This document shows positions 1 to 64,000 of a stretch of 64,000 bases of DNA, piece after piece. This DNA is from Arenibacter certesii DSM 19833. GTDB lineage: Bacteria > Bacteroidota > Bacteroidia > Flavobacteriales > Flavobacteriaceae. Location: contig NZ_AUCB01000013.1 in the NCBI RefSeq assembly GCF_000429545.1, forward strand, positions 1-64,000, in the 5' to 3' direction. How positions within the stretch are numbered: position 1 is the first letter of the stretch; every line of letters starts with the position of its first letter. The notes below the pieces were generated by a model. It was given only the letters and a program-made list of their open reading frames with translations, was not told the DNA's origin and searched no databases. The position numbers and the translations under genes are program-made.

Positions 1-1578
1 CGATTTCCCTCCGATGGGGAACGCAGTTTTGATGAGGTAAATTACAGCGGAAGGTTCACGGTAGATTTTACCCCCGATTCCCAAAACTCCTATTCTTTAG
101 GTTTTTATGCCGGAAAACGACAAAAGGACCGTTTGGCGGATATCACCTATTTTGATAATCATGAAATAACGCCTGCCCAAGGCGGGGAACGTTTAAATAC
201 CATTCCATATTATAATCATAACCTACGGGTAAGAAGAGGTGATTTTGTTTTGGGCAGTTTCGATTATGAGCATACTTTTAAAAATGAATCTCAACTTTCT
301 TCATCATTTTTATATGAGTATACCATGCTGGGTGGGCCCACGGTAAATGACAATCTTGGTCATCCAGACCACAACATTATTTATCAACAAGAATACAATA
401 CCAACGACAATCCGTTAAACGGAATCCGACTACAGGTGGACTATGCCTGGAAACCTTTTTCTTTCGGGCAATTGGAAACAGGGTACCAATACCGTAAGCT
501 GGACCATAAGGGAGACTTTGTCTATGATAGAAAGAATAATGATACGGGGGAGTTTGAACTGATATCCGAATTTTCTAGCGAGGTAGACCTTGTGAGGGAC
601 CTTCATTCCGCTTATCTGCAGTTCACGGGGGGTAAGAATAAATGGGAATATTCCGCTGGAATCCGAGTAGAGGGGATGAACCGTAAATTTGACTTGCGCG
701 ACAAACTGGGTACGGTAGACACCACCTATACTTACGACTATGTTAAACCTTTTCCCTCTGCTTCGGTACAATATACTTTTGAGAACAATACGAAACTAAA
801 GGCCGCTTATAGTAAGCGGGTAGAACGTAGCACCACTTTTATGATGAACCCTTTTCCAGAAAGAGAACATTCAGAGACCCTAGAACAAGGTGACCCGACC
901 CTCCGTCCAGAATTCATCGATCTTTTTGAACTGGGAGTGACAAAGAATTTCGGGGGCGGTAATTCCGTTTATGCAACAGCATACTACAGGGATGTTAAGA
1001 ATCTGGTCAACCGTGTCAATACTATTTATAACGATACCATCCTTAACCGAATCTACTCCAATGTAGGGGACAGCCGTTCAATGGGACTGGAACTTGGAGC
1101 GCAATTGAAACCGACCAAAAATTGGTCTAGCTTCATAGGAGGGAATCTTTATCGTTATGCCATTGATGGCGAATATGACGGCAAGAGAGTTGATAGTGAT
1201 GCTTTTATCTATTCCATTAATGCCAACAGCACGGTAGATTTTTCGGATACTGCCTCCGCACAGTTTACTTTCAACTATATTTCTGCTCGCAATACAGCAC
1301 AAGGAGAGGATTCTAGGTTCTATTCGCCTAACCTATCCCTTCGTAAGACCTTTTTAGACAGTCGTCTTGTAGCCACCTTGCAGTGGCAGAATATGGATAT
1401 GGGACTGTTGGATAGTAACGAACAACGTATAACTACCTTTAGGGAAAATGAGTTTTATACAACTACCAATTACGTGTACGAGGTAGATGTAGTGTTCTTG
1501 AATTTGTCTTATACTTTTAATAAAAACAAAAATAAATCAAAGTTTATCGAAAGTGAATTCGGGAAACAGGAGTTTTAA
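1..1578 (+). CDS. TonB-dependent outer-membrane receptor, C-terminal part (5' end outside window)
   Basis: The reading frame is open from base 1 to a stop at 1578, so the N-terminus lies left of the window; a TTG at 133 is internal and not a credible start. The roughly 525 visible residues look like the beta-barrel of an OMP_b-brl_3-type TonB-dependent receptor: alternating amphipathic strands, many aromatic girdle residues, and segments such as LKAAYSKRVER, LRPEFIDLFELGVTKNF and YYRDVKNLV that recur in this family. It should sit in the outer membrane and import a nutrient using TonB energy. Plug and signal peptide are not visible. The next gene, 109 bp downstream on the same strand, encodes a formylglycine-generating enzyme, so the substrate could be a sulfated compound, but that is inference. 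If the tRNA-Asp fragment at 7266 marks an element end, this gene is cargo. Confidence 0.85.
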   Translation, partial: RFPSDGERSFDEVNYSGRFTVDFTPDSQNSYSLGFYAGKRQKDRLADITYFDNHEITPAQGGERLNTIPYYNHNLRVRRGDFVLGSFDYEHTFKNESQLSSSFLYEYTMLGGPTVNDNLGHPDHNIIYQQEYNTNDNPLNGIRLQVDYAWKPFSFGQLETGYQYRKLDHKGDFVYDRKNNDTGEFELISEFSSEVDLVRDLHSAYLQFTGGKNKWEYSAGIRVEGMNRKFDLRDKLGTVDTTYTYDYVKPFPSASVQYTFENNTKLKAAYSKRVERSTTFMMNPFPEREHSETLEQGDPTLRPEFIDLFELGVTKNFGGGNSVYATAYYRDVKNLVNRVNTIYNDTILNRIYSNVGDSRSMGLELGAQLKPTKNWSSFIGGNLYRYAIDGEYDGKRVDSDAFIYSINANSTVDFSDTASAQFTFNYISARNTAQGEDSRFYSPNLSLRKTFLDSRLVATLQWQNMDMGLLDSNEQRITTFRENEFYTTTNYVYEVDVVFLNLSYTFNKNKNKSKFIESEFGKQEF

Positions 1579-1687
1579 AGTTTCTAAAGGAATAGGTGAG
1601 TTTTTTGACGAATGCGTAGTTTATGTTAAGTTCGCAAAGCGATAAGCCTATAAGTAAAATAATCATTTGCAAACTAGTCTATAATAA

Positions 1688-2800
1688 GTGAAAGTAAAAC
1701 AATATTTTTTCGTTTCGGTCCTTTTTATATCTGCACTACTTTTTATGAATTGCAAAAATGATGGAAAAACCAACCCAGTCAGCCAAAAAAAGAACTCCCC
1801 AGCTACTAATATTTTGGTAGAACAACCAAGTGATGTGAAGACTCCGGAAGGAATGGTATGGGTAAGGGGAAAGTCGTTTATCCAAGGTGCCAAGGAAGGC
1901 GATAGTTTCGCAATGCACGCTGAGATGCCCGCACACGAAGTAATCGTTGATGGATTTTTTATAGACATCACAGAGGTTACAAACAAAGAGTTCAGAGCTT
2001 TTGTTGATGCCACGGGCTATATTACCGTTGCAGAACGGCCCATAAATTGGGAAGAAATGAAAAAAGACCTTCCCGAAGGTACTCCAAAACCACATGATTC
2101 AATTTTGCAGCCTGGTAGTTTAATATTTAATAAAGAGGTGAACCAAGTTGCGAATATGGATAATTATACGCAGTGGTGGCGTTGGCAATTGGGAGCAAAT
2201 TGGAAGCATCCGGAGGGACCAGGAAGTTCTATAGCAGGAAAGGATGACTATCCGGTAGTACATGTTGCTTACGAGGACGCATTAGCCTTCTGCAAATGGG
2301 CTAATAGACGACTACCGACCGAAGCTGAATGGGAATCTGCAGCACAAGGAACTAACTCTAATGCAATCTACACTTGGGGGGACGATCCAAATGTTTTGGA
2401 TGACAGCGCCAATACTTGGCAAGGAATCTTTCCCATCAAAAACGAATCCAAAGATGGCTTTGAACATATTGCACCTGTGAAATCGTATCCCCCAAATTCA
2501 ATCGGTATTTACGATCTATTGGGAAACGTCTGGGAAATGACCAGTGACTGGTACAATGTGAACTATTATAAGGAGCTTGATGTTACAAAACCACACACAA
2601 ATCCAAAGGGAGCAGCTACGGCTTATAGCCCTAGCAACCCTTACCAACAGGAGCACGTAATTAAAGGAGGTTCGTTTTTATGTCATGCCTCTTACTGTGC
2701 AAGTTTTAGAATTTCTGCCAAAATGGGTATGAGTCCGGATTCAGGTTCAGACCATGCCGGTTTTAGGACGGTGGTAACAGTGGATATGCTTAAAAGATAA
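1688..2800 (+). CDS. Formylglycine-generating enzyme family lipoprotein (sulfatase-modifying factor)
   Basis: This 370-residue protein belongs to the FGE-sulfatase/SUMF1 family (PF03781), which oxidises a cysteine of sulfatases to formylglycine. Landmarks include GMVWVRGKSF near residue 55, RRLPTEAEWE, the GNVWEMTSDW motif and GGSFLCHASYC near the end. The two cysteines at about 332 and 337 match the catalytic CHxSYC pair of true FGEs, and SGSDHAGFR follows as in SUMF1, so a catalytically competent enzyme is likely rather than one of the many cysteine-less homologues. GTG at 1688 is chosen because it supplies a hydrophobic signal ending at Cys22; an ATG three codons before that Cys would remove the signal. 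The lipobox (FMNC) is loose but typical of the phylum. No sulfatase is present in the window, so its client is encoded elsewhere or in the missing left part. Confidence 0.88.
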   Translation: MKVKQYFFVSVLFISALLFMNCKNDGKTNPVSQKKNSPATNILVEQPSDVKTPEGMVWVRGKSFIQGAKEGDSFAMHAEMPAHEVIVDGFFIDITEVTNKEFRAFVDATGYITVAERPINWEEMKKDLPEGTPKPHDSILQPGSLIFNKEVNQVANMDNYTQWWRWQLGANWKHPEGPGSSIAGKDDYPVVHVAYEDALAFCKWANRRLPTEAEWESAAQGTNSNAIYTWGDDPNVLDDSANTWQGIFPIKNESKDGFEHIAPVKSYPPNSIGIYDLLGNVWEMTSDWYNVNYYKELDVTKPHTNPKGAATAYSPSNPYQQEHVIKGGSFLCHASYCASFRISAKMGMSPDSGSDHAGFRTVVTVDMLKR

Positions 2801-2877
2801 GAATTTAGAATATTCTCTTTTATGTTTTCATTTCCTGTTTTATCACCTAGACCTTTTCTTGATAATTTGGTCCTTAA

Positions 2878-3276
2878 TTAATCGGTTTTCCAAAGATACA
2901 AATCGTCGATATTAGGAAAATGAATTGTCCTCAATAAAACTGTAGGAAATGGGGTAGTGTCAATTCCATTATTCAGTTTCTGAATGGATGGGATTAAATA
3001 AAATGGTTGTTTTGGTGCAATTCCAATTTCCTGCGCGGAAGTCGACAAAACCTTCCACTCTAATCCTCCCCATGCGGACTCGCTTCGCCGGTCCGCTCGG
3101 GATGTCTTTCCGTTCCAGTTTTCCTCGACCTCCTCGGGAACGCGCAAAAGCACAAACGGCAGAAAGGCCGCTTGAGCTTTTTTCTCCCTACCTACAATAA
3201 AAGGATTATTTCTATGATTTATTTGATGGATATTTTTTATAATATCAGACCAGATGGGTCGTTTGTCTGTACCCAT
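2878..3276 (-). CDS. Doubtful hypothetical protein spanning a GC-rich patch
   Basis: An ATG-started frame of 132 codons runs leftward between the FGE gene and the relaxase. I recognise no family. The C-terminal 60 residues (after about residue 75) have plausible protein composition, while the middle is encoded by the compositionally odd GC-rich block at about 3040-3190. The opposite strand is also open over part of it, which is common by chance in GC-rich DNA. It may be a decayed accessory gene of the mobile element. Low confidence that it is expressed. Confidence 0.22.
   Translation of the reverse strand: MGTDKRPIWSDIIKNIHQINHRNNPFIVGREKKAQAAFLPFVLLRVPEEVEENWNGKTSRADRRSESAWGGLEWKVLSTSAQEIGIAPKQPFYLIPSIQKLNNGIDTTPFPTVLLRTIHFPNIDDLYLWKTD
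3040..3190. other. GC-rich block within the mobile element
   Basis: About 150 bp with visibly higher G+C than the surrounding AT-rich DNA. It contains a hairpin with arms GCGGAC (3074-3079) and GTCCGC (3091-3096). Composition and location beside a relaxase suggest an imported repeat or non-coding module. No coding family was recognised on either strand. Confidence 0.4.
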
Positions 3277-3370
3277 TTGATAGCATGTGGTTTGATATGG
3301 TTTTAAGGAGTAAAGTATTGATAATTAGATTGTTATATTCAATTCTGAATTGCTATATTTAACTGTAATT

Positions 3371-3454
3371 ATCCGTTTTTGACGGATAGCAAGTTATGTT
3401 TTGCGTAGCGCAAAACCCCTACTTCTGACGAAGTGAAAACCCTGCCTTTTGCAG
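3371..3454. other. Hairpin cluster, candidate origin of transfer (oriT)
   Basis: Four short inverted repeats lie within 84 bp, ending 47 bp before the relaxase start: ATCCGT/ACGGAT (3371-3387), GTTTTGCG/CGCAAAAC around a TAG loop (3398-3416), ACTTC/GAAGT around TGAC (3421-3434), and CTGC/GCAG (3442-3454). Relaxases commonly recognise hairpins at an oriT next to their own gene. The assignment is by position and structure only; the nick site cannot be named from sequence. Confidence 0.4.
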
Positions 3455-3501
3455 ACAATTGATATAAATCGAGGTAGAGCCATTAACACCAAGGATCTAA
3501 A

Positions 3502-5787
3502 ATGATAGTAAGGATACTTTATCGTAATAATGTACATAGTGTGCTGAACTATGTCCTAAGCAAGGCCGGTAACACCATACTAGGCTTCCAGAACACCTAT
3601 TCTGATACGGATACCAACACCAAGTTTTTTGGAAGGGTTCTTCATTATTTGGGCAACAGGCATGATTCCGAAAAACGGTACGTACATGCCACCCTCAATC
3701 TTCCCCGAGGCGAACAATTGGACAACGCTGATTTTTTCGAACTGTCCAAAACATATATGAATCACATGGGGTATGGAGAGCAGCCTTATATGGTGGTCCG
3801 CCATCACGATACCAAGCACGAACATGTCCATATCGTCTCGACTACCATTAAAGAGGATTGTCTGCAAATAAACCTTTCCCACGATTTTAGAAGGAGCATG
3901 GCCACCCAAAAATACCTGGAGAAACAGTTTGGGCTTTCTCCCTCTCCAGAAAAAAGAGCAGAGAGGAAACTTCCCTTAAGCGCAAACCCCCAGTTTAGGC
4001 ATAAGGACATCCACGGTGTCCGCTATTATATGCAGGATATCATACACAACACCCTGCAGAAGTATATGGTGAGGGGTTTTGACGAACTTGCCAATCTATT
4101 GGAGAAACACCATATCCAAGTAAAAACCGTACACCATGCTGGCAGGGTAGGGGTATCCTATGGCATTGCCATCATGGAAGGGTACAGGTCAAGGTTCATC
4201 AATGGATATACTGTACATCCACAGCTGTCCGGACCAAAATTGCAACAGGTTTTTGAGCGCAATCAAAGTTCAAAACTGTTGCCCATGGTAAAGAAACGGC
4301 TGGAAAAGCAGTTGCTTACCACCTACAAACTTTTCAGGACCATCAACCCCGAGCATCTCCCGAATATTCTACGCTCCCATCAAAATCTGGATTGCAGGCT
4401 AGCGTACGATGCACAGGGACAGGTGGTCGATTTCAGCATTTATGATAAAACGGGCTACGTGCTCAAGAGCGTGGAAATAGCGAGCGGTATTGGAATAAGG
4501 AATAATCCCGATTTGTTCGGGACTGAATATACCCAGATGTACGCGGAGAGTGAACAGTTACTAGTAGAACTTCAGCGTTGCATCAAGGAGGCCTTTCGGA
4601 ACAGCTACTACCAATCAGGAAGCAAAACCCTTTTGTCGGAACATATCCAAAGTAGGTCCATAAAACCTATAGTAACGGAAATGGCCCGAGCGGAACGCTT
4701 TCTTTTTCTTAGAAAATACCTGCATATCAATAACGGTCACCTAGGAAATCTGATACGGGCGCAGTTCGATATTATAAAGGACAAATTTTATAATACGGAA
4801 TTGATAAGGGAAGAACGGGAATTGCAGGCAAAGGCCGGACTAATTAAACAGGCCATTGACCAACAGCTTTTTGATGAGCCAGAGCAAAGGGAAGTCCTTT
4901 TTGAGCTAATTCAAAGCCTAGGTGTTAAGTACGACAGCGGCGTACTGACCTATGCGAATTCTAATCTGCATAAACTAAAAGTAGATTTAGGACATAGGCT
5001 GTTATTAACCCCCAGGAATAGTTATATACCTCCTAGTTTTGTAAGGGAAAATGAAAAGCTCTTGGAAGGGCTGTTGAACAGTACAACGGCCAAGGAGATC
5101 AGGTCTGGCCCGATCGCGATATTTCTCCCATTAATGTTCCCGAAACTTTATGGGGCAATGAACCGCCCGTTTATGGAAAGGTTCGAGAGGTGGGCCCTGA
5201 ATTCCTATCAGAAATATGCCGAACGCATGCAAGGTTCTTTTGAAAAATCCCCGAACGACTACATTCGGTTTTTCAATGCCAAAGGCTTTTATTTTGAAAG
5301 AAGGGAAGAAAAGCTATTTGTTGGATCTATGTATTCCAAGTATCCGGTAACTGCTGCGCTTCCACCGAAAATTCAAGCTTATTTGATATCGTCCAGTGAT
5401 CTGAACAAAGCTTTGGATAATCAAGTGAAAATCTTGGATGATATCAGAATGGATGGCCGGGACAATTTGAAAAGTCTCTGGTCGGGATATTTAATGGAGA
5501 AGGGCCAGTATAAGAAGGCTGCTTATATGTATGTATCGGAGAGGGTGAGGCCCAATCTACCATTAGAAATAGTAGAACACCACATGGAACACGGATTTAA
5601 GGAAGCGCTGGTGGCTGTTTCCAAAGAACAGATAGATGCCAGACGGGCACGTCTCATTAAACGAGGTGTCTTTGCCCTAGGCAACCTATTGGGAGGCAAA
5701 AATGCCAAAGAGGAAGAAGTTTTCAACGGCTTCAAGGACGAACTGACGGATTACTCGAAGTACAAGAGTAGGGGACTTTCGATATAG
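3502..5787 (+). CDS. Relaxase/mobilization nuclease (MobP-type)
   Basis: This 761-residue protein begins with a relaxase domain (PF03432, roughly residues 1-250). The metal-binding three-histidine motif is clear: RHHDTKHEHVHIV, with H106, H108 and H110 in the HxHxH core. The family nicks one strand at oriT and pilots it into a recipient during conjugation. The first residues (MIVRILYRNNVHSVLNYVL) resemble other Bacteroidota relaxases. The remaining roughly 500 residues match no domain I can name. A separate MobC-like accessory gene, often found just upstream, is absent. With the integrase downstream and a tRNA-Asp remnant beyond, it marks an integrative mobilizable element. No type IV secretion or coupling-protein genes are visible, so transfer would depend on a helper or on genes left of the window. 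Confidence 0.9.
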   Translation: MIVRILYRNNVHSVLNYVLSKAGNTILGFQNTYSDTDTNTKFFGRVLHYLGNRHDSEKRYVHATLNLPRGEQLDNADFFELSKTYMNHMGYGEQPYMVVRHHDTKHEHVHIVSTTIKEDCLQINLSHDFRRSMATQKYLEKQFGLSPSPEKRAERKLPLSANPQFRHKDIHGVRYYMQDIIHNTLQKYMVRGFDELANLLEKHHIQVKTVHHAGRVGVSYGIAIMEGYRSRFINGYTVHPQLSGPKLQQVFERNQSSKLLPMVKKRLEKQLLTTYKLFRTINPEHLPNILRSHQNLDCRLAYDAQGQVVDFSIYDKTGYVLKSVEIASGIGIRNNPDLFGTEYTQMYAESEQLLVELQRCIKEAFRNSYYQSGSKTLLSEHIQSRSIKPIVTEMARAERFLFLRKYLHINNGHLGNLIRAQFDIIKDKFYNTELIREERELQAKAGLIKQAIDQQLFDEPEQREVLFELIQSLGVKYDSGVLTYANSNLHKLKVDLGHRLLLTPRNSYIPPSFVRENEKLLEGLLNSTTAKEIRSGPIAIFLPLMFPKLYGAMNRPFMERFERWALNSYQKYAERMQGSFEKSPNDYIRFFNAKGFYFERREEKLFVGSMYSKYPVTAALPPKIQAYLISSSDLNKALDNQVKILDDIRMDGRDNLKSLWSGYLMEKGQYKKAAYMYVSERVRPNLPLEIVEHHMEHGFKEALVAVSKEQIDARRARLIKRGVFALGNLLGGKNAKEEEVFNGFKDELTDYSKYKSRGLSI

Positions 5788-5901
5788 CTTTTAAAGAAGT
5801 GATTAAGTTATAGAATTTGATTCTGTAAAAAGTACTATTAGGTGGATAGGGAGAAGAAGATAAATTAAGACTTTTTACGATTTTTCATTAAATCAATAAA
5901 C

Positions 5902-7128
5902 TTATTCTTCTAATAGTTGTCCAAAAATTTCATCTTGGTACTGGTCCATTTTGCTTTTCCTCAAATTGGCTAAATATGCCTGGGTAGTGCTGATTCGCTT
6001 ATGGCCTAACATTTGTGAAATAGCCGTTAAGGGTATGCCTATGTCATTTGCACCTGAAGCAAACGAATGACGGGCTGCGTAACTGGTAATTTTTTCTTCA
6101 ATGCCTCCTAGTTTCGCAAGTTTTCTTAAATTGTCGTTATAACGCTTTCTAGCCCATACAATTTGGTTGTAGCTGGCAGTCGGGTCATTACTTTTGATAA
6201 CATTTAAAAGATAATCAGTTCTCTGTTTTCCCTTAGAAAGGTGCACTAGTATTGGCTTAAGCTGGTCATGGATTTTTATATTATAGGGCTCATCTGTTTT
6301 TTTTCGAGAGTAATGAATGCGCCCATCAACAATGTTGGATAGTTTCAAATGTGCTATATCGACATAGGACATGCCATTTAGAAGGAAGCTCATCATAAAT
6401 ATATTCCTATCTCTAAATAGGGCGGTATTTTTATCCAAGTCCAATTCTGCGATTTTTCGGATAGCATCCATTGGCAAAGCACGCTTTTCAGGTTTACCAC
6501 TTCTTATAATGTAGTCGTTAAAGGCGTACCCTTCTTTGTCAGCAACACCTGCCTTGATTGCTTTTCGGTTAATAGCCCGTATCGTTCGCAGATATACACT
6601 TAGCCCACCAAGTTTATTGCCCTTGCCTAAATGGCTTTTTTCAAAGCGGTTTAGAAAATCAAGATTCAATTCGTCAAAAGTGAAATCCCTATTATTCCTA
6701 AAATTCTTAACTGCGTTCAGAGTATGTTTATAAACTCTTGCATTTCCGATACGATTTGATTTAATCATATCTTGGATTTGCAGTTCAGCGAATTGATAAA
6801 ACGTAACTTCGTTGGTGGATCGGGTAATATGGCTCCTAACTTCTGAAACGCTCATATATTTCAGTTTGTCTTTGTCTTCTAATTGGGTAAGGATATCCAC
6901 CATATAAGCCATTTTTTTCTGCAACAGATTATTTAAACGCGCTGGAGATTCTGTACCTTTAAAAGATGGCTTTATTTTTTGCCTTTTTTGATCCCAGTCG
7001 GAAACGGCTAATTGGTGGCCTGTTCCGATGCTAGTAGTTTTTCTGTTATGGGTTAAACGGTAAATTAAAGGGTAGGTTTTAGTATCTCTACGTCTAGTAT
7101 CTAAAGAAAGTTTAATGTGTGTGGCCAT
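5902..7128 (-). CDS. Tyrosine site-specific integrase
   Basis: The 408-residue protein has the Bacteroidota integrase layout: an N-terminal arm-binding domain (IKLSLDTRRRDTKTYPLIYRL), a SAM-like core-binding domain and a C-terminal catalytic domain. Catalytic landmarks are ARHSFASG (Arg II), LGHKRISTT and the nucleophile in QAYL. In motif I the usual arginine is replaced, reading NGMSYVDIAHL with serine; IntDOT of CTnDOT also lacks this arginine. I place the start at ATG 7128 (MATHIKLS) rather than an upstream TTG at 7164, because the added residues are encoded by a tandem repeat and an A-rich leader precedes the ATG. The gene points into the element and starts about 140 bp from the tRNA-Asp remnant at 7266, the usual position of an integrase beside its attachment site. 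Confidence 0.92.
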   Translation of the reverse strand: MATHIKLSLDTRRRDTKTYPLIYRLTHNRKTTSIGTGHQLAVSDWDQKRQKIKPSFKGTESPARLNNLLQKKMAYMVDILTQLEDKDKLKYMSVSEVRSHITRSTNEVTFYQFAELQIQDMIKSNRIGNARVYKHTLNAVKNFRNNRDFTFDELNLDFLNRFEKSHLGKGNKLGGLSVYLRTIRAINRKAIKAGVADKEGYAFNDYIIRSGKPEKRALPMDAIRKIAELDLDKNTALFRDRNIFMMSFLLNGMSYVDIAHLKLSNIVDGRIHYSRKKTDEPYNIKIHDQLKPILVHLSKGKQRTDYLLNVIKSNDPTASYNQIVWARKRYNDNLRKLAKLGGIEEKITSYAARHSFASGANDIGIPLTAISQMLGHKRISTTQAYLANLRKSKMDQYQDEIFGQLLEE

Positions 7129-7143
7129 CTTTCTTAATTTTAT

Positions 7144-7163
7144 TTGCACGCAGATTGCACGCA
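7144..7163. repeat. Tandem 9-bp repeat in the integrase leader
   Basis: TTGCACGCA occurs at 7144-7152 and again at 7155-7163, directly upstream of the integrase ATG. Short direct repeats between an integrase gene and its att site often serve as integrase arm-type or excisionase sites; that role is inferred. Confidence 0.5.
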
Positions 7164-7265
7164 AAAGTTGGATTAGAATGGTTTTAAATGTACTTGAAGA
7201 TACGAAAAACCCTTGAAAACCCCTGTATTTATTGAGTTTTTAATACAGGTGAGTTTAAATAAAAT

Positions 7266-7311
7266 CTGCCTGTCACGCAGGGGGTCGCGGGTTCGAGTCC
7301 CGTCCGGACCG
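7266..7311 (+). other. 3' fragment of tRNA-Asp (GTC), element attachment site (att)
   Basis: These 46 bp match the 3' part of a bacterial tRNA-Asp: the 5' side of the anticodon stem from CTGC, the CTGTCAC loop with anticodon GTC (7272-7274), variable loop, T arm (GGGTTCGAGTCCC) and 3' acceptor strand GTCCGGACC plus G. The complementary 5' acceptor and D arm are missing; upstream sequence (7230-7265) is unrelated AT-rich DNA. The fragment is therefore not a functional tRNA but the duplicated tail left when an element integrates into the 3' end of a tRNA gene. Orientation implies that the element lies to the left, with the restored full tRNA-Asp before position 1. Confidence 0.85.
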
Positions 7312-7313
7312 CT

Positions 7314-7350
7314 AAAAGCCTTGAAAACACTATGTTTTCAGGGCTTTTTT
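7314..7350 (+). terminator. Rho-independent terminator after the tRNA-Asp fragment
   Basis: Left arm AAAAGCC-T-TGAAAAC (7314-7328) pairs with GTTTTCA-G-GGCTTTT (7334-7348) across an ACTAT loop, followed by a T run. It is probably the original terminator of the chromosomal tRNA-Asp gene. The string CCTTGAAAAC within it recurs at 7211-7220 on the element side. Confidence 0.75.
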
Positions 7351-7357
7351 CATTTTA

Positions 7358-7379
7358 GGGGACGAATCAGGGGACGAAT
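7358..7379. repeat. Tandem 10-bp repeat GGGGACGAAT
   Basis: GGGGACGAAT occurs at 7358-7367 and 7370-7379, spaced 12 bp apart, just outside the tRNA fragment. Its layout mirrors the TTGCACGCA pair near the integrase (11-bp period). It may be a recognition site left by another tRNA-Asp-targeting element; function unknown. Confidence 0.4.
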
Positions 7380-7495
7380 TGATTTGTTTAATAGGATTTC
7401 TTTCGACTATGTTAAAGTGTTATATTAGTGAATTAACTAAATAACCGCCAAAGTTCAATTTAAAGAGCATATCGGATCATGACCAATTGTTGTGT

Positions 7496-7638
7496 TTATG
7501 CAAAAATTGTAGTTAATCTGTAAAGGAAGAATTCTACATTTTTCACCCCTCTGAATTGTGCCCTGAACGCTTTAATTTTTGCATTGAATGATTCTGCAGA
7601 AGCATTGGTGCTCCTATTATTAAAATAGTTCAAAATCG
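7496..7638 (-). pseudogene. C-terminal relic of an ISL3-type transposase
   Basis: Reading leftward from about 7638 to the stop at 7496-7498 gives LNYFNNRSTNASAESFN, then AKIKAFRAQFRGVKNVEFFL and YRLTTIFA, the well-conserved C-terminus of DDE_Tnp_ISL3 (PF01610) transposases of Bacteroidota, including the glutamate of the DDE triad in NASAESFNAKIK. Everything upstream is lost, so only about 47 codons remain. The sequence following the stop (7440-7495), with GGCGGT on the minus strand, may hold the IS end. It lies just outside the tRNA-Asp att site, showing repeated insertion at this locus. Confidence 0.85.
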
Positions 7639-7772
7639 GAGATCAAGTCCAATTTCTGGGTATTTGAATATTTATATACATAGTTAATTTAAGTACTATC
7701 CGTAACTTTTAAGAAGAGAATCTCTAAGAGAAACTTAAAACTGTTAAGATTGTTTTAAAATATAAGGATGTG

Positions 7773-7815
7773 TGACAAATGTCACATATCAATACAACTA
7801 CCTTTTGTACCTTAG
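7773..7815 (+). promoter_or_regulatory. Candidate Crp/Fnr-activated promoter of dps
   Basis: TGACAAATGTCA (7773-7784) is the core of a larger perfect inverted repeat TGTGACAAATGTCACA (7771-7786). It is followed after 23 bp by TACCTTAG (7808-7815), one mismatch from the Bacteroidota -7 consensus TAnnTTTG. This puts the palindrome near -41.5 relative to the expected start at about 7821, leaving a roughly 105-nt leader before dps. The same layout recurs before ccoS, ccoI, the Crp/Fnr gene and the usp gene. Sites seen directly; regulator assignment inferred. Confidence 0.6.
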
Positions 7816-7926
7816 AGAATTGATGGAAATAAGATATTCTACAACGGTATTCCCACTAAAACTTGAAGCGAACTTCCACAGAAATCAACAGTTATTAAAA
7901 ACTAATTGAATACAAAATAATAGATT

Positions 7927-8406
7927 ATGGCGAACACAAATTTAAATGTTATTGGATTGAGCGAAAGCAGCTCTATTAAAACAGCAGAAAAGTTAAATGA
8001 ACTTCTAGCAAATTATCAAATGTTCTATATGAACCTACGAGGATTTCATTGGAATATTCAGGGAAAGAAATTCTTTGAACTTCACTTAAAATTTGAAGAG
8101 ATATACAATGATGCTTTGGTAAAAGTAGATGAGATTGCAGAAAGGATACTTACATTGGGGCAACCTCCTGTTCATTCCTATAAAAAATACTTGGAGCTTG
8201 CCGAAATAAAAGCAGCTGAAAATATTACTGATGGGGAAGTAGCTGTGGACAATATCCTTAAAGCATTGAAGATTTTACTGGAGCAGGAAAGAGCAATTTT
8301 AAAAATTGCAGCCGATGCAAATGATGAAGGTACCGTATCTTTAATGAGCGACTATATAGTAGAACAGGAAAAATTGGCTTGGATGCTTTCCGCTTATAGA
8401 AGTTAA
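7927..8406 (+). CDS. dps: Dps family ferroxidase/DNA-protection protein
   Basis: A 159-residue ferritin-like protein of normal Dps length. The family signature is present: NLRGFHWNIQGKKFFELH at about residues 36-53, followed by FEEIYNDALVKVDEIAERI with the acidic ferroxidase ligands. Dps forms a 12-subunit shell that oxidises Fe(II) with peroxide, stores iron and protects DNA. ATG at 7927 follows an A-rich leader. A strong palindromic operator lies about 140 bp upstream (7771-7786), suggesting control by a Crp/Fnr regulator, and a terminator follows at 8438, so it is probably monocistronic. Confidence 0.95.
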   Translation: MANTNLNVIGLSESSSIKTAEKLNELLANYQMFYMNLRGFHWNIQGKKFFELHLKFEEIYNDALVKVDEIAERILTLGQPPVHSYKKYLELAEIKAAENITDGEVAVDNILKALKILLEQERAILKIAADANDEGTVSLMSDYIVEQEKLAWMLSAYRS

Positions 8407-8437
8407 GACCATCATTAGATCAAAAATTTTGAAGGTA

Positions 8438-8466
8438 AAAAAACCATCCTTAGGGGTGGTTTTTTA
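8438..8466 (+). terminator. Rho-independent terminator of dps
   Basis: AAAAAACCA (8438-8446) pairs with TGGTTTTTT (8457-8465) around a short C/G-containing loop, ending in a T run. It lies 31 bp after the dps stop and before the next gene. Confidence 0.75.
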
Positions 8467-8516
8467 GTTTCCTTCTCACTATATCATCTTAATTTATAAC
8501 TGAAAGACATAATATT

Positions 8517-8819
8517 ATGGCAGTAATCATGTATGTAGATTTTCCACATAGAGAAGTTTGGGGAAAAGAAATGGCAAAACAAATGAACGAGCTTGCACAG
8601 AGTATTAATAATGAACCTGGTTTTATTTGGAAGTTTTGGACAGAAAATCAGGAAGAAGAAATGGCAGGAGGTGTTTATATGTTCGATACCCGTGAAAATG
8701 CAAAGAATTATCTTAGCATGCATACAGAACGATTGAAACAGTTTGGATACTCAGATATCAAAGGAAAGGTATTCGAGATTAACGAAGAGCTTTCTAAACT
8801 ATGCAAAGCTCCTATCTAA
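8517..8819 (+). CDS. YdhR-family putative monooxygenase
   Basis: The 100-residue protein aligns by eye over its full length with E. coli YdhR (PF08803, a ferredoxin-like dimeric alpha/beta barrel of about 101 residues). Shared features are an N-terminal beta strand, AKQMNELAQSINNEPGFIWK, FWTENQEEEMAGGVYMF, a second helix with YLSMHTERLKQFG, and KVFEINEELSKL. The family is classed as putative monooxygenases on structural grounds; the substrate is unknown. It is cytoplasmic, with no signal peptide. It follows dps by 110 bp but a terminator lies between them, so separate transcription is likely. Confidence 0.85.
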   Translation: MAVIMYVDFPHREVWGKEMAKQMNELAQSINNEPGFIWKFWTENQEEEMAGGVYMFDTRENAKNYLSMHTERLKQFGYSDIKGKVFEINEELSKLCKAPI

Positions 8820-8946
8820 GTTGATGTTGAACTTGTGCCAATGGCACATCTTGCCCATTTATAGTAGGTTGGGGGAAGGTTTGAGACTGTAGATAGATCT
8901 TTGCAGAAATTAATTTTAACGGGTGTAGCGAGTTCCCGAACTAATT

Positions 8947-9783
8947 TTATTCTTTGGAATTACGGCCGACTTTCTTATTAATCCGATCCATTTCTTTTAA
9001 TAAAAGTTGTAGGCCAGGATCGTGCATTTCTATATGTCCAAATCCTTGAATTTCCATCAACTGGGTTTCGGTATGGCCAGCCGTAGTCATTAATCGTTTT
9101 AAATATAGATTTTCTTCATATCTGCCTTCCAAATCAACTTCCCTATCTCCCGTAATAAGTAGTAAGGGTGGCGCATTCTTTCTAACGTGATAAAGGGGTG
9201 CATATTCGTCTACAATGACCTTTGACCAAGGTATTCCTCGTTCTTTTCTTATTGTAGAATGGGTTATGGTTTGTCCGCTTAAGGAAATAAGGCCTGCAAT
9301 ATTATCCGCATCGATTTTAAAATTTTGAAGCCATTGTTTATCCAAACCTATCATTTTCGCTAGGTACCCACCCGCGGAATGTCCTGCTACATATATTTTA
9401 TTGGGATTCCCTCCATAAGTTTTAATATTATTAAATACCCAAGCTACTGCTGCAGCGGCGTCCTCAATATAGGCCGGTGCATTAACTTTTGGAGATAACC
9501 GATAATTAACGCTTACAATGCACAGATTGTGGTTCAATAATGAATCTGGAAAATACTTGTCATAAGAATTCAGACCACCACCATGAAACCAAACTACCGT
9601 ATTAAAATCTTTAGTGTTTTCAGGGTATCGTATGTCTAATTTACAACGCGAAGTAATATACTCGTCTGTGTAAGTTGAATCGTAATAGGCAATCTCTAAT
9701 ACCTCTTTAAAAGCAGAATTATCTTGTGCAGTTACCAAAGATGTAAATAAAAGTATGGCGGAAATCAATAGTGCTTTTAGCAT
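8947..9783 (-). CDS. Exported alpha/beta-hydrolase (esterase/lipase-like)
   Basis: The 278-residue protein has an N-terminal signal peptide (MLKALLISAILLFTSLVTAQ) and an alpha/beta-hydrolase fold of the Abhydrolase_3/BD-FAE group. Visible motifs are the oxyanion-hole HGGG (67-70), the nucleophile elbow GHSAG with Ser136, the acid in GDREVDL (Asp213) and the base in GFGHIEMH (His250). It should hydrolyse an ester in the periplasm or outside; the substrate is unknown. I start at ATG 9783 because a TTG 60 bp upstream would place a polar stretch before the signal peptide. Confidence 0.88.
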   Translation of the reverse strand: MLKALLISAILLFTSLVTAQDNSAFKEVLEIAYYDSTYTDEYITSRCKLDIRYPENTKDFNTVVWFHGGGLNSYDKYFPDSLLNHNLCIVSVNYRLSPKVNAPAYIEDAAAAVAWVFNNIKTYGGNPNKIYVAGHSAGGYLAKMIGLDKQWLQNFKIDADNIAGLISLSGQTITHSTIRKERGIPWSKVIVDEYAPLYHVRKNAPPLLLITGDREVDLEGRYEENLYLKRLMTTAGHTETQLMEIQGFGHIEMHDPGLQLLLKEMDRINKKVGRNSKE

Positions 9784-9937
9784 GATGGTTGGTGTAGGTG
9801 GTTGGCTGTTTTGTAGATCCCTGATCTTATGGCTTCTATTCAAATATATCGATTTGTTTTTTAATCCGCCTCACCATGTCATGTATTCTTTGGGGCATGC
9901 TCCAATTAGAAGAGAATTGGTGCCTTTATTTGAGAAC

Positions 9938-9989
9938 AACATAAAGCACCCATTAATTAACAATTGTTAATTAATGGGTGCTTTATGTT
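9938..9989 (-). terminator. Perfect 52-bp palindrome, probable terminator
   Basis: The 52 bases are a perfect inverted repeat with 26-bp arms centred on CAATTG at 9963/9964; each arm runs AACATAAAGCACCC then ATTAATTAACAA. It lies 25 bp past the end of the leftward cytochrome-like gene. A stable hairpin on either strand is expected; terminating the leftward gene is the likely role, though the arms are far longer than typical and only a weak U tract follows on the minus strand. A smaller hairpin (CCAATT/AATTGG) sits at 9902-9920. Confidence 0.6.
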
Positions 9990-10014
9990 TTATTATCCTG
10001 TAATAAACTAGTTT

Positions 10015-10503
10015 TTATTTAGCAGCATCAAAATTCTGATTACTGTAAGGTGATAGATTGGGTATTTTCATTTCAACATATTCCATTTCCGTTGCGTGGT
10101 GACATTTGTTGCAGGTGTTTGTGAGATTGGTATAACTCTCTTTAAATTTTTCGAGATCTTTCTGATCAATAGCAATGTCTACACTATCTATCGCAGGATA
10201 TATCATTCCTATTAATTGAGTTTCCTTTCTATTGGGGTGGTACTCCTCAATAGCTTCAATAGCCTCCATTAATTCGTGCACTTCAAAGTCGGCAAGTTTC
10301 CAATTTTCATGCTGTCCTGCAAACCATAGTTTAGCATGATGCGTTTGTACAGTGCCCATAAAGTCTCCAAATCCAGGTCTGTAAGTATTGGCCAGTTTAA
10401 CTTCCAAACTGTCAATTCGGTTTTGTAAATCCTTATTGTTGGCCGTTTGTTGGTTGCAAGAAAATAGTCCTAAGGTCAATAGAATTAAAAATACTTGTCT
10501 CAT
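10015..10503 (-). CDS. Cytochrome c'-like heme lipoprotein
   Basis: A 162-residue protein with a lipoprotein signal ending at LFSC (Cys16), a predicted mostly helical body, and one heme c attachment motif CNKCH at residues 131-135 near the C-terminus. A late CxxCH in a small four-helix protein resembles cytochrome c'-type proteins, but similarity is by layout only. It should be a membrane-anchored periplasmic electron carrier or ligand-binding heme protein. It is monocistronic, with the 52-bp palindrome just downstream. Confidence 0.75.
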   Translation of the reverse strand: MRQVFLILLTLGLFSCNQQTANNKDLQNRIDSLEVKLANTYRPGFGDFMGTVQTHHAKLWFAGQHENWKLADFEVHELMEAIEAIEEYHPNRKETQLIGMIYPAIDSVDIAIDQKDLEKFKESYTNLTNTCNKCHHATEMEYVEMKIPNLSPYSNQNFDAAK

Positions 10504-10772
10504 TTTACTGTGTTTTCTGTTTTTATGGTGGTCATAAGAATCTGACTACCGTTAATACTTGTTGTATATACTCTTATTTCTCCTTTTACATGCTACACCT
10601 TTTCACATGTATTTAAAGAATTATAGTTTGAATAGTGTAACGTATTGTTATTTGGTTAGTTATGAGGGTAATCTGCAAATTTAACAAATTAAAACTGAAT
10701 TTGCATATTGGTACCTAGTAAGATGCTGTTTGGTCTAAAGGTGAGGAGGTTTGGGCTTGATGAATATTAACT

Positions 10773-11030
10773 TTAAAACTTAATCTTGCTAATCCAATTT
10801 CCTAGAAAGTAACATAATGTTAGATACCCAGTTAACAGTAAGCCTCCCAATACCCACCCTAGATTTCCCATGCTATAAACAAAACTAAAAATGTAGGTTT
10901 CCATACTTTCTATGGGTTTTAATGAAATCGAAATATTGTTAGGCTTAGATAAGAGGTCGATTATCAATATAAAAACAAGGTATCCAACTAATACACCGAT
11001 GCTTCCTGAAATTATTTTATTCTTTTTCAT
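10773..11030 (-). CDS. Small membrane protein of unknown function
   Basis: 85 residues with two clear hydrophobic segments (about 8-28 and 52-78) separated by a polar loop, and a basic C-terminus. ATG at 11030. No family recognised; length and hydrophobicity support a genuine inner-membrane protein. It is separated from both neighbours by about 100-270 bp and is likely transcribed alone. Confidence 0.55.
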   Translation of the reverse strand: MKKNKIISGSIGVLVGYLVFILIIDLLSKPNNISISLKPIESMETYIFSFVYSMGNLGWVLGGLLLTGYLTLCYFLGNWISKIKF

Positions 11031-11128
11031 ATAGTTTTTGTGTTACCCCCTCTGTACCTTTTGCCTACTTTAATCTAAAGAGATGGATTGGTAGTGGTTT
11101 GTTGAGTAGGTGGGCCTAGATAAATTTA

Positions 11129-11578
11129 TTATAATAAATCTTTTGCAAAGCAGAAGCTATCTGGAATGTCTTTTAAGGGACCGTAATTTGGAATGGGCAT
11201 ATACCCGTTTCGGTTATAAAGTGCGTTAGCTTCCGGTTGTTTAGATCCCATAAAGAGAAGGCATTTAGTGCTTCCTAATTCTTTGGACCAATTTTCTAAT
11301 TCGGATAAGATTTTTTCTCCAATTCTCTGTCTTCTAGCTATTGGAGAAACATACATCCTTTTTATTTCCATGGTGTTCAAATCATACTCTGAGATAGCGC
11401 CACAACCAATAGCCTTACCCTCTTTAACCGCTAAAACCACATGATTCAAGTTGCTTATTTTATTAAATTGAGATAGCGGATGAGTTTTTCCATCTCGTTG
11501 AGCAAGATCTGCATTGAGTAATTCCACTAGTTTTTTAAACTCGGTATTTTGAGAATCGGTTCTTTTTATCTCTATCAT
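11129..11578 (-). CDS. GNAT family N-acetyltransferase
   Basis: 149 residues from ATG 11578 (MIEIKRTDS). The GNAT fold is indicated by the strand VVLAVKEGKAIGCGAI, the strand EIKRMYVSP, the acetyl-CoA loop ARRQRIGEKIL, and the C-terminal ALYNRNGYMPIPNYG. It transfers an acetyl group from acetyl-CoA to an unknown amine. A TTG 45 bp further upstream would add an unconserved extension and is rejected as start. It lies in a leftward run with a methyltransferase 80 bp upstream. Confidence 0.85.
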   Translation of the reverse strand: MIEIKRTDSQNTEFKKLVELLNADLAQRDGKTHPLSQFNKISNLNHVVLAVKEGKAIGCGAISEYDLNTMEIKRMYVSPIARRQRIGEKILSELENWSKELGSTKCLLFMGSKQPEANALYNRNGYMPIPNYGPLKDIPDSFCFAKDLL

Positions 11579-11659
11579 AGTATTATATATACGCAAATGA
11601 TTTGGTAAAACAAAAGCAGCCACTTCTAGTTAAGTTTAATCAATGTAGTTATTGGGCAT

Positions 11660-12271
11660 TTAGTTCAATTGTCTCTTAAAACTACAAAACAAGAAATTCT
11701 GCGTTGTACCAAATGGAGTGGTGTGGTCCTCTGTAGCGCACTTTATTTTATCAAACCCATTTTTAAATTCTTTGGATAATTCTTCCTCATCGTATTGATT
11801 AATCTCGAGGCCACTGCATCTTTCAGGACCAGTTTTAGAAAATGTTCCTATCGTCAAGAATCCACTTACAGACTTTCTTGCAGTTTCTATATATTTTCTT
11901 TTCTGTTCAGGGCTTGTAAGAAAATGAAATGTAGCTCTATCGTGCCACAAATCAAAAGAAGTAGTGGGTTCAAATTCTGTAATGTCGCATACAATCCACT
12001 TTACTTTATTCGCTTTTTCTCTAAGTCGGGTTTTTGCTTTTTCTAGTGCCTTAGCAGAAATATCAAGTACAGTAATGTTTGTATATCCTTCATCAAGTAA
12101 GTAATCTACAAGCTCACTGTCTCCGCCACCTATATCTATTATTTTTGCTGATTTATTTAGTTCGAAGGAATGGATAATCTCAAGGGAAGTTTTTGGCATT
12201 TCTTGCGTCCAACTAACTTGGTCTGGATTTTTTGTGTTATAAACTGTTTCCCAATGTTTCTTTCTATTCAT
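11660..12271 (-). CDS. Class I SAM-dependent methyltransferase
   Basis: 203 residues with a Rossmann-type SAM-binding core: motif I KIIDIGGGDSELV (about 43-55), the acidic end of strand two in ITVLDIS, and the later strand FDLWHDRATFHFL. The N-terminus (HWETVYNTKNPDQVSWTQ) and the segment FSKTGPERCSGLEINQYD are typical of small-molecule methyltransferases annotated near tellurite/thiopurine-like enzymes; the substrate is not deducible. Cytosolic. ATG at 12271. Confidence 0.85.
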   Translation of the reverse strand: MNRKKHWETVYNTKNPDQVSWTQEMPKTSLEIIHSFELNKSAKIIDIGGGDSELVDYLLDEGYTNITVLDISAKALEKAKTRLREKANKVKWIVCDITEFEPTTSFDLWHDRATFHFLTSPEQKRKYIETARKSVSGFLTIGTFSKTGPERCSGLEINQYDEEELSKEFKNGFDKIKCATEDHTTPFGTTQNFLFCSFKRQLN

Positions 12272-12343
12272 TATTCGTTTCTCTTATAAAGCTTGTGACT
12301 AGCAGTTTATATCCTAGTAGTGTGTGAACTTCCACTTATTAAA

Positions 12344-12406
12344 AAAGCTCTATTGAAGCATTGTTGATCGCCAAGAAATGGTTGTTAATGCCTTCAATAG
12401 AGCTTT
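12344..12406 (-). terminator. Terminator of trpB
   Basis: AAAGCTCTATTGAAG (12344-12358) and CTTCAATAGAGCTTT (12392-12406) are perfect 15-bp inverted arms, with a T run following on the minus strand. It lies 34 bp beyond the trpB stop. Confidence 0.8.
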
Positions 12407-12439
12407 AAGGTGTGGGTTGGTTATTTTATCTAAAATACG

Positions 12440-13639
12440 TTATTCTGGTAGGCCATACGTATCCACCACAAAGTCGATATCCTTATCGCCTCTACCGCTT
12501 AAATTGACCAATATAGATTTTTGAGGTTGCTCTTTAGCGAGCTTTAATGCATAGGCTACAGCATGCGAGCTTTCAAGAGCAGGTATTATACCTTCTAATC
12601 TACTTAGTTCATAAAAAGCATCAATAGCTTCTTTGTCGTTAATAATATCGTAATTAACCGTGTTATTATCTTTAAGCATACAATGTTCTGGTCCAACAGC
12701 AGGATAATCAAGTCCGCTAGCTACAGAATAAACAGGTGCTGGTTCTCCTTTTTCATCTTTAAGCATATACGATTTAAAACCATGCATTATCCCTGGAGTT
12801 CCCAATGTCATGGAAGCAGCATTTTCGCCGTATTCCATAGAGCGTCCTGCGGGTTCCACACCATGTATTTTACACTCGTCATCATTTAGAAAAGCAGAGA
12901 ATAATCCTATCGCATTACTTCCTCCACCCACACAAGCAACAACGTTATCTGGTAATTCCCCGGTCATCTCCAAAAACTGTTCACGCGCTTCAATTCCTAC
13001 TACGCGTTGAAAATCGCGAACCATCATAGGAAACGGATGGGGCCCTACAACGGAGCCAATGCAATAAATGGTATTTTCAGGGTCTTTAAGGTACGCCTCG
13101 AAAGCCGAATCTACAGCCTCTTTTAAGGTTTTTAGTCCGTGGGTAGCCGGTACAATAGTCGCCCCTAATATTTTCATGCGCACCACATTTGGATGCTGTT
13201 TTTTAATATCCACTTCACCCATATGAATTTCGCACTCTAGACCAAAATAAGCGGCAGCGGTAGCCAAAGCTACACCATGTTGGCCTGCACCTGTTTCTGC
13301 AATCAGCTTCTTTTTGCCAAGGTGTTTGGCAAGAAGGGCTTCTCCCATACAGTGATTTAATTTATGTGCCCCAGAGTGGTTTAAATCTTCTCGCTTTAAG
13401 TAAATACGGCCTCCGTATTTTTCTGATAAACGAGAGCAATAATAAACAGGGGTTGGACGTCCTTGGTAGTGTTTGCGTATGCTACGCAGTTCTTGTATAA
13501 AATTATGAGATTTACTTATGGTATGGTAAGCATCCGTTATCTTTTTCATTTCAACTTCTAGTGACGGTGGAATAAAAGCACCACCATACTCACCGAAAAA
13601 ACCTTCACTATTTGGATATTGTTTAAAATAATTGCTCAT
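12440..13639 (-). CDS. trpB: Tryptophan synthase beta chain (stand-alone copy)
   Basis: 399 residues from ATG 13639. TrpB condenses indole with serine using PLP. The PLP lysine lies in [12 protein letters not shown] (Lys93), the phosphate-binding loop is GGGSNAIG, and the N-terminal [13 protein letters not shown] and [17 protein letters not shown] segments match the canonical TrpB1 type rather than the divergent TrpB2. No trpA or other trp gene is adjacent, and a terminator closes the gene, so this is a lone copy; a full trp operon may exist elsewhere. A TTG 27 bp upstream is a poorer start. Confidence 0.95.
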
Positions 13640-14818
13640 GAAAATATTCTTTTTAATAGTTAACAACGTAAATATGGAGAAAATTTATCACTTTTTTGCA
13701 ACTGCCATGGTTTTTGGTGTTGAATGTGAAAACTATGGGCATTTTTCATTCGACTTTCTTTCCAGTCCTTCTAATTAATTGGTAATGCGCTTTGTGTATA
13801 AATGGGTTGCTCCTAAAAAACGACCAGTTTTTGGAGAAAGCCAATGGATAGCCGCGCTTTAGATACTTCGTAAAATTAGCGTTTTGTTTAATTTAAATCA
13901 GTGTCAAGGAATGCATGTAAAACACAAGGGAAGGGAAACCTTAATTTAATAAGGTGGAGCTGACAGTAGTGGAGAGAGCGATGTTCTTGCTAGGATAATG
14001 TTAATCTATATTTTAGGGGTGATTTAGTACCAGCGAGACGTCTACTGGAAACCCCCTCTTTCCTAAATTATCAAAATGTATTCTTTTCATTTGGTGGTGA
14101 ACTATTTCGAGTGTCGATTATTGGTGAAACATTGCCCGAACGTTAACAGGGCCCTATAGGGTATTACCATTCTCATTTTTAAATCTTTTATCCATGCTTT
14201 TATTGGGGAATTATTTCCCTAGAAACCAAAATATATGAGTGCAATCGGAGCATACAAAACAGGTGGCACTTTTATTGGCCCAATCTAAGTTGAAGAAAGA
14301 TGCTACGGCTGAATTCAGTTGAGCTCTTCTAGTCCAGAATAGATTGTTATTGCATACGGGGCATCTTAGCGTATTTCCTGATACTTCAACAGGCTGAGGT
14401 TATTTACTTTTAGATGTCTTCATCATTATTATGCATTTATTAAACTATAGTAATTTCCATTGGTTTTTTAACTTGAGATCAACACGTTGTGTACAGTTAG
14501 TAAAAACAGCAATGAAACTAATTTAACAAAAAGAAACAGAACCTTTTGGGGAAATCTAAATAACTTCTGAGAATGGAGTAGGGTGGTGCAACGTTTTTAT
14601 ACATCTTAAGTTTCCCTAAACCTAAATCTTGTTTTTATTGTCGGCAGCCCACAGAAGACATCTAAAATGTACCAAATAGCATAATCTCGTTATAAGTCTA
14701 ACATTTTGTGACTTCTCATTCAAGACCGTTTTGATATTCTTTCTAATTATCGCATTTTTGTTTTTTAATATACAATTAAAAAAGCGAGTTGCTAATCAAC
14801 TAATTAAATGTTGCCATA
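13640..14818. other. Long intergenic stretch with one gene relic
   Basis: Between trpB and asnA. Apart from the zinc-ribbon relic at 14211-14423 I see no convincing gene on either strand, no tRNA and no clear terminator. The rest reads as decayed, stop-rich AT-rich DNA. Confidence 0.5.
14211..14423 (-). pseudogene. Small zinc-ribbon protein gene with an in-frame stop
   Basis: Leftward from ATG 14421-14423 the frame reads MKTSKSK, a TAA stop at codon 8 (14400-14402), then about 60 codons without interruption to a stop at 14211. The second part contains two cysteine pairs, LRCPVCNNNLFW and TCFVCSDCTHIFWFLG, with NLDWANKSA between, a zinc-ribbon layout. No ATG or GTG follows the stop in frame, so the gene is probably dead, or the stop is a sequencing error, or a rare start such as ATT/CTG is used. 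Confidence 0.6.
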
Positions 14819-15862
14819 ATGGGTTATAAATTACAAATCCCGAAAGGATATCAACCACAATTAAATATACAAGAGACAGAACAAGCAATTAAATTGATTA
14901 AAGACTTTTTTGAGCTTAGTTTATCATCAGAATTGAGGTTAAGAAGAATCACAGCGCCTTTATTCGTAAAAAAAGGATCTGGAATTAATGACGATCTTAG
15001 TGGTGTAGAAAGACCTGTGACTTTTCCAATACTATCTATGAACGATGCGGAAGCTGAAATTGTTCATTCCCTTGCAAAATGGAAAAGACTTGCTTTGGCC
15101 CGATTTGAAATTGAGGAAGGTTATGGAGTGTATACAGACATGAATGCATTACGTCCCGATGAGGTTTTTTCCAACATTCACTCTATCTATGTAGATCAGT
15201 GGGATTGGGAAAGGGTAGTTAGTAATGAAGAAAGGTCTGTTGACTTCCTAAAATATATAGTAAATAAAATTTATAGCGTTTTTAGAAGAGTTGAATATAC
15301 TGTCTATGAGCGTTACCCGCAGTTAAAGCCAATTCTTCCAGAAGAAATAACCTTTCTTCATACTCAAGAATTAGCAGATATGTACCCTAACCTTTCACCA
15401 AACGAAAGAGAAACAGAAGTTGCTAAGAAGTACGGTGCCGTATTTATAATTGGAATTGGAGGATTATTATCCAATGGGGAGAAGCATGACGGTAGAGCTC
15501 CCGATTATGATGATTGGAGTACCGAAACTGAAAATGGACTTAAAGGATTAAATGGTGATATCCTACTTTGGAACCCAATTCTAGAAAAAGCTCTGGAGAT
15601 TTCATCCATGGGAATTCGTGTAGATAAAGATGCTCTAAATAAGCAGTTGGCCATTGCAGGTGCAGAGGATAGAAAAGAATTAATGTGGCATAAAATGCTT
15701 CTTAATGATGAACTTCCACTGTCTATTGGAGGTGGTATTGGGCAATCTCGTTTATGTATGTTTTTCTTGAAAAAAGCACATATTGGAGAGATACAGACCA
15801 GTATCTGGCCAGATGAAATGATTGAAGAATGTAAGCAAGGAAATATTCCTATTTTATCCTAA
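14819..15862 (+). CDS. asnA: Aspartate--ammonia ligase
   Basis: 347 residues, close to the 330 of E. coli AsnA. The enzyme makes asparagine from aspartate, ammonia and ATP and is related to class II aminoacyl-tRNA synthetases. Conserved blocks are GSGINDDLSGVERPV, VHSLAKWKRLAL, the YTDMNALRPDE block, HSIYVDQWDWERV, GRAPDYDDWSTE, LNGDILLWNP, SSMGIRVD and GGGIGQSRLCMF. All key motifs are intact. ATG 14819 follows an AT-rich leader; a terminator lies 26 bp after the stop, so it is monocistronic. Confidence 0.97.
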   Translation: MGYKLQIPKGYQPQLNIQETEQAIKLIKDFFELSLSSELRLRRITAPLFVKKGSGINDDLSGVERPVTFPILSMNDAEAEIVHSLAKWKRLALARFEIEEGYGVYTDMNALRPDEVFSNIHSIYVDQWDWERVVSNEERSVDFLKYIVNKIYSVFRRVEYTVYERYPQLKPILPEEITFLHTQELADMYPNLSPNERETEVAKKYGAVFIIGIGGLLSNGEKHDGRAPDYDDWSTETENGLKGLNGDILLWNPILEKALEISSMGIRVDKDALNKQLAIAGAEDRKELMWHKMLLNDELPLSIGGGIGQSRLCMFFLKKAHIGEIQTSIWPDEMIEECKQGNIPILS

Positions 15863-15887
15863 TCTTCAAAACTTTAAAACGCATAGG

Positions 15888-15922
15888 AAATGGCTGCCGA
15901 TTTTAATTGGCAGCCATTTTTT
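15888..15922 (+). terminator. Terminator of asnA
   Basis: AAATGGCTGCC (15888-15898) pairs perfectly with GGCAGCCATTT (15909-15919) around a 10-nt loop and is followed by T residues. Confidence 0.85.
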
Positions 15923-16097
15923 AATTTCTTCTAATTGAAAAAACAATAAAAAGTCCAATTATTGCCAATGCATAAAAATCACCTGTTGGGGTCAGTGAAA
16001 TAGATGTAAAATAAAGATCAATATTTTCGTAATGGGGTAATCCAAAATTTGTTTTGGGAGATATCATCTCAATACCTTTAAAATGGTATATCATCAT
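15921..16097 (-). CDS. Possible small tail-anchored membrane protein
   Basis: A 58-codon leftward frame from ATG 16097 (MMIYHFKGIEMISPK) to a stop at 15921. The C-terminus GDFYALAIIGLFIVFSIRRN is one hydrophobic segment followed by basic residues, a plausible membrane anchor. It runs tail to tail into the asnA terminator. No homologue is recognised and it may be a relic of a longer gene. The following 16098-16548 shows nothing recognisable. Confidence 0.3.
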   Translation of the reverse strand: MMIYHFKGIEMISPKTNFGLPHYENIDLYFTSISLTPTGDFYALAIIGLFIVFSIRRN

Positions 16098-16548
16098 CCC
16101 TTGTTTTTAAATATGGATAGTAATCTATTCCTAAGTAATATATTTTTCTTGTAATAAGGTGTGTTACGTCAATATGCACATTAGGGCTTTACGTGAGTTG
16201 TTGCCTATGCTTACTCATATCAAGTTAAATGTATATTGGCATATAAAAATCTAAAGAACTTTAGTTTTGGCATATTTAGGAACCACTGATTGGGCCATAT
16301 TATATCCTTTGTTGTTCAGTATTATTTTTTTGCCATGCGGATTTTTACAATCTGCTGAACCCAATCCGAATCCTTGCTCAGTTAAAAATTGGGCGTTATT
16401 AATATGGTCTCGTATTTTCGTAATTTATGGTCATTGTTTTTTGTGAGCGACGCGGATCAAAGGCCAAAGGGGAGATAGCAGGACTTATTTAGATTCTTTT
16501 TTGTAGCATTTGATGCTTGTGCAACAGGTACTGTTGTTGAAACGAGAT

Positions 16549-17478
16549 TTATTCAATTTTAAAAGAAGTCATGTAGATTTTACTTAGACCATTGCTGCCA
16601 TGGTTAATATATTTTTTGAAATCTGAAATAGAATTAAACTTTTTAGGTTTTATATCACTTCTCTTGCTTGTAAAATACAATAATTCATTTTTTTCATCAT
16701 AGAATGGAGCGTATTCCATATATTTTGTATTCAAGGGAACACCTAAATTTCTTGCCTTTTTCCATATGCCGTTAGCATCCTTTCTGGAAATATATAAATC
16801 ACCACTTCCTTGCCCATCGTCTTGGTTATATTTAGAATATATTATAAAATCTTCTTTCTCTGAGATATAAGCATTAAATTCATAACCTTCACTGTTTATA
16901 CTTTCGTCCAATAAAACAGGCTTTGAATATTGGTTGTCTTTCCATTCGGAAAAATAAATATCATCTTTTCCTAAACCCTCTGGTGAACTCATTGTAAAAT
17001 ATAGGTTGTTGTTTTTACTTACAGAAGGATAAAATTCGTCTAATTCAGAATTAATGGGTTTACCAATATTTTTAGGTTTAGACCATTCACCATTTTTTTT
17101 GTCTCGGTCTACATACCAAATGTCAAAATCTTTTTTAGTAGTAATGGAATCATTTAACGGTCTATCAGAAACAAAAAACAATCGGTTATTATTAAATGAT
17201 AAGAATGGTTCTAAGTACATAAAGGAATCACAAAAGGGTAATAATTCTGGTTTAGACCATTGATTGTTTTCCTTTTTAATATAGGCTATTTGCGAGATTT
17301 CTTGATTTGGACTTTGTATAGTGAAATACGCCTCATTGCCAACTTTTGAAATAGTAAAATCTCGAACGTTATGAAACTGATTTAATGATTTGTCAAATTG
17401 TACAATTTCAGATATATGCTGAGCGGACAATAAGTTTGAGATGAGAATTAATAAAATTGTGAGTCTAATATTTTTCAT
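16549..17478 (-). CDS. Exported PD40/WD40-like beta-propeller protein
   Basis: 309 residues with a signal peptide (MKNIRLTILLILISNLLSA). The body has repeated PD40-type blades (PF07676): NNRLFFVSDRP, FDIWYVDR, FYPSVSKNNNLYFTMSSP, KDDIYFSEW, GDLYISRK and NELLYFTSKRSD. Such propellers occur in TolB-like and OmpA-associated periplasmic proteins of Bacteroidota and usually mediate binding. There is no OmpA or peptidase domain, so it is a bare propeller. ATG at 17478 with an A-rich leader. Function unknown. Confidence 0.8.
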   Translation of the reverse strand: MKNIRLTILLILISNLLSAQHISEIVQFDKSLNQFHNVRDFTISKVGNEAYFTIQSPNQEISQIAYIKKENNQWSKPELLPFCDSFMYLEPFLSFNNNRLFFVSDRPLNDSITTKKDFDIWYVDRDKKNGEWSKPKNIGKPINSELDEFYPSVSKNNNLYFTMSSPEGLGKDDIYFSEWKDNQYSKPVLLDESINSEGYEFNAYISEKEDFIIYSKYNQDDGQGSGDLYISRKDANGIWKKARNLGVPLNTKYMEYAPFYDEKNELLYFTSKRSDIKPKKFNSISDFKKYINHGSNGLSKIYMTSFKIE

Positions 17479-18078
17479 TTATAAAAATTTGCAAGGTAAT
17501 TATGGTCAATTTGTTTGTGTATGATTTTGTGGCGTGTTTTGGTATCAACCTCTCCAAGTGCGCATTAACTTAGCCATAACTTAATTACCGTATTGATATT
17601 TAATATAATAGTATGGCGTGTCCAGCATTAAAAATAAAAAGTGTATCGAATTCATTTTTCGGTTTACTTTTATCTAGGAAGTTTTCACCTGTGAATTTTG
17701 AGAGAAAGAGCCCTAGATATACAATACTTCCAGTCGCAATAAAAATAGACCAAACTGCTATAAAATCAGAATAAAATATCACCAAACGCCTGATAATTTA
17801 CCAAACTATTAATCCAGGTAATGACGTAGCTAGAAATTTTTGATTTATAAATTCAATCCGCTGTTGTTCAAGTGCTCTTATCTTCATTGGTAAATTCAGT
17901 TAATTTTATCTTCCTCTAAAATTTAATTTTTCCAGATTACTTTTAGATGAACTTCTACGATTAGAGTATGCCGCGTGGTATTGAAACGCAAGCCAGGGTC
18001 AGTAAGAATTATTAAATCGTAAGGCAGGAAATTAAGAGCCTTTAAGAGCAATAAGGTATAGGAGTTGTTGTGGCACCG
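17479..18078. other. Intergenic stretch without a convincing gene
   Basis: About 600 bp. A 61-codon leftward frame at 17600-17785 has a hydrophobic segment but only a TTG start and no recognisable family, so it is not called. No terminator or operator stands out. Confidence 0.4.
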
Positions 18079-19056
18079 TTAACTTAATGTAATTACAATT
18101 TTACCATTGTGCAGGCCATCCCCAAATCGTTGAATCGCCCAGGGTATTTGGTCAAAATTATATGGACCATCTATGACACAATATATGCTATTTTCCTTAT
18201 AAAGCTTATTGATGTACTTCAAGTCCTTGTTAGCTTTTAACATTAACATATGCACGCGTTTATTACTTACCAACTTTAGTATTGGTTTCATATAAAGCAT
18301 TTGCAACAGCTTGCTGGATTTACCACCTATTGAAACATATTTTCCTTTGGGTTTAAGAACTTTTAAGAATTTCCAGAGCGATCGATTGGTCTTGCAATCA
18401 AGGATTAGATCATATTGCTCATTACTCTTTGTGAAGTCTTCTTTCTTATAGTCTATTACCTTGTCAAACCCTTGAGCTTCCATTGCTTTTAATTTTTCAC
18501 CTGTATCTACCCCTGTAACATCTGCGTTGTACAGTTTGGCTATTTGGATTCCGAATGAACCAACGCCGCCACCACCGCCATTGATCAAAATTTTCTGCTT
18601 ATCTTTAATACGTCCCACATCCCGCAGACCTTGTACGGCAAGCATTGCTGCGTGCGGAATACTAGTTGCCTCCTCAAAACTCATGTTATTAGGTTTTTGC
18701 GCTAGTGCTTTCTCATTTATGCAAAGGAACTCTGCAAAGCTGCCAAATCCGTATTCTGAGATATCACCGTAAACGGCATCACCCACTTTAAACTTTGTGG
18801 CATTATTCCCAACCTGCTCCACAATCCCTGCTACCTCCATTCCGGGTATCAGTAATTTTTTTTTGGGTCTAAATACCCCAAAGAACAAACGATACGATAT
18901 AGGCCTGCCCGTGGTAATACACCAATCGTAATCATTGATTGTTGTTGCATAAACTTTAATCTTGACCTCGGTACTTTTAGGCTTTGGTTGTTCAACTTGT
19001 ACAAGTCTAAGCACTTTTTCAGGGTCTCCGTAGTTTTTAATATTATATGCTTTCAT
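18079..19056 (-). CDS. NAD(P)-dependent medium-chain reductase (quinone oxidoreductase-like)
   Basis: 325 residues from ATG 19056 (MKAYNIKNYG). It has the zinc-independent MDR layout: a GroES-like N-terminal domain (VYATTINDYDW, IPGMEVAGIVEQVG, FKVGDAVYGDI) and a Rossmann domain with the nucleotide loop INGGGGGVGSFGIQIAK. The family reduces quinones, enones or related carbonyls with NAD(P)H. The structural-zinc cysteine cluster is absent, as expected for this branch. A GTG 18 bp upstream is an alternative start. Not linked to any neighbour by spacing. Confidence 0.88.
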   Translation of the reverse strand: MKAYNIKNYGDPEKVLRLVQVEQPKPKSTEVKIKVYATTINDYDWCITTGRPISYRLFFGVFRPKKKLLIPGMEVAGIVEQVGNNATKFKVGDAVYGDISEYGFGSFAEFLCINEKALAQKPNNMSFEEATSIPHAAMLAVQGLRDVGRIKDKQKILINGGGGGVGSFGIQIAKLYNADVTGVDTGEKLKAMEAQGFDKVIDYKKEDFTKSNEQYDLILDCKTNRSLWKFLKVLKPKGKYVSIGGKSSKLLQMLYMKPILKLVSNKRVHMLMLKANKDLKYINKLYKENSIYCVIDGPYNFDQIPWAIQRFGDGLHNGKIVITLS

Positions 19057-19727
19057 TTTTATTAAAGGGGCCACAATGGTTTAATATATGATTGGCTGCG
19101 GAAAAAGTTCGTAGGACCTTTCCTCTGTATCATAAAATTAATAAATATGAGTAGATTTTCGTTTAGGAAATTGACAGCAATGGATTATAGGAGTTCTTAT
19201 CGATCGTTTTTATTTGACCATCCATTATTTTTAACGTTCCAAATAGCATTTTTTGCTTAATTCGATAGACGACCCAAAACCATAAAAGTCCGATTGGCAT
19301 TAGCAACTATTTCCATAGAGGGAAATCCGTTTGAGTGGCAAGTCCGGCTACGTCCAGATTGGAGATTCGATTTGGTGCAGATGGGAAGTCTAGATTATGC
19401 GATTAATAGGGTTTTTTAGAGAAGCAAATAGTGTTTTATAATTTATTTGTCCATAAATAATTCCATCGAAAATCTTATATAGATGTATTAATAGTTGAGC
19501 TATTCCGACTTTATCGAGTTTTAGATTAAATGAAAAAGGTTTTTATGAATCATAGCGCTAAATTCTTCAGTGTCTATAGTATCCGTGGCAATATGTTGTT
19601 GTTAGGATCGTTAATTTTATAAGGAGGTATAATAGAAAATGGTCATGTATAAGTCCACGAACTTTTTTCTTCCTCTTGTTAATGTCATTTTGTTTATTTG
19701 TAGAATCTTATTTTAATAAATTGGCGT
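19057..19727. other. Intergenic stretch without a gene
   Basis: About 670 bp with stops in all frames and no recognised relic, tRNA or clear operator. Confidence 0.4.
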
Positions 19728-20564
19728 ATGAATACGGTCCTAACTGTTAAACGTTTGGTTTTCGGTCTTTTTTTTATGGCGAATGCGCTTTTGGGAACTG
19801 CGCAGGATACATTGAGTACCAAACAGATGTTTGTTTCAGACTTTAAAACTGCTCTAGGTGGCGTAAAACATGCTTATACTAGGCCTTTGCAATGGAAAGA
19901 AAAAGATTTCCTCTCGGCTGGGTCTATCATATTAGGGACCGCAGCACTATATACTTTTGATGAGGATAGTTCCAACTGGTTTAGGAACCAACAAGATGAT
20001 ATTCCAACCGTACTTAAAGAGTCGGGTTATTATATTGGAAAACCATTGTACAATTATTCCCTAAATGGCAGCGTGTATTTGGTGGGCTTGTTTACCAAGA
20101 ACGAAAAAATAAGACATACCGGTGTTCTCTTGCTTTCCTCCTCAGCAGCTATAGGTATACTCCAGAGTATCAGTAAAACTGTTGTGGGAAGAGCGAGACC
20201 AGTTACGGAATTGGGGAAAGGAGAATTTAAACCGTTTAGTAAGGAAGCCGCTTATCATAGTTTTCCCTCAGGACACACTGCTTTGTCCGTAACTACATTT
20301 TATGCTATAGGAAAGCAATTTAAAAACCCGTGGATCAAGGGCGGATTTTATACCCTTGGGATGGTTTCCCCAATATCTAGATTATGGGATGGTGCACATT
20401 GGCTTACAGATGTAGCCGTAAGTGTTGCAGTGAGTGTGGTAGTGGTAGATACCATAGATAAATTCTTAAAAAAGGCAGAGAATAAAAATCAATTCTCAGA
20501 AGATAGGATTAGTTGGACCCTGCAAATGGGGCCTGGAACTATTGGCTTGAGGGGCACGTTTTAG
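19728..20564 (+). CDS. PAP2-superfamily membrane-associated phosphatase
   Basis: 278 residues with an N-terminal signal (MNTVLTVKRLVFGLFFMANA, cleavage near AQD). All three PAP2 motifs are intact: K150-x6-R157-P158, PSGH at 180-183 and SR-x5-H-x3-D at 217-228 (Arg218, His224, Asp228). The family removes phosphate from lipid phosphates such as undecaprenyl diphosphate or phosphatidic acid using a histidine nucleophile on the periplasmic side. Flanking hydrophobic helices fit this topology. Monocistronic, convergent with the cupin gene. Confidence 0.9.
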   Translation: MNTVLTVKRLVFGLFFMANALLGTAQDTLSTKQMFVSDFKTALGGVKHAYTRPLQWKEKDFLSAGSIILGTAALYTFDEDSSNWFRNQQDDIPTVLKESGYYIGKPLYNYSLNGSVYLVGLFTKNEKIRHTGVLLLSSSAAIGILQSISKTVVGRARPVTELGKGEFKPFSKEAAYHSFPSGHTALSVTTFYAIGKQFKNPWIKGGFYTLGMVSPISRLWDGAHWLTDVAVSVAVSVVVVDTIDKFLKKAENKNQFSEDRISWTLQMGPGTIGLRGTF

Positions 20565-20607
20565 AATCATGCCCTAACAGTACTCATGAAAGGCCAAGGC
20601 CATGTTC

Positions 20608-21174
20608 CTATTCTAACTTTAATGGTGGGCCAACTACTTTCATTCCATTATCCGCGAAAATTTGCTCAATTTCTTTTGATGTGGGTTCGTGATCCATACC
20701 TGCCATGGTAATAAAAAAATCTTCCAATTTCCCTGCGGGCTGTAAAGTAACGGTCATTCTGCTCACAACTGATTCCTGTGTCCATGCATGTGGTACTTTT
20801 CGAGGCAAGAATATGCTGTCTCCAGCGACTAAATGAAATTTCTCCTCTCCAACTTTAAAAAAGTATGCACCCTCAATGACGTAAAATATCTCGTCTTGGG
20901 AATGGTGCACATGCAATGGGGTTCCTCTGCCTGGAGAGAGTGAGGTCTGCTCAAATATAGCCAAGTCTCCTTGAGTGTCCTTTCCAGAAATTTTTACATC
21001 CAAAATATTGGAATTTACTCCTTTTAATTTTATGTGTCCGTGAAATCGACCTTCACCAGCACTAATTTTAAACCCCTTTGCTTTTCTTTGTATGGTTCTT
21101 TCATTGGAAGGAAATACCAAGAAGGGTAGGGCGGTGATGGAAAGAAGTGCTGCAAAAAATCCCTTTCTTTTCAT
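20608..21174 (-). CDS. Exported cupin-domain protein
   Basis: 188 residues. After an N-terminal hydrophobic signal (about 6-22) comes a cupin_2 barrel with the metal-binding motifs TPLHVHHSQDEIFYVIEG (cupin motif 1) and PRKVPHAW (motif 2 region), with AGDSIFLP between. It probably binds a metal in the periplasm. A C-terminal helical tail follows (EPTSKEIEQIFADNG). The role cannot be assigned: cupins include dioxygenases, isomerases and binding proteins. ATG at 21174. Confidence 0.85.
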   Translation of the reverse strand: MKRKGFFAALLSITALPFLVFPSNERTIQRKAKGFKISAGEGRFHGHIKLKGVNSNILDVKISGKDTQGDLAIFEQTSLSPGRGTPLHVHHSQDEIFYVIEGAYFFKVGEEKFHLVAGDSIFLPRKVPHAWTQESVVSRMTVTLQPAGKLEDFFITMAGMDHEPTSKEIEQIFADNGMKVVGPPLKLE

Positions 21175-21508
21175 GATAAAAGATTTATAAGAGTTATGAA
21201 GCGTCCAAATGATTTATTACTCTAATTTACGCCATAAATCAATTCCATTTTGGAATGCTTAGTTAAATTTAAGCTATTGCAATTAAGGTTGAAATTGATC
21301 ACTATACCCAGTAATGTAATATTCGGCTGTGGGTAGCAAGAGCCTCGTAAAGTGGAGTCATCCAATCCTTTCGGGTTGTGCGTCATAAAGAGAGTTTAAA
21401 CTGTTTTAGGGGTGAGGAAGAGGAGAATTATCTATCTAATAAGTATTTTTATGATTGATGAATTTTAATTAACTTTCAGTAAGAAACTATATTTCCTTAT
21501 ATCCAAAA
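21175..21508. other. Intergenic stretch without a gene
   Basis: 334 bp separating the cupin gene from the truncated restriction-modification remnant. No N-terminal piece of that enzyme and no IS end is recognisable here. Confidence 0.4.
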
Positions 21509-22243
21509 GTGAATAAAAAAGAGAATTCTATATTTTTCCATTCTATTTTCAGAAAGAAAATGAATACATTGCTGTGTGGAGGTAAGGTGGGAGAAGATTC
21601 CATCAATTTAAACCTGTTGTATTATATAGAACAGTTGGGAAATAAATTAGGACTAACTTACTTAACCCAAGAAGAAACCGAAAGTAATGTGTGCTTTGTA
21701 AATAGTCCTGACTTAAGGGACGATTATAAAACTTCTTTTTCTTCCAAGGACATTTTAGATTTCAGTTATGCTGTATTGCATTCAGAACCTTATAGGGAAA
21801 AATACCTAGCCTATCTAGAAAACGACTTCCTGCAGTTGCCGTACCCAAAAGATTCCGGTGTGTTTTGGCGGCTGGTGGCTATAGGTAGTGAATTGTGTGC
21901 CATTCATAATATGGACGCTGCTAAAGTGGGAAAATTTATTGCAAACTTTCCACAAGAGGGGGATAATTCTGTCACAGTTAGAATTCAGGAAACGGATTGG
22001 GAAATAGTAGATGTGGAAAACAATTTAGGCCGAGTGTGGATAAATGAGAAGCAGTATTTTGATACAATCCCCATATCCGTTTGGGAGTGTAGTATTGGAG
22101 GGAAGCTACCTGCTAAAAAATGGTTGAAAGATCGTAAGGGTAGTATTTTGGAGGAGGATGATATTTTGGAATATCAAAAAATAATTTCAGCACTTGTAGA
22201 AACCGATAGGCTCATGAAAGTAATTGATAAAATGGTCGTCTAA
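21509..22243 (+). pseudogene. Orphan C-terminal specificity domain of a type ISP/IIG restriction-modification enzyme
   Basis: The 244 residues match the C-terminal end of large single-chain restriction-methyltransferases (type ISP C-terminal specificity domain, PF18135). Landmarks are LGLTYLTQEET, NVCFVNSPDLRDDYKTSFS, DILDFSYAVLHSEPYREKYL, FLQLPYPKDSGVFWRLVAIG, SVWECSIGGKLPAKKWLKDR and DDILEYQKIISALVETDRLM. Complete enzymes are about 1000 residues or more and carry the nuclease, helicase and N6-methylase domains upstream; all of that is missing. The frame starts at GTG 21509, with an ATG at 21560. It is most likely a deletion remnant, though its uninterrupted frame leaves open a solo DNA-binding protein. 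Confidence 0.75.
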
Positions 22244-22522
22244 TAAGTAGTTGTAAAGAACCTCTATTGGTTTTTTAGATTAAGTATCATTTTTCATAAC
22301 GGCGCAAGCATCAATAACTAGATTTTACATCCTTTACGTTAAACGATTTGCTTCTGATGTGATATTTCGTAGGTGTACTATACTAAATTCGGGTATTTAA
22401 AAGTAGCCCTTATAGATTAAAAATACCTTCGGCCAACAAGCAATTCGGCACAATTGTTGAATTGTTTTACCCGCTTTAAAATCAATTGGTTAAGCAATAA
22501 AATTTTTCTAAATCCCCCATCT

Positions 22523-23785
22523 ATGTCTTTTGAACGAACCCAAGAAAAATTAAAGATACTCGCAGACGCTGCTAAATATGATGTTTCCTGTGCTTCTAGT
22601 GGCAGTAAGAGAAGTAACTCCTCTAAAGGGCTTGGGGATGCTACTGGAATGGGTATATGCCATTCTTATACAGAAGATGGACGCTGTGTGTCCCTCTTAA
22701 AGATTTTGCTGACCAATTATTGCATCTTCGATTGTGCGTATTGTGTCACTAGGAAAAGTAACGATATAAAGCGTGCTGCTTTTCAGGTCCAGGAAGTGGT
22801 AGATTTAACCATCAATTTTTATCGACGTAATTATATAGAAGGCTTGTTTCTGAGCTCTGGAATTTTTAAGAGTGCAGACTATACTATGGAACGATTGGTA
22901 GCTGTAGCGAAGAAACTGCGGTTAGAAGAAAATTTTCACGGGTATATCCACCTGAAATCCATACCGGGCGCTTCTGATGAATTGATGAAGGAAGCGGGTC
23001 TCTATGCAGACCGGTTAAGCGTAAATATTGAGATTCCCACTAAGGAAGGTTTAAAACTTTTGGCACCCGAAAAAAATAGGGAAGACTTTATTAAACCCAT
23101 GGTAAAAGTCAAAAATGAAATCATTCTTTACAATTCTGAAAAGAAACTTATTAAGAGTACACCAAAATTTGCACCAGCCGGACAAAGCACACAGATGATT
23201 ATAGGTGCAAGTGGCGAGAGTGATCAGCAGATTATGTGGACATCCAATTACTTCTATAAAAAGTTTAATTTGAAAAGGGTGTACTACTCCGGATATATTC
23301 CTATTAGTTACGATTCCCGCTTGCCGCAAATAGGTACTGCTGTACCCATGCTTCGGGAAAATAGATTGTATCAGACTGATTGGTTGATGCGATTTTATGG
23401 ATTTGAAGTGCACGAGATCCTGAACAATGATCATCAGAATCTAGATTTAGAAGTAGATCCAAAATTAGGTTGGGCATTGCGAAATTTAGAGCAATTTCCG
23501 GTGGATGTAAATAAAGCCGATAAGCGAATGTTGGCCCGTGTGCCAGGTCTGGGGATGAAATCAGTATACAAAATACTTCAGGCCAGGCGGTTTCGAAATC
23601 TTAATTGGGAACATTTACAAAAGATGGGTGTCGCTTTAAACAGAGCGAAATATTTTCTAATTTGCCAGTCTCGGGATTTTGAGCGGCGCGATTTAACGGG
23701 GCCACAATTAAAATCACTGATCCTTCAAAACTCTACGAGCAAATATCAAAAAATCCTGAGCCCACAACTGAGTTTATTCGAATAA
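22523..23785 (+). CDS. Putative DNA modification/repair radical SAM protein
   Basis: 420 residues from ATG 22523 (MSFERTQEKL). It matches the radical SAM family linked to a UDG-like partner (TIGR03916). The iron-sulfur motif is CIFDCAYC (Cys67, Cys71, Cys74). Other conserved blocks are GICHSYTEDGRCVSLLKILL, the HGYIHLKSIPG block, ADRLSVNIEIP, KFAPAGQSTQMIIGA and a C-terminal helix-hairpin-helix (VDVNKADKRMLARVPGLG) expected to bind DNA. Its stop overlaps the start of the next gene by one base (TAATG), so the two are translationally coupled. The actual chemistry is not established for this family. Confidence 0.93.
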   Translation: MSFERTQEKLKILADAAKYDVSCASSGSKRSNSSKGLGDATGMGICHSYTEDGRCVSLLKILLTNYCIFDCAYCVTRKSNDIKRAAFQVQEVVDLTINFYRRNYIEGLFLSSGIFKSADYTMERLVAVAKKLRLEENFHGYIHLKSIPGASDELMKEAGLYADRLSVNIEIPTKEGLKLLAPEKNREDFIKPMVKVKNEIILYNSEKKLIKSTPKFAPAGQSTQMIIGASGESDQQIMWTSNYFYKKFNLKRVYYSGYIPISYDSRLPQIGTAVPMLRENRLYQTDWLMRFYGFEVHEILNNDHQNLDLEVDPKLGWALRNLEQFPVDVNKADKRMLARVPGLGMKSVYKILQARRFRNLNWEHLQKMGVALNRAKYFLICQSRDFERRDLTGPQLKSLILQNSTSKYQKILSPQLSLFE

Positions 23786-24564
23786 TGATACTTCCTCAAG
23801 ACTATACATTGGTTTACGATGGCACTTTTGATGGGTTTCTAACCTGTGTGTTCCACTTGTATGATTTAAAACTGAAGCAGGTCCATATACAACGGAAAAT
23901 TCACGTTCAAGAATCTTTGTTCGGCACCAGTGAGGAGGTGCTAACAGATCTGGAAAAATCGGATCGGGTTTGGAAAGGCATTAAAAAGAAAACTTCGGCA
24001 AAAGGACGCTCCCGATTGTATTATGCATTTTTAAGCGAACAGGAACAGATAGAAAATTTGCTATTGCGATATATACAATATGCATTGAAAAGCACCATGT
24101 TAATAGATGCCGATTTTGCAAACCAAGACGTGCTAAAAGTAACCCAAGTAGCCAAAAGTGTAGGACGGGAAAAACATAGAATGGAAGCTTTTGTACGGTT
24201 TAGGTTGACGAAAGACGGACTTTATTTTGCAAATATAGAACCGGACTTTGATGTCTTACCCCTTATTTCTGCACATTTTAAACGTAGATATGCCGATCAA
24301 AAATGGGTTATTTATGACCTTAAGCGTAACTACGGACTCTTTTACGATTTAGAAAACGTGGATATTATTAACCTATCCTTGCCAGATGATTTTGATGCCA
24401 CCAAAACCACTTCCGATTTTTTTGCTACCGAAGAATTGGAATTCCAGACGCTATGGCAAGATTATTTTGAGAGCACTAATATCCCCTCTAGGAAAAATAT
24501 GAAATTGCATATACAGCACGTACCTAAACGGTATTGGAAATATTTAAGTGAGAAGCTGAGGTGA
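23785..24564 (+). CDS. UDG-like putative DNA repair protein, partner of the radical SAM protein
   Basis: 259 residues of the TIGR03915/DUF4130 type, a family distantly related to uracil-DNA glycosylases and almost always encoded beside the TIGR03916 radical SAM protein. Landmarks are LVYDGTFDGFLTCVFHLYD at the N-terminus, RRYADQKWVIYDLKRNYGLF in the centre, and HVPKRYWKYLSE at the C-terminus. It is expected to bind DNA and act together with the upstream enzyme on a damaged or modified base. Overlap of one base with the upstream stop implies coupled expression. Confidence 0.93.
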   Translation: MILPQDYTLVYDGTFDGFLTCVFHLYDLKLKQVHIQRKIHVQESLFGTSEEVLTDLEKSDRVWKGIKKKTSAKGRSRLYYAFLSEQEQIENLLLRYIQYALKSTMLIDADFANQDVLKVTQVAKSVGREKHRMEAFVRFRLTKDGLYFANIEPDFDVLPLISAHFKRRYADQKWVIYDLKRNYGLFYDLENVDIINLSLPDDFDATKTTSDFFATEELEFQTLWQDYFESTNIPSRKNMKLHIQHVPKRYWKYLSEKLR

Positions 24565-24619
24565 TTTACGCTCTGTTAGGTATGGCTATTAAGTACCCCC
24601 TGAAAATTTATAAGCTGTA

Positions 24620-26047
24620 TTATACAAGCCTATATGTTTTGTTCTTTAAGGGAGAAAAGTGAGGATGTGCTTCTAAATATCGCTTTATAGCTTCTACTAA
24701 CCTAAATCCTGTCTGTTGTCTATTAAAACCATACTTATTGGGCACCCCCTGTACAGTTATAAAACTAACCTTATAGGTTTTGTCCATTTCTATGTGGTTC
24801 CCCTTGTACAGCAATTCTTGAATTTTTTCTCCATCTGGGTTTTCTATTCTAATATTGAGATGTAAGCCAAAAATACGTTTGGCATAACCTCCCATTTGTT
24901 TCATAGGGTCGCAGGAGAAGGTGCGAGATAAATTTTCCTCTAACATGGACTTAATTTCCTTTCCAGTAAGCTCAATTACGGAAACTGGCGGATTCATAGG
25001 GGCCATATTATATAAATCATCCTCCGTAATATCCCCTTTGTCAATTGGAATACCATATCGCCATCCATTAGAAAAGCAAATATCGGTATCGGTCACAAAA
25101 CAGGCTCCCTGATGCATCAATTCATCCAAACTGGCATTTATAGTAGCATAGCGGTGTAATATCTGTTCCGTTTTACCCACTATATTGTTCTGTATGTCTT
25201 TATAGCCTTCTAAAATGCGGTCCACCAGCACTTTCATCGCCTCGTTCTCTTTAATTTTATCATCTATTGTAATCAATTCATACCAATGCGACTGAATTCT
25301 ACCTCCCTCAATATCCAGAGTCATCCTTCCAATAAACGACCCGTGACACCCACATTGTATTAGCATAGCGTCTTTAACCTTTACAGGGGAATACAACCGA
25401 TTATGGGTATGGGCACTTAAACAAATATCAATTCCTTCTACTTGTTTTAATAGTGCTGTATCTTGTGGCATGCCATTGTGGGAAAGTAGAATTATAACAG
25501 TTGCGCCTTCTTTTTTAAGCTTATCTATATGCTGGGGCACTTCTTTAAGTCCATCAGTAAACCGCAAATCCCCAGCAAAGGAAGGGGGCATAACCTTGTC
25601 TACAATTAAAGCAGCGACTCCAATGACACCAATCGTAACGCCTCCCATACTAAAAAGCTTTGATGGTGTAGAAAACAATTCCCCATTTGGTTTAAAGATA
25701 TTACAGGCCAAATTGGGGTAATTTAATTGATCGGTGATAGTCTTATGTTGCTCGGGCCCATAAGCAAAATCCCAATGACTGGTCATGGCATCGAAATTCA
25801 TTTTATTAAGAATAGGTACCATTGCTTCTCCCTTGGAATCTACAATAGGTTTGGTGCCATGAAAGGTGTCGCCCCCATCAAATAATAACGTGTTTGGGTT
25901 TTTCATCCGTATTTCTTCAACCTTGGAATGCAAACGAGCATATCCTCCCGCTTCAGCTATATACTCCCCATTTTTACCATAAAATAATTCATTATGTGGA
26001 GCAATGTAACCATGTACATCGTTAATAAATAGTATGTCGAGTTTCAT
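24620..26047 (-). CDS. Metallophosphatase/5'-nucleotidase of the SoxB-like branch
   Basis: 475 residues with an N-terminal metallophosphoesterase domain (FINDVHGY at 8-14, FDGGDTFHG at 56-64, LLSHNG, LSAHTHNRL) and a C-terminal 5_nucleotid_C domain (YNMAPMNPPVSVIELTG). The usual GNHE metal motif reads SHWDFAYG at 90-97, which resembles SoxB (GHWEF type) rather than UshA. SoxB hydrolyses thiosulfate-derived sulfane intermediates, but no other sox gene is present and there is no signal peptide, so a cytosolic phosphatase or nucleotidase of this branch is safer. ATG 26047. Convergent with the DNA-repair pair. Confidence 0.85.
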   Translation of the reverse strand: MKLDILFINDVHGYIAPHNELFYGKNGEYIAEAGGYARLHSKVEEIRMKNPNTLLFDGGDTFHGTKPIVDSKGEAMVPILNKMNFDAMTSHWDFAYGPEQHKTITDQLNYPNLACNIFKPNGELFSTPSKLFSMGGVTIGVIGVAALIVDKVMPPSFAGDLRFTDGLKEVPQHIDKLKKEGATVIILLSHNGMPQDTALLKQVEGIDICLSAHTHNRLYSPVKVKDAMLIQCGCHGSFIGRMTLDIEGGRIQSHWYELITIDDKIKENEAMKVLVDRILEGYKDIQNNIVGKTEQILHRYATINASLDELMHQGACFVTDTDICFSNGWRYGIPIDKGDITEDDLYNMAPMNPPVSVIELTGKEIKSMLEENLSRTFSCDPMKQMGGYAKRIFGLHLNIRIENPDGEKIQELLYKGNHIEMDKTYKVSFITVQGVPNKYGFNRQQTGFRLVEAIKRYLEAHPHFSPLKNKTYRLV

Positions 26048-26310
26048 TCTAGATTTTTTAATTAGTAGTGTCCTTATTCAAATACGCCTACTTCTTTTGG
26101 TATTTCAACTTCATGGAGAAGAACAGTACAATCGTAAATAAAAGATACTACAATTACAGTTTGCCCCCGTGCTTAATTGGGAGTATTTGTTGCGTTATCC
26201 ACTTACATAAATAATTAAAAACTAAAATTTACTCAGGAGGGAGCATGGCTTGGAGGACTATATGGCGTGATTAAAAGTGGATGATTTTGGGGTGAGGGTA
26301 TATTTTTACC

Positions 26311-26754
26311 TCATTTTATAAACTGTATTTTTCTAATTCCTATTTCCGTGTCCCATTGTTTTACCTCATGAAAACCCAACTTTTTATATAATGTGGTGGC
26401 AGGAATATTTTTAATTGCGGTCTCCACTGTAAAGTGTTTAGAATCAAAACTATCAAATACGAATTCTATTAATCCTTTCCCTATACCACGTCTAAAAAAC
26501 ATAGGATGCACCGCCAAACTATTTATCTCTGTGTATGTGGTACTGTGGGAAATCTCGATAATTCCTGCCCGTTCTTTTTCTACTAGATATCCGTAAAAGA
26601 CACTAGTGCTTTTTTGATAACTTTCAATAGGCCTTTTAAGGGGTGGGAAATATTTTAGATTCAATAATTTAGCTTCTACAGCATAGGATAATTGAAATAA
26701 GGAATGGATGCTGTTGGCAACTTCCTTCTTGCTGTTCTGCAGTATTTCTATCAT
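26311..26754 (-). CDS. GNAT family N-acetyltransferase
   Basis: 147 residues. The GNAT core shows in FYGYLVEKERAGIIEIS, EINSLAVHPMFFRRGIGKGL (acetyl-CoA pyrophosphate loop RRGIGKGL), FTVETAIKNIPATTLYKKLG and FHEVKQWD. It acetylates an unknown amine. ATG 26754 is the first in the frame preceded by an A/T-rich leader. Monocistronic and unlinked to neighbours. Confidence 0.85.
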   Translation of the reverse strand: MIEILQNSKKEVANSIHSLFQLSYAVEAKLLNLKYFPPLKRPIESYQKSTSVFYGYLVEKERAGIIEISHSTTYTEINSLAVHPMFFRRGIGKGLIEFVFDSFDSKHFTVETAIKNIPATTLYKKLGFHEVKQWDTEIGIRKIQFIK

Positions 26755-27092
26755 TATAAGTGGCGTTATTTATTCTGTTTATGTACAAAAGTGGAATATG
26801 ATAAGGTGAGAGAATAAAATGTAGTCTTCCATTTAACTTAAATACCATTCGCTCCAAGATAAAACTTTTTTATAATTAGGTTCAATCGCTCTACGCTCCT
26901 CTACTGTTATACAAGTTAAGGATAATAATAGCCTCCTTTTTACCATAATAAATTTCTAAAAGAAGGTTGCTTGTTGATTCTGAGGCAAACCGGTACTTTA
27001 ATAGTTGTTTATCTCCGTAGAAAAGCCCTTGTTTACTCGGTTCAGGTGGAATAGTTTAAACTTGTAAGTATATTTGGGAAAAATCTATATCC
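26755..27092. other. Intergenic stretch with a candidate promoter
   Basis: 338 bp between divergent genes. TATATTTG at 27069-27076 matches the -7 consensus TAnnTTTG and ends 16 bp before the serine hydrolase ATG, but no clear -33 TTTG partner was found at the usual spacing. Nothing else recognised. Confidence 0.35.
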
Positions 27093-28649
27093 ATGACAAA
27101 ACGTAATTGTAATAGCTTCTCGTTAGCGCTCGTTGTATTTTCTGGTTTTTTATTTTCTAGCATTTTCGCTCAAGAATTCCTACCTGCAAATTTTGATTCC
27201 TGGTTAGAGTCCAGCAGACAGGACTGGAAGATTCCTGGAATGGCAGTAGGTATTGTAAAGGACGGGGAAGTTGTCTTCGCAAAAGGCTTTGGCGAAAAGC
27301 GGTTGGGAAGTGGGGAGCCGGTAGATGCTAATACTATTTTTAGTATTGCTTCGGTAAGTAAAAATATGACCGCAGCGGCACTCGGAATTTTGGTGGATGA
27401 AGGTAAAATAGGTTGGGATGATAAAATCACTAAACATATTCCATGGTTTCAGCTTAAAGATCCTTGGGTAACGCAGGAAATTACCTTACGCGATGCCCTA
27501 ACGCATCGGGTGGGATTGGGAAGAATATTGGGTAATAGGCTCCAGTTTATGACGGCTAGTCCACGAGATAGTGTGCTGTATCAAATGCGGTATATGGATT
27601 TGGAAAAGCCTTTCCGTTCGGAGTTTGTTTATAATAATATTATGTATTCCTTAGCAGGACAGATTATTGAATATACCGACGGACGTACCTGGGATACTTT
27701 TTTAAAAGAAGCTCTTTTTGCTCCGCTAGAGGTGAACGGTACTACTACTAGTATTACCCAACTGAAAGCAAACGATAATCAAGCCTATCCCCATCAAGAA
27801 ATCCAAGGAAAGGTAGTGCCCATCTCAAGAAGAAACTGGGATAATGCCGGGCCTGCAGGGGGTATTAACGCTTCAATAAGCGACCTAAACAAGTGGATGC
27901 TAATGCAATTGGGGACTTCTGGAAGCTATAAGGGAAAAACTTTAATTAGTACAGAGCAGATGAACGAGATCCATAAGCCACAGATGGTCCGTTCACAGTC
28001 TAATGCCATGGCGCCGCAAAGTAGCTATGGCTTTGGGTGGACTATAACCGACTATAAGGGAAAACGTGTAATTACCCATGGCGGTGCCACAGACGGATTT
28101 AACTCGGCCATGTACCTAATGCCAGAATTGGACCTGGGTATTATAGTAGTAGGGAATACTTTTAATAGTTTGGGGAATGCTGTGGCGTATCAGGTTATGG
28201 ATGCTTTCTTAGGAGAGAATGGGGTAGATTGGAACCAACGCTATTTGCAATGGTATAAGAAATCCTATGAGCATGCTTCCGCAGCTCGTGAAGAAATCCA
28301 TCAGGCCAGAAATAAGAAAACAATTCCAAGCTTGGAATTAGATGCTTATTTAGGCGTGTACCAATCGGCTGGATACGGAACGATAGATGTGAATAAAGAA
28401 GGGAAAGATTTGGTACTTCGTTTTTGGAAGTCAGACAACTTGGAAGCAAAGCTAGAGCATTGGCATTACGATACGTTTAGGGCGATTTGGAAAAATCCTG
28501 CCCAACGCGAAGAGTTTATGCAATTTCATTTGAATAAAGAAGGAAAGGTAGCCGTGTTGGAATTTGAATTTGCCCTACGGCCATTGCTGTTGCAAGTAGG
28601 GGCATACCCCTCTAACTACACGCATACAGAGCGATTTATAAAACAGTAG
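27093..28649 (+). CDS. Exported serine hydrolase, class C beta-lactamase/esterase family
   Basis: 518 residues with a signal peptide (about 1-26, ending IFAQ). A beta-lactamase-like domain (PF00144) spans about 35-370, with all three catalytic elements: SVSK (Ser87, Lys90), YNN (Tyr180, Asn182) and HGG (329-331). A C-terminal domain of about 110 residues (YLGVYQSAGYGTIDVNKEG) resembles DUF3471 found behind such hydrolases. Members include D-aminopeptidases, esterases and penicillin-binding proteins; specificity cannot be told, and the gene alone is no evidence of antibiotic resistance. Periplasmic. Confidence 0.9.
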   Translation: MTKRNCNSFSLALVVFSGFLFSSIFAQEFLPANFDSWLESSRQDWKIPGMAVGIVKDGEVVFAKGFGEKRLGSGEPVDANTIFSIASVSKNMTAAALGILVDEGKIGWDDKITKHIPWFQLKDPWVTQEITLRDALTHRVGLGRILGNRLQFMTASPRDSVLYQMRYMDLEKPFRSEFVYNNIMYSLAGQIIEYTDGRTWDTFLKEALFAPLEVNGTTTSITQLKANDNQAYPHQEIQGKVVPISRRNWDNAGPAGGINASISDLNKWMLMQLGTSGSYKGKTLISTEQMNEIHKPQMVRSQSNAMAPQSSYGFGWTITDYKGKRVITHGGATDGFNSAMYLMPELDLGIIVVGNTFNSLGNAVAYQVMDAFLGENGVDWNQRYLQWYKKSYEHASAAREEIHQARNKKTIPSLELDAYLGVYQSAGYGTIDVNKEGKDLVLRFWKSDNLEAKLEHWHYDTFRAIWKNPAQREEFMQFHLNKEGKVAVLEFEFALRPLLLQVGAYPSNYTHTERFIKQ

Positions 28650-28798
28650 GGTAGGGGAATGGGGTGTTGTTTTTAAATCTTATTTTGAATGATATTAGTA
28701 TTTGGTTGTTTTAGAGGTTAACGTTGTGTGATTTTTCTCATTTGTTATTTGCCTGTTAAGGCATGATACAAGTAGTGCTTTAACGGGGCTGATCGCTT

Positions 28799-29608
28799 TT
28801 AATCAGCAAATTTAATTTTACTCCATTTTTCAGGTAGATGGGCATCGTAAGCTCCATGACTATTTAAAACCATGGCAGGGTGTGGTTGTACTGCTTTGCC
28901 ACCAACGACCAACTTTTGAAATCGGCCTAAAAACATTTTCCAAATGTCCCCATTGGTTGGAGGTAAACTTCTGCCATTGGCTAACCACTCCAAACTGCTC
29001 CAAGGAATAGCAACTTCTAAGTGCCAGCCTTTATCTACATTTTTATTATCATTTAAAACGCCATCTACATGTACTGCTGTTTCTAAGTTGGGTAAATTAT
29101 AATTGGTGAAGGCCCACCGAATTCCCCTAGGATGTGTTCCTTTCCAGAAAGATTCACCCTCACGGTCATAATTTCCTCCAAAGGTATACGCCTCAGTCTG
29201 ATGTACGTCAAATTGCGGGATATCAAACTTGCCCCCTTTTTTATAAGCATCCTTCCATATAAAAAAGGCTTCATAAATAGTATTGGCAGCATTTACTTCT
29301 AATTCATAATAACAGTCCCCGCCGTCTATAATGATTTCTAAATCATTTTCTAAAAAAATAATGCTGCCTTTCTCTGTTAGTTTGGCCTCTACATAAGGTT
29401 CCTCTGCCTCAAAAGCAATATAAAGGTGGGTATTGTTCCATAATATGGCTACTTGTGTATTATACAGTGCTGGATCTCCTGTTACTAGGTCTACAAAGCG
29501 CCTACTCCAATTAGCGTTTTTCCAAATTGGTTTCTTTGTATTACCGTCTACCTTTATGGAACCCGATATCTTTTTAGCGGTATAATCTGTACTTGTAGTT
29601 TGATCCAT
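28799..29608 (-). CDS. Carbohydrate-binding family 9-like protein
   Basis: 269 residues with a CBM9-like (DOMON-type) beta-sandwich: KVDGNTKKPIWKNANW, TQVAILWNNTHLYIAFEAEEP, LENDLEIIIDGGDCYYELEVN, WHLEVAIPWSSLEW, and a C-terminal HPAMVLNSHGAYDAHLPE. Such stand-alone modules in Bacteroidota probably bind sugars. No signal peptide is visible from ATG 29608, which is odd for a carbohydrate-binding protein and may mean a cytosolic role. No glycosidase is adjacent. Confidence 0.83.
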   Translation of the reverse strand: MDQTTSTDYTAKKISGSIKVDGNTKKPIWKNANWSRRFVDLVTGDPALYNTQVAILWNNTHLYIAFEAEEPYVEAKLTEKGSIIFLENDLEIIIDGGDCYYELEVNAANTIYEAFFIWKDAYKKGGKFDIPQFDVHQTEAYTFGGNYDREGESFWKGTHPRGIRWAFTNYNLPNLETAVHVDGVLNDNKNVDKGWHLEVAIPWSSLEWLANGRSLPPTNGDIWKMFLGRFQKLVVGGKAVQPHPAMVLNSHGAYDAHLPEKWSKIKFAD

Positions 29609-29975
29609 TATTTATTTCTTTATAGCGGTTAAATGTTTAGGTAGGAAAAGTTCTCGGCAGTCAAACAATTTTTCACTGCCAAGGAAATAGTTAAATCACC
29701 TTTATTTTGGTAATCATCAATGTATTGCCGAAGTATAAATAAGGTTTCTTCTCCTATTTTAAGTTTTGCTGACTAAACTTTTATCGTTCACTCCAAAATC
29801 TAGTAAGATATAAAAAGTAAATCTATTATGACTGGAATAAACAAACCATAAAAACTGGGAAAGATCATAAGTACTACAAGCACTCTGGTTATAGAAACGT
29901 ATGCGCCTATTAAAATACATTTAAAAGATTATAGCCTACGCTATTTTAATCGGTCTATCCACCTCGCAATAATAT
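29609..29975. other. Intergenic stretch without a gene
   Basis: 367 bp between two leftward genes; no relic, terminator or operator recognised. Confidence 0.4.
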
Positions 29976-30899
29976 CTACTGTCCGCTGTCCTGTAATTTT
30001 ATCATGCGACTGGTTTCACGCCCGTAACCAATAATTTCTAATAATTCTGAAGATACTTTTACCACACCATAAGAATTCTCCTCAGTATCTACCATGCCTT
30101 TCATAGTAACATAATGGATACCATTTTTTACGCCGTAATTGCCTTCATGATTATGCCCATTTATGTAGGCTTTTACATTAGGGTAGCTTTCTAGTGTTTC
30201 TATAACTTCATCTGCATTCCATAGATTATGGATGTTTTCTGGATACACTGGAAAATGACAGTATAGCACCACCTTCTCCTTGTTGATTAACGACTTGTCT
30301 AAGACATCTCTAAGCCATTGCATCTGCGTGGGACCTATGGCTCCATTCCAAAAGGGGGAGTCGGCATGATTTTCTACATAGTAATTGGCGGCATTAAGAT
30401 AGGCTTCGCTATCCTCTGGATAGGCGTGTAAACTTATGTCATTTCCATCCAACACTATAAATCGCCAATCTTCCACTTTAAAATCATAGTAGGGGGAGGG
30501 CATGTCCATCTTTTTATAGACATCTGCTTTTTCATCATCTTCTACGGAATAATCATGATTCCCCAGTACATGGTATTTTGGCATGTTTAAACTATTGTAG
30601 ATTGGGGTCACCACATCAAAACTTTCCCAATCCTTATCAATAAAATCACCCAGGTGTATGGTATAAGCTAAATCCATGGTGTTAAAATGTGTTACACATT
30701 CCTCTAGTTTCTGCTCGGATTTGGCATATTTTCTTATTCCTGTTCCTTGCTCATTGCAGTATTGGCAATCTGCGATTACGCCTATTGAGAACTGGGCCTT
30801 GTTGGTGTTAGACATGGTACTTGTATTTTGTTGACTGTGACAGACATGAACAGTCAGCTGTGAAAATAGCAATATCCCTAAGAATTTTCTACCTATCAT
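29976..30899 (-). CDS. Exported metallophosphoesterase, ADP-ribose/CDP-alcohol diphosphatase-like
   Basis: 307 residues with a signal peptide (about 1-22). Calcineurin-like motifs are complete: FSIGVIADCQYC (metal Asp), HLGDFIDKDW (GDxxD), VLGNHD, YCHFPVYP and INGHNHEGNYG. The DxQY start and the spacing resemble Mn-dependent ADP-ribose/CDP-alcohol diphosphatases rather than purple acid phosphatases. It probably acts in the periplasm on a nucleotide-linked or phosphodiester substrate. ATG 30899; not close to its neighbours. Confidence 0.87.
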   Translation of the reverse strand: MIGRKFLGILLFSQLTVHVCHSQQNTSTMSNTNKAQFSIGVIADCQYCNEQGTGIRKYAKSEQKLEECVTHFNTMDLAYTIHLGDFIDKDWESFDVVTPIYNSLNMPKYHVLGNHDYSVEDDEKADVYKKMDMPSPYYDFKVEDWRFIVLDGNDISLHAYPEDSEAYLNAANYYVENHADSPFWNGAIGPTQMQWLRDVLDKSLINKEKVVLYCHFPVYPENIHNLWNADEVIETLESYPNVKAYINGHNHEGNYGVKNGIHYVTMKGMVDTEENSYGVVKVSSELLEIIGYGRETSRMIKLQDSGQ

Positions 30900-31087
30900 A
30901 TTTCCTAAAATTGTATTGCACTTTTAGTCCCCTGGTACTTGAGATGGTTTCTATGGAATAGCGTATTGAAATATAACCATTCTTTTACAGAACTTGGACC
31001 TTTGCAAGGGTCCAATAGGCTTAAAACAAACCTACTTTAAATAAGTGGAAAAATAAAACTAGGTGCTAATAAAATACTAACCCAATA

Positions 31088-31789
31088 TTAATGGCATTCC
31101 ATAACACTAGATACGGTCTCCGTAATGGGGGCAGGAGAAATATAGGGTATTCCCAGCCCCATTCCCCTCAGTATAAAAAGAAGTCCGATCAACACTACAA
31201 ATACAGGTATCAATCGTTGTACGGATTGTTTGGCCTTGCCTTTTAGCATACTGCCAAAATATACGGCGGTGGTCATTAAGGGAATGGTTCCCAAACCAAA
31301 TAACATCATAAAAAGAGCGCCCAACCAAGGATTTGCAGTGGCAATACTAGCAAATACCGCCATGTAAACCAGACCGCAGGGTAAAAAACCATTTAGGAAG
31401 CCAATGGTTAGGAAGGTATCTGGACTTTTCTTTTTTAGTTCCTTGCCCATTTGGCTTTTTAATTTGGATAAGAGTCCATAGATAGGTTTGGAGAAATTAT
31501 ATTTATTAAAGGTTTTGTAAGGAACAAGAACTATAACGATCATTACTACCCCTATGATAATAGAGAGCTTTTGCTGTAATCCAAAAACATATAGGCCTTT
31601 TCCTAAAAAGCCAAATACCAAGCCTATAATACCGTAAGCAGCTAACCTCCCGAAATGGTACAGAAATACTTGCAACAGTTTTTTTCCTGGTCTTTGGTGA
31701 TCCACGGGTAGCATAAAGGCAATGGGTCCGCACATGCCTACGCAGTGAAAACTCCCCATTAATCCTAATAATACAGCAGTCGCCAGCAT
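31088..31789 (-). CDS. DsbD_2/TauE-like membrane protein, last gene of the cbb3 oxidase cluster
   Basis: 233 residues, six or so hydrophobic segments, with the N-terminal motif SFHCVGMCGPIAF typical of DsbD_2/CcdA-like proteins (PF13386, often annotated sulfite exporter TauE/SafE). The second half repeats the pattern with GFLNGFLPCGLVYMAVF. In this phylum such a gene regularly closes the cco cluster, and the conserved cysteines suggest thiol or copper handling for oxidase assembly; that is inferred from context. It starts 37 bp after ccoH and should be co-transcribed. Confidence 0.85.
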   Translation of the reverse strand: MLATAVLLGLMGSFHCVGMCGPIAFMLPVDHQRPGKKLLQVFLYHFGRLAAYGIIGLVFGFLGKGLYVFGLQQKLSIIIGVVMIVIVLVPYKTFNKYNFSKPIYGLLSKLKSQMGKELKKKSPDTFLTIGFLNGFLPCGLVYMAVFASIATANPWLGALFMMLFGLGTIPLMTTAVYFGSMLKGKAKQSVQRLIPVFVVLIGLLFILRGMGLGIPYISPAPITETVSSVMECH

Positions 31790-31826
31790 GGTTTATCTTT
31801 TTGGTAGTAGTTTGAAAATGATGTTT

Positions 31827-32273
31827 TTAATACGTTATTTTATCCTTGAACATATAAGCTTCGCCTTTGTACTCCCAGGAGACTTTAATGTTCCAACGAC
31901 CTGCTGGCAGACGTTTTTCAGGTATAAGTAGATTGTTGTTGGATAACGTTATAGGCAGGTCGAAATCCAATTGTTTGTCAGATGGTCTGTATAGGGTAAC
32001 TGTACCTGTTATGGTTGTTTGATCCAACTCTTTAGGGAACTCTAATCGCAGACCTTCCGAGGTACTTACCAGTTTTAAGTCCACATTGTTTTTGTGCGAA
32101 TTTATTTCAGCATCCAATTCCTTTTGAAATCCCATCTCCGCCTGGTAGTAATCTTCCCGGACAAGATCATGATTGGTCCTATCGTCCATTAGCATACTTA
32201 CTACAAAGAATAGGATAAAACTTATAAATCCTATAAATGCCAGTACTATTCCAGTTCCCCAATTAATTTTCAT
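31827..32273 (-). CDS. ccoH: FixH/CcoH family cbb3 oxidase assembly protein
   Basis: 148 residues with one N-terminal transmembrane helix (about 6-28) and a periplasmic beta-rich domain typical of FixH (PF05751): MDDRTNHDLVREDYYQAEMG, LDLPITLSNN-type strands and GRWNIKVSWEYKGEAYMF. CcoH stabilises assembly of the cbb3 oxidase. It lies 80 bp downstream of ccoG and 37 bp before the DsbD_2-like gene, all leftward. Confidence 0.88.
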   Translation of the reverse strand: MKINWGTGIVLAFIGFISFILFFVVSMLMDDRTNHDLVREDYYQAEMGFQKELDAEINSHKNNVDLKLVSTSEGLRLEFPKELDQTTITGTVTLYRPSDKQLDFDLPITLSNNNLLIPEKRLPAGRWNIKVSWEYKGEAYMFKDKITY

Positions 32274-32353
32274 ATTCTAATTTTTAGGTCTTGCTCCCAA
32301 ATGGTTGGGAGATATTTGTTTATTTAGTTCTTAGATAATCACCTCCTGCTTAT

Positions 32354-33772
32354 TTACCTGTAGCTTCTTGGAGCCATAAATCTTGCTGAGGTAGTCTCAA
32401 TTTGTTCTTCTCCGCTAAATACCCCAATTTTCACCGTGTTTTTATCACCGTCTAATGCGGCATTATTTATTTCTATAAACAAGGTCCCTTCGGTTAGCTC
32501 TTGTGCAGGAACGGTAAAATTATCATTTCTAACGAGTGATATAGTTCCTTTATGTGACAATAACTTAAAGGTAACATCGGGTATGTCCCTAGTCGTTTTA
32601 TTGACCACCTTAAAGGTGTATACGTTACTGATGATATTACCCTCCTTATGCTCATACAACTGTCCGGGTAATCGCAATATATTGGCCTCTAAGTCATTTC
32701 TTAAAAATAGCATCCCAATTAATATACCAGTAAGGATAATCAGTACTGCAGTGTAACCTTTAAGTCTGGGTGTAAACTTAAATTTGGCTTTTTTCTCAAT
32801 ATTATCTTCACTAGCGTATCGTATAAGGCCTTTAGGCAGGTCTACCTTCTCCATTATCTCGTCACAGGCATCAATACATGCAGTACAATTAATACACTCT
32901 AATTGAGTCCCGTTTCTGATGTCTATTCCGGTAGGACAAACGTTTACACATTGGAAACAATCTATACAATCACCGTGCCCAATTGCTGCTCGATCTTCTC
33001 CTTTTCTGAATTTTTTTCTTCCCTTCTCTGCTTCTCCACGTTTATGGTCATAGGCTACAACGATGGATTTATTGTCTAATAATACTCCTTGCATGCGGCC
33101 ATATGGGCATGCAATTATGCAGACTTGTTCCCTAAACCATGCAAATACAAAATAAAATACGCCTGTAAAGATCAAGAGAGAGACCATGGTGCTAAGATGT
33201 TGCATTGGTCCATCTGCGATATATTTAATAAGTCTATCGCTACCTATAAGATAAGCGAGAAATACATTGGCTATTATAAAGGAGATTATAAAAAAGATGA
33301 ACCATTTAAGAACTCGTTTTCTAATTTTCTCTGCGTTCCACTCTTGTTTGTCCAACCGTATCTGTGCTCCTCGGTCCCCATCAATCCAATATTCTATCCG
33401 TCTGAAAACCATCTCCATAAAAATAGTCTGAGGACATAGCCAGCCGCAGAAAATACGCCCAAAGGCAACGGTAAACAGGGCAATAAATACTACCCCTATG
33501 ATCATTGAGATTACAAAAAGGTAAAAATCCTGTGGCCAGAAAGGAAATCCAAAAATATTGAACCTGCGCTCTAGTACATTGAACATTAAAAACTGGTTCC
33601 CATTTATTTTTAAAAATGGGGCAAGTAATAAAAATGTTAATAGAAAATAACTTACATATTTTCTGTATTTGTAGAAGCGGCCTTTGGGTTTTTTTGGAAA
33701 TACCCATGCCCTTTTCCCCTCTTCATTTATTGTCCCTATGGAATCCCTGAAATTATTTTGCTCCTGTGCCAT
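32354..33772 (-). CDS. ccoG: Cytochrome c oxidase accessory protein CcoG (FixG/RdxA)
   Basis: 472 residues with about five membrane helices, an early CGWLCPQTIFME motif, and two 4Fe-4S ferredoxin motifs: CIDCFQCVNVCPTG and CINCTACIDACDE. A C-terminal immunoglobulin-like periplasmic domain ends the protein (FixG_C). CcoG is a cupric reductase that supplies Cu(I) for the oxidase. A 206-bp gap separates it from ccoP, longer than elsewhere in the cluster, so an internal promoter is possible. Confidence 0.95.
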   Translation of the reverse strand: MAQEQNNFRDSIGTINEEGKRAWVFPKKPKGRFYKYRKYVSYFLLTFLLLAPFLKINGNQFLMFNVLERRFNIFGFPFWPQDFYLFVISMIIGVVFIALFTVAFGRIFCGWLCPQTIFMEMVFRRIEYWIDGDRGAQIRLDKQEWNAEKIRKRVLKWFIFFIISFIIANVFLAYLIGSDRLIKYIADGPMQHLSTMVSLLIFTGVFYFVFAWFREQVCIIACPYGRMQGVLLDNKSIVVAYDHKRGEAEKGRKKFRKGEDRAAIGHGDCIDCFQCVNVCPTGIDIRNGTQLECINCTACIDACDEIMEKVDLPKGLIRYASEDNIEKKAKFKFTPRLKGYTAVLIILTGILIGMLFLRNDLEANILRLPGQLYEHKEGNIISNVYTFKVVNKTTRDIPDVTFKLLSHKGTISLVRNDNFTVPAQELTEGTLFIEINNAALDGDKNTVKIGVFSGEEQIETTSARFMAPRSYR

Positions 33773-33978
33773 CTTTGTAATACTGTATTGTGCTAGTGGA
33801 TATTATTGCAATCCGGTTTTAAATTCCACTCTTAGTACTTAACTGCACATCAAACTATAATAAGTGCTAGAGATTACCATGTTTAAATTTTAAACCAGTC
33901 TTAAACCTATCCATTTTCTAATATAGCTATGCAGATTATTTATATTTGCAATACTAAACTCAAGATCGGTAATGGTAT

Positions 33979-34860
33979 TTAATTGTCCGCTTTCCAAATT
34001 TCCCCCTCTGGTTCTTTCGGATTGGCCGGAGTTGTACCGGTCAATTCGGTAAGGATGTAACTAGATACTTGGGCCATTTCAAGTGGTTTAAGCATTTGCT
34101 TCCAAGCTACCATTCCTTTACCAGCGCGACCTCCTTCGGAAACGGTATGGAAAACATCTTTAATGTCCCCACCTAGGATCCAATATTCATCCGTTAAGTT
34201 TGGGCCAATACCCCCACCGCCATCTGGCATATGACAAGCAACGCAATTGGCAGTGTAGATTGCTTCTCCCGCTTTTATATCCGCAGCATCGGTTAGTAAT
34301 TCTACTGTATTGACATCTACCAATCCCTTGGCCGTTTTCTTATACTCCTCTATTTCCACTTGAGCCTCTGCAACGGCTCTTTCATACTCCATATCCTGAG
34401 TGTCCCCACCAAACACATGGTATCGGGCCATGTAGACTATGGCGAAAACAATGGACGCATAAAATAGGTAAACCCACCATGGCGGAAGATTGTTGTCCAA
34501 TTCTTGGATGCCATCGTAGTTGTGGTCCAAGATAATTTCGTGTTCCTCTTCAATAGTTTTTTCCCCAATCATCTTCTCTCTAAGTCGCGCTATCCAATTG
34601 GTCCCTCTTTTGGAGGTTTTGGTTTCCAAATAGCGCTCCTTGGCCTCAGGAGATAAGGTTTGGAACATAACATTTTCTATGGTCCTTAAAATAAGCTCAA
34701 TTCCAATTAATAAAAATAGGACTACCCCCATAAATACGAATAGGATGGGATGTTCCAAAACGGCCGGTAAGCCATCCGTTTCTACGAAGTATTCCATTAA
34801 TCCGAAGATTAGAAAGAAAACTAGCGGAATTCTAATCCGCCAAAGTGTGGTATTTTTCAT
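33979..34860 (-). CDS. ccoP: cbb3 oxidase subunit III (CcoP), mono-heme form
   Basis: 293 residues. Two N-terminal hydrophobic stretches (about 10-25 and 38-58), a CcoP_N segment with the conserved NNLPPWWVYLFYASIVFA helix at about 123-142, then one cytochrome c domain with CVACH (206-210) and GPNLTDEYW. Proteobacterial CcoP carries two hemes; only one CxxCH is present here, as is usual in Bacteroidota. It passes electrons from the bc complex to CcoO/CcoN. ATG at 34860. Confidence 0.93.
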   Translation of the reverse strand: MKNTTLWRIRIPLVFFLIFGLMEYFVETDGLPAVLEHPILFVFMGVVLFLLIGIELILRTIENVMFQTLSPEAKERYLETKTSKRGTNWIARLREKMIGEKTIEEEHEIILDHNYDGIQELDNNLPPWWVYLFYASIVFAIVYMARYHVFGGDTQDMEYERAVAEAQVEIEEYKKTAKGLVDVNTVELLTDAADIKAGEAIYTANCVACHMPDGGGGIGPNLTDEYWILGGDIKDVFHTVSEGGRAGKGMVAWKQMLKPLEMAQVSSYILTELTGTTPANPKEPEGEIWKADN

Positions 34861-34961
34861 CTTTACTGTTTTAAGTGGTTTGCTTAGGCTGCAATTGTTA
34901 TTATTTATTCTGGTAGGGAATACATAGACTAGTAGAGCCTATATATTCCCTTTGTATTTCT

Positions 34962-35135
34962 CTATTGATCATCTTCTAGCGGCAATTCACTAACTTCTTT
35001 AATGTGTTCTTTGGATGCTGTAAGTACCCACCAAAATAGGGCGGCAAAAAAGACAAAGAATATCAGTAGGGAAATAATGGGGTAGGTAGCTATCCCATCG
35101 ATAGTTTCCATATAACCTTTTACGAATTTTAGCAT
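34962..35135 (-). CDS. ccoQ: cbb3 oxidase subunit CcoQ
   Basis: A 57-residue protein from ATG 35135 to TAG 34962, located between ccoNO and ccoP exactly where ccoQ is expected. It has one membrane helix (about 19-39, with FFVFFAALFWWVL) and an acidic tail ending ELPLEDDQ. CcoQ stabilises the assembled oxidase. Small size and lack of strong motifs make identification depend on position and topology. The start is 6 bp from the ccoNO stop. Confidence 0.88.
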   Translation of the reverse strand: MLKFVKGYMETIDGIATYPIISLLIFFVFFAALFWWVLTASKEHIKEVSELPLEDDQ

Positions 35136-35141
35136 GATTGT

Positions 35142-37340
35142 TTAGTTTTGAGAAATCTCCTCGTTCGTATCCTTAATTTTTATATCGGTTCCCAGGCGCT
35201 GTAGGTAGGCGATCATAGCTACAATCTCCCGATCTTTCATTTCTATAAAATTCTCTCCATTTTCTTCAGCATATTTTTTATCTGCTTCATAGCTCGCTGC
35301 AAAATCGGGATCGGTATATAGGTTTTTCTCTATTTGGGCTGCCTGTTGGTCCATAAGTTCAAAGGCATTAGCAACTTCTTCTTCGGAGTAGGGTACGCCC
35401 AAGGTGATCATAGCTTCCATTTTTTTCTGAATATTACTCCTGTCGTGTTCGTCCCTAATTAACCATGCATATGCAGGCATAATAGATCCGGAGGAGGTTG
35501 TTTGTGGATCATACATATGGTTAAAGTGCCAGCTGTCGGAATATTTACCTCCCACTCGTAATAAGTCTGGCCCAGTACGTTTACTACCCCATAAGAATGG
35601 GTGGTCGTAAACAAATTCCCCAGCTTTGGAATATTCCCCATAACGCTCCACTTCACTTCGGAAAGGCCTTACCATTTGGGAGTGACAGCTTACACAACCT
35701 TCCCTAATATATAGGTCCCTTCCTTCCAATTCTAATGGGGTGTACGGTTTTACACTAGAGATGGTAGGAATATTGGATTTTACTAATATGGTAGGTACAA
35801 TCTGTACAATGCCACCAATTAATATCGCTATGGTAGCCAAGATGGTTAACTGAATAGGCTTACGCTCCAACCATGTGTGGAAAGTCTCGCCTGCAGTTCT
35901 TTTCTTGGAAACTCGGGTTAGGGCCGGGGCCTCTGCAAGCTCGTCTTCTACTTCGCTCCCTGATTTTACGGTTACCACTAAGTTGTAGATCATTACAAGG
36001 GCTCCAGCTATGTACATACTACCACCAATAGCACGCATCCAATACATTGGGATGATTTGGGTTACCGTTTCCAAGAAGTTTCCATATACCAAGGTGCCAT
36101 CGGGGTTAAATTCTTTCCACATTAAAGCTTGTGTAAAGCCAGCGACATACATTGGTAAGGCATATAATATAATGCCCAAGGTGCCAATCCAAAAGTGAAA
36201 GTTGGCCAAGGGTACGGAATGCAACCTAGTTTTAAACATTCTAGGAACTAACCAATAAATCATTCCAAAGGCCAAAAATCCGTTCCATGCCAAAGCTCCT
36301 ACGTGAACGTGAGCAATAATCCAATCGCTAAAGTGAGCAATAGCATTAACGTTCTTTAAGGATAACATGGGGCCCTCAAATGTAGCCATCCCGTATCCGG
36401 TAATAGCGACCACCATAAATTTTAAAACAGGATCTGTCCTTACTTTATCCCATGCCCCCCTTAGGGTTAAAAGACCGTTGATCATACCACCCCAAGATGG
36501 TGCTAGCAACATTATAGAGAAGGCTACCCCTAAATTTTGTGCCCAATCTGGTAAGGAGGAATATAAAAGGTGGTGAGGTCCTGCCCAGATATAAATAAAT
36601 ATCAACGACCAAAAGTGAACAATAGATAACCTATACGAATAGACTGGCCTGTTTGCGGCCTTTGGGACAAAATAATACATTAAACCTAAGAAAGGTGTGG
36701 TTAGGAAGAATGCCACAGCATTATGTCCATACCACCACTGTACTAAGGCATCTTGCACCCCAGCGTAGACAGAATAACTCTTAAAAGCACTTACAGGAAT
36801 AGATAAGCTATTAAATATATGTAGTACAGCAACAGTTACAAAGGTGGCGAGATAGAACCAGATGGCAACATATAAGTGACGCTGCCTTCTTTTTAGCATG
36901 GTCCCGATGAGGTTCCAACCAAAGGCGACCCAGACAATTGTAATGGCAATATCTATAGGCCACTCTAGTTCTGCATATTCTTTAGTGGAGGTATAACCCA
37001 ATGGCAAGGTAATAGCGGCTGCTACTATAATTGCCTGCCAACCCCAAAAGTTTAATTTACTTAATGCATCGCTATACATTCTAGCCTTTAACAGGCGCTG
37101 TGTGGAATAATATACCCCCGCAAAAATGGCATTGCCCACAAACGCAAAAATAACGGCGTTGGTATGTAAGGGGCGTAATCGCCCAAAACTTAACCACGGT
37201 ATACCATCGGTAATGTTTGGGAAAAGAAACATAAGAGCGAGCAGAAGCCCGACAGACATTCCTACTATTCCCCAAAACAGCGTAGCATAAATGAATTTTT
37301 TTACGATTTTATTATCGTAATAGAACTGCTGTACTTCCAT
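35142..37340 (-). CDS. ccoNO: cbb3 oxidase fused subunits I and II (CcoN-CcoO)
   Basis: 732 residues. Residues 1-470 are the 12-helix heme-copper catalytic subunit CcoN, with heme and CuB histidine segments LRPLHTNAVIFAF, WWYGHNAVAFFL, WAGPHHLLYSSLP and FSDWIIAHVHVGALAWN. After a linker and one helix (about 497-520) comes CcoO, a membrane-anchored cytochrome c with CVSCH at 549-553 and TGPDLLRVGGKYSDSWH. The fusion of ccoN and ccoO in one frame is the standard Bacteroidota form. The enzyme reduces O2 at low concentration and pumps protons. It begins 2 bp after ccoS. Confidence 0.97.
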   Translation of the reverse strand: MEVQQFYYDNKIVKKFIYATLFWGIVGMSVGLLLALMFLFPNITDGIPWLSFGRLRPLHTNAVIFAFVGNAIFAGVYYSTQRLLKARMYSDALSKLNFWGWQAIIVAAAITLPLGYTSTKEYAELEWPIDIAITIVWVAFGWNLIGTMLKRRQRHLYVAIWFYLATFVTVAVLHIFNSLSIPVSAFKSYSVYAGVQDALVQWWYGHNAVAFFLTTPFLGLMYYFVPKAANRPVYSYRLSIVHFWSLIFIYIWAGPHHLLYSSLPDWAQNLGVAFSIMLLAPSWGGMINGLLTLRGAWDKVRTDPVLKFMVVAITGYGMATFEGPMLSLKNVNAIAHFSDWIIAHVHVGALAWNGFLAFGMIYWLVPRMFKTRLHSVPLANFHFWIGTLGIILYALPMYVAGFTQALMWKEFNPDGTLVYGNFLETVTQIIPMYWMRAIGGSMYIAGALVMIYNLVVTVKSGSEVEDELAEAPALTRVSKKRTAGETFHTWLERKPIQLTILATIAILIGGIVQIVPTILVKSNIPTISSVKPYTPLELEGRDLYIREGCVSCHSQMVRPFRSEVERYGEYSKAGEFVYDHPFLWGSKRTGPDLLRVGGKYSDSWHFNHMYDPQTTSSGSIMPAYAWLIRDEHDRSNIQKKMEAMITLGVPYSEEEVANAFELMDQQAAQIEKNLYTDPDFAASYEADKKYAEENGENFIEMKDREIVAMIAYLQRLGTDIKIKDTNEEISQN

Positions 37341-37342
37341 AA

Positions 37343-37552
37343 TTACAATATTTGACTTTCACTTATTTGGTTAGATTTTTCTTTTGGCTTTTTCTCTGAA
37401 GGGTGCTTTACCAATTCATCCTCAAATAGCATACGTATAGATGGGGTATACGAATCGTCATATTGTCCCCTTCTAACAGAAACTATAAAAGCGATAAAAA
37501 AAACAAGGGCCACTAAAATACTTAGGGCTAACAATAGATAAATCACGCTCAT
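37343..37552 (-). CDS. ccoS: cbb3 oxidase maturation protein CcoS
   Basis: 69 residues: one N-terminal helix (MSVIYLLLALSILVALVFFI) followed by a short basic and polar tail, the usual CcoS form (PF03597) with the conserved acidic pattern near QYDDSY. CcoS is needed for cofactor insertion into the oxidase. It is the first gene of the leftward cluster, 2 bp before ccoNO. In many relatives ccoI lies immediately upstream; here ccoI is 21.6 kb away. A candidate Crp/Fnr site lies 50 bp upstream. Confidence 0.9.
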   Translation of the reverse strand: MSVIYLLLALSILVALVFFIAFIVSVRRGQYDDSYTPSIRMLFEDELVKHPSEKKPKEKSNQISESQIL

Positions 37553-37571
37553 TCCTAGTCGATTTTCGCCG

Positions 37572-37614
37572 TAAAACTAAACAGGCTGTTTTTTTAATAA
37601 TATGACATTTCTCA
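37572..37614 (-). promoter_or_regulatory. Candidate Crp/Fnr-activated promoter of the cco operon
   Basis: TGACATTTCTCA (37603-37614; TGAGAAATGTCA on the transcribed direction) has one mismatch to TGAC-N4-GTCA. Leftward after 23 bp comes TAGTTTTA (37579-37572), one mismatch to TAnnTTTG. Expected start about 37566, 14 bp before the ccoS ATG. Spacing equals that before dps, ccoI and usp. Confidence 0.55.
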
Positions 37615-37935
37615 GTTTTTAAGAATTTATAAAAATTAACATTTTTTTATAAAATAGGTGTCAGATTAAAAGAAGGAATAATCGCCTGTAATTGAATTGT
37701 TTAATTGTTGAAGACCGTGAGTTTTATTTGATGGAGGTACCTTAAAAATTATATATTAATCGTCACATTTAATAAGAATTATGTTAGAGACCTTATTTTA
37801 ACACTATATACTTCATTAAATGAAAGATTTTATGCGAAAGATTTTTAGTTTTGCGACTTTCATATTAAAAATCCCCTAATCAGTAGGGTTTAATATGTAG
37901 TAAGTGATAAAATAATTAGGTTAATAGCGTAAACT
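37615..37935. other. Intergenic region between ccoS and the heme lipoprotein gene
   Basis: AT-rich divergent spacer. TAGTTTTG at 37846-37853 is a perfect match to the -7 consensus for the rightward gene at 37936, but a -33 element is not obvious. This is the left junction of the 21.6-kb block that splits the cco genes; no inverted repeat, tRNA or IS end was seen. Confidence 0.35.
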
Positions 37936-40584
37936 ATGTTTCAGAAAATTGGTATTTTTTTATTGTTGGGGCTGCTTGTTGTCAGTTGTGGGGAAGATAA
38001 GGTTCCATGTGCCCCAAGTGGTGAGGTCATTGATTATCCCATGGCAGATTCTTTGGCACAGGCTTTTAATTGGCCAAAGGATTTAAAAATAACCGGATTT
38101 GCCGGTCCTGACCTTACGCCAAGTCCAGCTTGTATGGCGGTGGCAGCTACAGGAGAAGTCTTTGTAGGTGTAGATATGATGGGTTCCCTTGGTAAGGATA
38201 TGGGGAAAGGATTTATTAAAAGGTTGGTAGATTGTAATAACGATGGAGTAATGGACTCCTATACCAAATTTGCTGAAGTAGATAACCCAAGGGGAATATT
38301 ACCTATAGGAAACCAATTATTTGTTCTGCATACGACGTTTACCGAAGAAACGGGAAAAGCCGATAATATGGACTTGATCGTTTTTGAGGATTTAGATAAT
38401 GACGGCGTTGCAGATGGTCCTGCAAAAGTATTGATCAAAAACTTGAGTAATTCCAAATATCTCCAAGAAAGAGGTACGGATCATGCTACCAACGGAATTC
38501 AAATGGGAATTGATGGGTGGATCTATATCGCAGTGGGCGATTTTGGATTCCATAACGCTACCGATCGTGATGGTACACAGCTTACTATGTTAGGTGGTGG
38601 CGTACTGCGCGTGAGACCCGATGGTACTGAAATGGAAGTGTATACCCATGGATTGAGAAATATTTATGATGTTGCAATCGATCCCTTTATGAACATTTTT
38701 ACTAGAGGAAATACCAACGATGGTGGGGGATGGAACATCAGATTCTCACATCAAATGCAAACGGGAGAGTATGGGTATCCTATGCTCTTTAAGCATTTTA
38801 CTGAAGAAATTATTCCAGGATTGGTAGACGTAGGTGGTGGATCTGGAACAGGAGCATTGTTTATGAACGATGATCGCTGGCCAGAAAAATACAACAACGT
38901 ACCTATGATGGCAGACTGGGGACGTAGCGAATTGTATATCCATAGGGTTACCGAGGATAAAGCTAGTTTTACACAAAATGAAGAAAAGTTTATAAAACTG
39001 CCACAGATCACGGATCTAGATGTAGATGCCGCTGGTGTAATGTACCTATCCGCTTGGGATGGGGCAGGATATTCCGGTAGTCCAGATAAAGGTTATATTG
39101 TAAGGGTAACACCGGAAAATTTAGAGTATAGAGCTTTTCCACAGGTAGAAAATATCTATTGGACCAATAATGTAGTGAACTTGTTAAAGTCTGGAAACGC
39201 TAAATCTAGACTAAGTGCTCAATACGAATTGATCAAAAGAGGTAAAGGTGCAAGTGGAGTTTTAAAATTAGCTAAGGATAGCTCATTACCTTTAGAGGTG
39301 CGTTCTGCAGCCATTTTTACTTACGCTCAATTAACCGGAGCATCTGGTATAAATGATTTAGTATCCTTAACTAAAGATTCAGCAGTTCAGGAATTTGCAC
39401 TAAGAGCACTGGCAGACCGCAAGGGGATTGTGGAGAATGTGCCATCAGAACCCTTTATAGAAGCATTGAAATCTGATTCAGACCGAGTGAAGGCCGCTGC
39501 TATTGTAGGTCTAGGGAGATTGGGAAGAAAAGATCTTGCTAAGCATTTATTAGAAGTTCCAGTTCCTAGTTCTTTTAAAGCTCCAACTTTAGGAAGTGAA
39601 GGACCACACGCTACGCCTAATTCAGATATCCTACTTCCGCATTTAGCTGTAAAAGCCCTTGTTGCATTAAATGCAGAAGATGCTGTGGTAGAAGCGTTAA
39701 ATACTAAAAATAAGGACTTGGCGCTATGGGCTACTCGTTATATGCATTCGCCAAAGGTGGTAGACGGATTAATTAAGGCTTATGGGGAAACCAATGATGA
39801 GGTAGTTAAAGAGAAGATAAGTAATTCTTTGGCGCGACTTTATCATCAGGAAGCGCCTTACGATACTTCATGGTGGTGGAGTACAAGACCTGATACTCAC
39901 GGACCTTACTATAAAACTGTAGATTGGGAATACACTTCAGTAATTGGCGACTTCCTAACTAAGGAATGGGAAAATACGCCAGAAGATAAAAAGGATTTGT
40001 ATGCCGAACTTAATAGTAAGTACAGATTGGGAATAGAAGAATTTGGAATTTTGGAGAAAAGAGAGCCAAAAGAAGATATGCCTATAGTGGACTTCGATAA
40101 GATCAAAAACAAAAAAGGACAAGTAGGTGAGGCGTCTATAGAAGACATTATGATTGCACTTAAGCAGATTAAAGGTGATCCAGAAAGTGGTAAGAAAATT
40201 TATGCAAGTCAAGGTTGCTTTGCGTGCCACAGTATTAGTGCCGATGAGGTGATGAAAGGACCTTTTATGGGGCAGATTGGTTCTATTATGAACAGAGAGC
40301 AAATTGCAGAGTCTATATTAAAGCCAAATGCCTCCATTTCTCAAGGATTCTCTACAGTTAAGATAGAGACCAAAGGTGGTGATATCCATGTAGGATTCGT
40401 AACCAAAGAATCGGCTTCCGACCTAACTATACGTAATATTGCTGGGATGGCTACAGAACTTAAGGTTGCAGATATTGCCGAAAGGGAAGAATTGCCAACC
40501 TCAATGATGCCTGCCGGATTGGTGAACTCACTGAGTTATGAGGAATTTGCCTCCTTAATCGCATTCTTGGAGCAGCAGAAGTAA
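37936..40584 (+). CDS. PVC-type heme-binding lipoprotein (beta-propeller, HEAT-like, cytochrome c)
   Basis: 882 residues with a lipoprotein signal ending VVSC (Cys18). About 45-400 is a sugar-dehydrogenase-like propeller of the membrane-bound dehydrogenase type (TIGR02604-like: FAGPDLTPSPACMAVAATG, DHATNGIQMGIDGWIYIAVG, GGGVLRVRPDGTEMEVYTHG, LRNIYDVAIDP). About 415-650 is helical with HEAT-like repeats. The C-terminus is a cytochrome c domain of the Pirellula/Verrucomicrobium type (TIGR02603) with CFACH at 761-765 and NASISQGFSTVKIET. It probably oxidises a sugar or polyol in the periplasm and passes electrons to its heme; substrate and acceptor unknown. A strong terminator follows. Confidence 0.88.
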   Translation: MFQKIGIFLLLGLLVVSCGEDKVPCAPSGEVIDYPMADSLAQAFNWPKDLKITGFAGPDLTPSPACMAVAATGEVFVGVDMMGSLGKDMGKGFIKRLVDCNNDGVMDSYTKFAEVDNPRGILPIGNQLFVLHTTFTEETGKADNMDLIVFEDLDNDGVADGPAKVLIKNLSNSKYLQERGTDHATNGIQMGIDGWIYIAVGDFGFHNATDRDGTQLTMLGGGVLRVRPDGTEMEVYTHGLRNIYDVAIDPFMNIFTRGNTNDGGGWNIRFSHQMQTGEYGYPMLFKHFTEEIIPGLVDVGGGSGTGALFMNDDRWPEKYNNVPMMADWGRSELYIHRVTEDKASFTQNEEKFIKLPQITDLDVDAAGVMYLSAWDGAGYSGSPDKGYIVRVTPENLEYRAFPQVENIYWTNNVVNLLKSGNAKSRLSAQYELIKRGKGASGVLKLAKDSSLPLEVRSAAIFTYAQLTGASGINDLVSLTKDSAVQEFALRALADRKGIVENVPSEPFIEALKSDSDRVKAAAIVGLGRLGRKDLAKHLLEVPVPSSFKAPTLGSEGPHATPNSDILLPHLAVKALVALNAEDAVVEALNTKNKDLALWATRYMHSPKVVDGLIKAYGETNDEVVKEKISNSLARLYHQEAPYDTSWWWSTRPDTHGPYYKTVDWEYTSVIGDFLTKEWENTPEDKKDLYAELNSKYRLGIEEFGILEKREPKEDMPIVDFDKIKNKKGQVGEASIEDIMIALKQIKGDPESGKKIYASQGCFACHSISADEVMKGPFMGQIGSIMNREQIAESILKPNASISQGFSTVKIETKGGDIHVGFVTKESASDLTIRNIAGMATELKVADIAEREELPTSMMPAGLVNSLSYEEFASLIAFLEQQK

Positions 40585-40621
40585 TAAAGCGTTTTGCCAA
40601 AACGTATATTGGCTAAATAAT

Positions 40622-40660
40622 AAAAGGAAGCAATCTTTAGGGGGTTGCTTCCTTTTTTTT
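40622..40660 (+). terminator. Terminator of the heme lipoprotein gene
   Basis: AAAAGGAAGCAA (40622-40633) pairs with TTGCTTCCTTTT (40645-40656), followed by more T residues; 37 bp after the stop. Confidence 0.88.
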
Positions 40661-40827
40661 GTTGGGTGGTTGTTGGAAGATATAGCTGGTGATTGTTTTG
40701 GGCGTTCTCCTATCGGGTCGCTCTTTCCGCTGTAGTTAGTATTAAGTACAAAGTATTGAATAGTGAGACATGGCCTGTAAATAATTGACTGGTATTTTAA
40801 CTGCTGGCTTTTATTAGGTACTTATAA

Positions 40828-40852
40828 TATATCGCGATATAGTTTTAAAACT
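40828..40852. promoter_or_regulatory. Two adjoining perfect palindromes upstream of susC
   Basis: TATATCGCGATATA (40828-40841) and AGTTTTAAAACT (40841-40852) share one base. They lie in the 733-bp spacer between the heme lipoprotein gene and susC, about 470 bp upstream of the susC start. A further hairpin AACCACT/AGTGGTT sits at 41016-41037 and GTTGTTT/AAACAAC at about 40950-40975. These could be operator sites for the locus sensor or another regulator; no function is shown. The rest of the spacer (40661-41317) has no gene. Confidence 0.35.
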
Positions 40853-41317
40853 ATACATCTATTGGTTACAACCAATTTATTATCAAAATAAACCGTTCTT
40901 TAGGTTTGGATAAAGGAGTTGATATACATACGGGTATTGTTAAGGTATTTGTTGTTTTAAAGATTGAAACAACACCGTTTAAACAAAAAAATTACATCTA
41001 ATTTTAACCACTTTGAACCACTAAATTTTAAGTGGTTAAGTAGTGTGCATTGGAGGCTATCGTAATACAGTACTACTTCCATAGGATTCCGAATCTGTGT
41101 CAAACCCCATTGAAACTGTGTTAGGGCCTCGAAATTATGTTATACTTTTTTGATTCTGTTCTAACAGGAGTGCTTTGCTAATAGGTAATATTGCTTATGA
41201 TCATTTCATGTTCCGTTCTTTCCAAGAATTATGGCAATAAAAGGGTATACTAGAGCGTCAACTATTCTTAAGGAGCGTAATAAGATTTCACTAAAAATCA
41301 ATTAAAACCAACCACGT

Positions 41318-44300
41318 ATGCGAAAACTTAGAAAGTTTAGGCTTTTTTTATTTAAAAGGCCTAAAAATCAACAACTGCCAACGTGCTTTGCACTTTTCTT
41401 ATTTGTGCTGTCTGCAAGTATGATGCAAGCGAACGTTATTAATGAGCCTAAGACAGATAAAAGTCTAATGGCGGGCATTATTCAGGATAATATTGTTACA
41501 GGTACTATTCTGGATGAAAACAATGTGCCAATGCCGGGTGCCACCGTTTTGGTAGAAGGTACATTAATTGGTACAACATCCGATTTTGATGGTAACTACA
41601 GCATTGCTGTACCAGAAAATGCCACAAAACTAACTATATCTTTTATAGGTTATCAGACCCAAACGATTGCTATTGCAGGAAGAACAGAAATCGATGTTAT
41701 TTTAAAAGAATCTGCGAATACTTTAGATGAGGTAGTAGTTACGGCCTTAGGTATTGAGAGATCAAAAAGATCCTTGGCATATTCAGTTTCAAAAGTTGGA
41801 GGGGACGAGTTTACCGAGGCAAGGGAAACAAACATAGCGAATAGTTTGGCTGGTAAAGTAGCGGGGGTCAATGTTTCCAGAACGGCATCTGGACCTGCAG
41901 GAACATCACGAGTTTTAATTCGTGGAAACTCCTCCTTAACTGGAAACAACCAACCATTGTATGTTATAGACGGTATTCCTATCGATAACACAAACAGGGG
42001 TTCTGCTGGTGAATGGGGCGGACAAGATGGTGGGGATGGTATTGGAAATATCAACCCAGACGATATAGAATCCATGTCCGTTTTAAAAGGGAATTCGGCT
42101 GCAGCCCTTTATGGGTCTCAGGCTTCCAATGGGGTTATTCTTATAACCACCAAAAGAGGAAAAACCAATCAAGGACTACAGGTAGAAGTGAATTCTAACT
42201 TCGTAATGGAAAGTGCAATTAATCATTTAGATCTTCAAAAAGAATATGGATCTGGGCTTAAGGGCCAGAAACCTACTACACAATCAGAAGCTTGGGATGC
42301 AGGGGAGTTTTCATGGGGGGCTAAATTAGACGGGTCTAGCGTAGTACAATTTGATGGGGTAAGTAGACCCTATTCTTATGCTGGTGATAATTTCGATAGA
42401 TTTTATAGAACCGGAAGTACAGCCACAAATACGGTTGCGTTAAGTGGAGGTTCTGCAGATATAGGGTATAGATTTTCTGCTTCCAATATGGAAAACGAGA
42501 GTATTCTTCCTAATTCAGGAATGAAAAGACAGACCTATAGTGCTAATCTGCATGGTAAGGCTTTAAATGATAAACTTTCTTTTCAATCGAGTGCACAGTA
42601 TATTTTACAGGATGTGAAAAACAGGTCTCAATTGGCCGATTCCCCTGGTAATGCTCACTACACAGTTTGGCAGCTTCCAGTTACCGTAAATGTGCTAGAT
42701 TTAAAGGGAGACCCTAATAGATTAGGAGCAAATCCTGAAGATGCAACTAATCTATATGGGGCTACAATGGGACAAAAAGGTTATGAATTATTACCCCAAA
42801 GCTCTATTTGGAATCAGAATCCTTATTGGGCAACATATCAGCAAACTGATAAGGATTCCAAGAATCGTCTGATAGCAAGTGCTTCCTTACAATATGAATT
42901 AAATGATTGGGCTTATATAAAAGGTAGAGCTGGTATTGATCAATCTGATCGAATAACCGAAAGTGTTAACCCTACCGGAACAGGACATAATGTAGATGGT
43001 GGTATGAGCCAGGGTCAATATAAATACCAACAGTCCAACTTTGATATCATGATAGGTTCCCGTCACGAATTTGACAATGGAATTGGCTATGACTTCTTGG
43101 CTGGGGCTAATAAAATGAGACTGCAGGAAGATGGAACCTCTGCATCTGGAAATAATTTTGCATTGCCATTTTTCTATTCTATCGCAAATGGTATTAATAA
43201 TGGAGGGGGTAGTTCTTATTCAAAACTAGGCTCTCATTCAGTTTATGGGCAAGCAGAGATTTCATATGATAATTGGTTGTTTTTAACAGGATCTGCAAGA
43301 AATGACTGGTTCTCTGTATTGGATGGTAGAGATGTTTTTTATCCTTCAGTGGGATTAAGTGCAGTGTTATCGGATGTGTTAACCTTGCCAGAGGCAATCG
43401 ACTTTTTAAAGGTTAGGACCTCTTGGGCACAGGTTGGTAGTGTAGGTGACATTGGAGCGTATTCCTTAAATCAGAATTATAGTCTAGGTAGAGCGCAACT
43501 TGGAGTTCCTCGTGGCTCTATAAGCGGTGGCTCAGTAAGAAATGCTAATCTTAATCCATTATTGGTAACGGAATTAGAACTAGGATTTAACATGCAGTTT
43601 TTGAAAAATAGATTAGGAATAGACTTCTCTTACTATGATAAGAAAACTGAAGATGATATATTAAATGCAGGTATTTCTTATACCTCTGGATATTGGTCTA
43701 CCGTGGTGAATGTTGGTGAACTTACCAATAAAGGAGTAGAATTGTTGCTAACAGGTACTCCAGTTATGACTCAAGATTTTAAATGGGATGTTTCATTTAA
43801 TATGAGTTATAATGTGAGTAAAGTGGTTAGTCTGGTAGATCCGGAGAATGATGAAGAGCGTTTTAATATTGGACTAAGTAGAGCCAGGCACGCTTGGGTA
43901 ACCCATATAGAAGGAAAGCCTTTTGGACAAATAACGGGAACCACTTACCTTAGAGATGCAAATGGAGAAATAGACCTAGATGATAACGGATTGCCACAAG
44001 TAGATGTAGATGCAGGTACGGTGGCTTTTGGTACTGGCGTTCATCCTTTTAATGCAGGATTGCAGAATAATTTTAGATACAAGGATTTCACATTAGGCTT
44101 TTTATTGGATATGAAGGATGGAGCTGTAGGACACAGTGGAACCATGGCACAATTTTACCGAAGAGGTATTCATAAGAACACCTTGGTAGGTCGTGAAAAT
44201 GGAATTGGGGTGATACCTGCAAGCGGCATTAGAGATTATTATGAGAAAATATATAATGACATTGCAGAGGAGTTTATTTATGATGCTAGTTTTATAAAAT

Positions 44301-44527
44301 TAAGGGAAATAACGCTTGGCTATCATATACCATCAAAAATATTGGCAAAGACTTTCATTAGTAAGGCCAACGTATCCCTAGTAGGAAGAAACCTTTGGTT
44401 GATTCACTCTAACGTTGATAATATTGATCCAGAGTCTAGTTATACTTCAGGCAACGCTCAGGGATTAGATTTCTTTGCTATGCCACAGTCTAGTTCATTT
44501 GGAGTTAACGTGAACCTTACTTTTTAG
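41318..44527 (+). CDS. SusC/RagA-family TonB-linked outer-membrane transporter
   Basis: 1069 residues. After a signal-like segment (about 22-40) comes a CarboxypepD_reg-like domain (VTGTILDENNVPMPGATVLV, FDGNYSIAVPENATKL), the SusC-specific linker (LDEVVVTALGIERSKRSL), a plug domain (VSRTASGPAGTSRVLIRGNS, QPLYVIDGIPIDNTN, SAAALYGSQASNGVILITTK) and a beta-barrel ending in aromatic FGVNVNLTF. It imports oligomeric nutrient across the outer membrane, together with its SusD partner that begins 22 bp downstream. Substrate unknown; nearby GH5 suggests a glycan or glycolipid. The barrel is intact. Confidence 0.95.
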   Translation: MRKLRKFRLFLFKRPKNQQLPTCFALFLFVLSASMMQANVINEPKTDKSLMAGIIQDNIVTGTILDENNVPMPGATVLVEGTLIGTTSDFDGNYSIAVPENATKLTISFIGYQTQTIAIAGRTEIDVILKESANTLDEVVVTALGIERSKRSLAYSVSKVGGDEFTEARETNIANSLAGKVAGVNVSRTASGPAGTSRVLIRGNSSLTGNNQPLYVIDGIPIDNTNRGSAGEWGGQDGGDGIGNINPDDIESMSVLKGNSAAALYGSQASNGVILITTKRGKTNQGLQVEVNSNFVMESAINHLDLQKEYGSGLKGQKPTTQSEAWDAGEFSWGAKLDGSSVVQFDGVSRPYSYAGDNFDRFYRTGSTATNTVALSGGSADIGYRFSASNMENESILPNSGMKRQTYSANLHGKALNDKLSFQSSAQYILQDVKNRSQLADSPGNAHYTVWQLPVTVNVLDLKGDPNRLGANPEDATNLYGATMGQKGYELLPQSSIWNQNPYWATYQQTDKDSKNRLIASASLQYELNDWAYIKGRAGIDQSDRITESVNPTGTGHNVDGGMSQGQYKYQQSNFDIMIGSRHEFDNGIGYDFLAGANKMRLQEDGTSASGNNFALPFFYSIANGINNGGGSSYSKLGSHSVYGQAEISYDNWLFLTGSARNDWFSVLDGRDVFYPSVGLSAVLSDVLTLPEAIDFLKVRTSWAQVGSVGDIGAYSLNQNYSLGRAQLGVPRGSISGGSVRNANLNPLLVTELELGFNMQFLKNRLGIDFSYYDKKTEDDILNAGISYTSGYWSTVVNVGELTNKGVELLLTGTPVMTQDFKWDVSFNMSYNVSKVVSLVDPENDEERFNIGLSRARHAWVTHIEGKPFGQITGTTYLRDANGEIDLDDNGLPQVDVDAGTVAFGTGVHPFNAGLQNNFRYKDFTLGFLLDMKDGAVGHSGTMAQFYRRGIHKNTLVGRENGIGVIPASGIRDYYEKIYNDIAEEFIYDASFIKLREITLGYHIPSKILAKTFISKANVSLVGRNLWLIHSNVDNIDPESSYTSGNAQGLDFFAMPQSSSFGVNVNLTF

Positions 44528-44549
44528 TAATTAATTAAAAAATAGTATT

Positions 44550-46046
44550 ATGAAAATAAATAAAATCAACATAAAGATTGCTTGTTTTTTTGTTGCAATT
44601 TCGGCTATCTCCTTCATATCTTGTGCAGACGATCTAGCAGAATTGAATGAGAATCCAAATGCAATTGCAGACTTGCCTCTTGGGCTTCAGCTCACTGATA
44701 TACAATTAAAAGCAGCTGGTGCACAATATGAAATGCGTAGAGTAGGTCTAGGATGGGCATCCTCCTCCGTTCAACAGTTGGCCGACGTTAATATTGCGAC
44801 CAATCTTTTGCCAGGGGATAAGTACATAGATTTCATCGATTATAGCTATGCAGTATTTGATGAATATTGGGTAAATGAAGCCAAAGATGTAATTGACTTT
44901 GTGACACGTAGTGCTGAAGATCCTACAGCAGTGAATTACAACGCTATCGGACGCATTATGAAGGTCATCTCTTTCCATAAGGTAACCGATCTTTATGGGG
45001 ATATTCCCTACTCCGAAGCTGGCCAAGGATATTTAACCAATACTTGGTTCCCGGCATACGACCGCCAGCAAGATATATATGCAAGTATGTTAAATGAATT
45101 GGAAACTGCTGCAATGCAATTGACTGCATCTGCTGAAAGCCCAGGTAGTCAGGATGTTATTTATAATGGCGATCTTACAAAATGGAAAAAATTGTCGTAC
45201 TCCCTAATGCTAAGATTAGGACTTAGAATGTCTAAGGCAGATCCTTCTTCTTCTGAAACTTGGGTGAAGAAAGCCATCGCAGGTGGTGTTATGACCCAAT
45301 TAGATGACTTGGCAAAAATTGAACATGAAGAAGGTGGGGTTGAAAGTCCAATTGGTTATTCATTTGTGGTAGATAAGTTCATGAGATTAAGTGATACTTT
45401 CGTCGGCTGGATGCAAGAAAATGACGACCCTAGATTAGAACTTTTATCTTGGGTAGAGTCAGGTGCCCCTCATCAGGGACTGCCTAATGGATTAGACCCT
45501 TCCACGCTCATAACGGATGGGCCTGCTGGAGGAGACCTTTTAGACTACTCACAGGTTAACCAAGACTTGGTGCAACGCGATTCACCATCAATGTATATTA
45601 CCTATGCTGAAGTGGAATTAATGTTGGCAGAGGCTGCCTTAAGAGGATGGTATACTGGAGATGCGGAAGTACACTACAATAAAGGTGTACATGCTGCCAT
45701 GGCAAACTGGAGTTTTTATGGTGTAGATGCACCTACGACGGCAGAAGTTGATGCATATTTAGCTGCGAATCCTTTTGATGAAGCCAACGGGATGGAAATG
45801 ATTGGTGAGCAATATTGGGCGGCTACTTTTTTAAATCCTCTGGAAGCATATTCAAATTGGAGGCGAGTAGAATATCCTGTGTTAACACCAGTAAATTATC
45901 CAGGAAATGCTACAGGAGGAACTATTGCAAGAAGAATGAAATATCCTTTGGTAGAATTTACGATTAATGCAGAAAATGTAAATGCAGCAATAGCCAATCA
46001 AGGGCCAAACACCTATACTACCCGAGTATGGTGGGATAAACAATAG
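44550..46046 (+). CDS. SusD/RagB-family nutrient-binding lipoprotein (SusD-like_2)
   Basis: 498 residues with a lipoprotein signal ending FISC (Cys25). It has the SusD-like_2 (PF12771) pattern: LAELNENPNAIADLPLGLQL, AIGRIMKVISFHKVTDLYGD, PYSEAGQGYLTNTWFPAYD, KWKKLSYSLMLRLGLRMSK, SPSMYITYAEVELMLAEAAL and the C-terminal ARRMKYPLVEFTINAENV. It forms the surface lid over the SusC barrel and captures ligand. Co-directional with susC and 22 bp from it. A terminator-like hairpin follows at 46095. Confidence 0.93.
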   Translation: MKINKINIKIACFFVAISAISFISCADDLAELNENPNAIADLPLGLQLTDIQLKAAGAQYEMRRVGLGWASSSVQQLADVNIATNLLPGDKYIDFIDYSYAVFDEYWVNEAKDVIDFVTRSAEDPTAVNYNAIGRIMKVISFHKVTDLYGDIPYSEAGQGYLTNTWFPAYDRQQDIYASMLNELETAAMQLTASAESPGSQDVIYNGDLTKWKKLSYSLMLRLGLRMSKADPSSSETWVKKAIAGGVMTQLDDLAKIEHEEGGVESPIGYSFVVDKFMRLSDTFVGWMQENDDPRLELLSWVESGAPHQGLPNGLDPSTLITDGPAGGDLLDYSQVNQDLVQRDSPSMYITYAEVELMLAEAALRGWYTGDAEVHYNKGVHAAMANWSFYGVDAPTTAEVDAYLAANPFDEANGMEMIGEQYWAATFLNPLEAYSNWRRVEYPVLTPVNYPGNATGGTIARRMKYPLVEFTINAENVNAAIANQGPNTYTTRVWWDKQ

Positions 46047-46094
46047 TATCTATACTCTTATCACATTACTATGTTTATTTTAAATTAATTTAAT

Positions 46095-46116
46095 AAAGGA
46101 GGGGAAACCCTCCTTT
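46095..46116 (+). terminator. Hairpin with GAAA loop between susD and the first ASPIC gene
   Basis: AAAGGAGGG (46095-46103) and CCCTCCTTT (46108-46116) enclose a GAAA tetraloop, followed by a T-rich tract. It sits 48 bp after the susD stop and 28 bp before the next gene. It may partially end transcription, lowering expression of the two large downstream genes relative to susCD. Confidence 0.75.
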
Positions 46117-46143
46117 GTTGTATTTTTATTTATTAGGTTTATT

Positions 46144-49100
46144 ATGATGAAGACTAATGAATCAACCACCCATTCTTGGTTATATATACTAACCATACTG
46201 CTATTTCTAACCCAACAATCTAATGCTCAGGAAGAGAAGTTGTTTACGCTTTTAGATGCTTCTTATACGGGTATAACTTTTCAAAATACCATAAAGGATA
46301 CCAAGGAAAGTAATATTCTTATTTACTCTAATTTTTACGGGGGTGCAGGAGTCGGAATAGGTGATTTTAATAAGGATGGATTTCAAGATATTTATTTTGC
46401 AGGAAACTTGGTGAGTGATCGGTTATACCAAAATAATGGGGCTATGCAATTTGAGGATATTACCCAAGCTGCAGGTATTGAAGATAATGGCGGCTGGTCT
46501 TCTGGTGTTATCGTTGGAGATATTAATAATGATGGTTGGCCCGATATTTATGTGACCCGGGAACTGTATGATGGCAACCCCGAGATTAGAAGGAACAAAC
46601 TATTTATAAATACCACTAAAGAGAACCCCGATCGTAAAATAAGCTTTAAAGAATCTGCTGCCGAGTATGGTCTGGATAACAGTGAAAGAACAAGACATGC
46701 TACTTTCTTAGATTATAATAAAGATGGCCTGTTAGATATATTTCTTCTAAATCACCCTCCCAATCCTGGAAACTATTCTGAAATGTACGATGTAGATCGT
46801 AATCAAGAAAGATTTGCTCCTAGACTGTATAGAAATAATGGGAACAAAAGTTTTACCGATGTTACCATAGAAGCAGGAATCTTAAAGCTGGGCAATGCCA
46901 ATAGTGTTTCCATTTTGGACGCTAATAATGATGGTTGGCCAGATATTTACATTGCTCATGATTTTGGTCCTCCAGATGTCCTTTTTATAAATAATGCCGA
47001 TGGAACCTTTACCAATACCATAGATGCCTCTTTAAAGCATATTTCCTATTTTAGTATGGGAGTCGATGCTGCGGATATTAATAACGATGGGCTCCTAGAT
47101 CTTATGGTGGTTGATATGGTAGCTGAGGATAATTTTCGCATAAAATCCAATATGAGCGGAATGAACCCAGATTCCTTTTGGAATATAGTAAACAATGGAG
47201 GACATTACCAATATATGTATAACACCTTGCAGTTAAATCAGGGAGTATTTTCTGGGGTACCCCAATTTAGTGATATAGCACAAATGGCCGGCGTGTCCAG
47301 TACCGATTGGAGCTGGTCTAATGTAATAGCCGATTTTGACAACGATGGATTAAAAGATATTTATGTAACTAATGGCCTTTTACGCGATATAAGGAATACG
47401 GATTCAGATAAGGCAGTGGGCAATTATATTACCAAGACCGCTAATGACTTTGTTAAAAACAATCCCAATGCAGGAGATGTTTCCATTTGGGATATTCTTG
47501 ATCTCGATGAAGCCCTAGATCACATCCCATCCGTTAGATTGTCTAATTATGCCTTTAAAAATAAGGACGGAATGATTTTCGATAAAATGTCTGAAGAGTG
47601 GGGCTTATCACAGAAATCGTTCTCCGCTGGTTGTGCCTACGTAGATTTAGATAATGATGGAGATTTGGATCTAGTAGTGAATAACGTAAACGATCTGGCA
47701 TTTATTTATCGTAATAATAGTGAGAAAAATAAAGGTCAAAATTACCTAAGGATCAATTTAACAGATACAGAAAAAAATACTCCAATTTTAGGAGCAAGAG
47801 TGGAATCGGTTCAAGGGAATTTAAAACAGCTGTATGAATTTACCAGTGTACGGGGAATGTATTCTACTAGTGAACAAATTGCCCATTTCGGATTCTCCGA
47901 AAATAAAACTATTGATACCTTAAAGGTAACTTGGCCCAATAGGCAAGTTAGTTTCTATACCGATGTGGTGCCAAATCAGTTTCTTACTATTGATATAGGC
48001 GATGCTAATCAGCTAATCCCTGATCCTCCCACTAAGAAGGATTTATTGTTTAGTTCAATTGAGGGTATTGAGTTTAAACATATAGAGAATAAATTTAATG
48101 AATTTGACCTCCAGGTACTGTTGCCGCATAAACAGTCCCAGTATGGTCCTGCTTTAACGGTCGGCGATGTGAATGGAGATGGTCTGGAGGATGTGTTTAT
48201 TGGGGGTGCTGCTGGTTTTGAACCTGTTTTATTCTTGCAAAATCAGGTAGGGGAATTTGTAAAAACAGATAGTAAGACTTGGAAGGATGCTGCTAGATAT
48301 GAGGATTTGGATGCCATGTTTTTTGATATGGACAATGATGGGGATTTAGACCTTTATGTAGTGAGCGGTGGAAATGAATGGGAACCCAACTCCCATTATT
48401 ACCAAGACAGACTATACATTAATGATGGAAAGGGGAGTTTTGAACTTACTAAAAATAAACTACCCTATTTTACAGAAAGCGGATCAGTGGTGCGTGCCTT
48501 TGATTATGATAATGACGGATATTTAGACCTATTTGTGGGTGGACGACATATGCCTTGGGACTACCCCTCTCCAGTAAGTAGCAGGATATTGCAAAACAAA
48601 AAAGGGTCCTTTAAAGATGTAACTCGCAATGTGGCCAAAGACTTATTGGATATAGGTATGGTTACCGATGCAGTGTGGATGGATTTTGATGGAGATGGTA
48701 ATACAGATCTTGTTCTTACCGGTGAATGGATGCCTATTACTTTTATTAAAAATACGGGGGATAAATTTATAAATGTAACGGGCTCCCTAGGAATGCAAGA
48801 TACCGTGGGATGGTGGTATAGTTTGGAAGCAGCAGATATGGATAATGATGGGGATATAGATCTTGTTGCCGGTAATTTGGGACTAAACTATAAATACAAA
48901 GCTAGCGAGGAAACCCCTTTTGAGGTACATTACAGTGATTTTGATGAAAATGGTTCTAAAGATATTGTACTTAGTTATTACAATTTTGGGGAGCAGTTCC
49001 CGCTCCGGGGTAGGTCTTGTTCCGCAGAACAAATACCTATGATTGCGAAGCGGTTCCAGAGCTATGATGTTTTTGCGTCTGCCAATTTAACAGAGGTATA

Positions 49101-49539
49101 CGGGGAGGATAATTTGCAGACAGCATTGCACTATTCTGCGAAAACATTTGGCAGTGCCTATTTTGAAAATAAAGGGAATGGAAAGTTTAGTATGAAAGTG
49201 CTACCCAAGGAAGCGCAGATTTCTAATGTGGATGCTATTCTTCTGGAAGATTTTGATGGGGATGGTAATAAGGATATTCTAATGGCGGGTAATATGTATC
49301 CCGTAGAAATAGAAACTACAAGAAACGATGCTGGTGTGGGTATCTTTCTAAAAGGGGATGGCAAAGGTGAGTTTACTCCGTTATTACCTACCGAAAGTGG
49401 CATGTTTCTAACGGGCGACGTTCAGAAACTAAAGCGGATAAACACATCTGGTAATAAAATGATAATAAGTGCTGTTAATAATGGCGAAATGGAATGGGTT
49501 AAAATAAATGGAAAATCAACCGCGCATGAGGAACAATAG
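46144..49539 (+). CDS. FG-GAP/VCBS repeat protein with ASPIC/UnbV domain (CRTAC1 family), copy 1
   Basis: 1131 residues with an N-terminal signal peptide (about 12-28, SNAQEEK). I count 14 calcium-binding FG-GAP-like blades of the form DxNxDGxxDIY, for example DFNKDGFQDIYFAGN, DINNDGWPDIYV, DLDNDGDLDLVVNN and DFDGDGNKDILMAGN. An ASPIC/UnbV-type segment (PF07593) lies about 590-630 (SVRGMYSTSEQIAHFGF). The protein should fold into two beta-propellers in the periplasm or on the surface. No catalytic domain is recognised. The next gene is a tandem paralogue and the coding regions overlap by 32 bp. Role in the SusCD locus unknown. Confidence 0.88.
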   Translation: MMKTNESTTHSWLYILTILLFLTQQSNAQEEKLFTLLDASYTGITFQNTIKDTKESNILIYSNFYGGAGVGIGDFNKDGFQDIYFAGNLVSDRLYQNNGAMQFEDITQAAGIEDNGGWSSGVIVGDINNDGWPDIYVTRELYDGNPEIRRNKLFINTTKENPDRKISFKESAAEYGLDNSERTRHATFLDYNKDGLLDIFLLNHPPNPGNYSEMYDVDRNQERFAPRLYRNNGNKSFTDVTIEAGILKLGNANSVSILDANNDGWPDIYIAHDFGPPDVLFINNADGTFTNTIDASLKHISYFSMGVDAADINNDGLLDLMVVDMVAEDNFRIKSNMSGMNPDSFWNIVNNGGHYQYMYNTLQLNQGVFSGVPQFSDIAQMAGVSSTDWSWSNVIADFDNDGLKDIYVTNGLLRDIRNTDSDKAVGNYITKTANDFVKNNPNAGDVSIWDILDLDEALDHIPSVRLSNYAFKNKDGMIFDKMSEEWGLSQKSFSAGCAYVDLDNDGDLDLVVNNVNDLAFIYRNNSEKNKGQNYLRINLTDTEKNTPILGARVESVQGNLKQLYEFTSVRGMYSTSEQIAHFGFSENKTIDTLKVTWPNRQVSFYTDVVPNQFLTIDIGDANQLIPDPPTKKDLLFSSIEGIEFKHIENKFNEFDLQVLLPHKQSQYGPALTVGDVNGDGLEDVFIGGAAGFEPVLFLQNQVGEFVKTDSKTWKDAARYEDLDAMFFDMDNDGDLDLYVVSGGNEWEPNSHYYQDRLYINDGKGSFELTKNKLPYFTESGSVVRAFDYDNDGYLDLFVGGRHMPWDYPSPVSSRILQNKKGSFKDVTRNVAKDLLDIGMVTDAVWMDFDGDGNTDLVLTGEWMPITFIKNTGDKFINVTGSLGMQDTVGWWYSLEAADMDNDGDIDLVAGNLGLNYKYKASEETPFEVHYSDFDENGSKDIVLSYYNFGEQFPLRGRSCSAEQIPMIAKRFQSYDVFASANLTEVYGEDNLQTALHYSAKTFGSAYFENKGNGKFSMKVLPKEAQISNVDAILLEDFDGDGNKDILMAGNMYPVEIETTRNDAGVGIFLKGDGKGEFTPLLPTESGMFLTGDVQKLKRINTSGNKMIISAVNNGEMEWVKINGKSTAHEEQ

Positions 49540-52500
49540 AAAGTGGATATACATTGCCTTTGGATTCGCTCTTTTCTCCTTTGGAATTCATTTTGTTTAT
49601 GCCCAATCCCCTCATAAGAAGGAAGGAGCAGAAAAACTATTTTCATTACTACCCAGTTCTAGAACTGGTATAGATTTTAATAATACGGTTACAGATACCC
49701 ACGAGGCCAATGCTCTTATTTATGAATTGTTTTATAATGGTGCTGGTGTAGCAATAGAGGATATTAATAATGATGGCTTGCCGGATATTTATTTTGCCGG
49801 CAATCAAGCAGCGGATAGGTTGTATTTAAATCTTGGTAATATGCAGTTTAAGGACATTACCAAATCAGCCGGAATATTAGATAGAGGTGGATGGTCTATG
49901 GGGGTAAATATGGTTGATGTAAATGGGGATGGCTATAAGGACATTTATGTAAGCAAGAACTTGTTTGATGATAATCCAGAACTGAGAATAAATGAACTAT
50001 ACATTAATAACGGTGACTTAACGTTCACAGAATCGGCACGGGAATATAATTTAAACGATCCTTTTAGAGCGATTCATGCTAATTTCTTTGATTTTGATAA
50101 AGATGGGGATTTCGACCTATTTCTGATAAATCAGCCGCCAAACCCTTCCTTATTATCTCCGCTTAAAGGTAGGAACTGGCTTAGTCCTGAGCTAACCTAT
50201 AGGTTCTTAGAGAATACGGGAGCAGGTTTTAAGGATATTACAGCAGCAGTAGGGCTAGAGAATGTGGGTTACGGCCTCAGTGCTGTGGTGGGCGACTTTA
50301 ATAATGATCAATGGCCAGATCTCTATGTAGCCAATGACTATGAAGGGCCAGATTTCTTCTATATAAACAATGGAGACGGAACCTTTACCAATAAGGCCAA
50401 CGAATACTTAAAGCACATTTCATTTTTTAGTATGGGTGCAGATGTTGGGGATATTAATAATGATGGGTTGTTAGACCTAGCTGTGGTTGATATGGTAGCA
50501 GAGGACAACTATAGGCTTAAAGCAAATATGGGGGGGATGAATCCCCAAGAGTTCTGGAACATTGTAAATCTTGGTGGGCATTATCAATATATGTTCAATA
50601 CCCTGCAGTTGAATAATGGTGCCGATGCAGATGGAAATCTACGTTTTAGTGAAATTGGTCAATTGGCGGGGATGTCTAATACAGATTGGAGTTGGTCTGC
50701 ACTATTTGCTGATTTTGATAATAATGGTTTTAAAGATTTATTTGTTACTAACGGCATTAAAAAAGATATTAGGAATACAGATGCCCTTAAAAATATTGAT
50801 GCTTATTTGGCTAGGGTTGCAGCTAAGCACCAAATTGAGCATGTTTCAGCTAACTTAGCCCAGCTTAGAGAGTTGGTATCGTTGGATAGTATTTTGGCTT
50901 TTTTTCCCTCAGAAAAAATTCCCAACTATGCATTTAAAAACATGGGTGGATTAAATTTTGCAAAAGTCGCCAATGAGTGGGGAATAGACCAACCTTCATT
51001 TTCTTCTGGCGCCGCTTATGGGGATCTGGATAACGATGGGGATTTGGATCTAGTGGTGAACAATGTGGATGATTTAGCCTTTATCTATGAAAACAATTCC
51101 AATAAATTATCGAAAAACAATTACCTCAATATAAAATTTACAGACGGAAATAAGCACAAAAGCTTCTTTGGTACTAGAGCCAGTATCTATTATGATGGAG
51201 GCATTCAGATAGGGGAGTTAACAAGTGCTAGAGGGTTTTATTCCAGCAGTGAAAGCCTTGTTCATTTTGGATTGGGAACTGCTAAGAAAATAGATAGTTT
51301 GGTGATTTCTTGGTATGATGGAGCAAGTTCAGTAATACATAAAATTAAACCAAATCAAACCCTTATCCTCGATCGGGAAAAATTAAAAATAACACCAGTA
51401 AATAAGACAAAAATTACTAAAAATCATTTTTTTAAAGAGGTTTCCAAGGAAGTCGGTATAGATTTCGTGCATCAGGAAAATAACTATAATGATTTTGAAG
51501 TAGAGGTCTTATTGCCACATAAAATGTCTGCCTTTGGTCCCGGACTCGCAGTAGGTGATGTGAATGGAGACGGTTTGGAGGATTTTTTTGTCGGCGGGGC
51601 AGTAGGGCATAGCGGAAGTATCTTCCTTCAAAATAAGAATGGAACATTTACCAAAACAGGGTCGGAGACCTTTGCTGGTTATCCTTTTCATGAAGATATG
51701 GGAGCCCAATTTATAGATGTAGATATGGATGGGGATATGGATTTGTATGTAGTGAGCGGTGGTAATGAATACGATAAGGGAATTGACCTATATCAGGACC
51801 GATTATATATTAATGATGGCAACGGAATTTTTTCCTTATTAAAATCTGCTTTACCTAAATTAACTGCTAGTGGCGCTAGAGTAATTATGGCCGATTATGA
51901 CAATGATGGCGATATGGATCTATTTGTTGGTGGCAGACAAGTGCCTGGTCATTATCCGGAGCCAACTGAAAGTTACCTATTAAAAAATACTTGGAAGGAA
52001 ACTGGACAACTTAAGTTTGAGAAAGTTGTAATTAATGACCTAATTGACTTGGGTATGGTAACGGATGCTTCTTGGACAGATTATGACCATGATGGGGATC
52101 TAGATCTTATAGTGGTCGGGGAGTGGATGCCAATAACATTAATTGAAAATAAAGAAGGGATTTTTAAGAAAGTTGCCTTACCAACCTCTCTTCAAAATAC
52201 TACGGGATGGTGGTTCAGTGTTCAAGCTGCTGATTTAGATGGAGATGGGGATGATGATTATGTTATGGGAAATCTGGGGCTCAATTATAAATATAAAGCC
52301 AATCCAGATGAACCGTTCACTGTTAATTACGGCGATTTTGATCAAAATGGAAAAAATGATATTGTTTTTGGGTACTATAATTACGGGGAGCACTATCCAT
52401 TAAGAGGTAGATCTTGCTCTTCCCAACAAATCCCTGGATTAAAGAAAATATTTCCTAATTACGATACCTTTGCCTCCGCGTCGCTTAGCGAAGTTTATGG

Positions 52501-52906
52501 AGAAGAACAATTGAGTAAATCTCTTGAGTATAAGGCTCATATGTTCCAAAGTATTGTGCTAGAGAACTTGGGAAAAGGAAATTTTAGAATTCATGAATTA
52601 CCTATAAAGGCGCAGGTATCCAGTATTAATGATATTATAATTGCCGATGTAGATAGCGATGGGAATTTAGATCTTATCCTGGCAGGGAATATGTATGGTT
52701 CGGAGGTTGAAACCCCGCGTAACGATGCGGGGATCGGACTACTTTTAAAAGGAGATGGAAAATGTGGTTTTACGACCATTCCAATGCTAGAAAGCGGTTT
52801 AAGTCTGCCCTATGATGTTAAAGAAATGAAGTCCATAAAACTGGGAACAGCTAGAGGAATTGTTGTTGGTATTAACAATGGGCCATTGAAAATTATAAAA
52901 TATTAA
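49508..52906 (+). CDS. FG-GAP/VCBS repeat protein with ASPIC/UnbV domain (CRTAC1 family), copy 2
   Basis: 1132 residues, paralogous to the preceding gene along its whole length: same order of 14 blades, same block GHYQYMFNTLQLN, same ASPIC segment (SARGFYSSSESLVHFGLG) and same LLPHKMSAFGPGLAVGDVNG hinge before the second propeller. A signal peptide ends at VYAQS. ATG 49508 lies inside the upstream gene, giving a 32-bp overlap; an alternative ATG at 49526 yields a more typical signal peptide and still overlaps. Overlap implies translational coupling. One blade reads DFNNDQWPDLYV, where the usual glycine is lost. Likely secreted or surface-exposed; function unknown. Confidence 0.88.
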   Translation: MENQPRMRNNRKWIYIAFGFALFSFGIHFVYAQSPHKKEGAEKLFSLLPSSRTGIDFNNTVTDTHEANALIYELFYNGAGVAIEDINNDGLPDIYFAGNQAADRLYLNLGNMQFKDITKSAGILDRGGWSMGVNMVDVNGDGYKDIYVSKNLFDDNPELRINELYINNGDLTFTESAREYNLNDPFRAIHANFFDFDKDGDFDLFLINQPPNPSLLSPLKGRNWLSPELTYRFLENTGAGFKDITAAVGLENVGYGLSAVVGDFNNDQWPDLYVANDYEGPDFFYINNGDGTFTNKANEYLKHISFFSMGADVGDINNDGLLDLAVVDMVAEDNYRLKANMGGMNPQEFWNIVNLGGHYQYMFNTLQLNNGADADGNLRFSEIGQLAGMSNTDWSWSALFADFDNNGFKDLFVTNGIKKDIRNTDALKNIDAYLARVAAKHQIEHVSANLAQLRELVSLDSILAFFPSEKIPNYAFKNMGGLNFAKVANEWGIDQPSFSSGAAYGDLDNDGDLDLVVNNVDDLAFIYENNSNKLSKNNYLNIKFTDGNKHKSFFGTRASIYYDGGIQIGELTSARGFYSSSESLVHFGLGTAKKIDSLVISWYDGASSVIHKIKPNQTLILDREKLKITPVNKTKITKNHFFKEVSKEVGIDFVHQENNYNDFEVEVLLPHKMSAFGPGLAVGDVNGDGLEDFFVGGAVGHSGSIFLQNKNGTFTKTGSETFAGYPFHEDMGAQFIDVDMDGDMDLYVVSGGNEYDKGIDLYQDRLYINDGNGIFSLLKSALPKLTASGARVIMADYDNDGDMDLFVGGRQVPGHYPEPTESYLLKNTWKETGQLKFEKVVINDLIDLGMVTDASWTDYDHDGDLDLIVVGEWMPITLIENKEGIFKKVALPTSLQNTTGWWFSVQAADLDGDGDDDYVMGNLGLNYKYKANPDEPFTVNYGDFDQNGKNDIVFGYYNYGEHYPLRGRSCSSQQIPGLKKIFPNYDTFASASLSEVYGEEQLSKSLEYKAHMFQSIVLENLGKGNFRIHELPIKAQVSSINDIIIADVDSDGNLDLILAGNMYGSEVETPRNDAGIGLLLKGDGKCGFTTIPMLESGLSLPYDVKEMKSIKLGTARGIVVGINNGPLKIIKY

Positions 52907-52927
52907 ATGCTCTTATTATTAACATGA

Positions 52928-52960
52928 GAAGCAGATTCGCCACTTGGATAATTCTGCTTC
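52928..52960 (+). terminator. Hairpin after the second ASPIC gene
   Basis: GAAGCAGA (52928-52935) pairs with TCTGCTTC (52953-52960), 22 bp after the stop; a weak T-rich tail follows. Probable terminator of the SusCD-ASPIC operon. Confidence 0.55.
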
Positions 52961-53046
52961 CTCTATTTGTATATCCTCGTACAACGGATTTAATGCTGAA
53001 CTCTTAGAAAGTATAAGTTAAATTGGTGTCTAGCATTAATTTTCTC

Positions 53047-56000
53047 TTAATTTAAATCCTTTTTTGCCATAGTTGGAGCTGTGGTTGGACAGTAATCTCT
53101 AGGGAGTACTCCAAATTCCGCTTTAAAGCAACGTGTAAAATAGGATGGATTGTTAAACCCAACTTTAAACAAGACTTCGCTAACGGTATAATCTCCACTG
53201 GCAAGTAATCGTGCGGCTTTTTTTAATCGCACTAAACGTATGAAATGGTTAATGGACAGTCCGGTGAGTGCCTTTATTTTTCTATAAAGTTGATCTTGAC
53301 TCATATCCATATTCTCTATAAGGCTTTGCACCGAGAATTCCGAATCTGAAATATTAGACTCTATTAGCCCAATGATTTTTTCAATAAACCGTTCGTCTAC
53401 AGATTGTGGCTGGGCCTCCCCTAATAGCGTGTCCGATTCTAGCATTTTCTTTCTTATACTCTCCTTTTTCTCTATTATTTTCTTAACTCGTGTTAGTAAT
53501 AGCTTACTGTTAAAAGGTTTCTCTATATAGGCATCGGCACCTTTCTCAAAACCTTCAATTTTAGAATTCATAGATGTTTTAGCGGTCAACAATATTACGG
53601 GAATGTGAGAGGTATTTACATTGGATTTAATCTGTGAACACACTTCTGTTCCCGTAATACCTTTCATCATTATATCGGTAATAACCAGGTCTGGCATTTT
53701 GTTTTGGATAATAGATAGCCCTTCTTTGCCATTGTCTGCAGTATATACCTTATATTCGTCCTCCAAAATTTCTTTTAAATATTCTCTAATATCCTCACTG
53801 TCGTCAATTATTAATACAGAATAGTCTTTAGAATTTACGGATGAGGTATCATTTTTAGGGGAGTTTTCTGTGCTAAATTCTGGATTGGTTTGGATAATAT
53901 GATGCGGATAATTAGAGCATTCTCGAATTATAGGGAAGTGAACAATAAATTCCGTCCCTTCATTTTCTACGCTGTGCACCTCAATCTTTCCGTTGTGTAT
54001 TTCTGTGTATTTTTTAACTAGGGTTGTGCCAATTCCGTTCCCTTGTAAGTCTTCACTATTCCTGGATCTATAGAACTGGGAAAAGATAGACTCCAAATCG
54101 TCTTTAGGTATACCAATGCCTGTGTCCAACACACTAATGGAAATATAGTCGTCATCATTATATACGTGTACCGATACCTCTCCATATTTTGGTGTAAACT
54201 TTATGGCATTAGAGATTAAATTAATCAGGATAGATTCCAGTTTAATAGAATCTGCCACCAGTATCAATTTTTCTTCCGGACAGCATACTTCAAAATCTAA
54301 TTTATTGGTTTCGGCTAATTCTTGAAATTGGGAACATGTATTTTCTACAAATGCATTTAGATCAATTTGCTCTAACTCCAAATCCATCATGTTGCTCTCT
54401 GCCTGTCTAAAATTTAAGATCTGATTTACAAGATTTAATAACATCTGCCCATTTTTGTGCATTCGCAATAGTTTTTTATGAAACTTCTGATTTATCTCAC
54501 TGCTAGAAAGCATCTCTTCTAGAGGACCCATAATGAGGGTTAATGGGGTGCGTAGATCATGTGATACATTAGTGAAGATGGAAAGCTTCTGTTGGTAGAG
54601 CTCGTGAATTCCCTCTTGTTTTATTTTTTCGATTTTCAATGCCTGATTTATTCTAATCCGTGCTTTTACCTCTTTTAAAATAATATAGAGAATAAGTAGT
54701 AGTAATAAAGCGTAGGCCAAATATGCTAGTGGTGAAGTCCACCAAGGCTTTAATTTGATGATGGTTAGTTTTCGGGATTGTGGATTCCAACCCAGATGTT
54801 CATGTCCTACTCGAACCTCTAACTCATAGTTACCCGAAGGCACATTGGTGTAATTGGCGGTGTTGGATATACCCGTAGATTCTCTCCACTCCATCTCAAA
54901 TTTGTTAAGTCGATGTTGTAATCGTACTTTCTTCTTTCCAGTATAAGTTAGGGCGTTTAGGTCGATGGAAAAAGACTGACTATCATGGGGTAATATAATA
55001 GTGTCTAAGTAATTTAGATTTTGGGGCAAAATTACCTTGCCATTAAATTCTTTTTGAGGGGTTATGGTCTGATTTAAGACATTCAGTTCCGATAGCATTA
55101 GGGTTGGGAAAGGAGGAAGACGTAAAGGTTCGGCGGGTTTTATTTTGAGCAATCCATCATCTGTACCGGTCAAAATTGTATTATCCAAAGGATTGTACAA
55201 TACATTAAAACAAGAATATTGAGAAAGGGTATAAGTAGCCGTTACCACCTCTGGATCTAGTTTAAATATCCCTTTTCTGGTGCCAACCCATAGGTTGTTA
55301 GAGGCATCCTCCGCTATTCCTGTAACCACACAACCATCAATTAAAGGGTGCCGCTTTGGAACTCCGTTAGGTTTTACTATTCCGATGCCATTTCTACATA
55401 AAACCCATAAATCTCCGTTATTATGTAGGAATAGATTCTCTACATAAATCTTATCACTATTGGTAGCAAAAGTTTCATATTGTTTTATGTTCCCGATGTT
55501 GCCGTTCTCATCAAGTTTTAATGAAAAAAGTCCGTTTTTGAATGATCCTGCCCATAATAGGTTGTTTAAATTATCGCTTTTCAAGCTTTTTATATCGGTA
55601 GAGGATGTAGCAGTTTCATTGGGCAATTTTATTTTTTGTAGCTGGGTTTTGTCTTTTTGGAGTTGAAAAAGTCCGTTGTCTAAGCTACCTATCCATAAAT
55701 TACCTGCTGGACCGCGGGTAATGCTGGAAATACGATCCTGGTTTAATAGGCTTAAGTCATATATGTTGGGTACAAGTTTATGTGTTTCAGGGTCGAACAT
55801 TTTAATTCCATTGCCCCAAGTTCCAATAAGCAATAGTTTGCTGATGGGATCATAATAAAGGGAGGAGATAGATCGTATAGCTTCATTATTAACTATCGAT
55901 TTAAAGTTTTTTTGGCCTGTGGTGTGCTCTCCCAGTCCATTGCCATGTGTGCCAATAAAAACTCTGCCGTCGGGTAATAGGGCTGTTGCCCAAATTATAT

Positions 56001-57072
56001 TAGAGAAGAGATTCTTCTCATTTTCCTCATCATAGATAACCGAATAGTTTTTTTCGCTTAAATCAATAACATTCATTCCTCCAAACCAAGTGCCAATCCA
56101 AAGATTATTATTGCTGTCTATAAAGGTAGTAAGTACATAATCGGAGTTTAAATTGTTGCGTTTGTTCTGTTCATATTGGAAATGCTCCAGCTCTTTGCCA
56201 TCTATGGACAAATTATAAATACCTTGTCCTTCCGTACCTACCCAAATGGTATTTTTGTAAGGAGTAAGGGAGCGTATCTCAGTCTGGTCTAATTTCCAAG
56301 TATTGGTAAGGGAGTATACTGTTTTGTTTTCTTTCAAGGAGAAATTTTGCACTTTATAAAGTCCTTTGTCCGTTCCTAAAAACAAGATGTCTTTGTCAAT
56401 AGCTAAGCTTGTTATCCTAGAAGCTCCCTCTACCTCAATAGGATCATCTATAATGTAATTGTGGTTTGATTTTCGGATTCTAAATATCTTTGAGTCTTCT
56501 ATGCCAATTAACATGGTGTTTCCCACTTCTAGAATAGTATGAATTGCTCCCGACAAAGTGGTAAGAACTTCTGCATCCGTCAACTCATAATCAGAAGTAT
56601 TTGAATCGATATCCGTAAGGGGAAAAGAAAATAACGTTCCATTCTCACTACCTACCCATACTATATCATTGCTATCTAGAAATAAGGAGTTAATACCAAT
56701 TAAGGATTCAAAATCCACTTTCTTGACAACTAAGGGGACTATCTTATTTTTCAGTTTATCCAATAAAAAAAGTCCCATATCTCGGGTGCCGATCAATATC
56801 AGTCCTTTTTTTAAAAATAAAGTTTGTGAGATCTTATTGCTAAAGCCGTCGGTATTGTGCAAATTAAATAGGGTAAACTGGCTCCCATCAAAAACATTTA
56901 AACCTTCTCCAGTGGAAATATAGATAAGCCCTTCATCATCTTCACTTATATGATCTACGTTATTAAAAGCTAAACCATCTTTTGTATTGTAATTAACAAT
57001 CTGTGAAGACGCCTTATTCCCTAAAAAGAATACGACCAATACAATGGGTAAAATAAAATTTCCAAAGCTCAT
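53047..57072 (-). CDS. Hybrid two-component system sensor-regulator (HTCS)
   Basis: 1341 residues in one chain: signal peptide (about 5-23), two seven-bladed Reg_prop-type periplasmic propellers (about 25-690; blades such as NNLWIGTWFGGMNVI and GNLWIGSLDNGLFQL), a Y_Y_Y domain (about 700-770), one membrane helix (780-799), HisKA with phospho-acceptor His838 (NVSHDLRTPL), HATPase (LISNAIKFTP, LDTGIGIPKDD), a receiver domain (about 1083-1200, Asp1133 in LVITDIMM) and a C-terminal AraC-type DNA-binding domain (about 1227-1330). HTCS proteins sense sugars in the periplasm and switch on adjoining polysaccharide loci. It is divergent from the GH5 gene and points toward the ASPIC genes, so it is the likely local regulator. 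Confidence 0.95.
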   Translation of the reverse strand: MSFGNFILPIVLVVFFLGNKASSQIVNYNTKDGLAFNNVDHISEDDEGLIYISTGEGLNVFDGSQFTLFNLHNTDGFSNKISQTLFLKKGLILIGTRDMGLFLLDKLKNKIVPLVVKKVDFESLIGINSLFLDSNDIVWVGSENGTLFSFPLTDIDSNTSDYELTDAEVLTTLSGAIHTILEVGNTMLIGIEDSKIFRIRKSNHNYIIDDPIEVEGASRITSLAIDKDILFLGTDKGLYKVQNFSLKENKTVYSLTNTWKLDQTEIRSLTPYKNTIWVGTEGQGIYNLSIDGKELEHFQYEQNKRNNLNSDYVLTTFIDSNNNLWIGTWFGGMNVIDLSEKNYSVIYDEENEKNLFSNIIWATALLPDGRVFIGTHGNGLGEHTTGQKNFKSIVNNEAIRSISSLYYDPISKLLLIGTWGNGIKMFDPETHKLVPNIYDLSLLNQDRISSITRGPAGNLWIGSLDNGLFQLQKDKTQLQKIKLPNETATSSTDIKSLKSDNLNNLLWAGSFKNGLFSLKLDENGNIGNIKQYETFATNSDKIYVENLFLHNNGDLWVLCRNGIGIVKPNGVPKRHPLIDGCVVTGIAEDASNNLWVGTRKGIFKLDPEVVTATYTLSQYSCFNVLYNPLDNTILTGTDDGLLKIKPAEPLRLPPFPTLMLSELNVLNQTITPQKEFNGKVILPQNLNYLDTIILPHDSQSFSIDLNALTYTGKKKVRLQHRLNKFEMEWRESTGISNTANYTNVPSGNYELEVRVGHEHLGWNPQSRKLTIIKLKPWWTSPLAYLAYALLLLLILYIILKEVKARIRINQALKIEKIKQEGIHELYQQKLSIFTNVSHDLRTPLTLIMGPLEEMLSSSEINQKFHKKLLRMHKNGQMLLNLVNQILNFRQAESNMMDLELEQIDLNAFVENTCSQFQELAETNKLDFEVCCPEEKLILVADSIKLESILINLISNAIKFTPKYGEVSVHVYNDDDYISISVLDTGIGIPKDDLESIFSQFYRSRNSEDLQGNGIGTTLVKKYTEIHNGKIEVHSVENEGTEFIVHFPIIRECSNYPHHIIQTNPEFSTENSPKNDTSSVNSKDYSVLIIDDSEDIREYLKEILEDEYKVYTADNGKEGLSIIQNKMPDLVITDIMMKGITGTEVCSQIKSNVNTSHIPVILLTAKTSMNSKIEGFEKGADAYIEKPFNSKLLLTRVKKIIEKKESIRKKMLESDTLLGEAQPQSVDERFIEKIIGLIESNISDSEFSVQSLIENMDMSQDQLYRKIKALTGLSINHFIRLVRLKKAARLLASGDYTVSEVLFKVGFNNPSYFTRCFKAEFGVLPRDYCPTTAPTMAKKDLN

Positions 57073-57520
57073 AAATAGATGTTGCTGTCTTTGGTGAAAA
57101 TAACGATTTGATAGGAATATTAAGAAACCTTTTCCGAAAATATGCCAAACAACACCGAATTTGTTGTATTTCGTGAAATTGTGCCATAGATATTAGAATC
57201 TGTTATAACAACTAATATAGTTTACAATGTATTATTGAAAAGTTAAGATTAGTTGATAATATTCTGTAAGAAGAAGCGTGCATGGCTATATGCTCTTTTT
57301 TTTTTGTGAATGTTATAGTTTCTTTAGAAAGTTAGTTTTTTTTGAGTTGTTTAATTTGAGTTCAAAGGGTGATTTTTATCGCCCTTTGATTATTGTAGTG
57401 AGTCCTAAATTGTCGATGGTTGTAAAATTTAATGTGGGGAAATAGTTTTTTAAGTAAAAGAAGAACCAAGGGTTAGTGTTGGTAGTGTAATAAATTAATT
57501 GAAATCTAGAGTTAATTTTA
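57073..57520. other. Divergent promoter region between the sensor and GH5 genes
   Basis: 448 bp of AT-rich DNA expected to hold the promoters of both genes. A 74-codon leftward frame at 57376-57600 overlaps the GH5 start and is not credible. No palindrome strong enough to be called an HTCS operator was found. Confidence 0.35.
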
Positions 57521-59131
57521 ATGAAGATAAATAGTAGGATTCGGATTGTCCCAGTAGTGATATTGTTGCTCGGGATTTTATTTATAACATGCAAAAGCAA
57601 AGGTAATTCTCGGATGACTAATCAATCCAATTTGCCAAAGTCAATTACAATTATCGGTAATCGGTTTGTAGATGAAAGTGGAAGGGAGGTTATTTTAAAC
57701 GGAATAAATATTGTTAGTAAAAATAAGAATGAGGGGTATATCTTTCAGAGTGGGCCAGAACTGTACGAGAATTTATCTAAATGGGGAGTAAACTGTATTC
57801 GGTTTATTATTATTTGGGATCGATTAGAGCCAGAACCAGGGGTCTATAATGAAGAATATTTAAAAGAAATAGATCAGCGCATTGCACTTGCAGAAAAGAA
57901 TAATCTTTTTGTTGTACTAGATATGCATCAGGATCTATTTAGTGTAAAATATGCCGATGGCGCTCCTGAATGGGCTACTTTAGACGAGGGGAAACCACAT
58001 ACTACAGGTGCTATTTGGAGTGACGCTTATATGATGAGCGAGGCCGTACAAACAGCTTTCGATAATTTTTGGCTCAACAAACCTGCAAGTGATGGGATTG
58101 GACTTCAAGATCATTATGCCGCCTTGTGGAAACATATTGCCACTAGGTATGCAGATAACGCTACGGTGATTGGATACGATATTATGAACGAGCCCTTTCC
58201 AGGATCTAGTGCTATAGAATCTACTAGAACTTTGCTTAAGGCCTTTGGTGAGTTATATTATTCACATACAGGAGAGATTTTAGAGGAAGAGCAATTAGCA
58301 GCTATGTGGGCAGATGAAAAGCAAAGAATGGAGGCGCTAAAATTAATCTCTAACGAGGAAAACTACGATTTTGTTTTTAGTCAGCTTTATAAACTCAACA
58401 GGGAATTTGAAACCAATCACTTGCAAAAGATGTATCAGAAGGTTGCCCAGGCGATTCGGGAAGTAGATAGGAACAATATTTTATTTCTGGAACATAGCTA
58501 TTATAGTAATACGGGAGTGGCAAGTAGTATAGAGAGAACAACCTTACCCGATGGTAGACCAGATCCATTGGTAGCCTATGCCCCTCATGGATATGATCTT
58601 GTAACAGATACAGAGGCTGTAGCTACAGCATCAAATGAACGAGTCTCTTATATCTATAATCAGATTGCTAAAAAAGGTGAGCAATTAAAAATGCCGGTCT
58701 GGTTGGGGGAGTGGGGTGCTTTTTACGGAAATTCTATAAGTGTTATTCCTACAGCAAAAAATGCAGTGCAATTAATTGAAAAACACCTCTTTGGTAATGC
58801 TTATTGGAGCTATGATCCAGGGACGGAGAATTTGGAATATTTTAAGCAAATTCTTGTCCGCGCATACCCAGCGTATGTAAATGGGGAATTGATTAGTTAT
58901 GGAAATGATTTTGATTCCCAGCAGTTTAATATGGTCTGGAAAGAAGCTAAAAAAAGTAATGCAGGGACTATGGTCTTTATTCCCTCCCTATCCAAATTAA
59001 ACAGGGAAGCACTAGAGGAATGGGGCGATGTGGAGATAGAAAAAATTAATTATTCAGACGCAGCTTGGTTAGTTATACTACCAGAAGATGGCAAGGGAGA
59101 AAGAAAATTAACCCTTTATTTTGATAAGTAA
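57521..59131 (+). CDS. GH5 glycosidase lipoprotein, endoglycoceramidase-like
   Basis: 536 residues with a lipoprotein signal ending FITC (Cys24). The GH5 TIM barrel shows a WDRLEPEPGVYNEEYL strand, VVLDMHQDLFSVKYADGAP, the acid/base glutamate in DIMNEPFPGSS (Glu224) and the nucleophile in PVWLGEWGAFYG (Glu397). The DMHQD block and the C-terminal beta domain (about 440-536) are shared with endoglycoceramidases and related glycolipid-cleaving GH5 subfamilies, which release the glycan from ceramide; other GH5 activities cannot be excluded. It is the only glycosidase in the locus. It ends 24 bp from the convergent ccoI gene. Confidence 0.85.
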   Translation: MKINSRIRIVPVVILLLGILFITCKSKGNSRMTNQSNLPKSITIIGNRFVDESGREVILNGINIVSKNKNEGYIFQSGPELYENLSKWGVNCIRFIIIWDRLEPEPGVYNEEYLKEIDQRIALAEKNNLFVVLDMHQDLFSVKYADGAPEWATLDEGKPHTTGAIWSDAYMMSEAVQTAFDNFWLNKPASDGIGLQDHYAALWKHIATRYADNATVIGYDIMNEPFPGSSAIESTRTLLKAFGELYYSHTGEILEEEQLAAMWADEKQRMEALKLISNEENYDFVFSQLYKLNREFETNHLQKMYQKVAQAIREVDRNNILFLEHSYYSNTGVASSIERTTLPDGRPDPLVAYAPHGYDLVTDTEAVATASNERVSYIYNQIAKKGEQLKMPVWLGEWGAFYGNSISVIPTAKNAVQLIEKHLFGNAYWSYDPGTENLEYFKQILVRAYPAYVNGELISYGNDFDSQQFNMVWKEAKKSNAGTMVFIPSLSKLNREALEEWGDVEIEKINYSDAAWLVILPEDGKGERKLTLYFDK

Positions 59132-59155
59132 ACCTGTCTCGATATAATATGATGT

Positions 59156-61534
59156 TTAACTATCTAATTTTCTCCCCAATAGATTGGTAGCTATTGTAGT
59201 AAACGCTACAATGCTAATAGAGCTCAATGGCATTAGAATAGCTGCAATAACGGGTTGTAACTGACCAGTAACAGCAAAATATAGTCCTATCACATTATAC
59301 ATCAAGGAAAGTAAGAAACTCAGTTTAATTATTTTAATGGCTTTCCTTGAGGCAAGGATATATTGATACAGGTATTTAAAATTCTTAGCATCCAAAATAC
59401 CATCGCAGGCTGGGGAAAATACATTTACATTCTCCGATATTGCTATTCCTACTTCGGCTTGTGCCAATGCTCCCGCATCGTTCAGGCCATCGCCAACCAT
59501 TAAAACCTTTTTATTCTGTTCCTGTAATTCGCTTATAAAAGCTAACTTATTTTCCGGTTTCTGGTTAAAGTACATTGCTGTCCCTTGTGGCAATAATTTG
59601 TTAAGGGTGGCTTTTTCCCCATCGTTGTCTCCAGAAAGTAGGGCCAGCTCCAGATCGGAGGACATATCCTGGAATATTTCTTTTACCCCGTCCCTATAAT
59701 GGTTCTGAAAGATGTATCGCCCTTTGTACTCATCGTTGGAGCTGATATGTACAGCAGTTTTTTCCGTAGGATTGGGCTGTGAATTGCCTACAAATGTTGC
59801 AGATCCTACCCTTATTTTGTTCTCGGCCGTACCCCCTGTTATACCGTGACCTAGTTGCTCCTCATACTCCGCCAAGGTAATTATATCGTGGTCTGCCAAA
59901 AGTTCATATAGCTTTCTGCTCAAAGGATGGTTAGAGGAGCGTAGTGTGTTTTTTAAGAGGGACTCTTCTTCTAAGGTGAGCTCCATTCCTTCGTATTCTA
60001 CCTTACTGTCAGCGGCGGTGGTAATGGTTCCCGTTTTATCAAAAATTCCAGTGTCTATCTGTGCCAGTTTTTCTATGGTGTTACTATCCTTTAAGTAAAA
60101 CTTATGGCGTCCGAATAATCGCAGCATATTCCCTAAAGTAAATGGGGCTGCTAAAGCAATGGCACAGGGACACGCTATAATAAGTACCGCAGTAAATACA
60201 TTTATTACTTTACTAGGGTCTAAAAACATCCAAATTATAGAAGAAACAAAAGCAATAGTCAAAACAGCAATAGTAAATCGCTTGCCAATGCCGTCTGTCA
60301 TAGTTTTAAAGCTGTTGGACCTGTCGTCTTGGAAAACAGCATTGCTCCACAATTGGGTGAGGTAACTTTGTGAAACAGATTTTACCGTTTCAAGTTCTAT
60401 GGCACTGCCCAATTGTTTTCCTCCGGCAAAAATTTTATCCCCAGAATTTTTAAGTACCGGCTCGGACTCTCCAGTAACAAAACTATAATCTATTTTTGCA
60501 TTTTCACTAATCAATATAGCATCAACAGGGATGATCTCCCCGCTGCGTATAAGGAGTCGGTCCCCTTTTTCTATATCATAGACCTGTACGTTTTCTTCTT
60601 TATTGTCCTTAGAGATCCTAGTAATAGCAATAGGGAAATAGGACTTATAATCGCGCTCAAAAGAGAGGTAGGAATAAGTTTTTTGTTGAAAGAACTTACC
60701 TAAGAGTAAGAAAAACACCAAGCCGGTAAGGCTGTCGAAAAATCCAGAACCCCAATCAAAAATAATTTCAACGGTGCTCCTAATAAAAAGTACAAGAATC
60801 CCTAAGGCTATAGGAACATCAAGATTTAAATACCTAGACCGCAGTCCTTTATATGCGGAAATAAAAAAGTCTTGTCCGGAGTAAAAAACTACGGGCAGCG
60901 AAAATGCGAACATTACCCATCTAAAGACCACCTTAAACTGTTCCAACCAGTACTCCCCTACATCAAAATATTCGGGAAAGGAAAGGAACATGACATTACC
61001 AAAAGCAAAGCCTGCTATTCCTAATTTGTAGATTAAACTTCTATCTTTTCCCTTTTTATCATTATCAAAATCCTTTAGGGAAATATAGGGCTCATACCCA
61101 ATCCTAGCCAATAGAATTACAAGGTCTTTTAACGAGGTTTTATCCGAATTATAATTGATCCTCACTGTTTTTTCTGGGAAGTCTACCTGAGAGCTTGAAA
61201 TTCCTGGGGATAACTTATTAAGGTTTTCTAAAATCCAAATACAAGAGCTGCAATGGATATGCGGAATCTGTAAGTTTACAATTTGAAGGCCATTGTCGCT
61301 AAACTCGATGAATTTTTCCTGTATTTTTTCGGATTCCAGAAAGTCGAACTTCCCCTCAATTTCGTTGGGAGTAGACCCTGCGGCCGATTGTAAGTCGTAA
61401 TAATAGGATAGATCATTGCTAGAGAATATCTCATAGACGGTTTTACAGCCATTACAGCAAAAACTTCTTTCATCATAGTTTATTGTAGTATTTCCACAAA
61501 CATCACCACAATGGTAACAAGTTAGCACATCCAT
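59156..61534 (-). CDS. ccoI: cbb3-associated copper P-type ATPase CcoI/FixI
   Basis: 792 residues: an N-terminal cysteine-rich metal-binding region (CYHCGDVC, CCNGC), an HMA domain with HIHCSSCIW (Cys95, Cys98), eight membrane helices, the TGES actuator loop (354-357), CPC (455-457) and the phosphorylation loop DKTGT (Asp499), with GDGLNDAGAL near the C-terminus. This CcoI-type ATPase exports Cu needed to build the cbb3 centre. In many relatives it directly precedes ccoS; here it is separated from ccoS by 21.6 kb and is divergent from the Crp/Fnr gene, sharing a palindrome with it. Confidence 0.94.
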   Translation of the reverse strand: MDVLTCYHCGDVCGNTTINYDERSFCCNGCKTVYEIFSSNDLSYYYDLQSAAGSTPNEIEGKFDFLESEKIQEKFIEFSDNGLQIVNLQIPHIHCSSCIWILENLNKLSPGISSSQVDFPEKTVRINYNSDKTSLKDLVILLARIGYEPYISLKDFDNDKKGKDRSLIYKLGIAGFAFGNVMFLSFPEYFDVGEYWLEQFKVVFRWVMFAFSLPVVFYSGQDFFISAYKGLRSRYLNLDVPIALGILVLFIRSTVEIIFDWGSGFFDSLTGLVFFLLLGKFFQQKTYSYLSFERDYKSYFPIAITRISKDNKEENVQVYDIEKGDRLLIRSGEIIPVDAILISENAKIDYSFVTGESEPVLKNSGDKIFAGGKQLGSAIELETVKSVSQSYLTQLWSNAVFQDDRSNSFKTMTDGIGKRFTIAVLTIAFVSSIIWMFLDPSKVINVFTAVLIIACPCAIALAAPFTLGNMLRLFGRHKFYLKDSNTIEKLAQIDTGIFDKTGTITTAADSKVEYEGMELTLEEESLLKNTLRSSNHPLSRKLYELLADHDIITLAEYEEQLGHGITGGTAENKIRVGSATFVGNSQPNPTEKTAVHISSNDEYKGRYIFQNHYRDGVKEIFQDMSSDLELALLSGDNDGEKATLNKLLPQGTAMYFNQKPENKLAFISELQEQNKKVLMVGDGLNDAGALAQAEVGIAISENVNVFSPACDGILDAKNFKYLYQYILASRKAIKIIKLSFLLSLMYNVIGLYFAVTGQLQPVIAAILMPLSSISIVAFTTIATNLLGRKLDS

Positions 61535-61559
61535 ATCATATTTACTTTATACGCATCTG

Positions 61560-61602
61560 CAAAGATGGTTGCCATGATCTTTTCAAAACATGACAATTGT
61601 CA
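61560..61602 (-). promoter_or_regulatory. Candidate Crp/Fnr-activated promoter of ccoI
   Basis: The perfect palindrome TGACAATTGTCA (61591-61602) is followed leftward after 23 bp by CATCTTTG (61567-61560), one mismatch to TAnnTTTG. The predicted start is about 61554, 20 bp before the ccoI ATG. The palindrome is shared with the divergent regulator gene. Confidence 0.5.
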
Positions 61603-61632
61603 GTTCATCCTATTTTATAAACTTTAATTTTG
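61591..61632 (+). promoter_or_regulatory. Candidate autoregulated promoter of the Crp/Fnr gene
   Basis: The same TGACAATTGTCA palindrome lies 22 bp before TAATTTTG (61625-61632), a perfect match to the TAnnTTTG -7 consensus. With a start at about 61638 the palindrome centre falls at -41.5, the class II Crp/Fnr activator position. The leader to ATG 61659 is about 20 nt. Confidence 0.6.
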
Positions 61633-61658
61633 CAATGTCAGGTTAAAACTTAGTGCAT

Positions 61659-62345
61659 ATGAGCAGATGTGAAAATTGTATTATTCGCCAGTTTAATTCC
61701 CTGCGTGCTATGAGCAAGGAGGAATTAAAAAGAGTCTCGGATACTAAAACGACCAAAATACTTAAAAAAGGAGAAATAATCTTTGAAGAAGGAGAAAAGC
61801 TAAACGGAGTATTTTGCGTTCGTGGCGGGGTTTCCAAGCTTTCTAAATTGAGCTCCAATGGGAAAGATCAAATTGTGAAATTGGCAACCAAAGGGGCTGT
61901 ATTGGGGCAGCGATCTGTAATTTCCGAGGAAGTAGCCAACCTTAGCGCTACTGCTGTAAATGATATGGAGGTCTGTTTTATTCCTAAAGATGCTATTGTA
62001 GATACATTAAATAGTAATCCTAATTTTGCCGTTGAGGTATTACGACATATGGCACACGATTTAAAAGAGGCAGATGACGTTATCGTAAATATGTCCCAGA
62101 AAACGGTAAAACAAAGGGTTGCCGAAGCTTTTATTTACCTAGAAGATAATTTTGGAGTTGATGATAAAGGCTATTTAGCCCTTACCCTTTCTAGAGAAGA
62201 TATTGCTAATGTGGTAGGAACAGCAACCGAATCAGCGATCAGGATTATCTCTGAATTTAAAAAGTTAGGCCTTATTAAAGCTTCTGGCAAAAAAATAGCC
62301 ATTGTAGATGCTAAAGGACTAGCGGATCTTGCCGTAGGGATATAA
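61659..62345 (+). CDS. Crp/Fnr-family transcription regulator, Fnr-like
   Basis: 228 residues from ATG 61659; a GTG two codons upstream is the alternative. An N-terminal CxxC (Cys4, Cys7) and two more cysteines (Cys53, Cys106) could ligate an iron-sulfur cluster, as in Fnr, though spacing differs from E. coli. A cyclic-nucleotide-binding-type barrel spans about 25-120, followed by the dimer helix and an HTH_Crp domain (LTLSREDIANVVGTATESAI, then RIISEFKKLGLI). In the recognition helix the Glu and Arg that contact the TGA half-site in Crp and Fnr are kept (E..IR). Divergence from ccoI, and the boxes before dps, ccoS and usp, suggest an oxygen or redox regulator of micro-oxic respiration. Confidence 0.9.
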   Translation: MSRCENCIIRQFNSLRAMSKEELKRVSDTKTTKILKKGEIIFEEGEKLNGVFCVRGGVSKLSKLSSNGKDQIVKLATKGAVLGQRSVISEEVANLSATAVNDMEVCFIPKDAIVDTLNSNPNFAVEVLRHMAHDLKEADDVIVNMSQKTVKQRVAEAFIYLEDNFGVDDKGYLALTLSREDIANVVGTATESAIRIISEFKKLGLIKASGKKIAIVDAKGLADLAVGI

Positions 62346-62505
62346 GCGGTTGAAATTACTTCCATAATTTTAATTTCTTCTACCAAGTTTCCTTCCAACG
62401 GATTAGACTTGTTAGAGCTCCTTATTTTCTTTAGTTCCTATAGTTGTGGTAGTGAATTTTTTACGACCCACTATTCTAGCAATCAGCCATCATCCCTATT
62501 CAATA

Positions 62506-62548
62506 TGATAAAAGTCATAGATTCAGCTAGGTGGTTCCATTAATTTTA
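62506..62548 (+). promoter_or_regulatory. Candidate Crp/Fnr-activated promoter of the usp gene
   Basis: TGATAAAAGTCA (62506-62517), one mismatch to TGAC-N4-GTCA, lies 23 bp before TAATTTTA (62541-62548), one mismatch to TAnnTTTG. The expected start is about 62554, 43 bp before the gene. Confidence 0.5.
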
Positions 62549-62596
62549 CCTCGATAAAGAGTACTGGATTAAGGAATATTTAAAATCTAAAAGGAA

Positions 62597-63508
62597 TTGA
62601 AAAAGATATTGTTGCCAACAGATTTTTCTGCAGATGCCTGGAATGCGGCCAAGTATGCTATTTCCCTTTTTAAGGAGGAAGAATGTACGTTTTATGTTTT
62701 AAATACATATACACCAACTATTGCCCATAGTAGGTTTATGGCAACCTCAGTGGTGGGGAAAGCTTGCGAGGATGTGGTTAAGTGTAATTCTGAAAAGGGC
62801 CTAAAGCAATTTGTGGAACGCATCAATAACGAATGCTATAATGCTAACCATAAATTTGAAATTATTTCTTCTTTTAGCTTATTGGTAGATGAGATGAAAA
62901 ATATCATTGAGACCAAAAACATAGATCTAGTTATTACAGGTACAAAAGGGGCTAGCGGATTAGAGGAAGTTTTTATGGGAAGCAATACAGTGAGGATGAT
63001 AAGATCTATAAAGAACTGTCCGGTATTGGCAATTCCCTGCAATTTTACCTTTATAACCCCTTCCGAGATTGCTTTTGCCACAGATTTTAATCGATTTTAT
63101 ACTAATTCCGAACTTCGCCCCTTGTTAGAAATGGCTAAATCTTTTAAGGCGGCCATTAGGATAGTACACGTGCAATATGAAATTAAAGCCCTAACGGAAG
63201 TCCAGCAGTTTAATCTAAATATGTTGCGGAAATATTTAAGTGAGGTGGAGCATTATGTACATACGGTGTCGGAATTAAATTCCGTTTCCAAAACTTTAGA
63301 GATTTTTTCCAATGAATTAGGAATTCACTTACTGGCTATGCTTAACTACCAACATAGTTATATGGAAAAAATGACCCGCGAACCAGTAGTGAAGAGGATG
63401 GTATTTCATACCCAAATACCGCTATTGGTTATTCCAGAATTGGGCATGGGAACACCACCACATAGTAAGCGTGGTAAACAAGAGCCTGTTTCTAATCCCC
63501 CTCAATAG
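62597..63508 (+). CDS. Tandem universal stress protein (UspA) family
   Basis: 303 residues with two Usp domains. The first opens with KKILLPTDFSADAWNAAKYA and closes with LVITGTKGASGLEEVFMGSN and CPVLAIPCN; the second starts near IAFATDFNRFYT and ends with IPLLVIPELG. The first domain keeps the G-2x-G-9x-G(S) ATP-binding pattern; the second lacks a clear copy. The start is TTG 62597, preceded by AAAGGAA, which serves as ribosome-binding site; no ATG is near. Fnr-linked Usp genes commonly accompany cbb3 loci and respond to oxygen limitation. Confidence 0.88.
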   Translation: MKKILLPTDFSADAWNAAKYAISLFKEEECTFYVLNTYTPTIAHSRFMATSVVGKACEDVVKCNSEKGLKQFVERINNECYNANHKFEIISSFSLLVDEMKNIIETKNIDLVITGTKGASGLEEVFMGSNTVRMIRSIKNCPVLAIPCNFTFITPSEIAFATDFNRFYTNSELRPLLEMAKSFKAAIRIVHVQYEIKALTEVQQFNLNMLRKYLSEVEHYVHTVSELNSVSKTLEIFSNELGIHLLAMLNYQHSYMEKMTREPVVKRMVFHTQIPLLVIPELGMGTPPHSKRGKQEPVSNPPQ

Positions 63509-63713
63509 AATGGTCCTCATAAAAATCTTCGAAAGTTTTGTTGGTAGTGTAATCGTCGGTTAGTACCCTATATACCATATAGATAACCATTAACTGTCCC
63601 ACTACCGTAAGATAAAAGACCCAATTAAAAGGAAAATTCATTGCGGCCATAATAGCAAGTATGACCAAGACCATTGTTGTGGCTATTACCCAGAACATTG
63701 CCGATTTTCTCAT
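63492..63713 (-). CDS. Small two-helix membrane protein
   Basis: 73 residues from ATG 63713, with hydrophobic segments at about 6-24 and 29-47 and an acidic tail (TFEDFYEDHSIEGD). Its 3' end overlaps the convergent usp gene by 17 bp. No family recognised by name; similar short proteins are common in this class. A short hairpin (AACAGGA/TCCTGTT) lies just upstream, near 63736-63755. Confidence 0.6.
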   Translation of the reverse strand: MRKSAMFWVIATTMVLVILAIMAAMNFPFNWVFYLTVVGQLMVIYMVYRVLTDDYTTNKTFEDFYEDHSIEGD

Positions 63714-63849
63714 TTTATTATTAATTTACGAAAAACAGGAGTTCCTTCCTGTTAAGGGAGTAATAAAAAACAGAATGTGAATGCTATTGAGTTTTAAATG
63801 TTAAAGGCTTATTTTTGGTATTAATCACGTCAATTTTTGAAAACTATTA

Positions 63850-64000
63850 TTGGTAACTAAAAACAGCTATACCGAAAATTCTAAGATTCTTGTAGCAACC
63901 GACTGTATTGTCTTTGGTTTTGACGAAGGGATATTAAAACTATTGGTCTTTAAAAGAAGGATAGCTCCTTTTAAAGGGGAATGGTCTTTAATTGGGAGTT
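63850..64000 (+). CDS. NUDIX-domain protein, N-terminal part (3' end outside window)
   Basis: An open frame from TTG 63850 runs off the window. It reads KILVATDCIVFGFDEGILKL, then LVFKRRIAPFKGEWSLIGS, the first strands of a NUDIX fold as in NrtR-like regulators and ADP-ribose pyrophosphatases (ending GEWSLIGS just before the glycine-rich NUDIX box). The box itself is outside. TTG is the only start after an in-frame stop at 63838. A C-terminal winged helix, which would make it a sugar-responsive repressor, cannot be seen. Confidence 0.7.
   Translation, partial: MVTKNSYTENSKILVATDCIVFGFDEGILKLLVFKRRIAPFKGEWSLIGS

Follow-up and report, generated by a model that had tools for sequence, protein, structure and literature searches.

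A candidate oxygen-limitation regulon under a variant Fnr-like regulator in Arenibacter certesii

In the marine bacterium Arenibacter certesii DSM 19833, the genes ccoI, fnr, ccoS-ccoNOP and usp likely form an oxygen-limitation regulon under a class II Fnr-like regulator with a labile iron-sulphur cluster, a reading to which we assign a probability of roughly 70%. Four features computed here point to it: a fixed spacing between regulator box and promoter element, its evolutionary conservation, the coherent functions of the target genes, and the invariant cysteines of the regulator.

Five composite promoters in one genomic window

The window analyzed, i.e., the whole stretch of 64,000 nucleotides, covers positions 1-64,000 (forward strand) of contig NZ_AUCB01000013.1 in assembly GCF_000429545.1. 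A first-pass annotation had described five boxes, each 22-23 bp before a -7 octamer, and all five are indeed in place (Table 1). The TAnnTTTG element of Bacteroidota primary promoters is exact at fnr, ends in TTTA at usp and ccoS, reads CATCTTTG at ccoI, and is poor at dps. The ccoP-like gene, ccoG, and the FixH and DsbD_2 genes (31088-34860, minus strand) are presumed to be the remainder of the cbb3 cluster in a single operon, while the ccoI-like identity of the P-type ATPase also draws on its position, adjoining fnr and the cbb3 genes. Transcription of fnr is predicted to start at ~61637.

Table 1. Composite promoters and associated genes in the window.
Feature	Positions	Strand	Remarks
dps box TGACAAATGTCA	7773-7784	+	doubtful member; contained in TGTGACAAATGTCACA
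dps -7-like octamer TACCTTAG	7808-7815	+	gap 23; weak; 111 bp from dps ATG
dps-like ferritin gene	7927-8406	+	profile matches
DsbD_2 gene	31088-31789	-	cbb3 cluster
FixH gene	31827-32273	-	cbb3 cluster
ccoG	32354-33772	-	cbb3 cluster
ccoP-like gene	33979-34860	-	cbb3 cluster
ccoNO fusion, cbb3 oxidase subunits I/II	35142-37340	-	NF011053 1360 bits, cut-off 1080
ccoS, FixS family, 69 aa	37343-37552	-	PF03597 66.4 bits, cut-off 23.1; first gene of cbb3 oxidase cluster
ccoS -7 octamer TAGTTTTA	37579-37572	-	gap 23
ccoS-ccoNOP box TGAGAAATGTCA	37614-37603	-	TGAG half-site departs from consensus
ccoI-like copper/heavy-metal P-type ATPase	59156-61534	-	TIGR01525 325.6 bits, below curated cut-off 346.25; TIGR01511 295.2
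ccoI -7 octamer CATCTTTG	61567-61560	-	gap 23 from box 61602-61591
ccoI/fnr box TGACAATTGTCA	61591-61602	both	one box for ccoI (-) and fnr (+)
fnr -7 octamer TAATTTTG	61625-61632	+	gap 22; exact TAnnTTTG
Crp/Fnr-family regulator (fnr)	61659-62345	+	228 aa from ATG; Cys 4, 7, 53, 106; recognition helix TESAIR
usp box TGATAAAAGTCA	62506-62517	+	box of usp promoter
usp -7 octamer TAATTTTA	62541-62548	+	gap 23
universal stress protein gene (usp)	62597-63508	+	PF00582; start codon probably TTG

Spacing, not the box alone, exceeds chance

Selection bias had been raised as a concern from the outset, and for the box alone it was justified. Boxes with at most one mismatch occurred 11 times in the window vs 13.5 expected; perfect boxes numbered 2 vs 0.24 expected there, a count reached in 2 of 100 shuffles, and were not enriched genome-wide (28 sites vs 31 for the reversed pattern). 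The box alone was dropped as evidence, being enriched neither in the window at this tolerance nor in the genome. For the composite of box, spacer and octamer, on the other hand, the concern does not stand: set against controls, as the first-pass annotation had suggested, TGAYN4RTCA-N22/23-TAnnTTTG was found 14 times vs 0 in this genome and 300 times vs 8 across the 18 genomes of the genus (its own included), TGACN4GTCA-N18-26-TAnnTTTR 8 times vs 0, and the gap-23 pattern with at most one mismatch 33 times vs 2. Same-strand ORFs of at least 50 aa started at -10 to 350 bp from 21 of 24 composites, 14 of them within 50 bp, these stretches having been chosen for holding matches and the rate being uncontrolled. 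Annotation covered part of the gap-23 matches with at most one mismatch, and the matches on C26 and C57 (duplicated sequence within an ORF), C4:16391, C9, C11 and C41 resembled background.

The spacing itself is sharply defined. Among 61 pairs of TGAYN4RTCA and TAnnTTTR with gaps of 8-38 bp in this genome, 22 lie exactly 23 bp apart, on a background of ~1.2 pairs per gap at gaps other than 22 and 23 (Poisson P ~2e-20). Across 80 related loci, which are not independent, 217 pairs had this gap vs 47 over 40 other gaps. With the -7 element numbered T-12 to G-5, as in the accessible part of PMC6847099, a 23 bp gap would place the box at -47 to -36. Its predicted centre, -41.5, is the site position of class II activators and agrees with the earlier estimate of about -41.5.

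A matrix built from other genomes of the genus gave the top five scores in the 64 kb to precisely these five promoters (29.7, 21.8, 19.8, 17.6 and 17.4); the next match that was not an offset reading of the five scored 7.8, and 60 Markov-simulated windows held a mean of 0.2 matches scoring at least 14. Training drew on five genomes (G001-G005), from which 71 of the 300 matches found were taken, leaving 44 composites once near-duplicates and fnr promoters had been removed; one fnr-orthologue promoter (G003) stayed in the set, which could only raise the fnr score. It is vanishingly improbable that the five-promoter pattern is a coincidence sharpened by the reader's selection: the unenriched box would fit such an account, but the spacing peak, the matrix on independent genomes and the footprints contradict it.

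The consensus first proposed, TGAC-N4-GTCA, kept its palindromic form and N4 centre but was revised to MTGAY-N4-RTCAK. The outer base before the box is A or C, a T preceding it in 2 of the 58 gap-23 matches examined, and an outer A follows it in 1 of these 58. Separately, relatives keep a CAGGTA motif just 3' of the octamer at fnr, ccoI and ccoS; it is not general (0 of 25 composites listed), and the fnr promoter of the window reads CAGGTT.

Conservation of the composite promoters

Four of the five promoters are widely kept. Of the 70 related loci having ccoI adjacent to fnr, 69 carried the ccoI composite, and no composite was found there in the ten loci where the two are not adjacent. On the fnr side, 60 of 80 related loci carry a composite, 58 of them at gap 23 (in this genome the gap is 22, not 23), and the other 20 have none scoring at least 14; in 61 of the 80, ccoI and fnr sides share a single box. 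A usp composite followed by a usp-like gene was seen in 77 of the 78 related loci reaching far enough, and the ccoS composite in 18/18 genomes of the genus, always at gap 23 and with a perfect TGAYN4RTCA in 15. Across 198 genomes of the class, 829 composites were found vs 41 for the control. Their mean number per genome rose from 0.85 in the 27 genomes without a Crp/Fnr match to 5.8 in the 92 with one at E <= 1e-36, although genome size (Spearman 0.40) and phylogeny both confound this trend. Composites were present in 14 of the 27 genomes without a detected regulator relative, including five in G037, and 6 of the 92 with a strong relative held none.

The regulon as first drawn, joining oxidase, copper pump, iron storage, stress protein and the regulator's own gene, is retained for ccoS, ccoI, usp and fnr but not for dps. 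The dps composite occurs in this genome and in one other whose Dps is 99% identical, and is absent from the 16 others of the genus. The bases flanking its box extend it to TGTGAN6TCACA, and among the 58 gap-23 matches examined a G precedes in 5 and a C follows in none. With its presence in 2/18 genomes, poor octamer and deviant outer bases, dps was rejected as an unproven member and probably lies outside the regulon. Its box likely belongs to some other regulator of the Crp type, or is a chance match, as suggested by the G before and C after it in TGTGACAAATGTCACA and by the composite's restriction to two genomes; the gap of 23 and the fifth matrix rank in the window speak against this, and the dps genes of 15 other genomes, being 33-56% identical, may not be orthologues. 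An E. coli-type CRP regulon at TGTGAN6TCACA was also considered and discarded, its sites being at chance level (2 in the genome vs 1 control).

A variant of the Fnr-type regulator

The regulator belongs to the Crp/Fnr superfamily as defined by a cNMP_binding beta-roll (PF00027, 62.3 bits, cut-off 27.5) followed by HTH_Crp_2 (PF13545, 55.5 bits, cut-off 27), and scores 107.9 bits against the curated Fnr model NF008365 (cut-off 228). Cys 4, 7, 53 and 106 are invariant in 110/110 sequences, i.e., 81/81 orthologues and the best 29 more distant homologues, as are E191, I194 and R195 in the same set; the recognition helix thus keeps its Glu and Arg as the first-pass annotation had noted. FNR ligates its cluster through C20, C23, C29 and C122 and recognizes DNA with E209, S212 and R213. 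In the alignment, C4, C7 and C106 stand opposite C20, C23 and C122, while Asn13 occupies the place of C29 (Asn in 81/81 orthologues) and Ile194, in all 110 sequences, the position that we take to be that of Ser212 in E. coli numbering, so that the Glu-Ser-Arg triad of FNR is not preserved. The motif CxxCx5C was found in 0/81 orthologues and 0/29 distant homologues; another third N-terminal Cys, CxxCx8C, occurs in 18 of the 29 distant homologues and 0 of the 81 orthologues. An AlphaFold model of moderate quality (pLDDT 71.6, pTM 0.49) shows no cluster; its strand order (50-56, 103-109), read with the usual jelly-roll topology, would put Cys53 and Cys106 on neighbouring strands. The assignment as Fnr therefore holds for an Fnr-like protein with the helix Glu and Arg, but a variant one rather than canonical, lacking a C29 equivalent, with Ile for Ser212 and below the NF008365 cut-off.

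Like FnrL of alphaproteobacteria and the FNR proteins of E. coli and A. fischeri, this system combines a Crp/Fnr fold, cysteines matching three FNR ligands, a helix with Glu and Arg, a palindrome with N4 centre and a class II position (predicted here). It differs from FNR in the missing C29 and Ser212, the extra invariant Cys53, and a promoter core of TAnnTTTG. Its sites are not TTGAT-N4-ATCAA: the core TGAY-N4-RTCA is common to both, whereas the outer T is avoided in favor of A or C. The best solved relative, 2gau of P. gingivalis (E 2.9e-24, residues 21-221), aligns only from beyond the CxxC onward, with no Cys opposite either Cys53 or Cys106. HcpR, DNR and NnrR are likewise Crp/Fnr proteins with TTGAY-N4-RTCAA-like boxes, whose outer T is unlike the sites here, and Bacteroides/Porphyromonas HcpR2 is reported to recognize GTAAC-N4-GTTAC with regulons of hcp genes only (accessible part of PMC1274295). 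MalR-like Crp/Fnr homologues of Flavobacteriales, of the same phylum and superfamily, are predicted carbon sensors; the accessible part of that work, which used a Bacteroides MalR matrix, holds no oxygen regulon or gap-23 promoter (PMC8510549). Judging by titles and abstracts of the papers listed in searches of an open-access, full-text collection of journal articles, we recognized none on an Fnr (oxygen-limitation) regulon or its binding site in Bacteroidota.

Wider targets and alternative regulators

Across the genome, composite promoters precede hemN (TIGR00538, 435 bits, cut-off 325), the alternate F1F0 ATPase beta gene (TIGR03305, 810 bits, cut-off 752), a cytochrome c gene, and 11 of 21 usp ORFs, the commonest target class; nirK (TIGR02376) and a pta-like gene have sites with one imperfect half-site. 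Together, hemN, the alternate F1F0 ATPase, cytochrome c and many usp genes would be the set expected of an oxygen-limitation regulator. The alphaproteobacterial FNR core set, according to the accessible part of PMC2908626, includes a heavy-metal P-type ATPase, usp, fnr and an oxygen-independent heme-synthesis enzyme; it shares with this system cbb3, the metal P-type ATPase, usp, hemN and the regulator's own gene, as well as an fnr location near the cbb3 genes.

A regulator sensing nitric oxide or nitrite instead, as do DNR or NnrR, appears quite improbable. The gap-23 site of nirK (C35:14585) and the FNR-like boxes of DNR (PMC1274295, accessible part) would suit it, but one half of the nirK site is bad (C at position 9 of the box), oxygen is the better match for hemN, cbb3, ccoI and usp, and the four invariant cysteines would suit an iron-sulphur sensor.

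A somewhat less remote, though still unlikely, alternative is that the boxes are read mainly by two receiver-Crp fusions (C6 and C21; Response_reg, cNMP_binding and HTH_Crp_2 domains) under two-component control, the Fnr-like protein reading few or none. Their helices, ATETLIRT and ATESLIRT, resemble ATESAIRI of the Fnr-like protein, each fusion directly adjoins a usp gene whose promoter is a composite, and usp is the most frequent target class. Against this, the best-kept composites are those at fnr itself, at ccoI and at the usp gene 3' of fnr, and the target set suits an oxygen sensor. With their common recognition helix, the two fusions could bind the same boxes; co-occurrence assigned no single site to a single paralogue, and control may be shared.

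Proposed mechanism and implications

For the favored reading, oxygen-limitation control by the Fnr-like protein, we infer from these sequence features that a dimer of this protein would bind MTGAY-N4-RTCAK centred at -41.5 and activate transcription from the predicted start sites. In this class II arrangement, the regulator would aid the primary RNA polymerase of Bacteroidota at promoters that have a TAnnTTTG -7 element but no good -33 element, including that of its own gene, and low oxygen would be sensed through a labile iron-sulphur cluster on Cys4, Cys7, Cys106 and probably Cys53.

More tentatively, and with the odds somewhat against it, this may represent an Fnr type found throughout the Bacteroidia, in which the cluster sits on the N-terminal CxxC and on beta-roll Cys 53 and 106 of neighbouring strands, half-sites are MTGAY rather than TTGAT because Ile replaces Ser212, and the distance to TAnnTTTG is a rigid 23 bp. 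Receiver-Crp fusions controlled by phosphorylation would use its boxes too, and the same promoters would thereby receive both oxygen and two-component signals.

If correct, low-oxygen gene control could be read from sequence as a box, 23 bp and an octamer in a phylum that is dominant in coastal seas, in soils and in guts, with a ready list of targets. It would also provide a clean test of how a Crp/Fnr activator, placed at a rigid distance, contacts the unusual polymerase of Bacteroidota, and the new cysteine arrangement would be a candidate for iron-sulphur sensing.

Spacing of the box and the –7 octamer

Five boxes and octamers, before dps, ccoS, ccoI, fnr and usp, were located in the window exactly where the first-pass annotation had placed them. 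That annotation had read them as a TGAC-N4-GTCA box at a fixed distance from a –7 element, and had itself raised the question of selection bias, which we evaluated in the source genome (4.99 Mb, 83 contigs). The box alone was not enriched: perfect TGACN4GTCA occurred at 28 sites in the genome versus 31 for the reversed pattern, and one-mismatch boxes gave 11 matches in the window versus 13.5 expected. The box with its spacing was: pairs of TGAYN4RTCA and a downstream TAnnTTTR, 8–38 bp apart, numbered 61 versus 22 for the reversed control. Gaps of exactly 23 bp accounted for 22 of these pairs and 22 bp for 4, the remaining 29 gaps together holding 35 (~1.2 per gap; Poisson P ~2e-20 for the excess at 23 bp against this background). 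Allowing one mismatch, the gap-23 pattern was detected 33 times versus 2 for the control, and TAnnTTTG at a gap of 22 or 23 bp 14 times versus 0 in this genome and 300 versus 8 across 18 genomes of the genus.

Class II activators are centered at –41.5. In the available text on Flavobacterium johnsoniae, the –7 element is near-invariant at T-12, A-11, T-8, T-7, T-6, and G-5, and a strong –33 element was not seen (PMC6847099). Arithmetic from this numbering predicts a box from –47 to –36 at gap 23, i.e., centered at –41.5, in agreement with the class II position suggested in the first-pass annotation.

As a test independent of the first-pass selection, we scored the window with a matrix trained on 44 non-redundant gap-23 composites (box, gap, and octamer) from five other genomes of the genus, derived from 71 matches with fnr promoters filtered out, except one that the filter missed. 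Because the search demanded an exact TAnnTTTG, training lacked orthologues of ccoI (CATCTTTG), ccoS (TTTA), and usp (TTTA) that have the window form of the octamer. The five promoters ranked 1–5 in the 64 kb; the next match, offset readings of the five aside, scored 7.8, and 60 Markov-simulated windows averaged 0.2 matches of ≥14.

Promoters of the putative regulon and other features (L, locus; C, contig; G000, source genome)
Feature	Location	Gap (bp)	Matrix score
dps promoter		23	17.4
ccoS promoter		23	17.6
ccoI promoter		23	21.8
fnr promoter		22	29.7
usp promoter		23	19.8
fnr gene, ATG at 61659	61659..62345 (+)		
CAGGTA motif sites	61633-61650; L024-L103; L236-L253		
Receiver-Crp fusion adjoining usp	C6:15469-15669 (L174)		
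Receiver-Crp fusion adjoining usp	C21:50854-51054 (L176)		
Cluster of usp genes	G000:C25:10752-41332 (L157, L158)		
CcoN/CcoO-like gene pair	G000:C1:250205-252068		

Conservation and membership

Among the best 80 related loci, all from Flavobacteriaceae, composites scoring ≥14 were found on the fnr side in 60 and on the ccoI side in 69, with a single box common to both sides in 61. The ccoI-side composite was present at 69 of the 70 loci where ccoI adjoins fnr, and at none of the 10 where it does not (L035, L045, L048, L049, L055, L066, L071, L074, L081, and L092). Downstream of fnr, 77 of the 78 loci that extend far enough carried a composite, in 77/77 cases ≤400 bp from the start of a Usp-like gene. 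All boxes considered, 217 octamers lay at gap 23 versus 47 at 40 other gaps (5–45), counts that are not independent because the loci have shared ancestry. At ccoS, all 18 genomes of the genus have the composite at gap 23; its box matches TGAYN4RTCA perfectly in 15 of them, and the window's TGAG recurs in 2 others. Many relatives have a conserved CAGGTA motif directly 3′ of the octamer in their fnr, ccoI, and ccoS promoters; at other targets it is not conserved.

Across 58 gap-23 matches (23 from this genome, 35 from loci of other genomes), the base preceding the box was A in 27, C in 24, G in 5, and T in 2, and the following base T in 49, G in 8, A in 1, and C in 0. The consensus thus becomes MTGAY-N4-RTCAK rather than the TGAC-N4-GTCA of the first-pass annotation. 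CRP sites carry G at the outer position (TGTGA). The outer M also differs from the outer T of the FNR box (TTGAT-N4-ATCAA; PMC2908626) and of HcpR and DNR boxes (PMC1274295), as given in the portions of these sources available.

The dps site, TGTGACAAATGTCACA, deviates in its outer bases; sites of this type number only 2 in the genome, versus 1 for the control. Of the 18 genomes, only 2 have the composite: the source genome and G009, which encodes a 99% identical Dps. In the other 18 dps loci searched, the top matrix score was 5.7, although most dps genes there are 52–56% identical and may be paralogues. Thus fnr, ccoI, ccoS, and usp stand as members, while dps probably does not belong to the regulon. 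Dps-like genes vary strongly within the genus (33–82% identity to that of the window; G002-G017, L258-L275), which suggests several paralogues or exchange.

Targets, signal and distribution

Composites also precede hemN (oxygen-independent coproporphyrinogen oxidase) and first genes encoding an alternate F1F0 ATPase beta subunit, a cytochrome c, an outer membrane efflux protein, an MlaE permease, a DUF302 protein, a thioredoxin-like protein, an acyl-CoA dehydrogenase, and several universal stress proteins. Where one half-site is imperfect, the genes that follow are nirK (copper nitrite reductase), a YceI gene, and a pta-like gene truncated by the end of its locus. The 25 Usp domain matches in the genome merged into 21 ORFs, 11 with an upstream composite of ≥17. 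Five composite-bearing usp genes are clustered on C25 with two ABC/HlyD export modules, a DUF302 gene, and the alternate F1F0 ATPase, and composites are likewise densely grouped on single contigs in other genomes of the genus. A second gene pair, on C1, is ~32–36% identical to CcoN and CcoO (one stop codon was read through in the search) and occurs in 3 other genomes of the genus.

In 198 genomes of the class, we counted 829 composites versus 41 for the control. The mean was 0.85 in 27 genomes without a detected regulator relative and 5.8 in 92 with E ≤ 1e-36; still, composites were present in 14 of the 27 and missing from 6 of the 92. Composite count was correlated with the strength of the best match (Spearman 0.46), match number (0.51), and genome size (0.40), class statistics that ignore relatedness. 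Among the papers matched in our full-text searches, we recognized none that describes this Bacteroidota Fnr-type regulon; Crp/Fnr homologues of Flavobacteriales are predicted to sense carbon in the available text of PMC8510549.

The regulator

Five proteins in the genome exceed the HTH_Crp_2 family cut-off. Two of these lack the Glu of the recognition helix (TTRAVLNR and TSRVVVSR), and two others, encoded on C6 and C21, are receiver-cNMP-HTH fusions with helices (ATETLIRT and ATESLIRT) like that of the Fnr-like protein (ATESAIRI). Since these fusions also directly adjoin composite-bearing usp genes, shared or split control of the boxes by them and the Fnr-like protein is a serious alternative to control by the latter alone. 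Long frames of this kind (355–388 aa) recur in numerous genomes of the class.

The Fnr-like protein, a Crp/Fnr family member of 228 residues, is 100% identical over those 228 residues to its counterpart in Arenibacter latericius DSM 15913, and the source was accordingly taken to be that species or one very close to it. Its Cys4, Cys7, and Cys106 align with C20, C23, and C122 of A. fischeri FNR (E. coli numbering), whereas Asn13 replaces C29 and Cys53 is additional. The four Cys and E191, I194, and R195 are identical in 81/81 orthologues and in the 29/29 best-scoring distant homologues retrieved class-wide, so that the Glu and Arg ascribed to the recognition helix are invariant. An extra Cys forming a CxxCx8C motif occurs in 18/29 distant homologues versus 0/81 orthologues, and cluster ligands may therefore differ between branches. 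A moderate-quality AlphaFold model (pLDDT 71.6, pTM 0.49) has Cys53 in strand 50–56 and Cys106 in strand 103–109, presumably neighbors in the jelly-roll topology. We infer that the protein is an Fe-S sensor whose fourth ligand departs from that of FNR. The proposed regulon is real; its Fnr-like protein lacks several of the features that define FNR proper and is better described as a variant belonging to Bacteroidota.

The regulon behaves like that of FNR. Target classes that it has in common with the alphaproteobacterial FNR core list, as given in the available portion of PMC2908626, are cbb3 oxidase, metal P-type ATPase, usp, fnr itself, and the synthesis of heme without oxygen, and this coherence is the main ground for proposing oxygen limitation as the signal.
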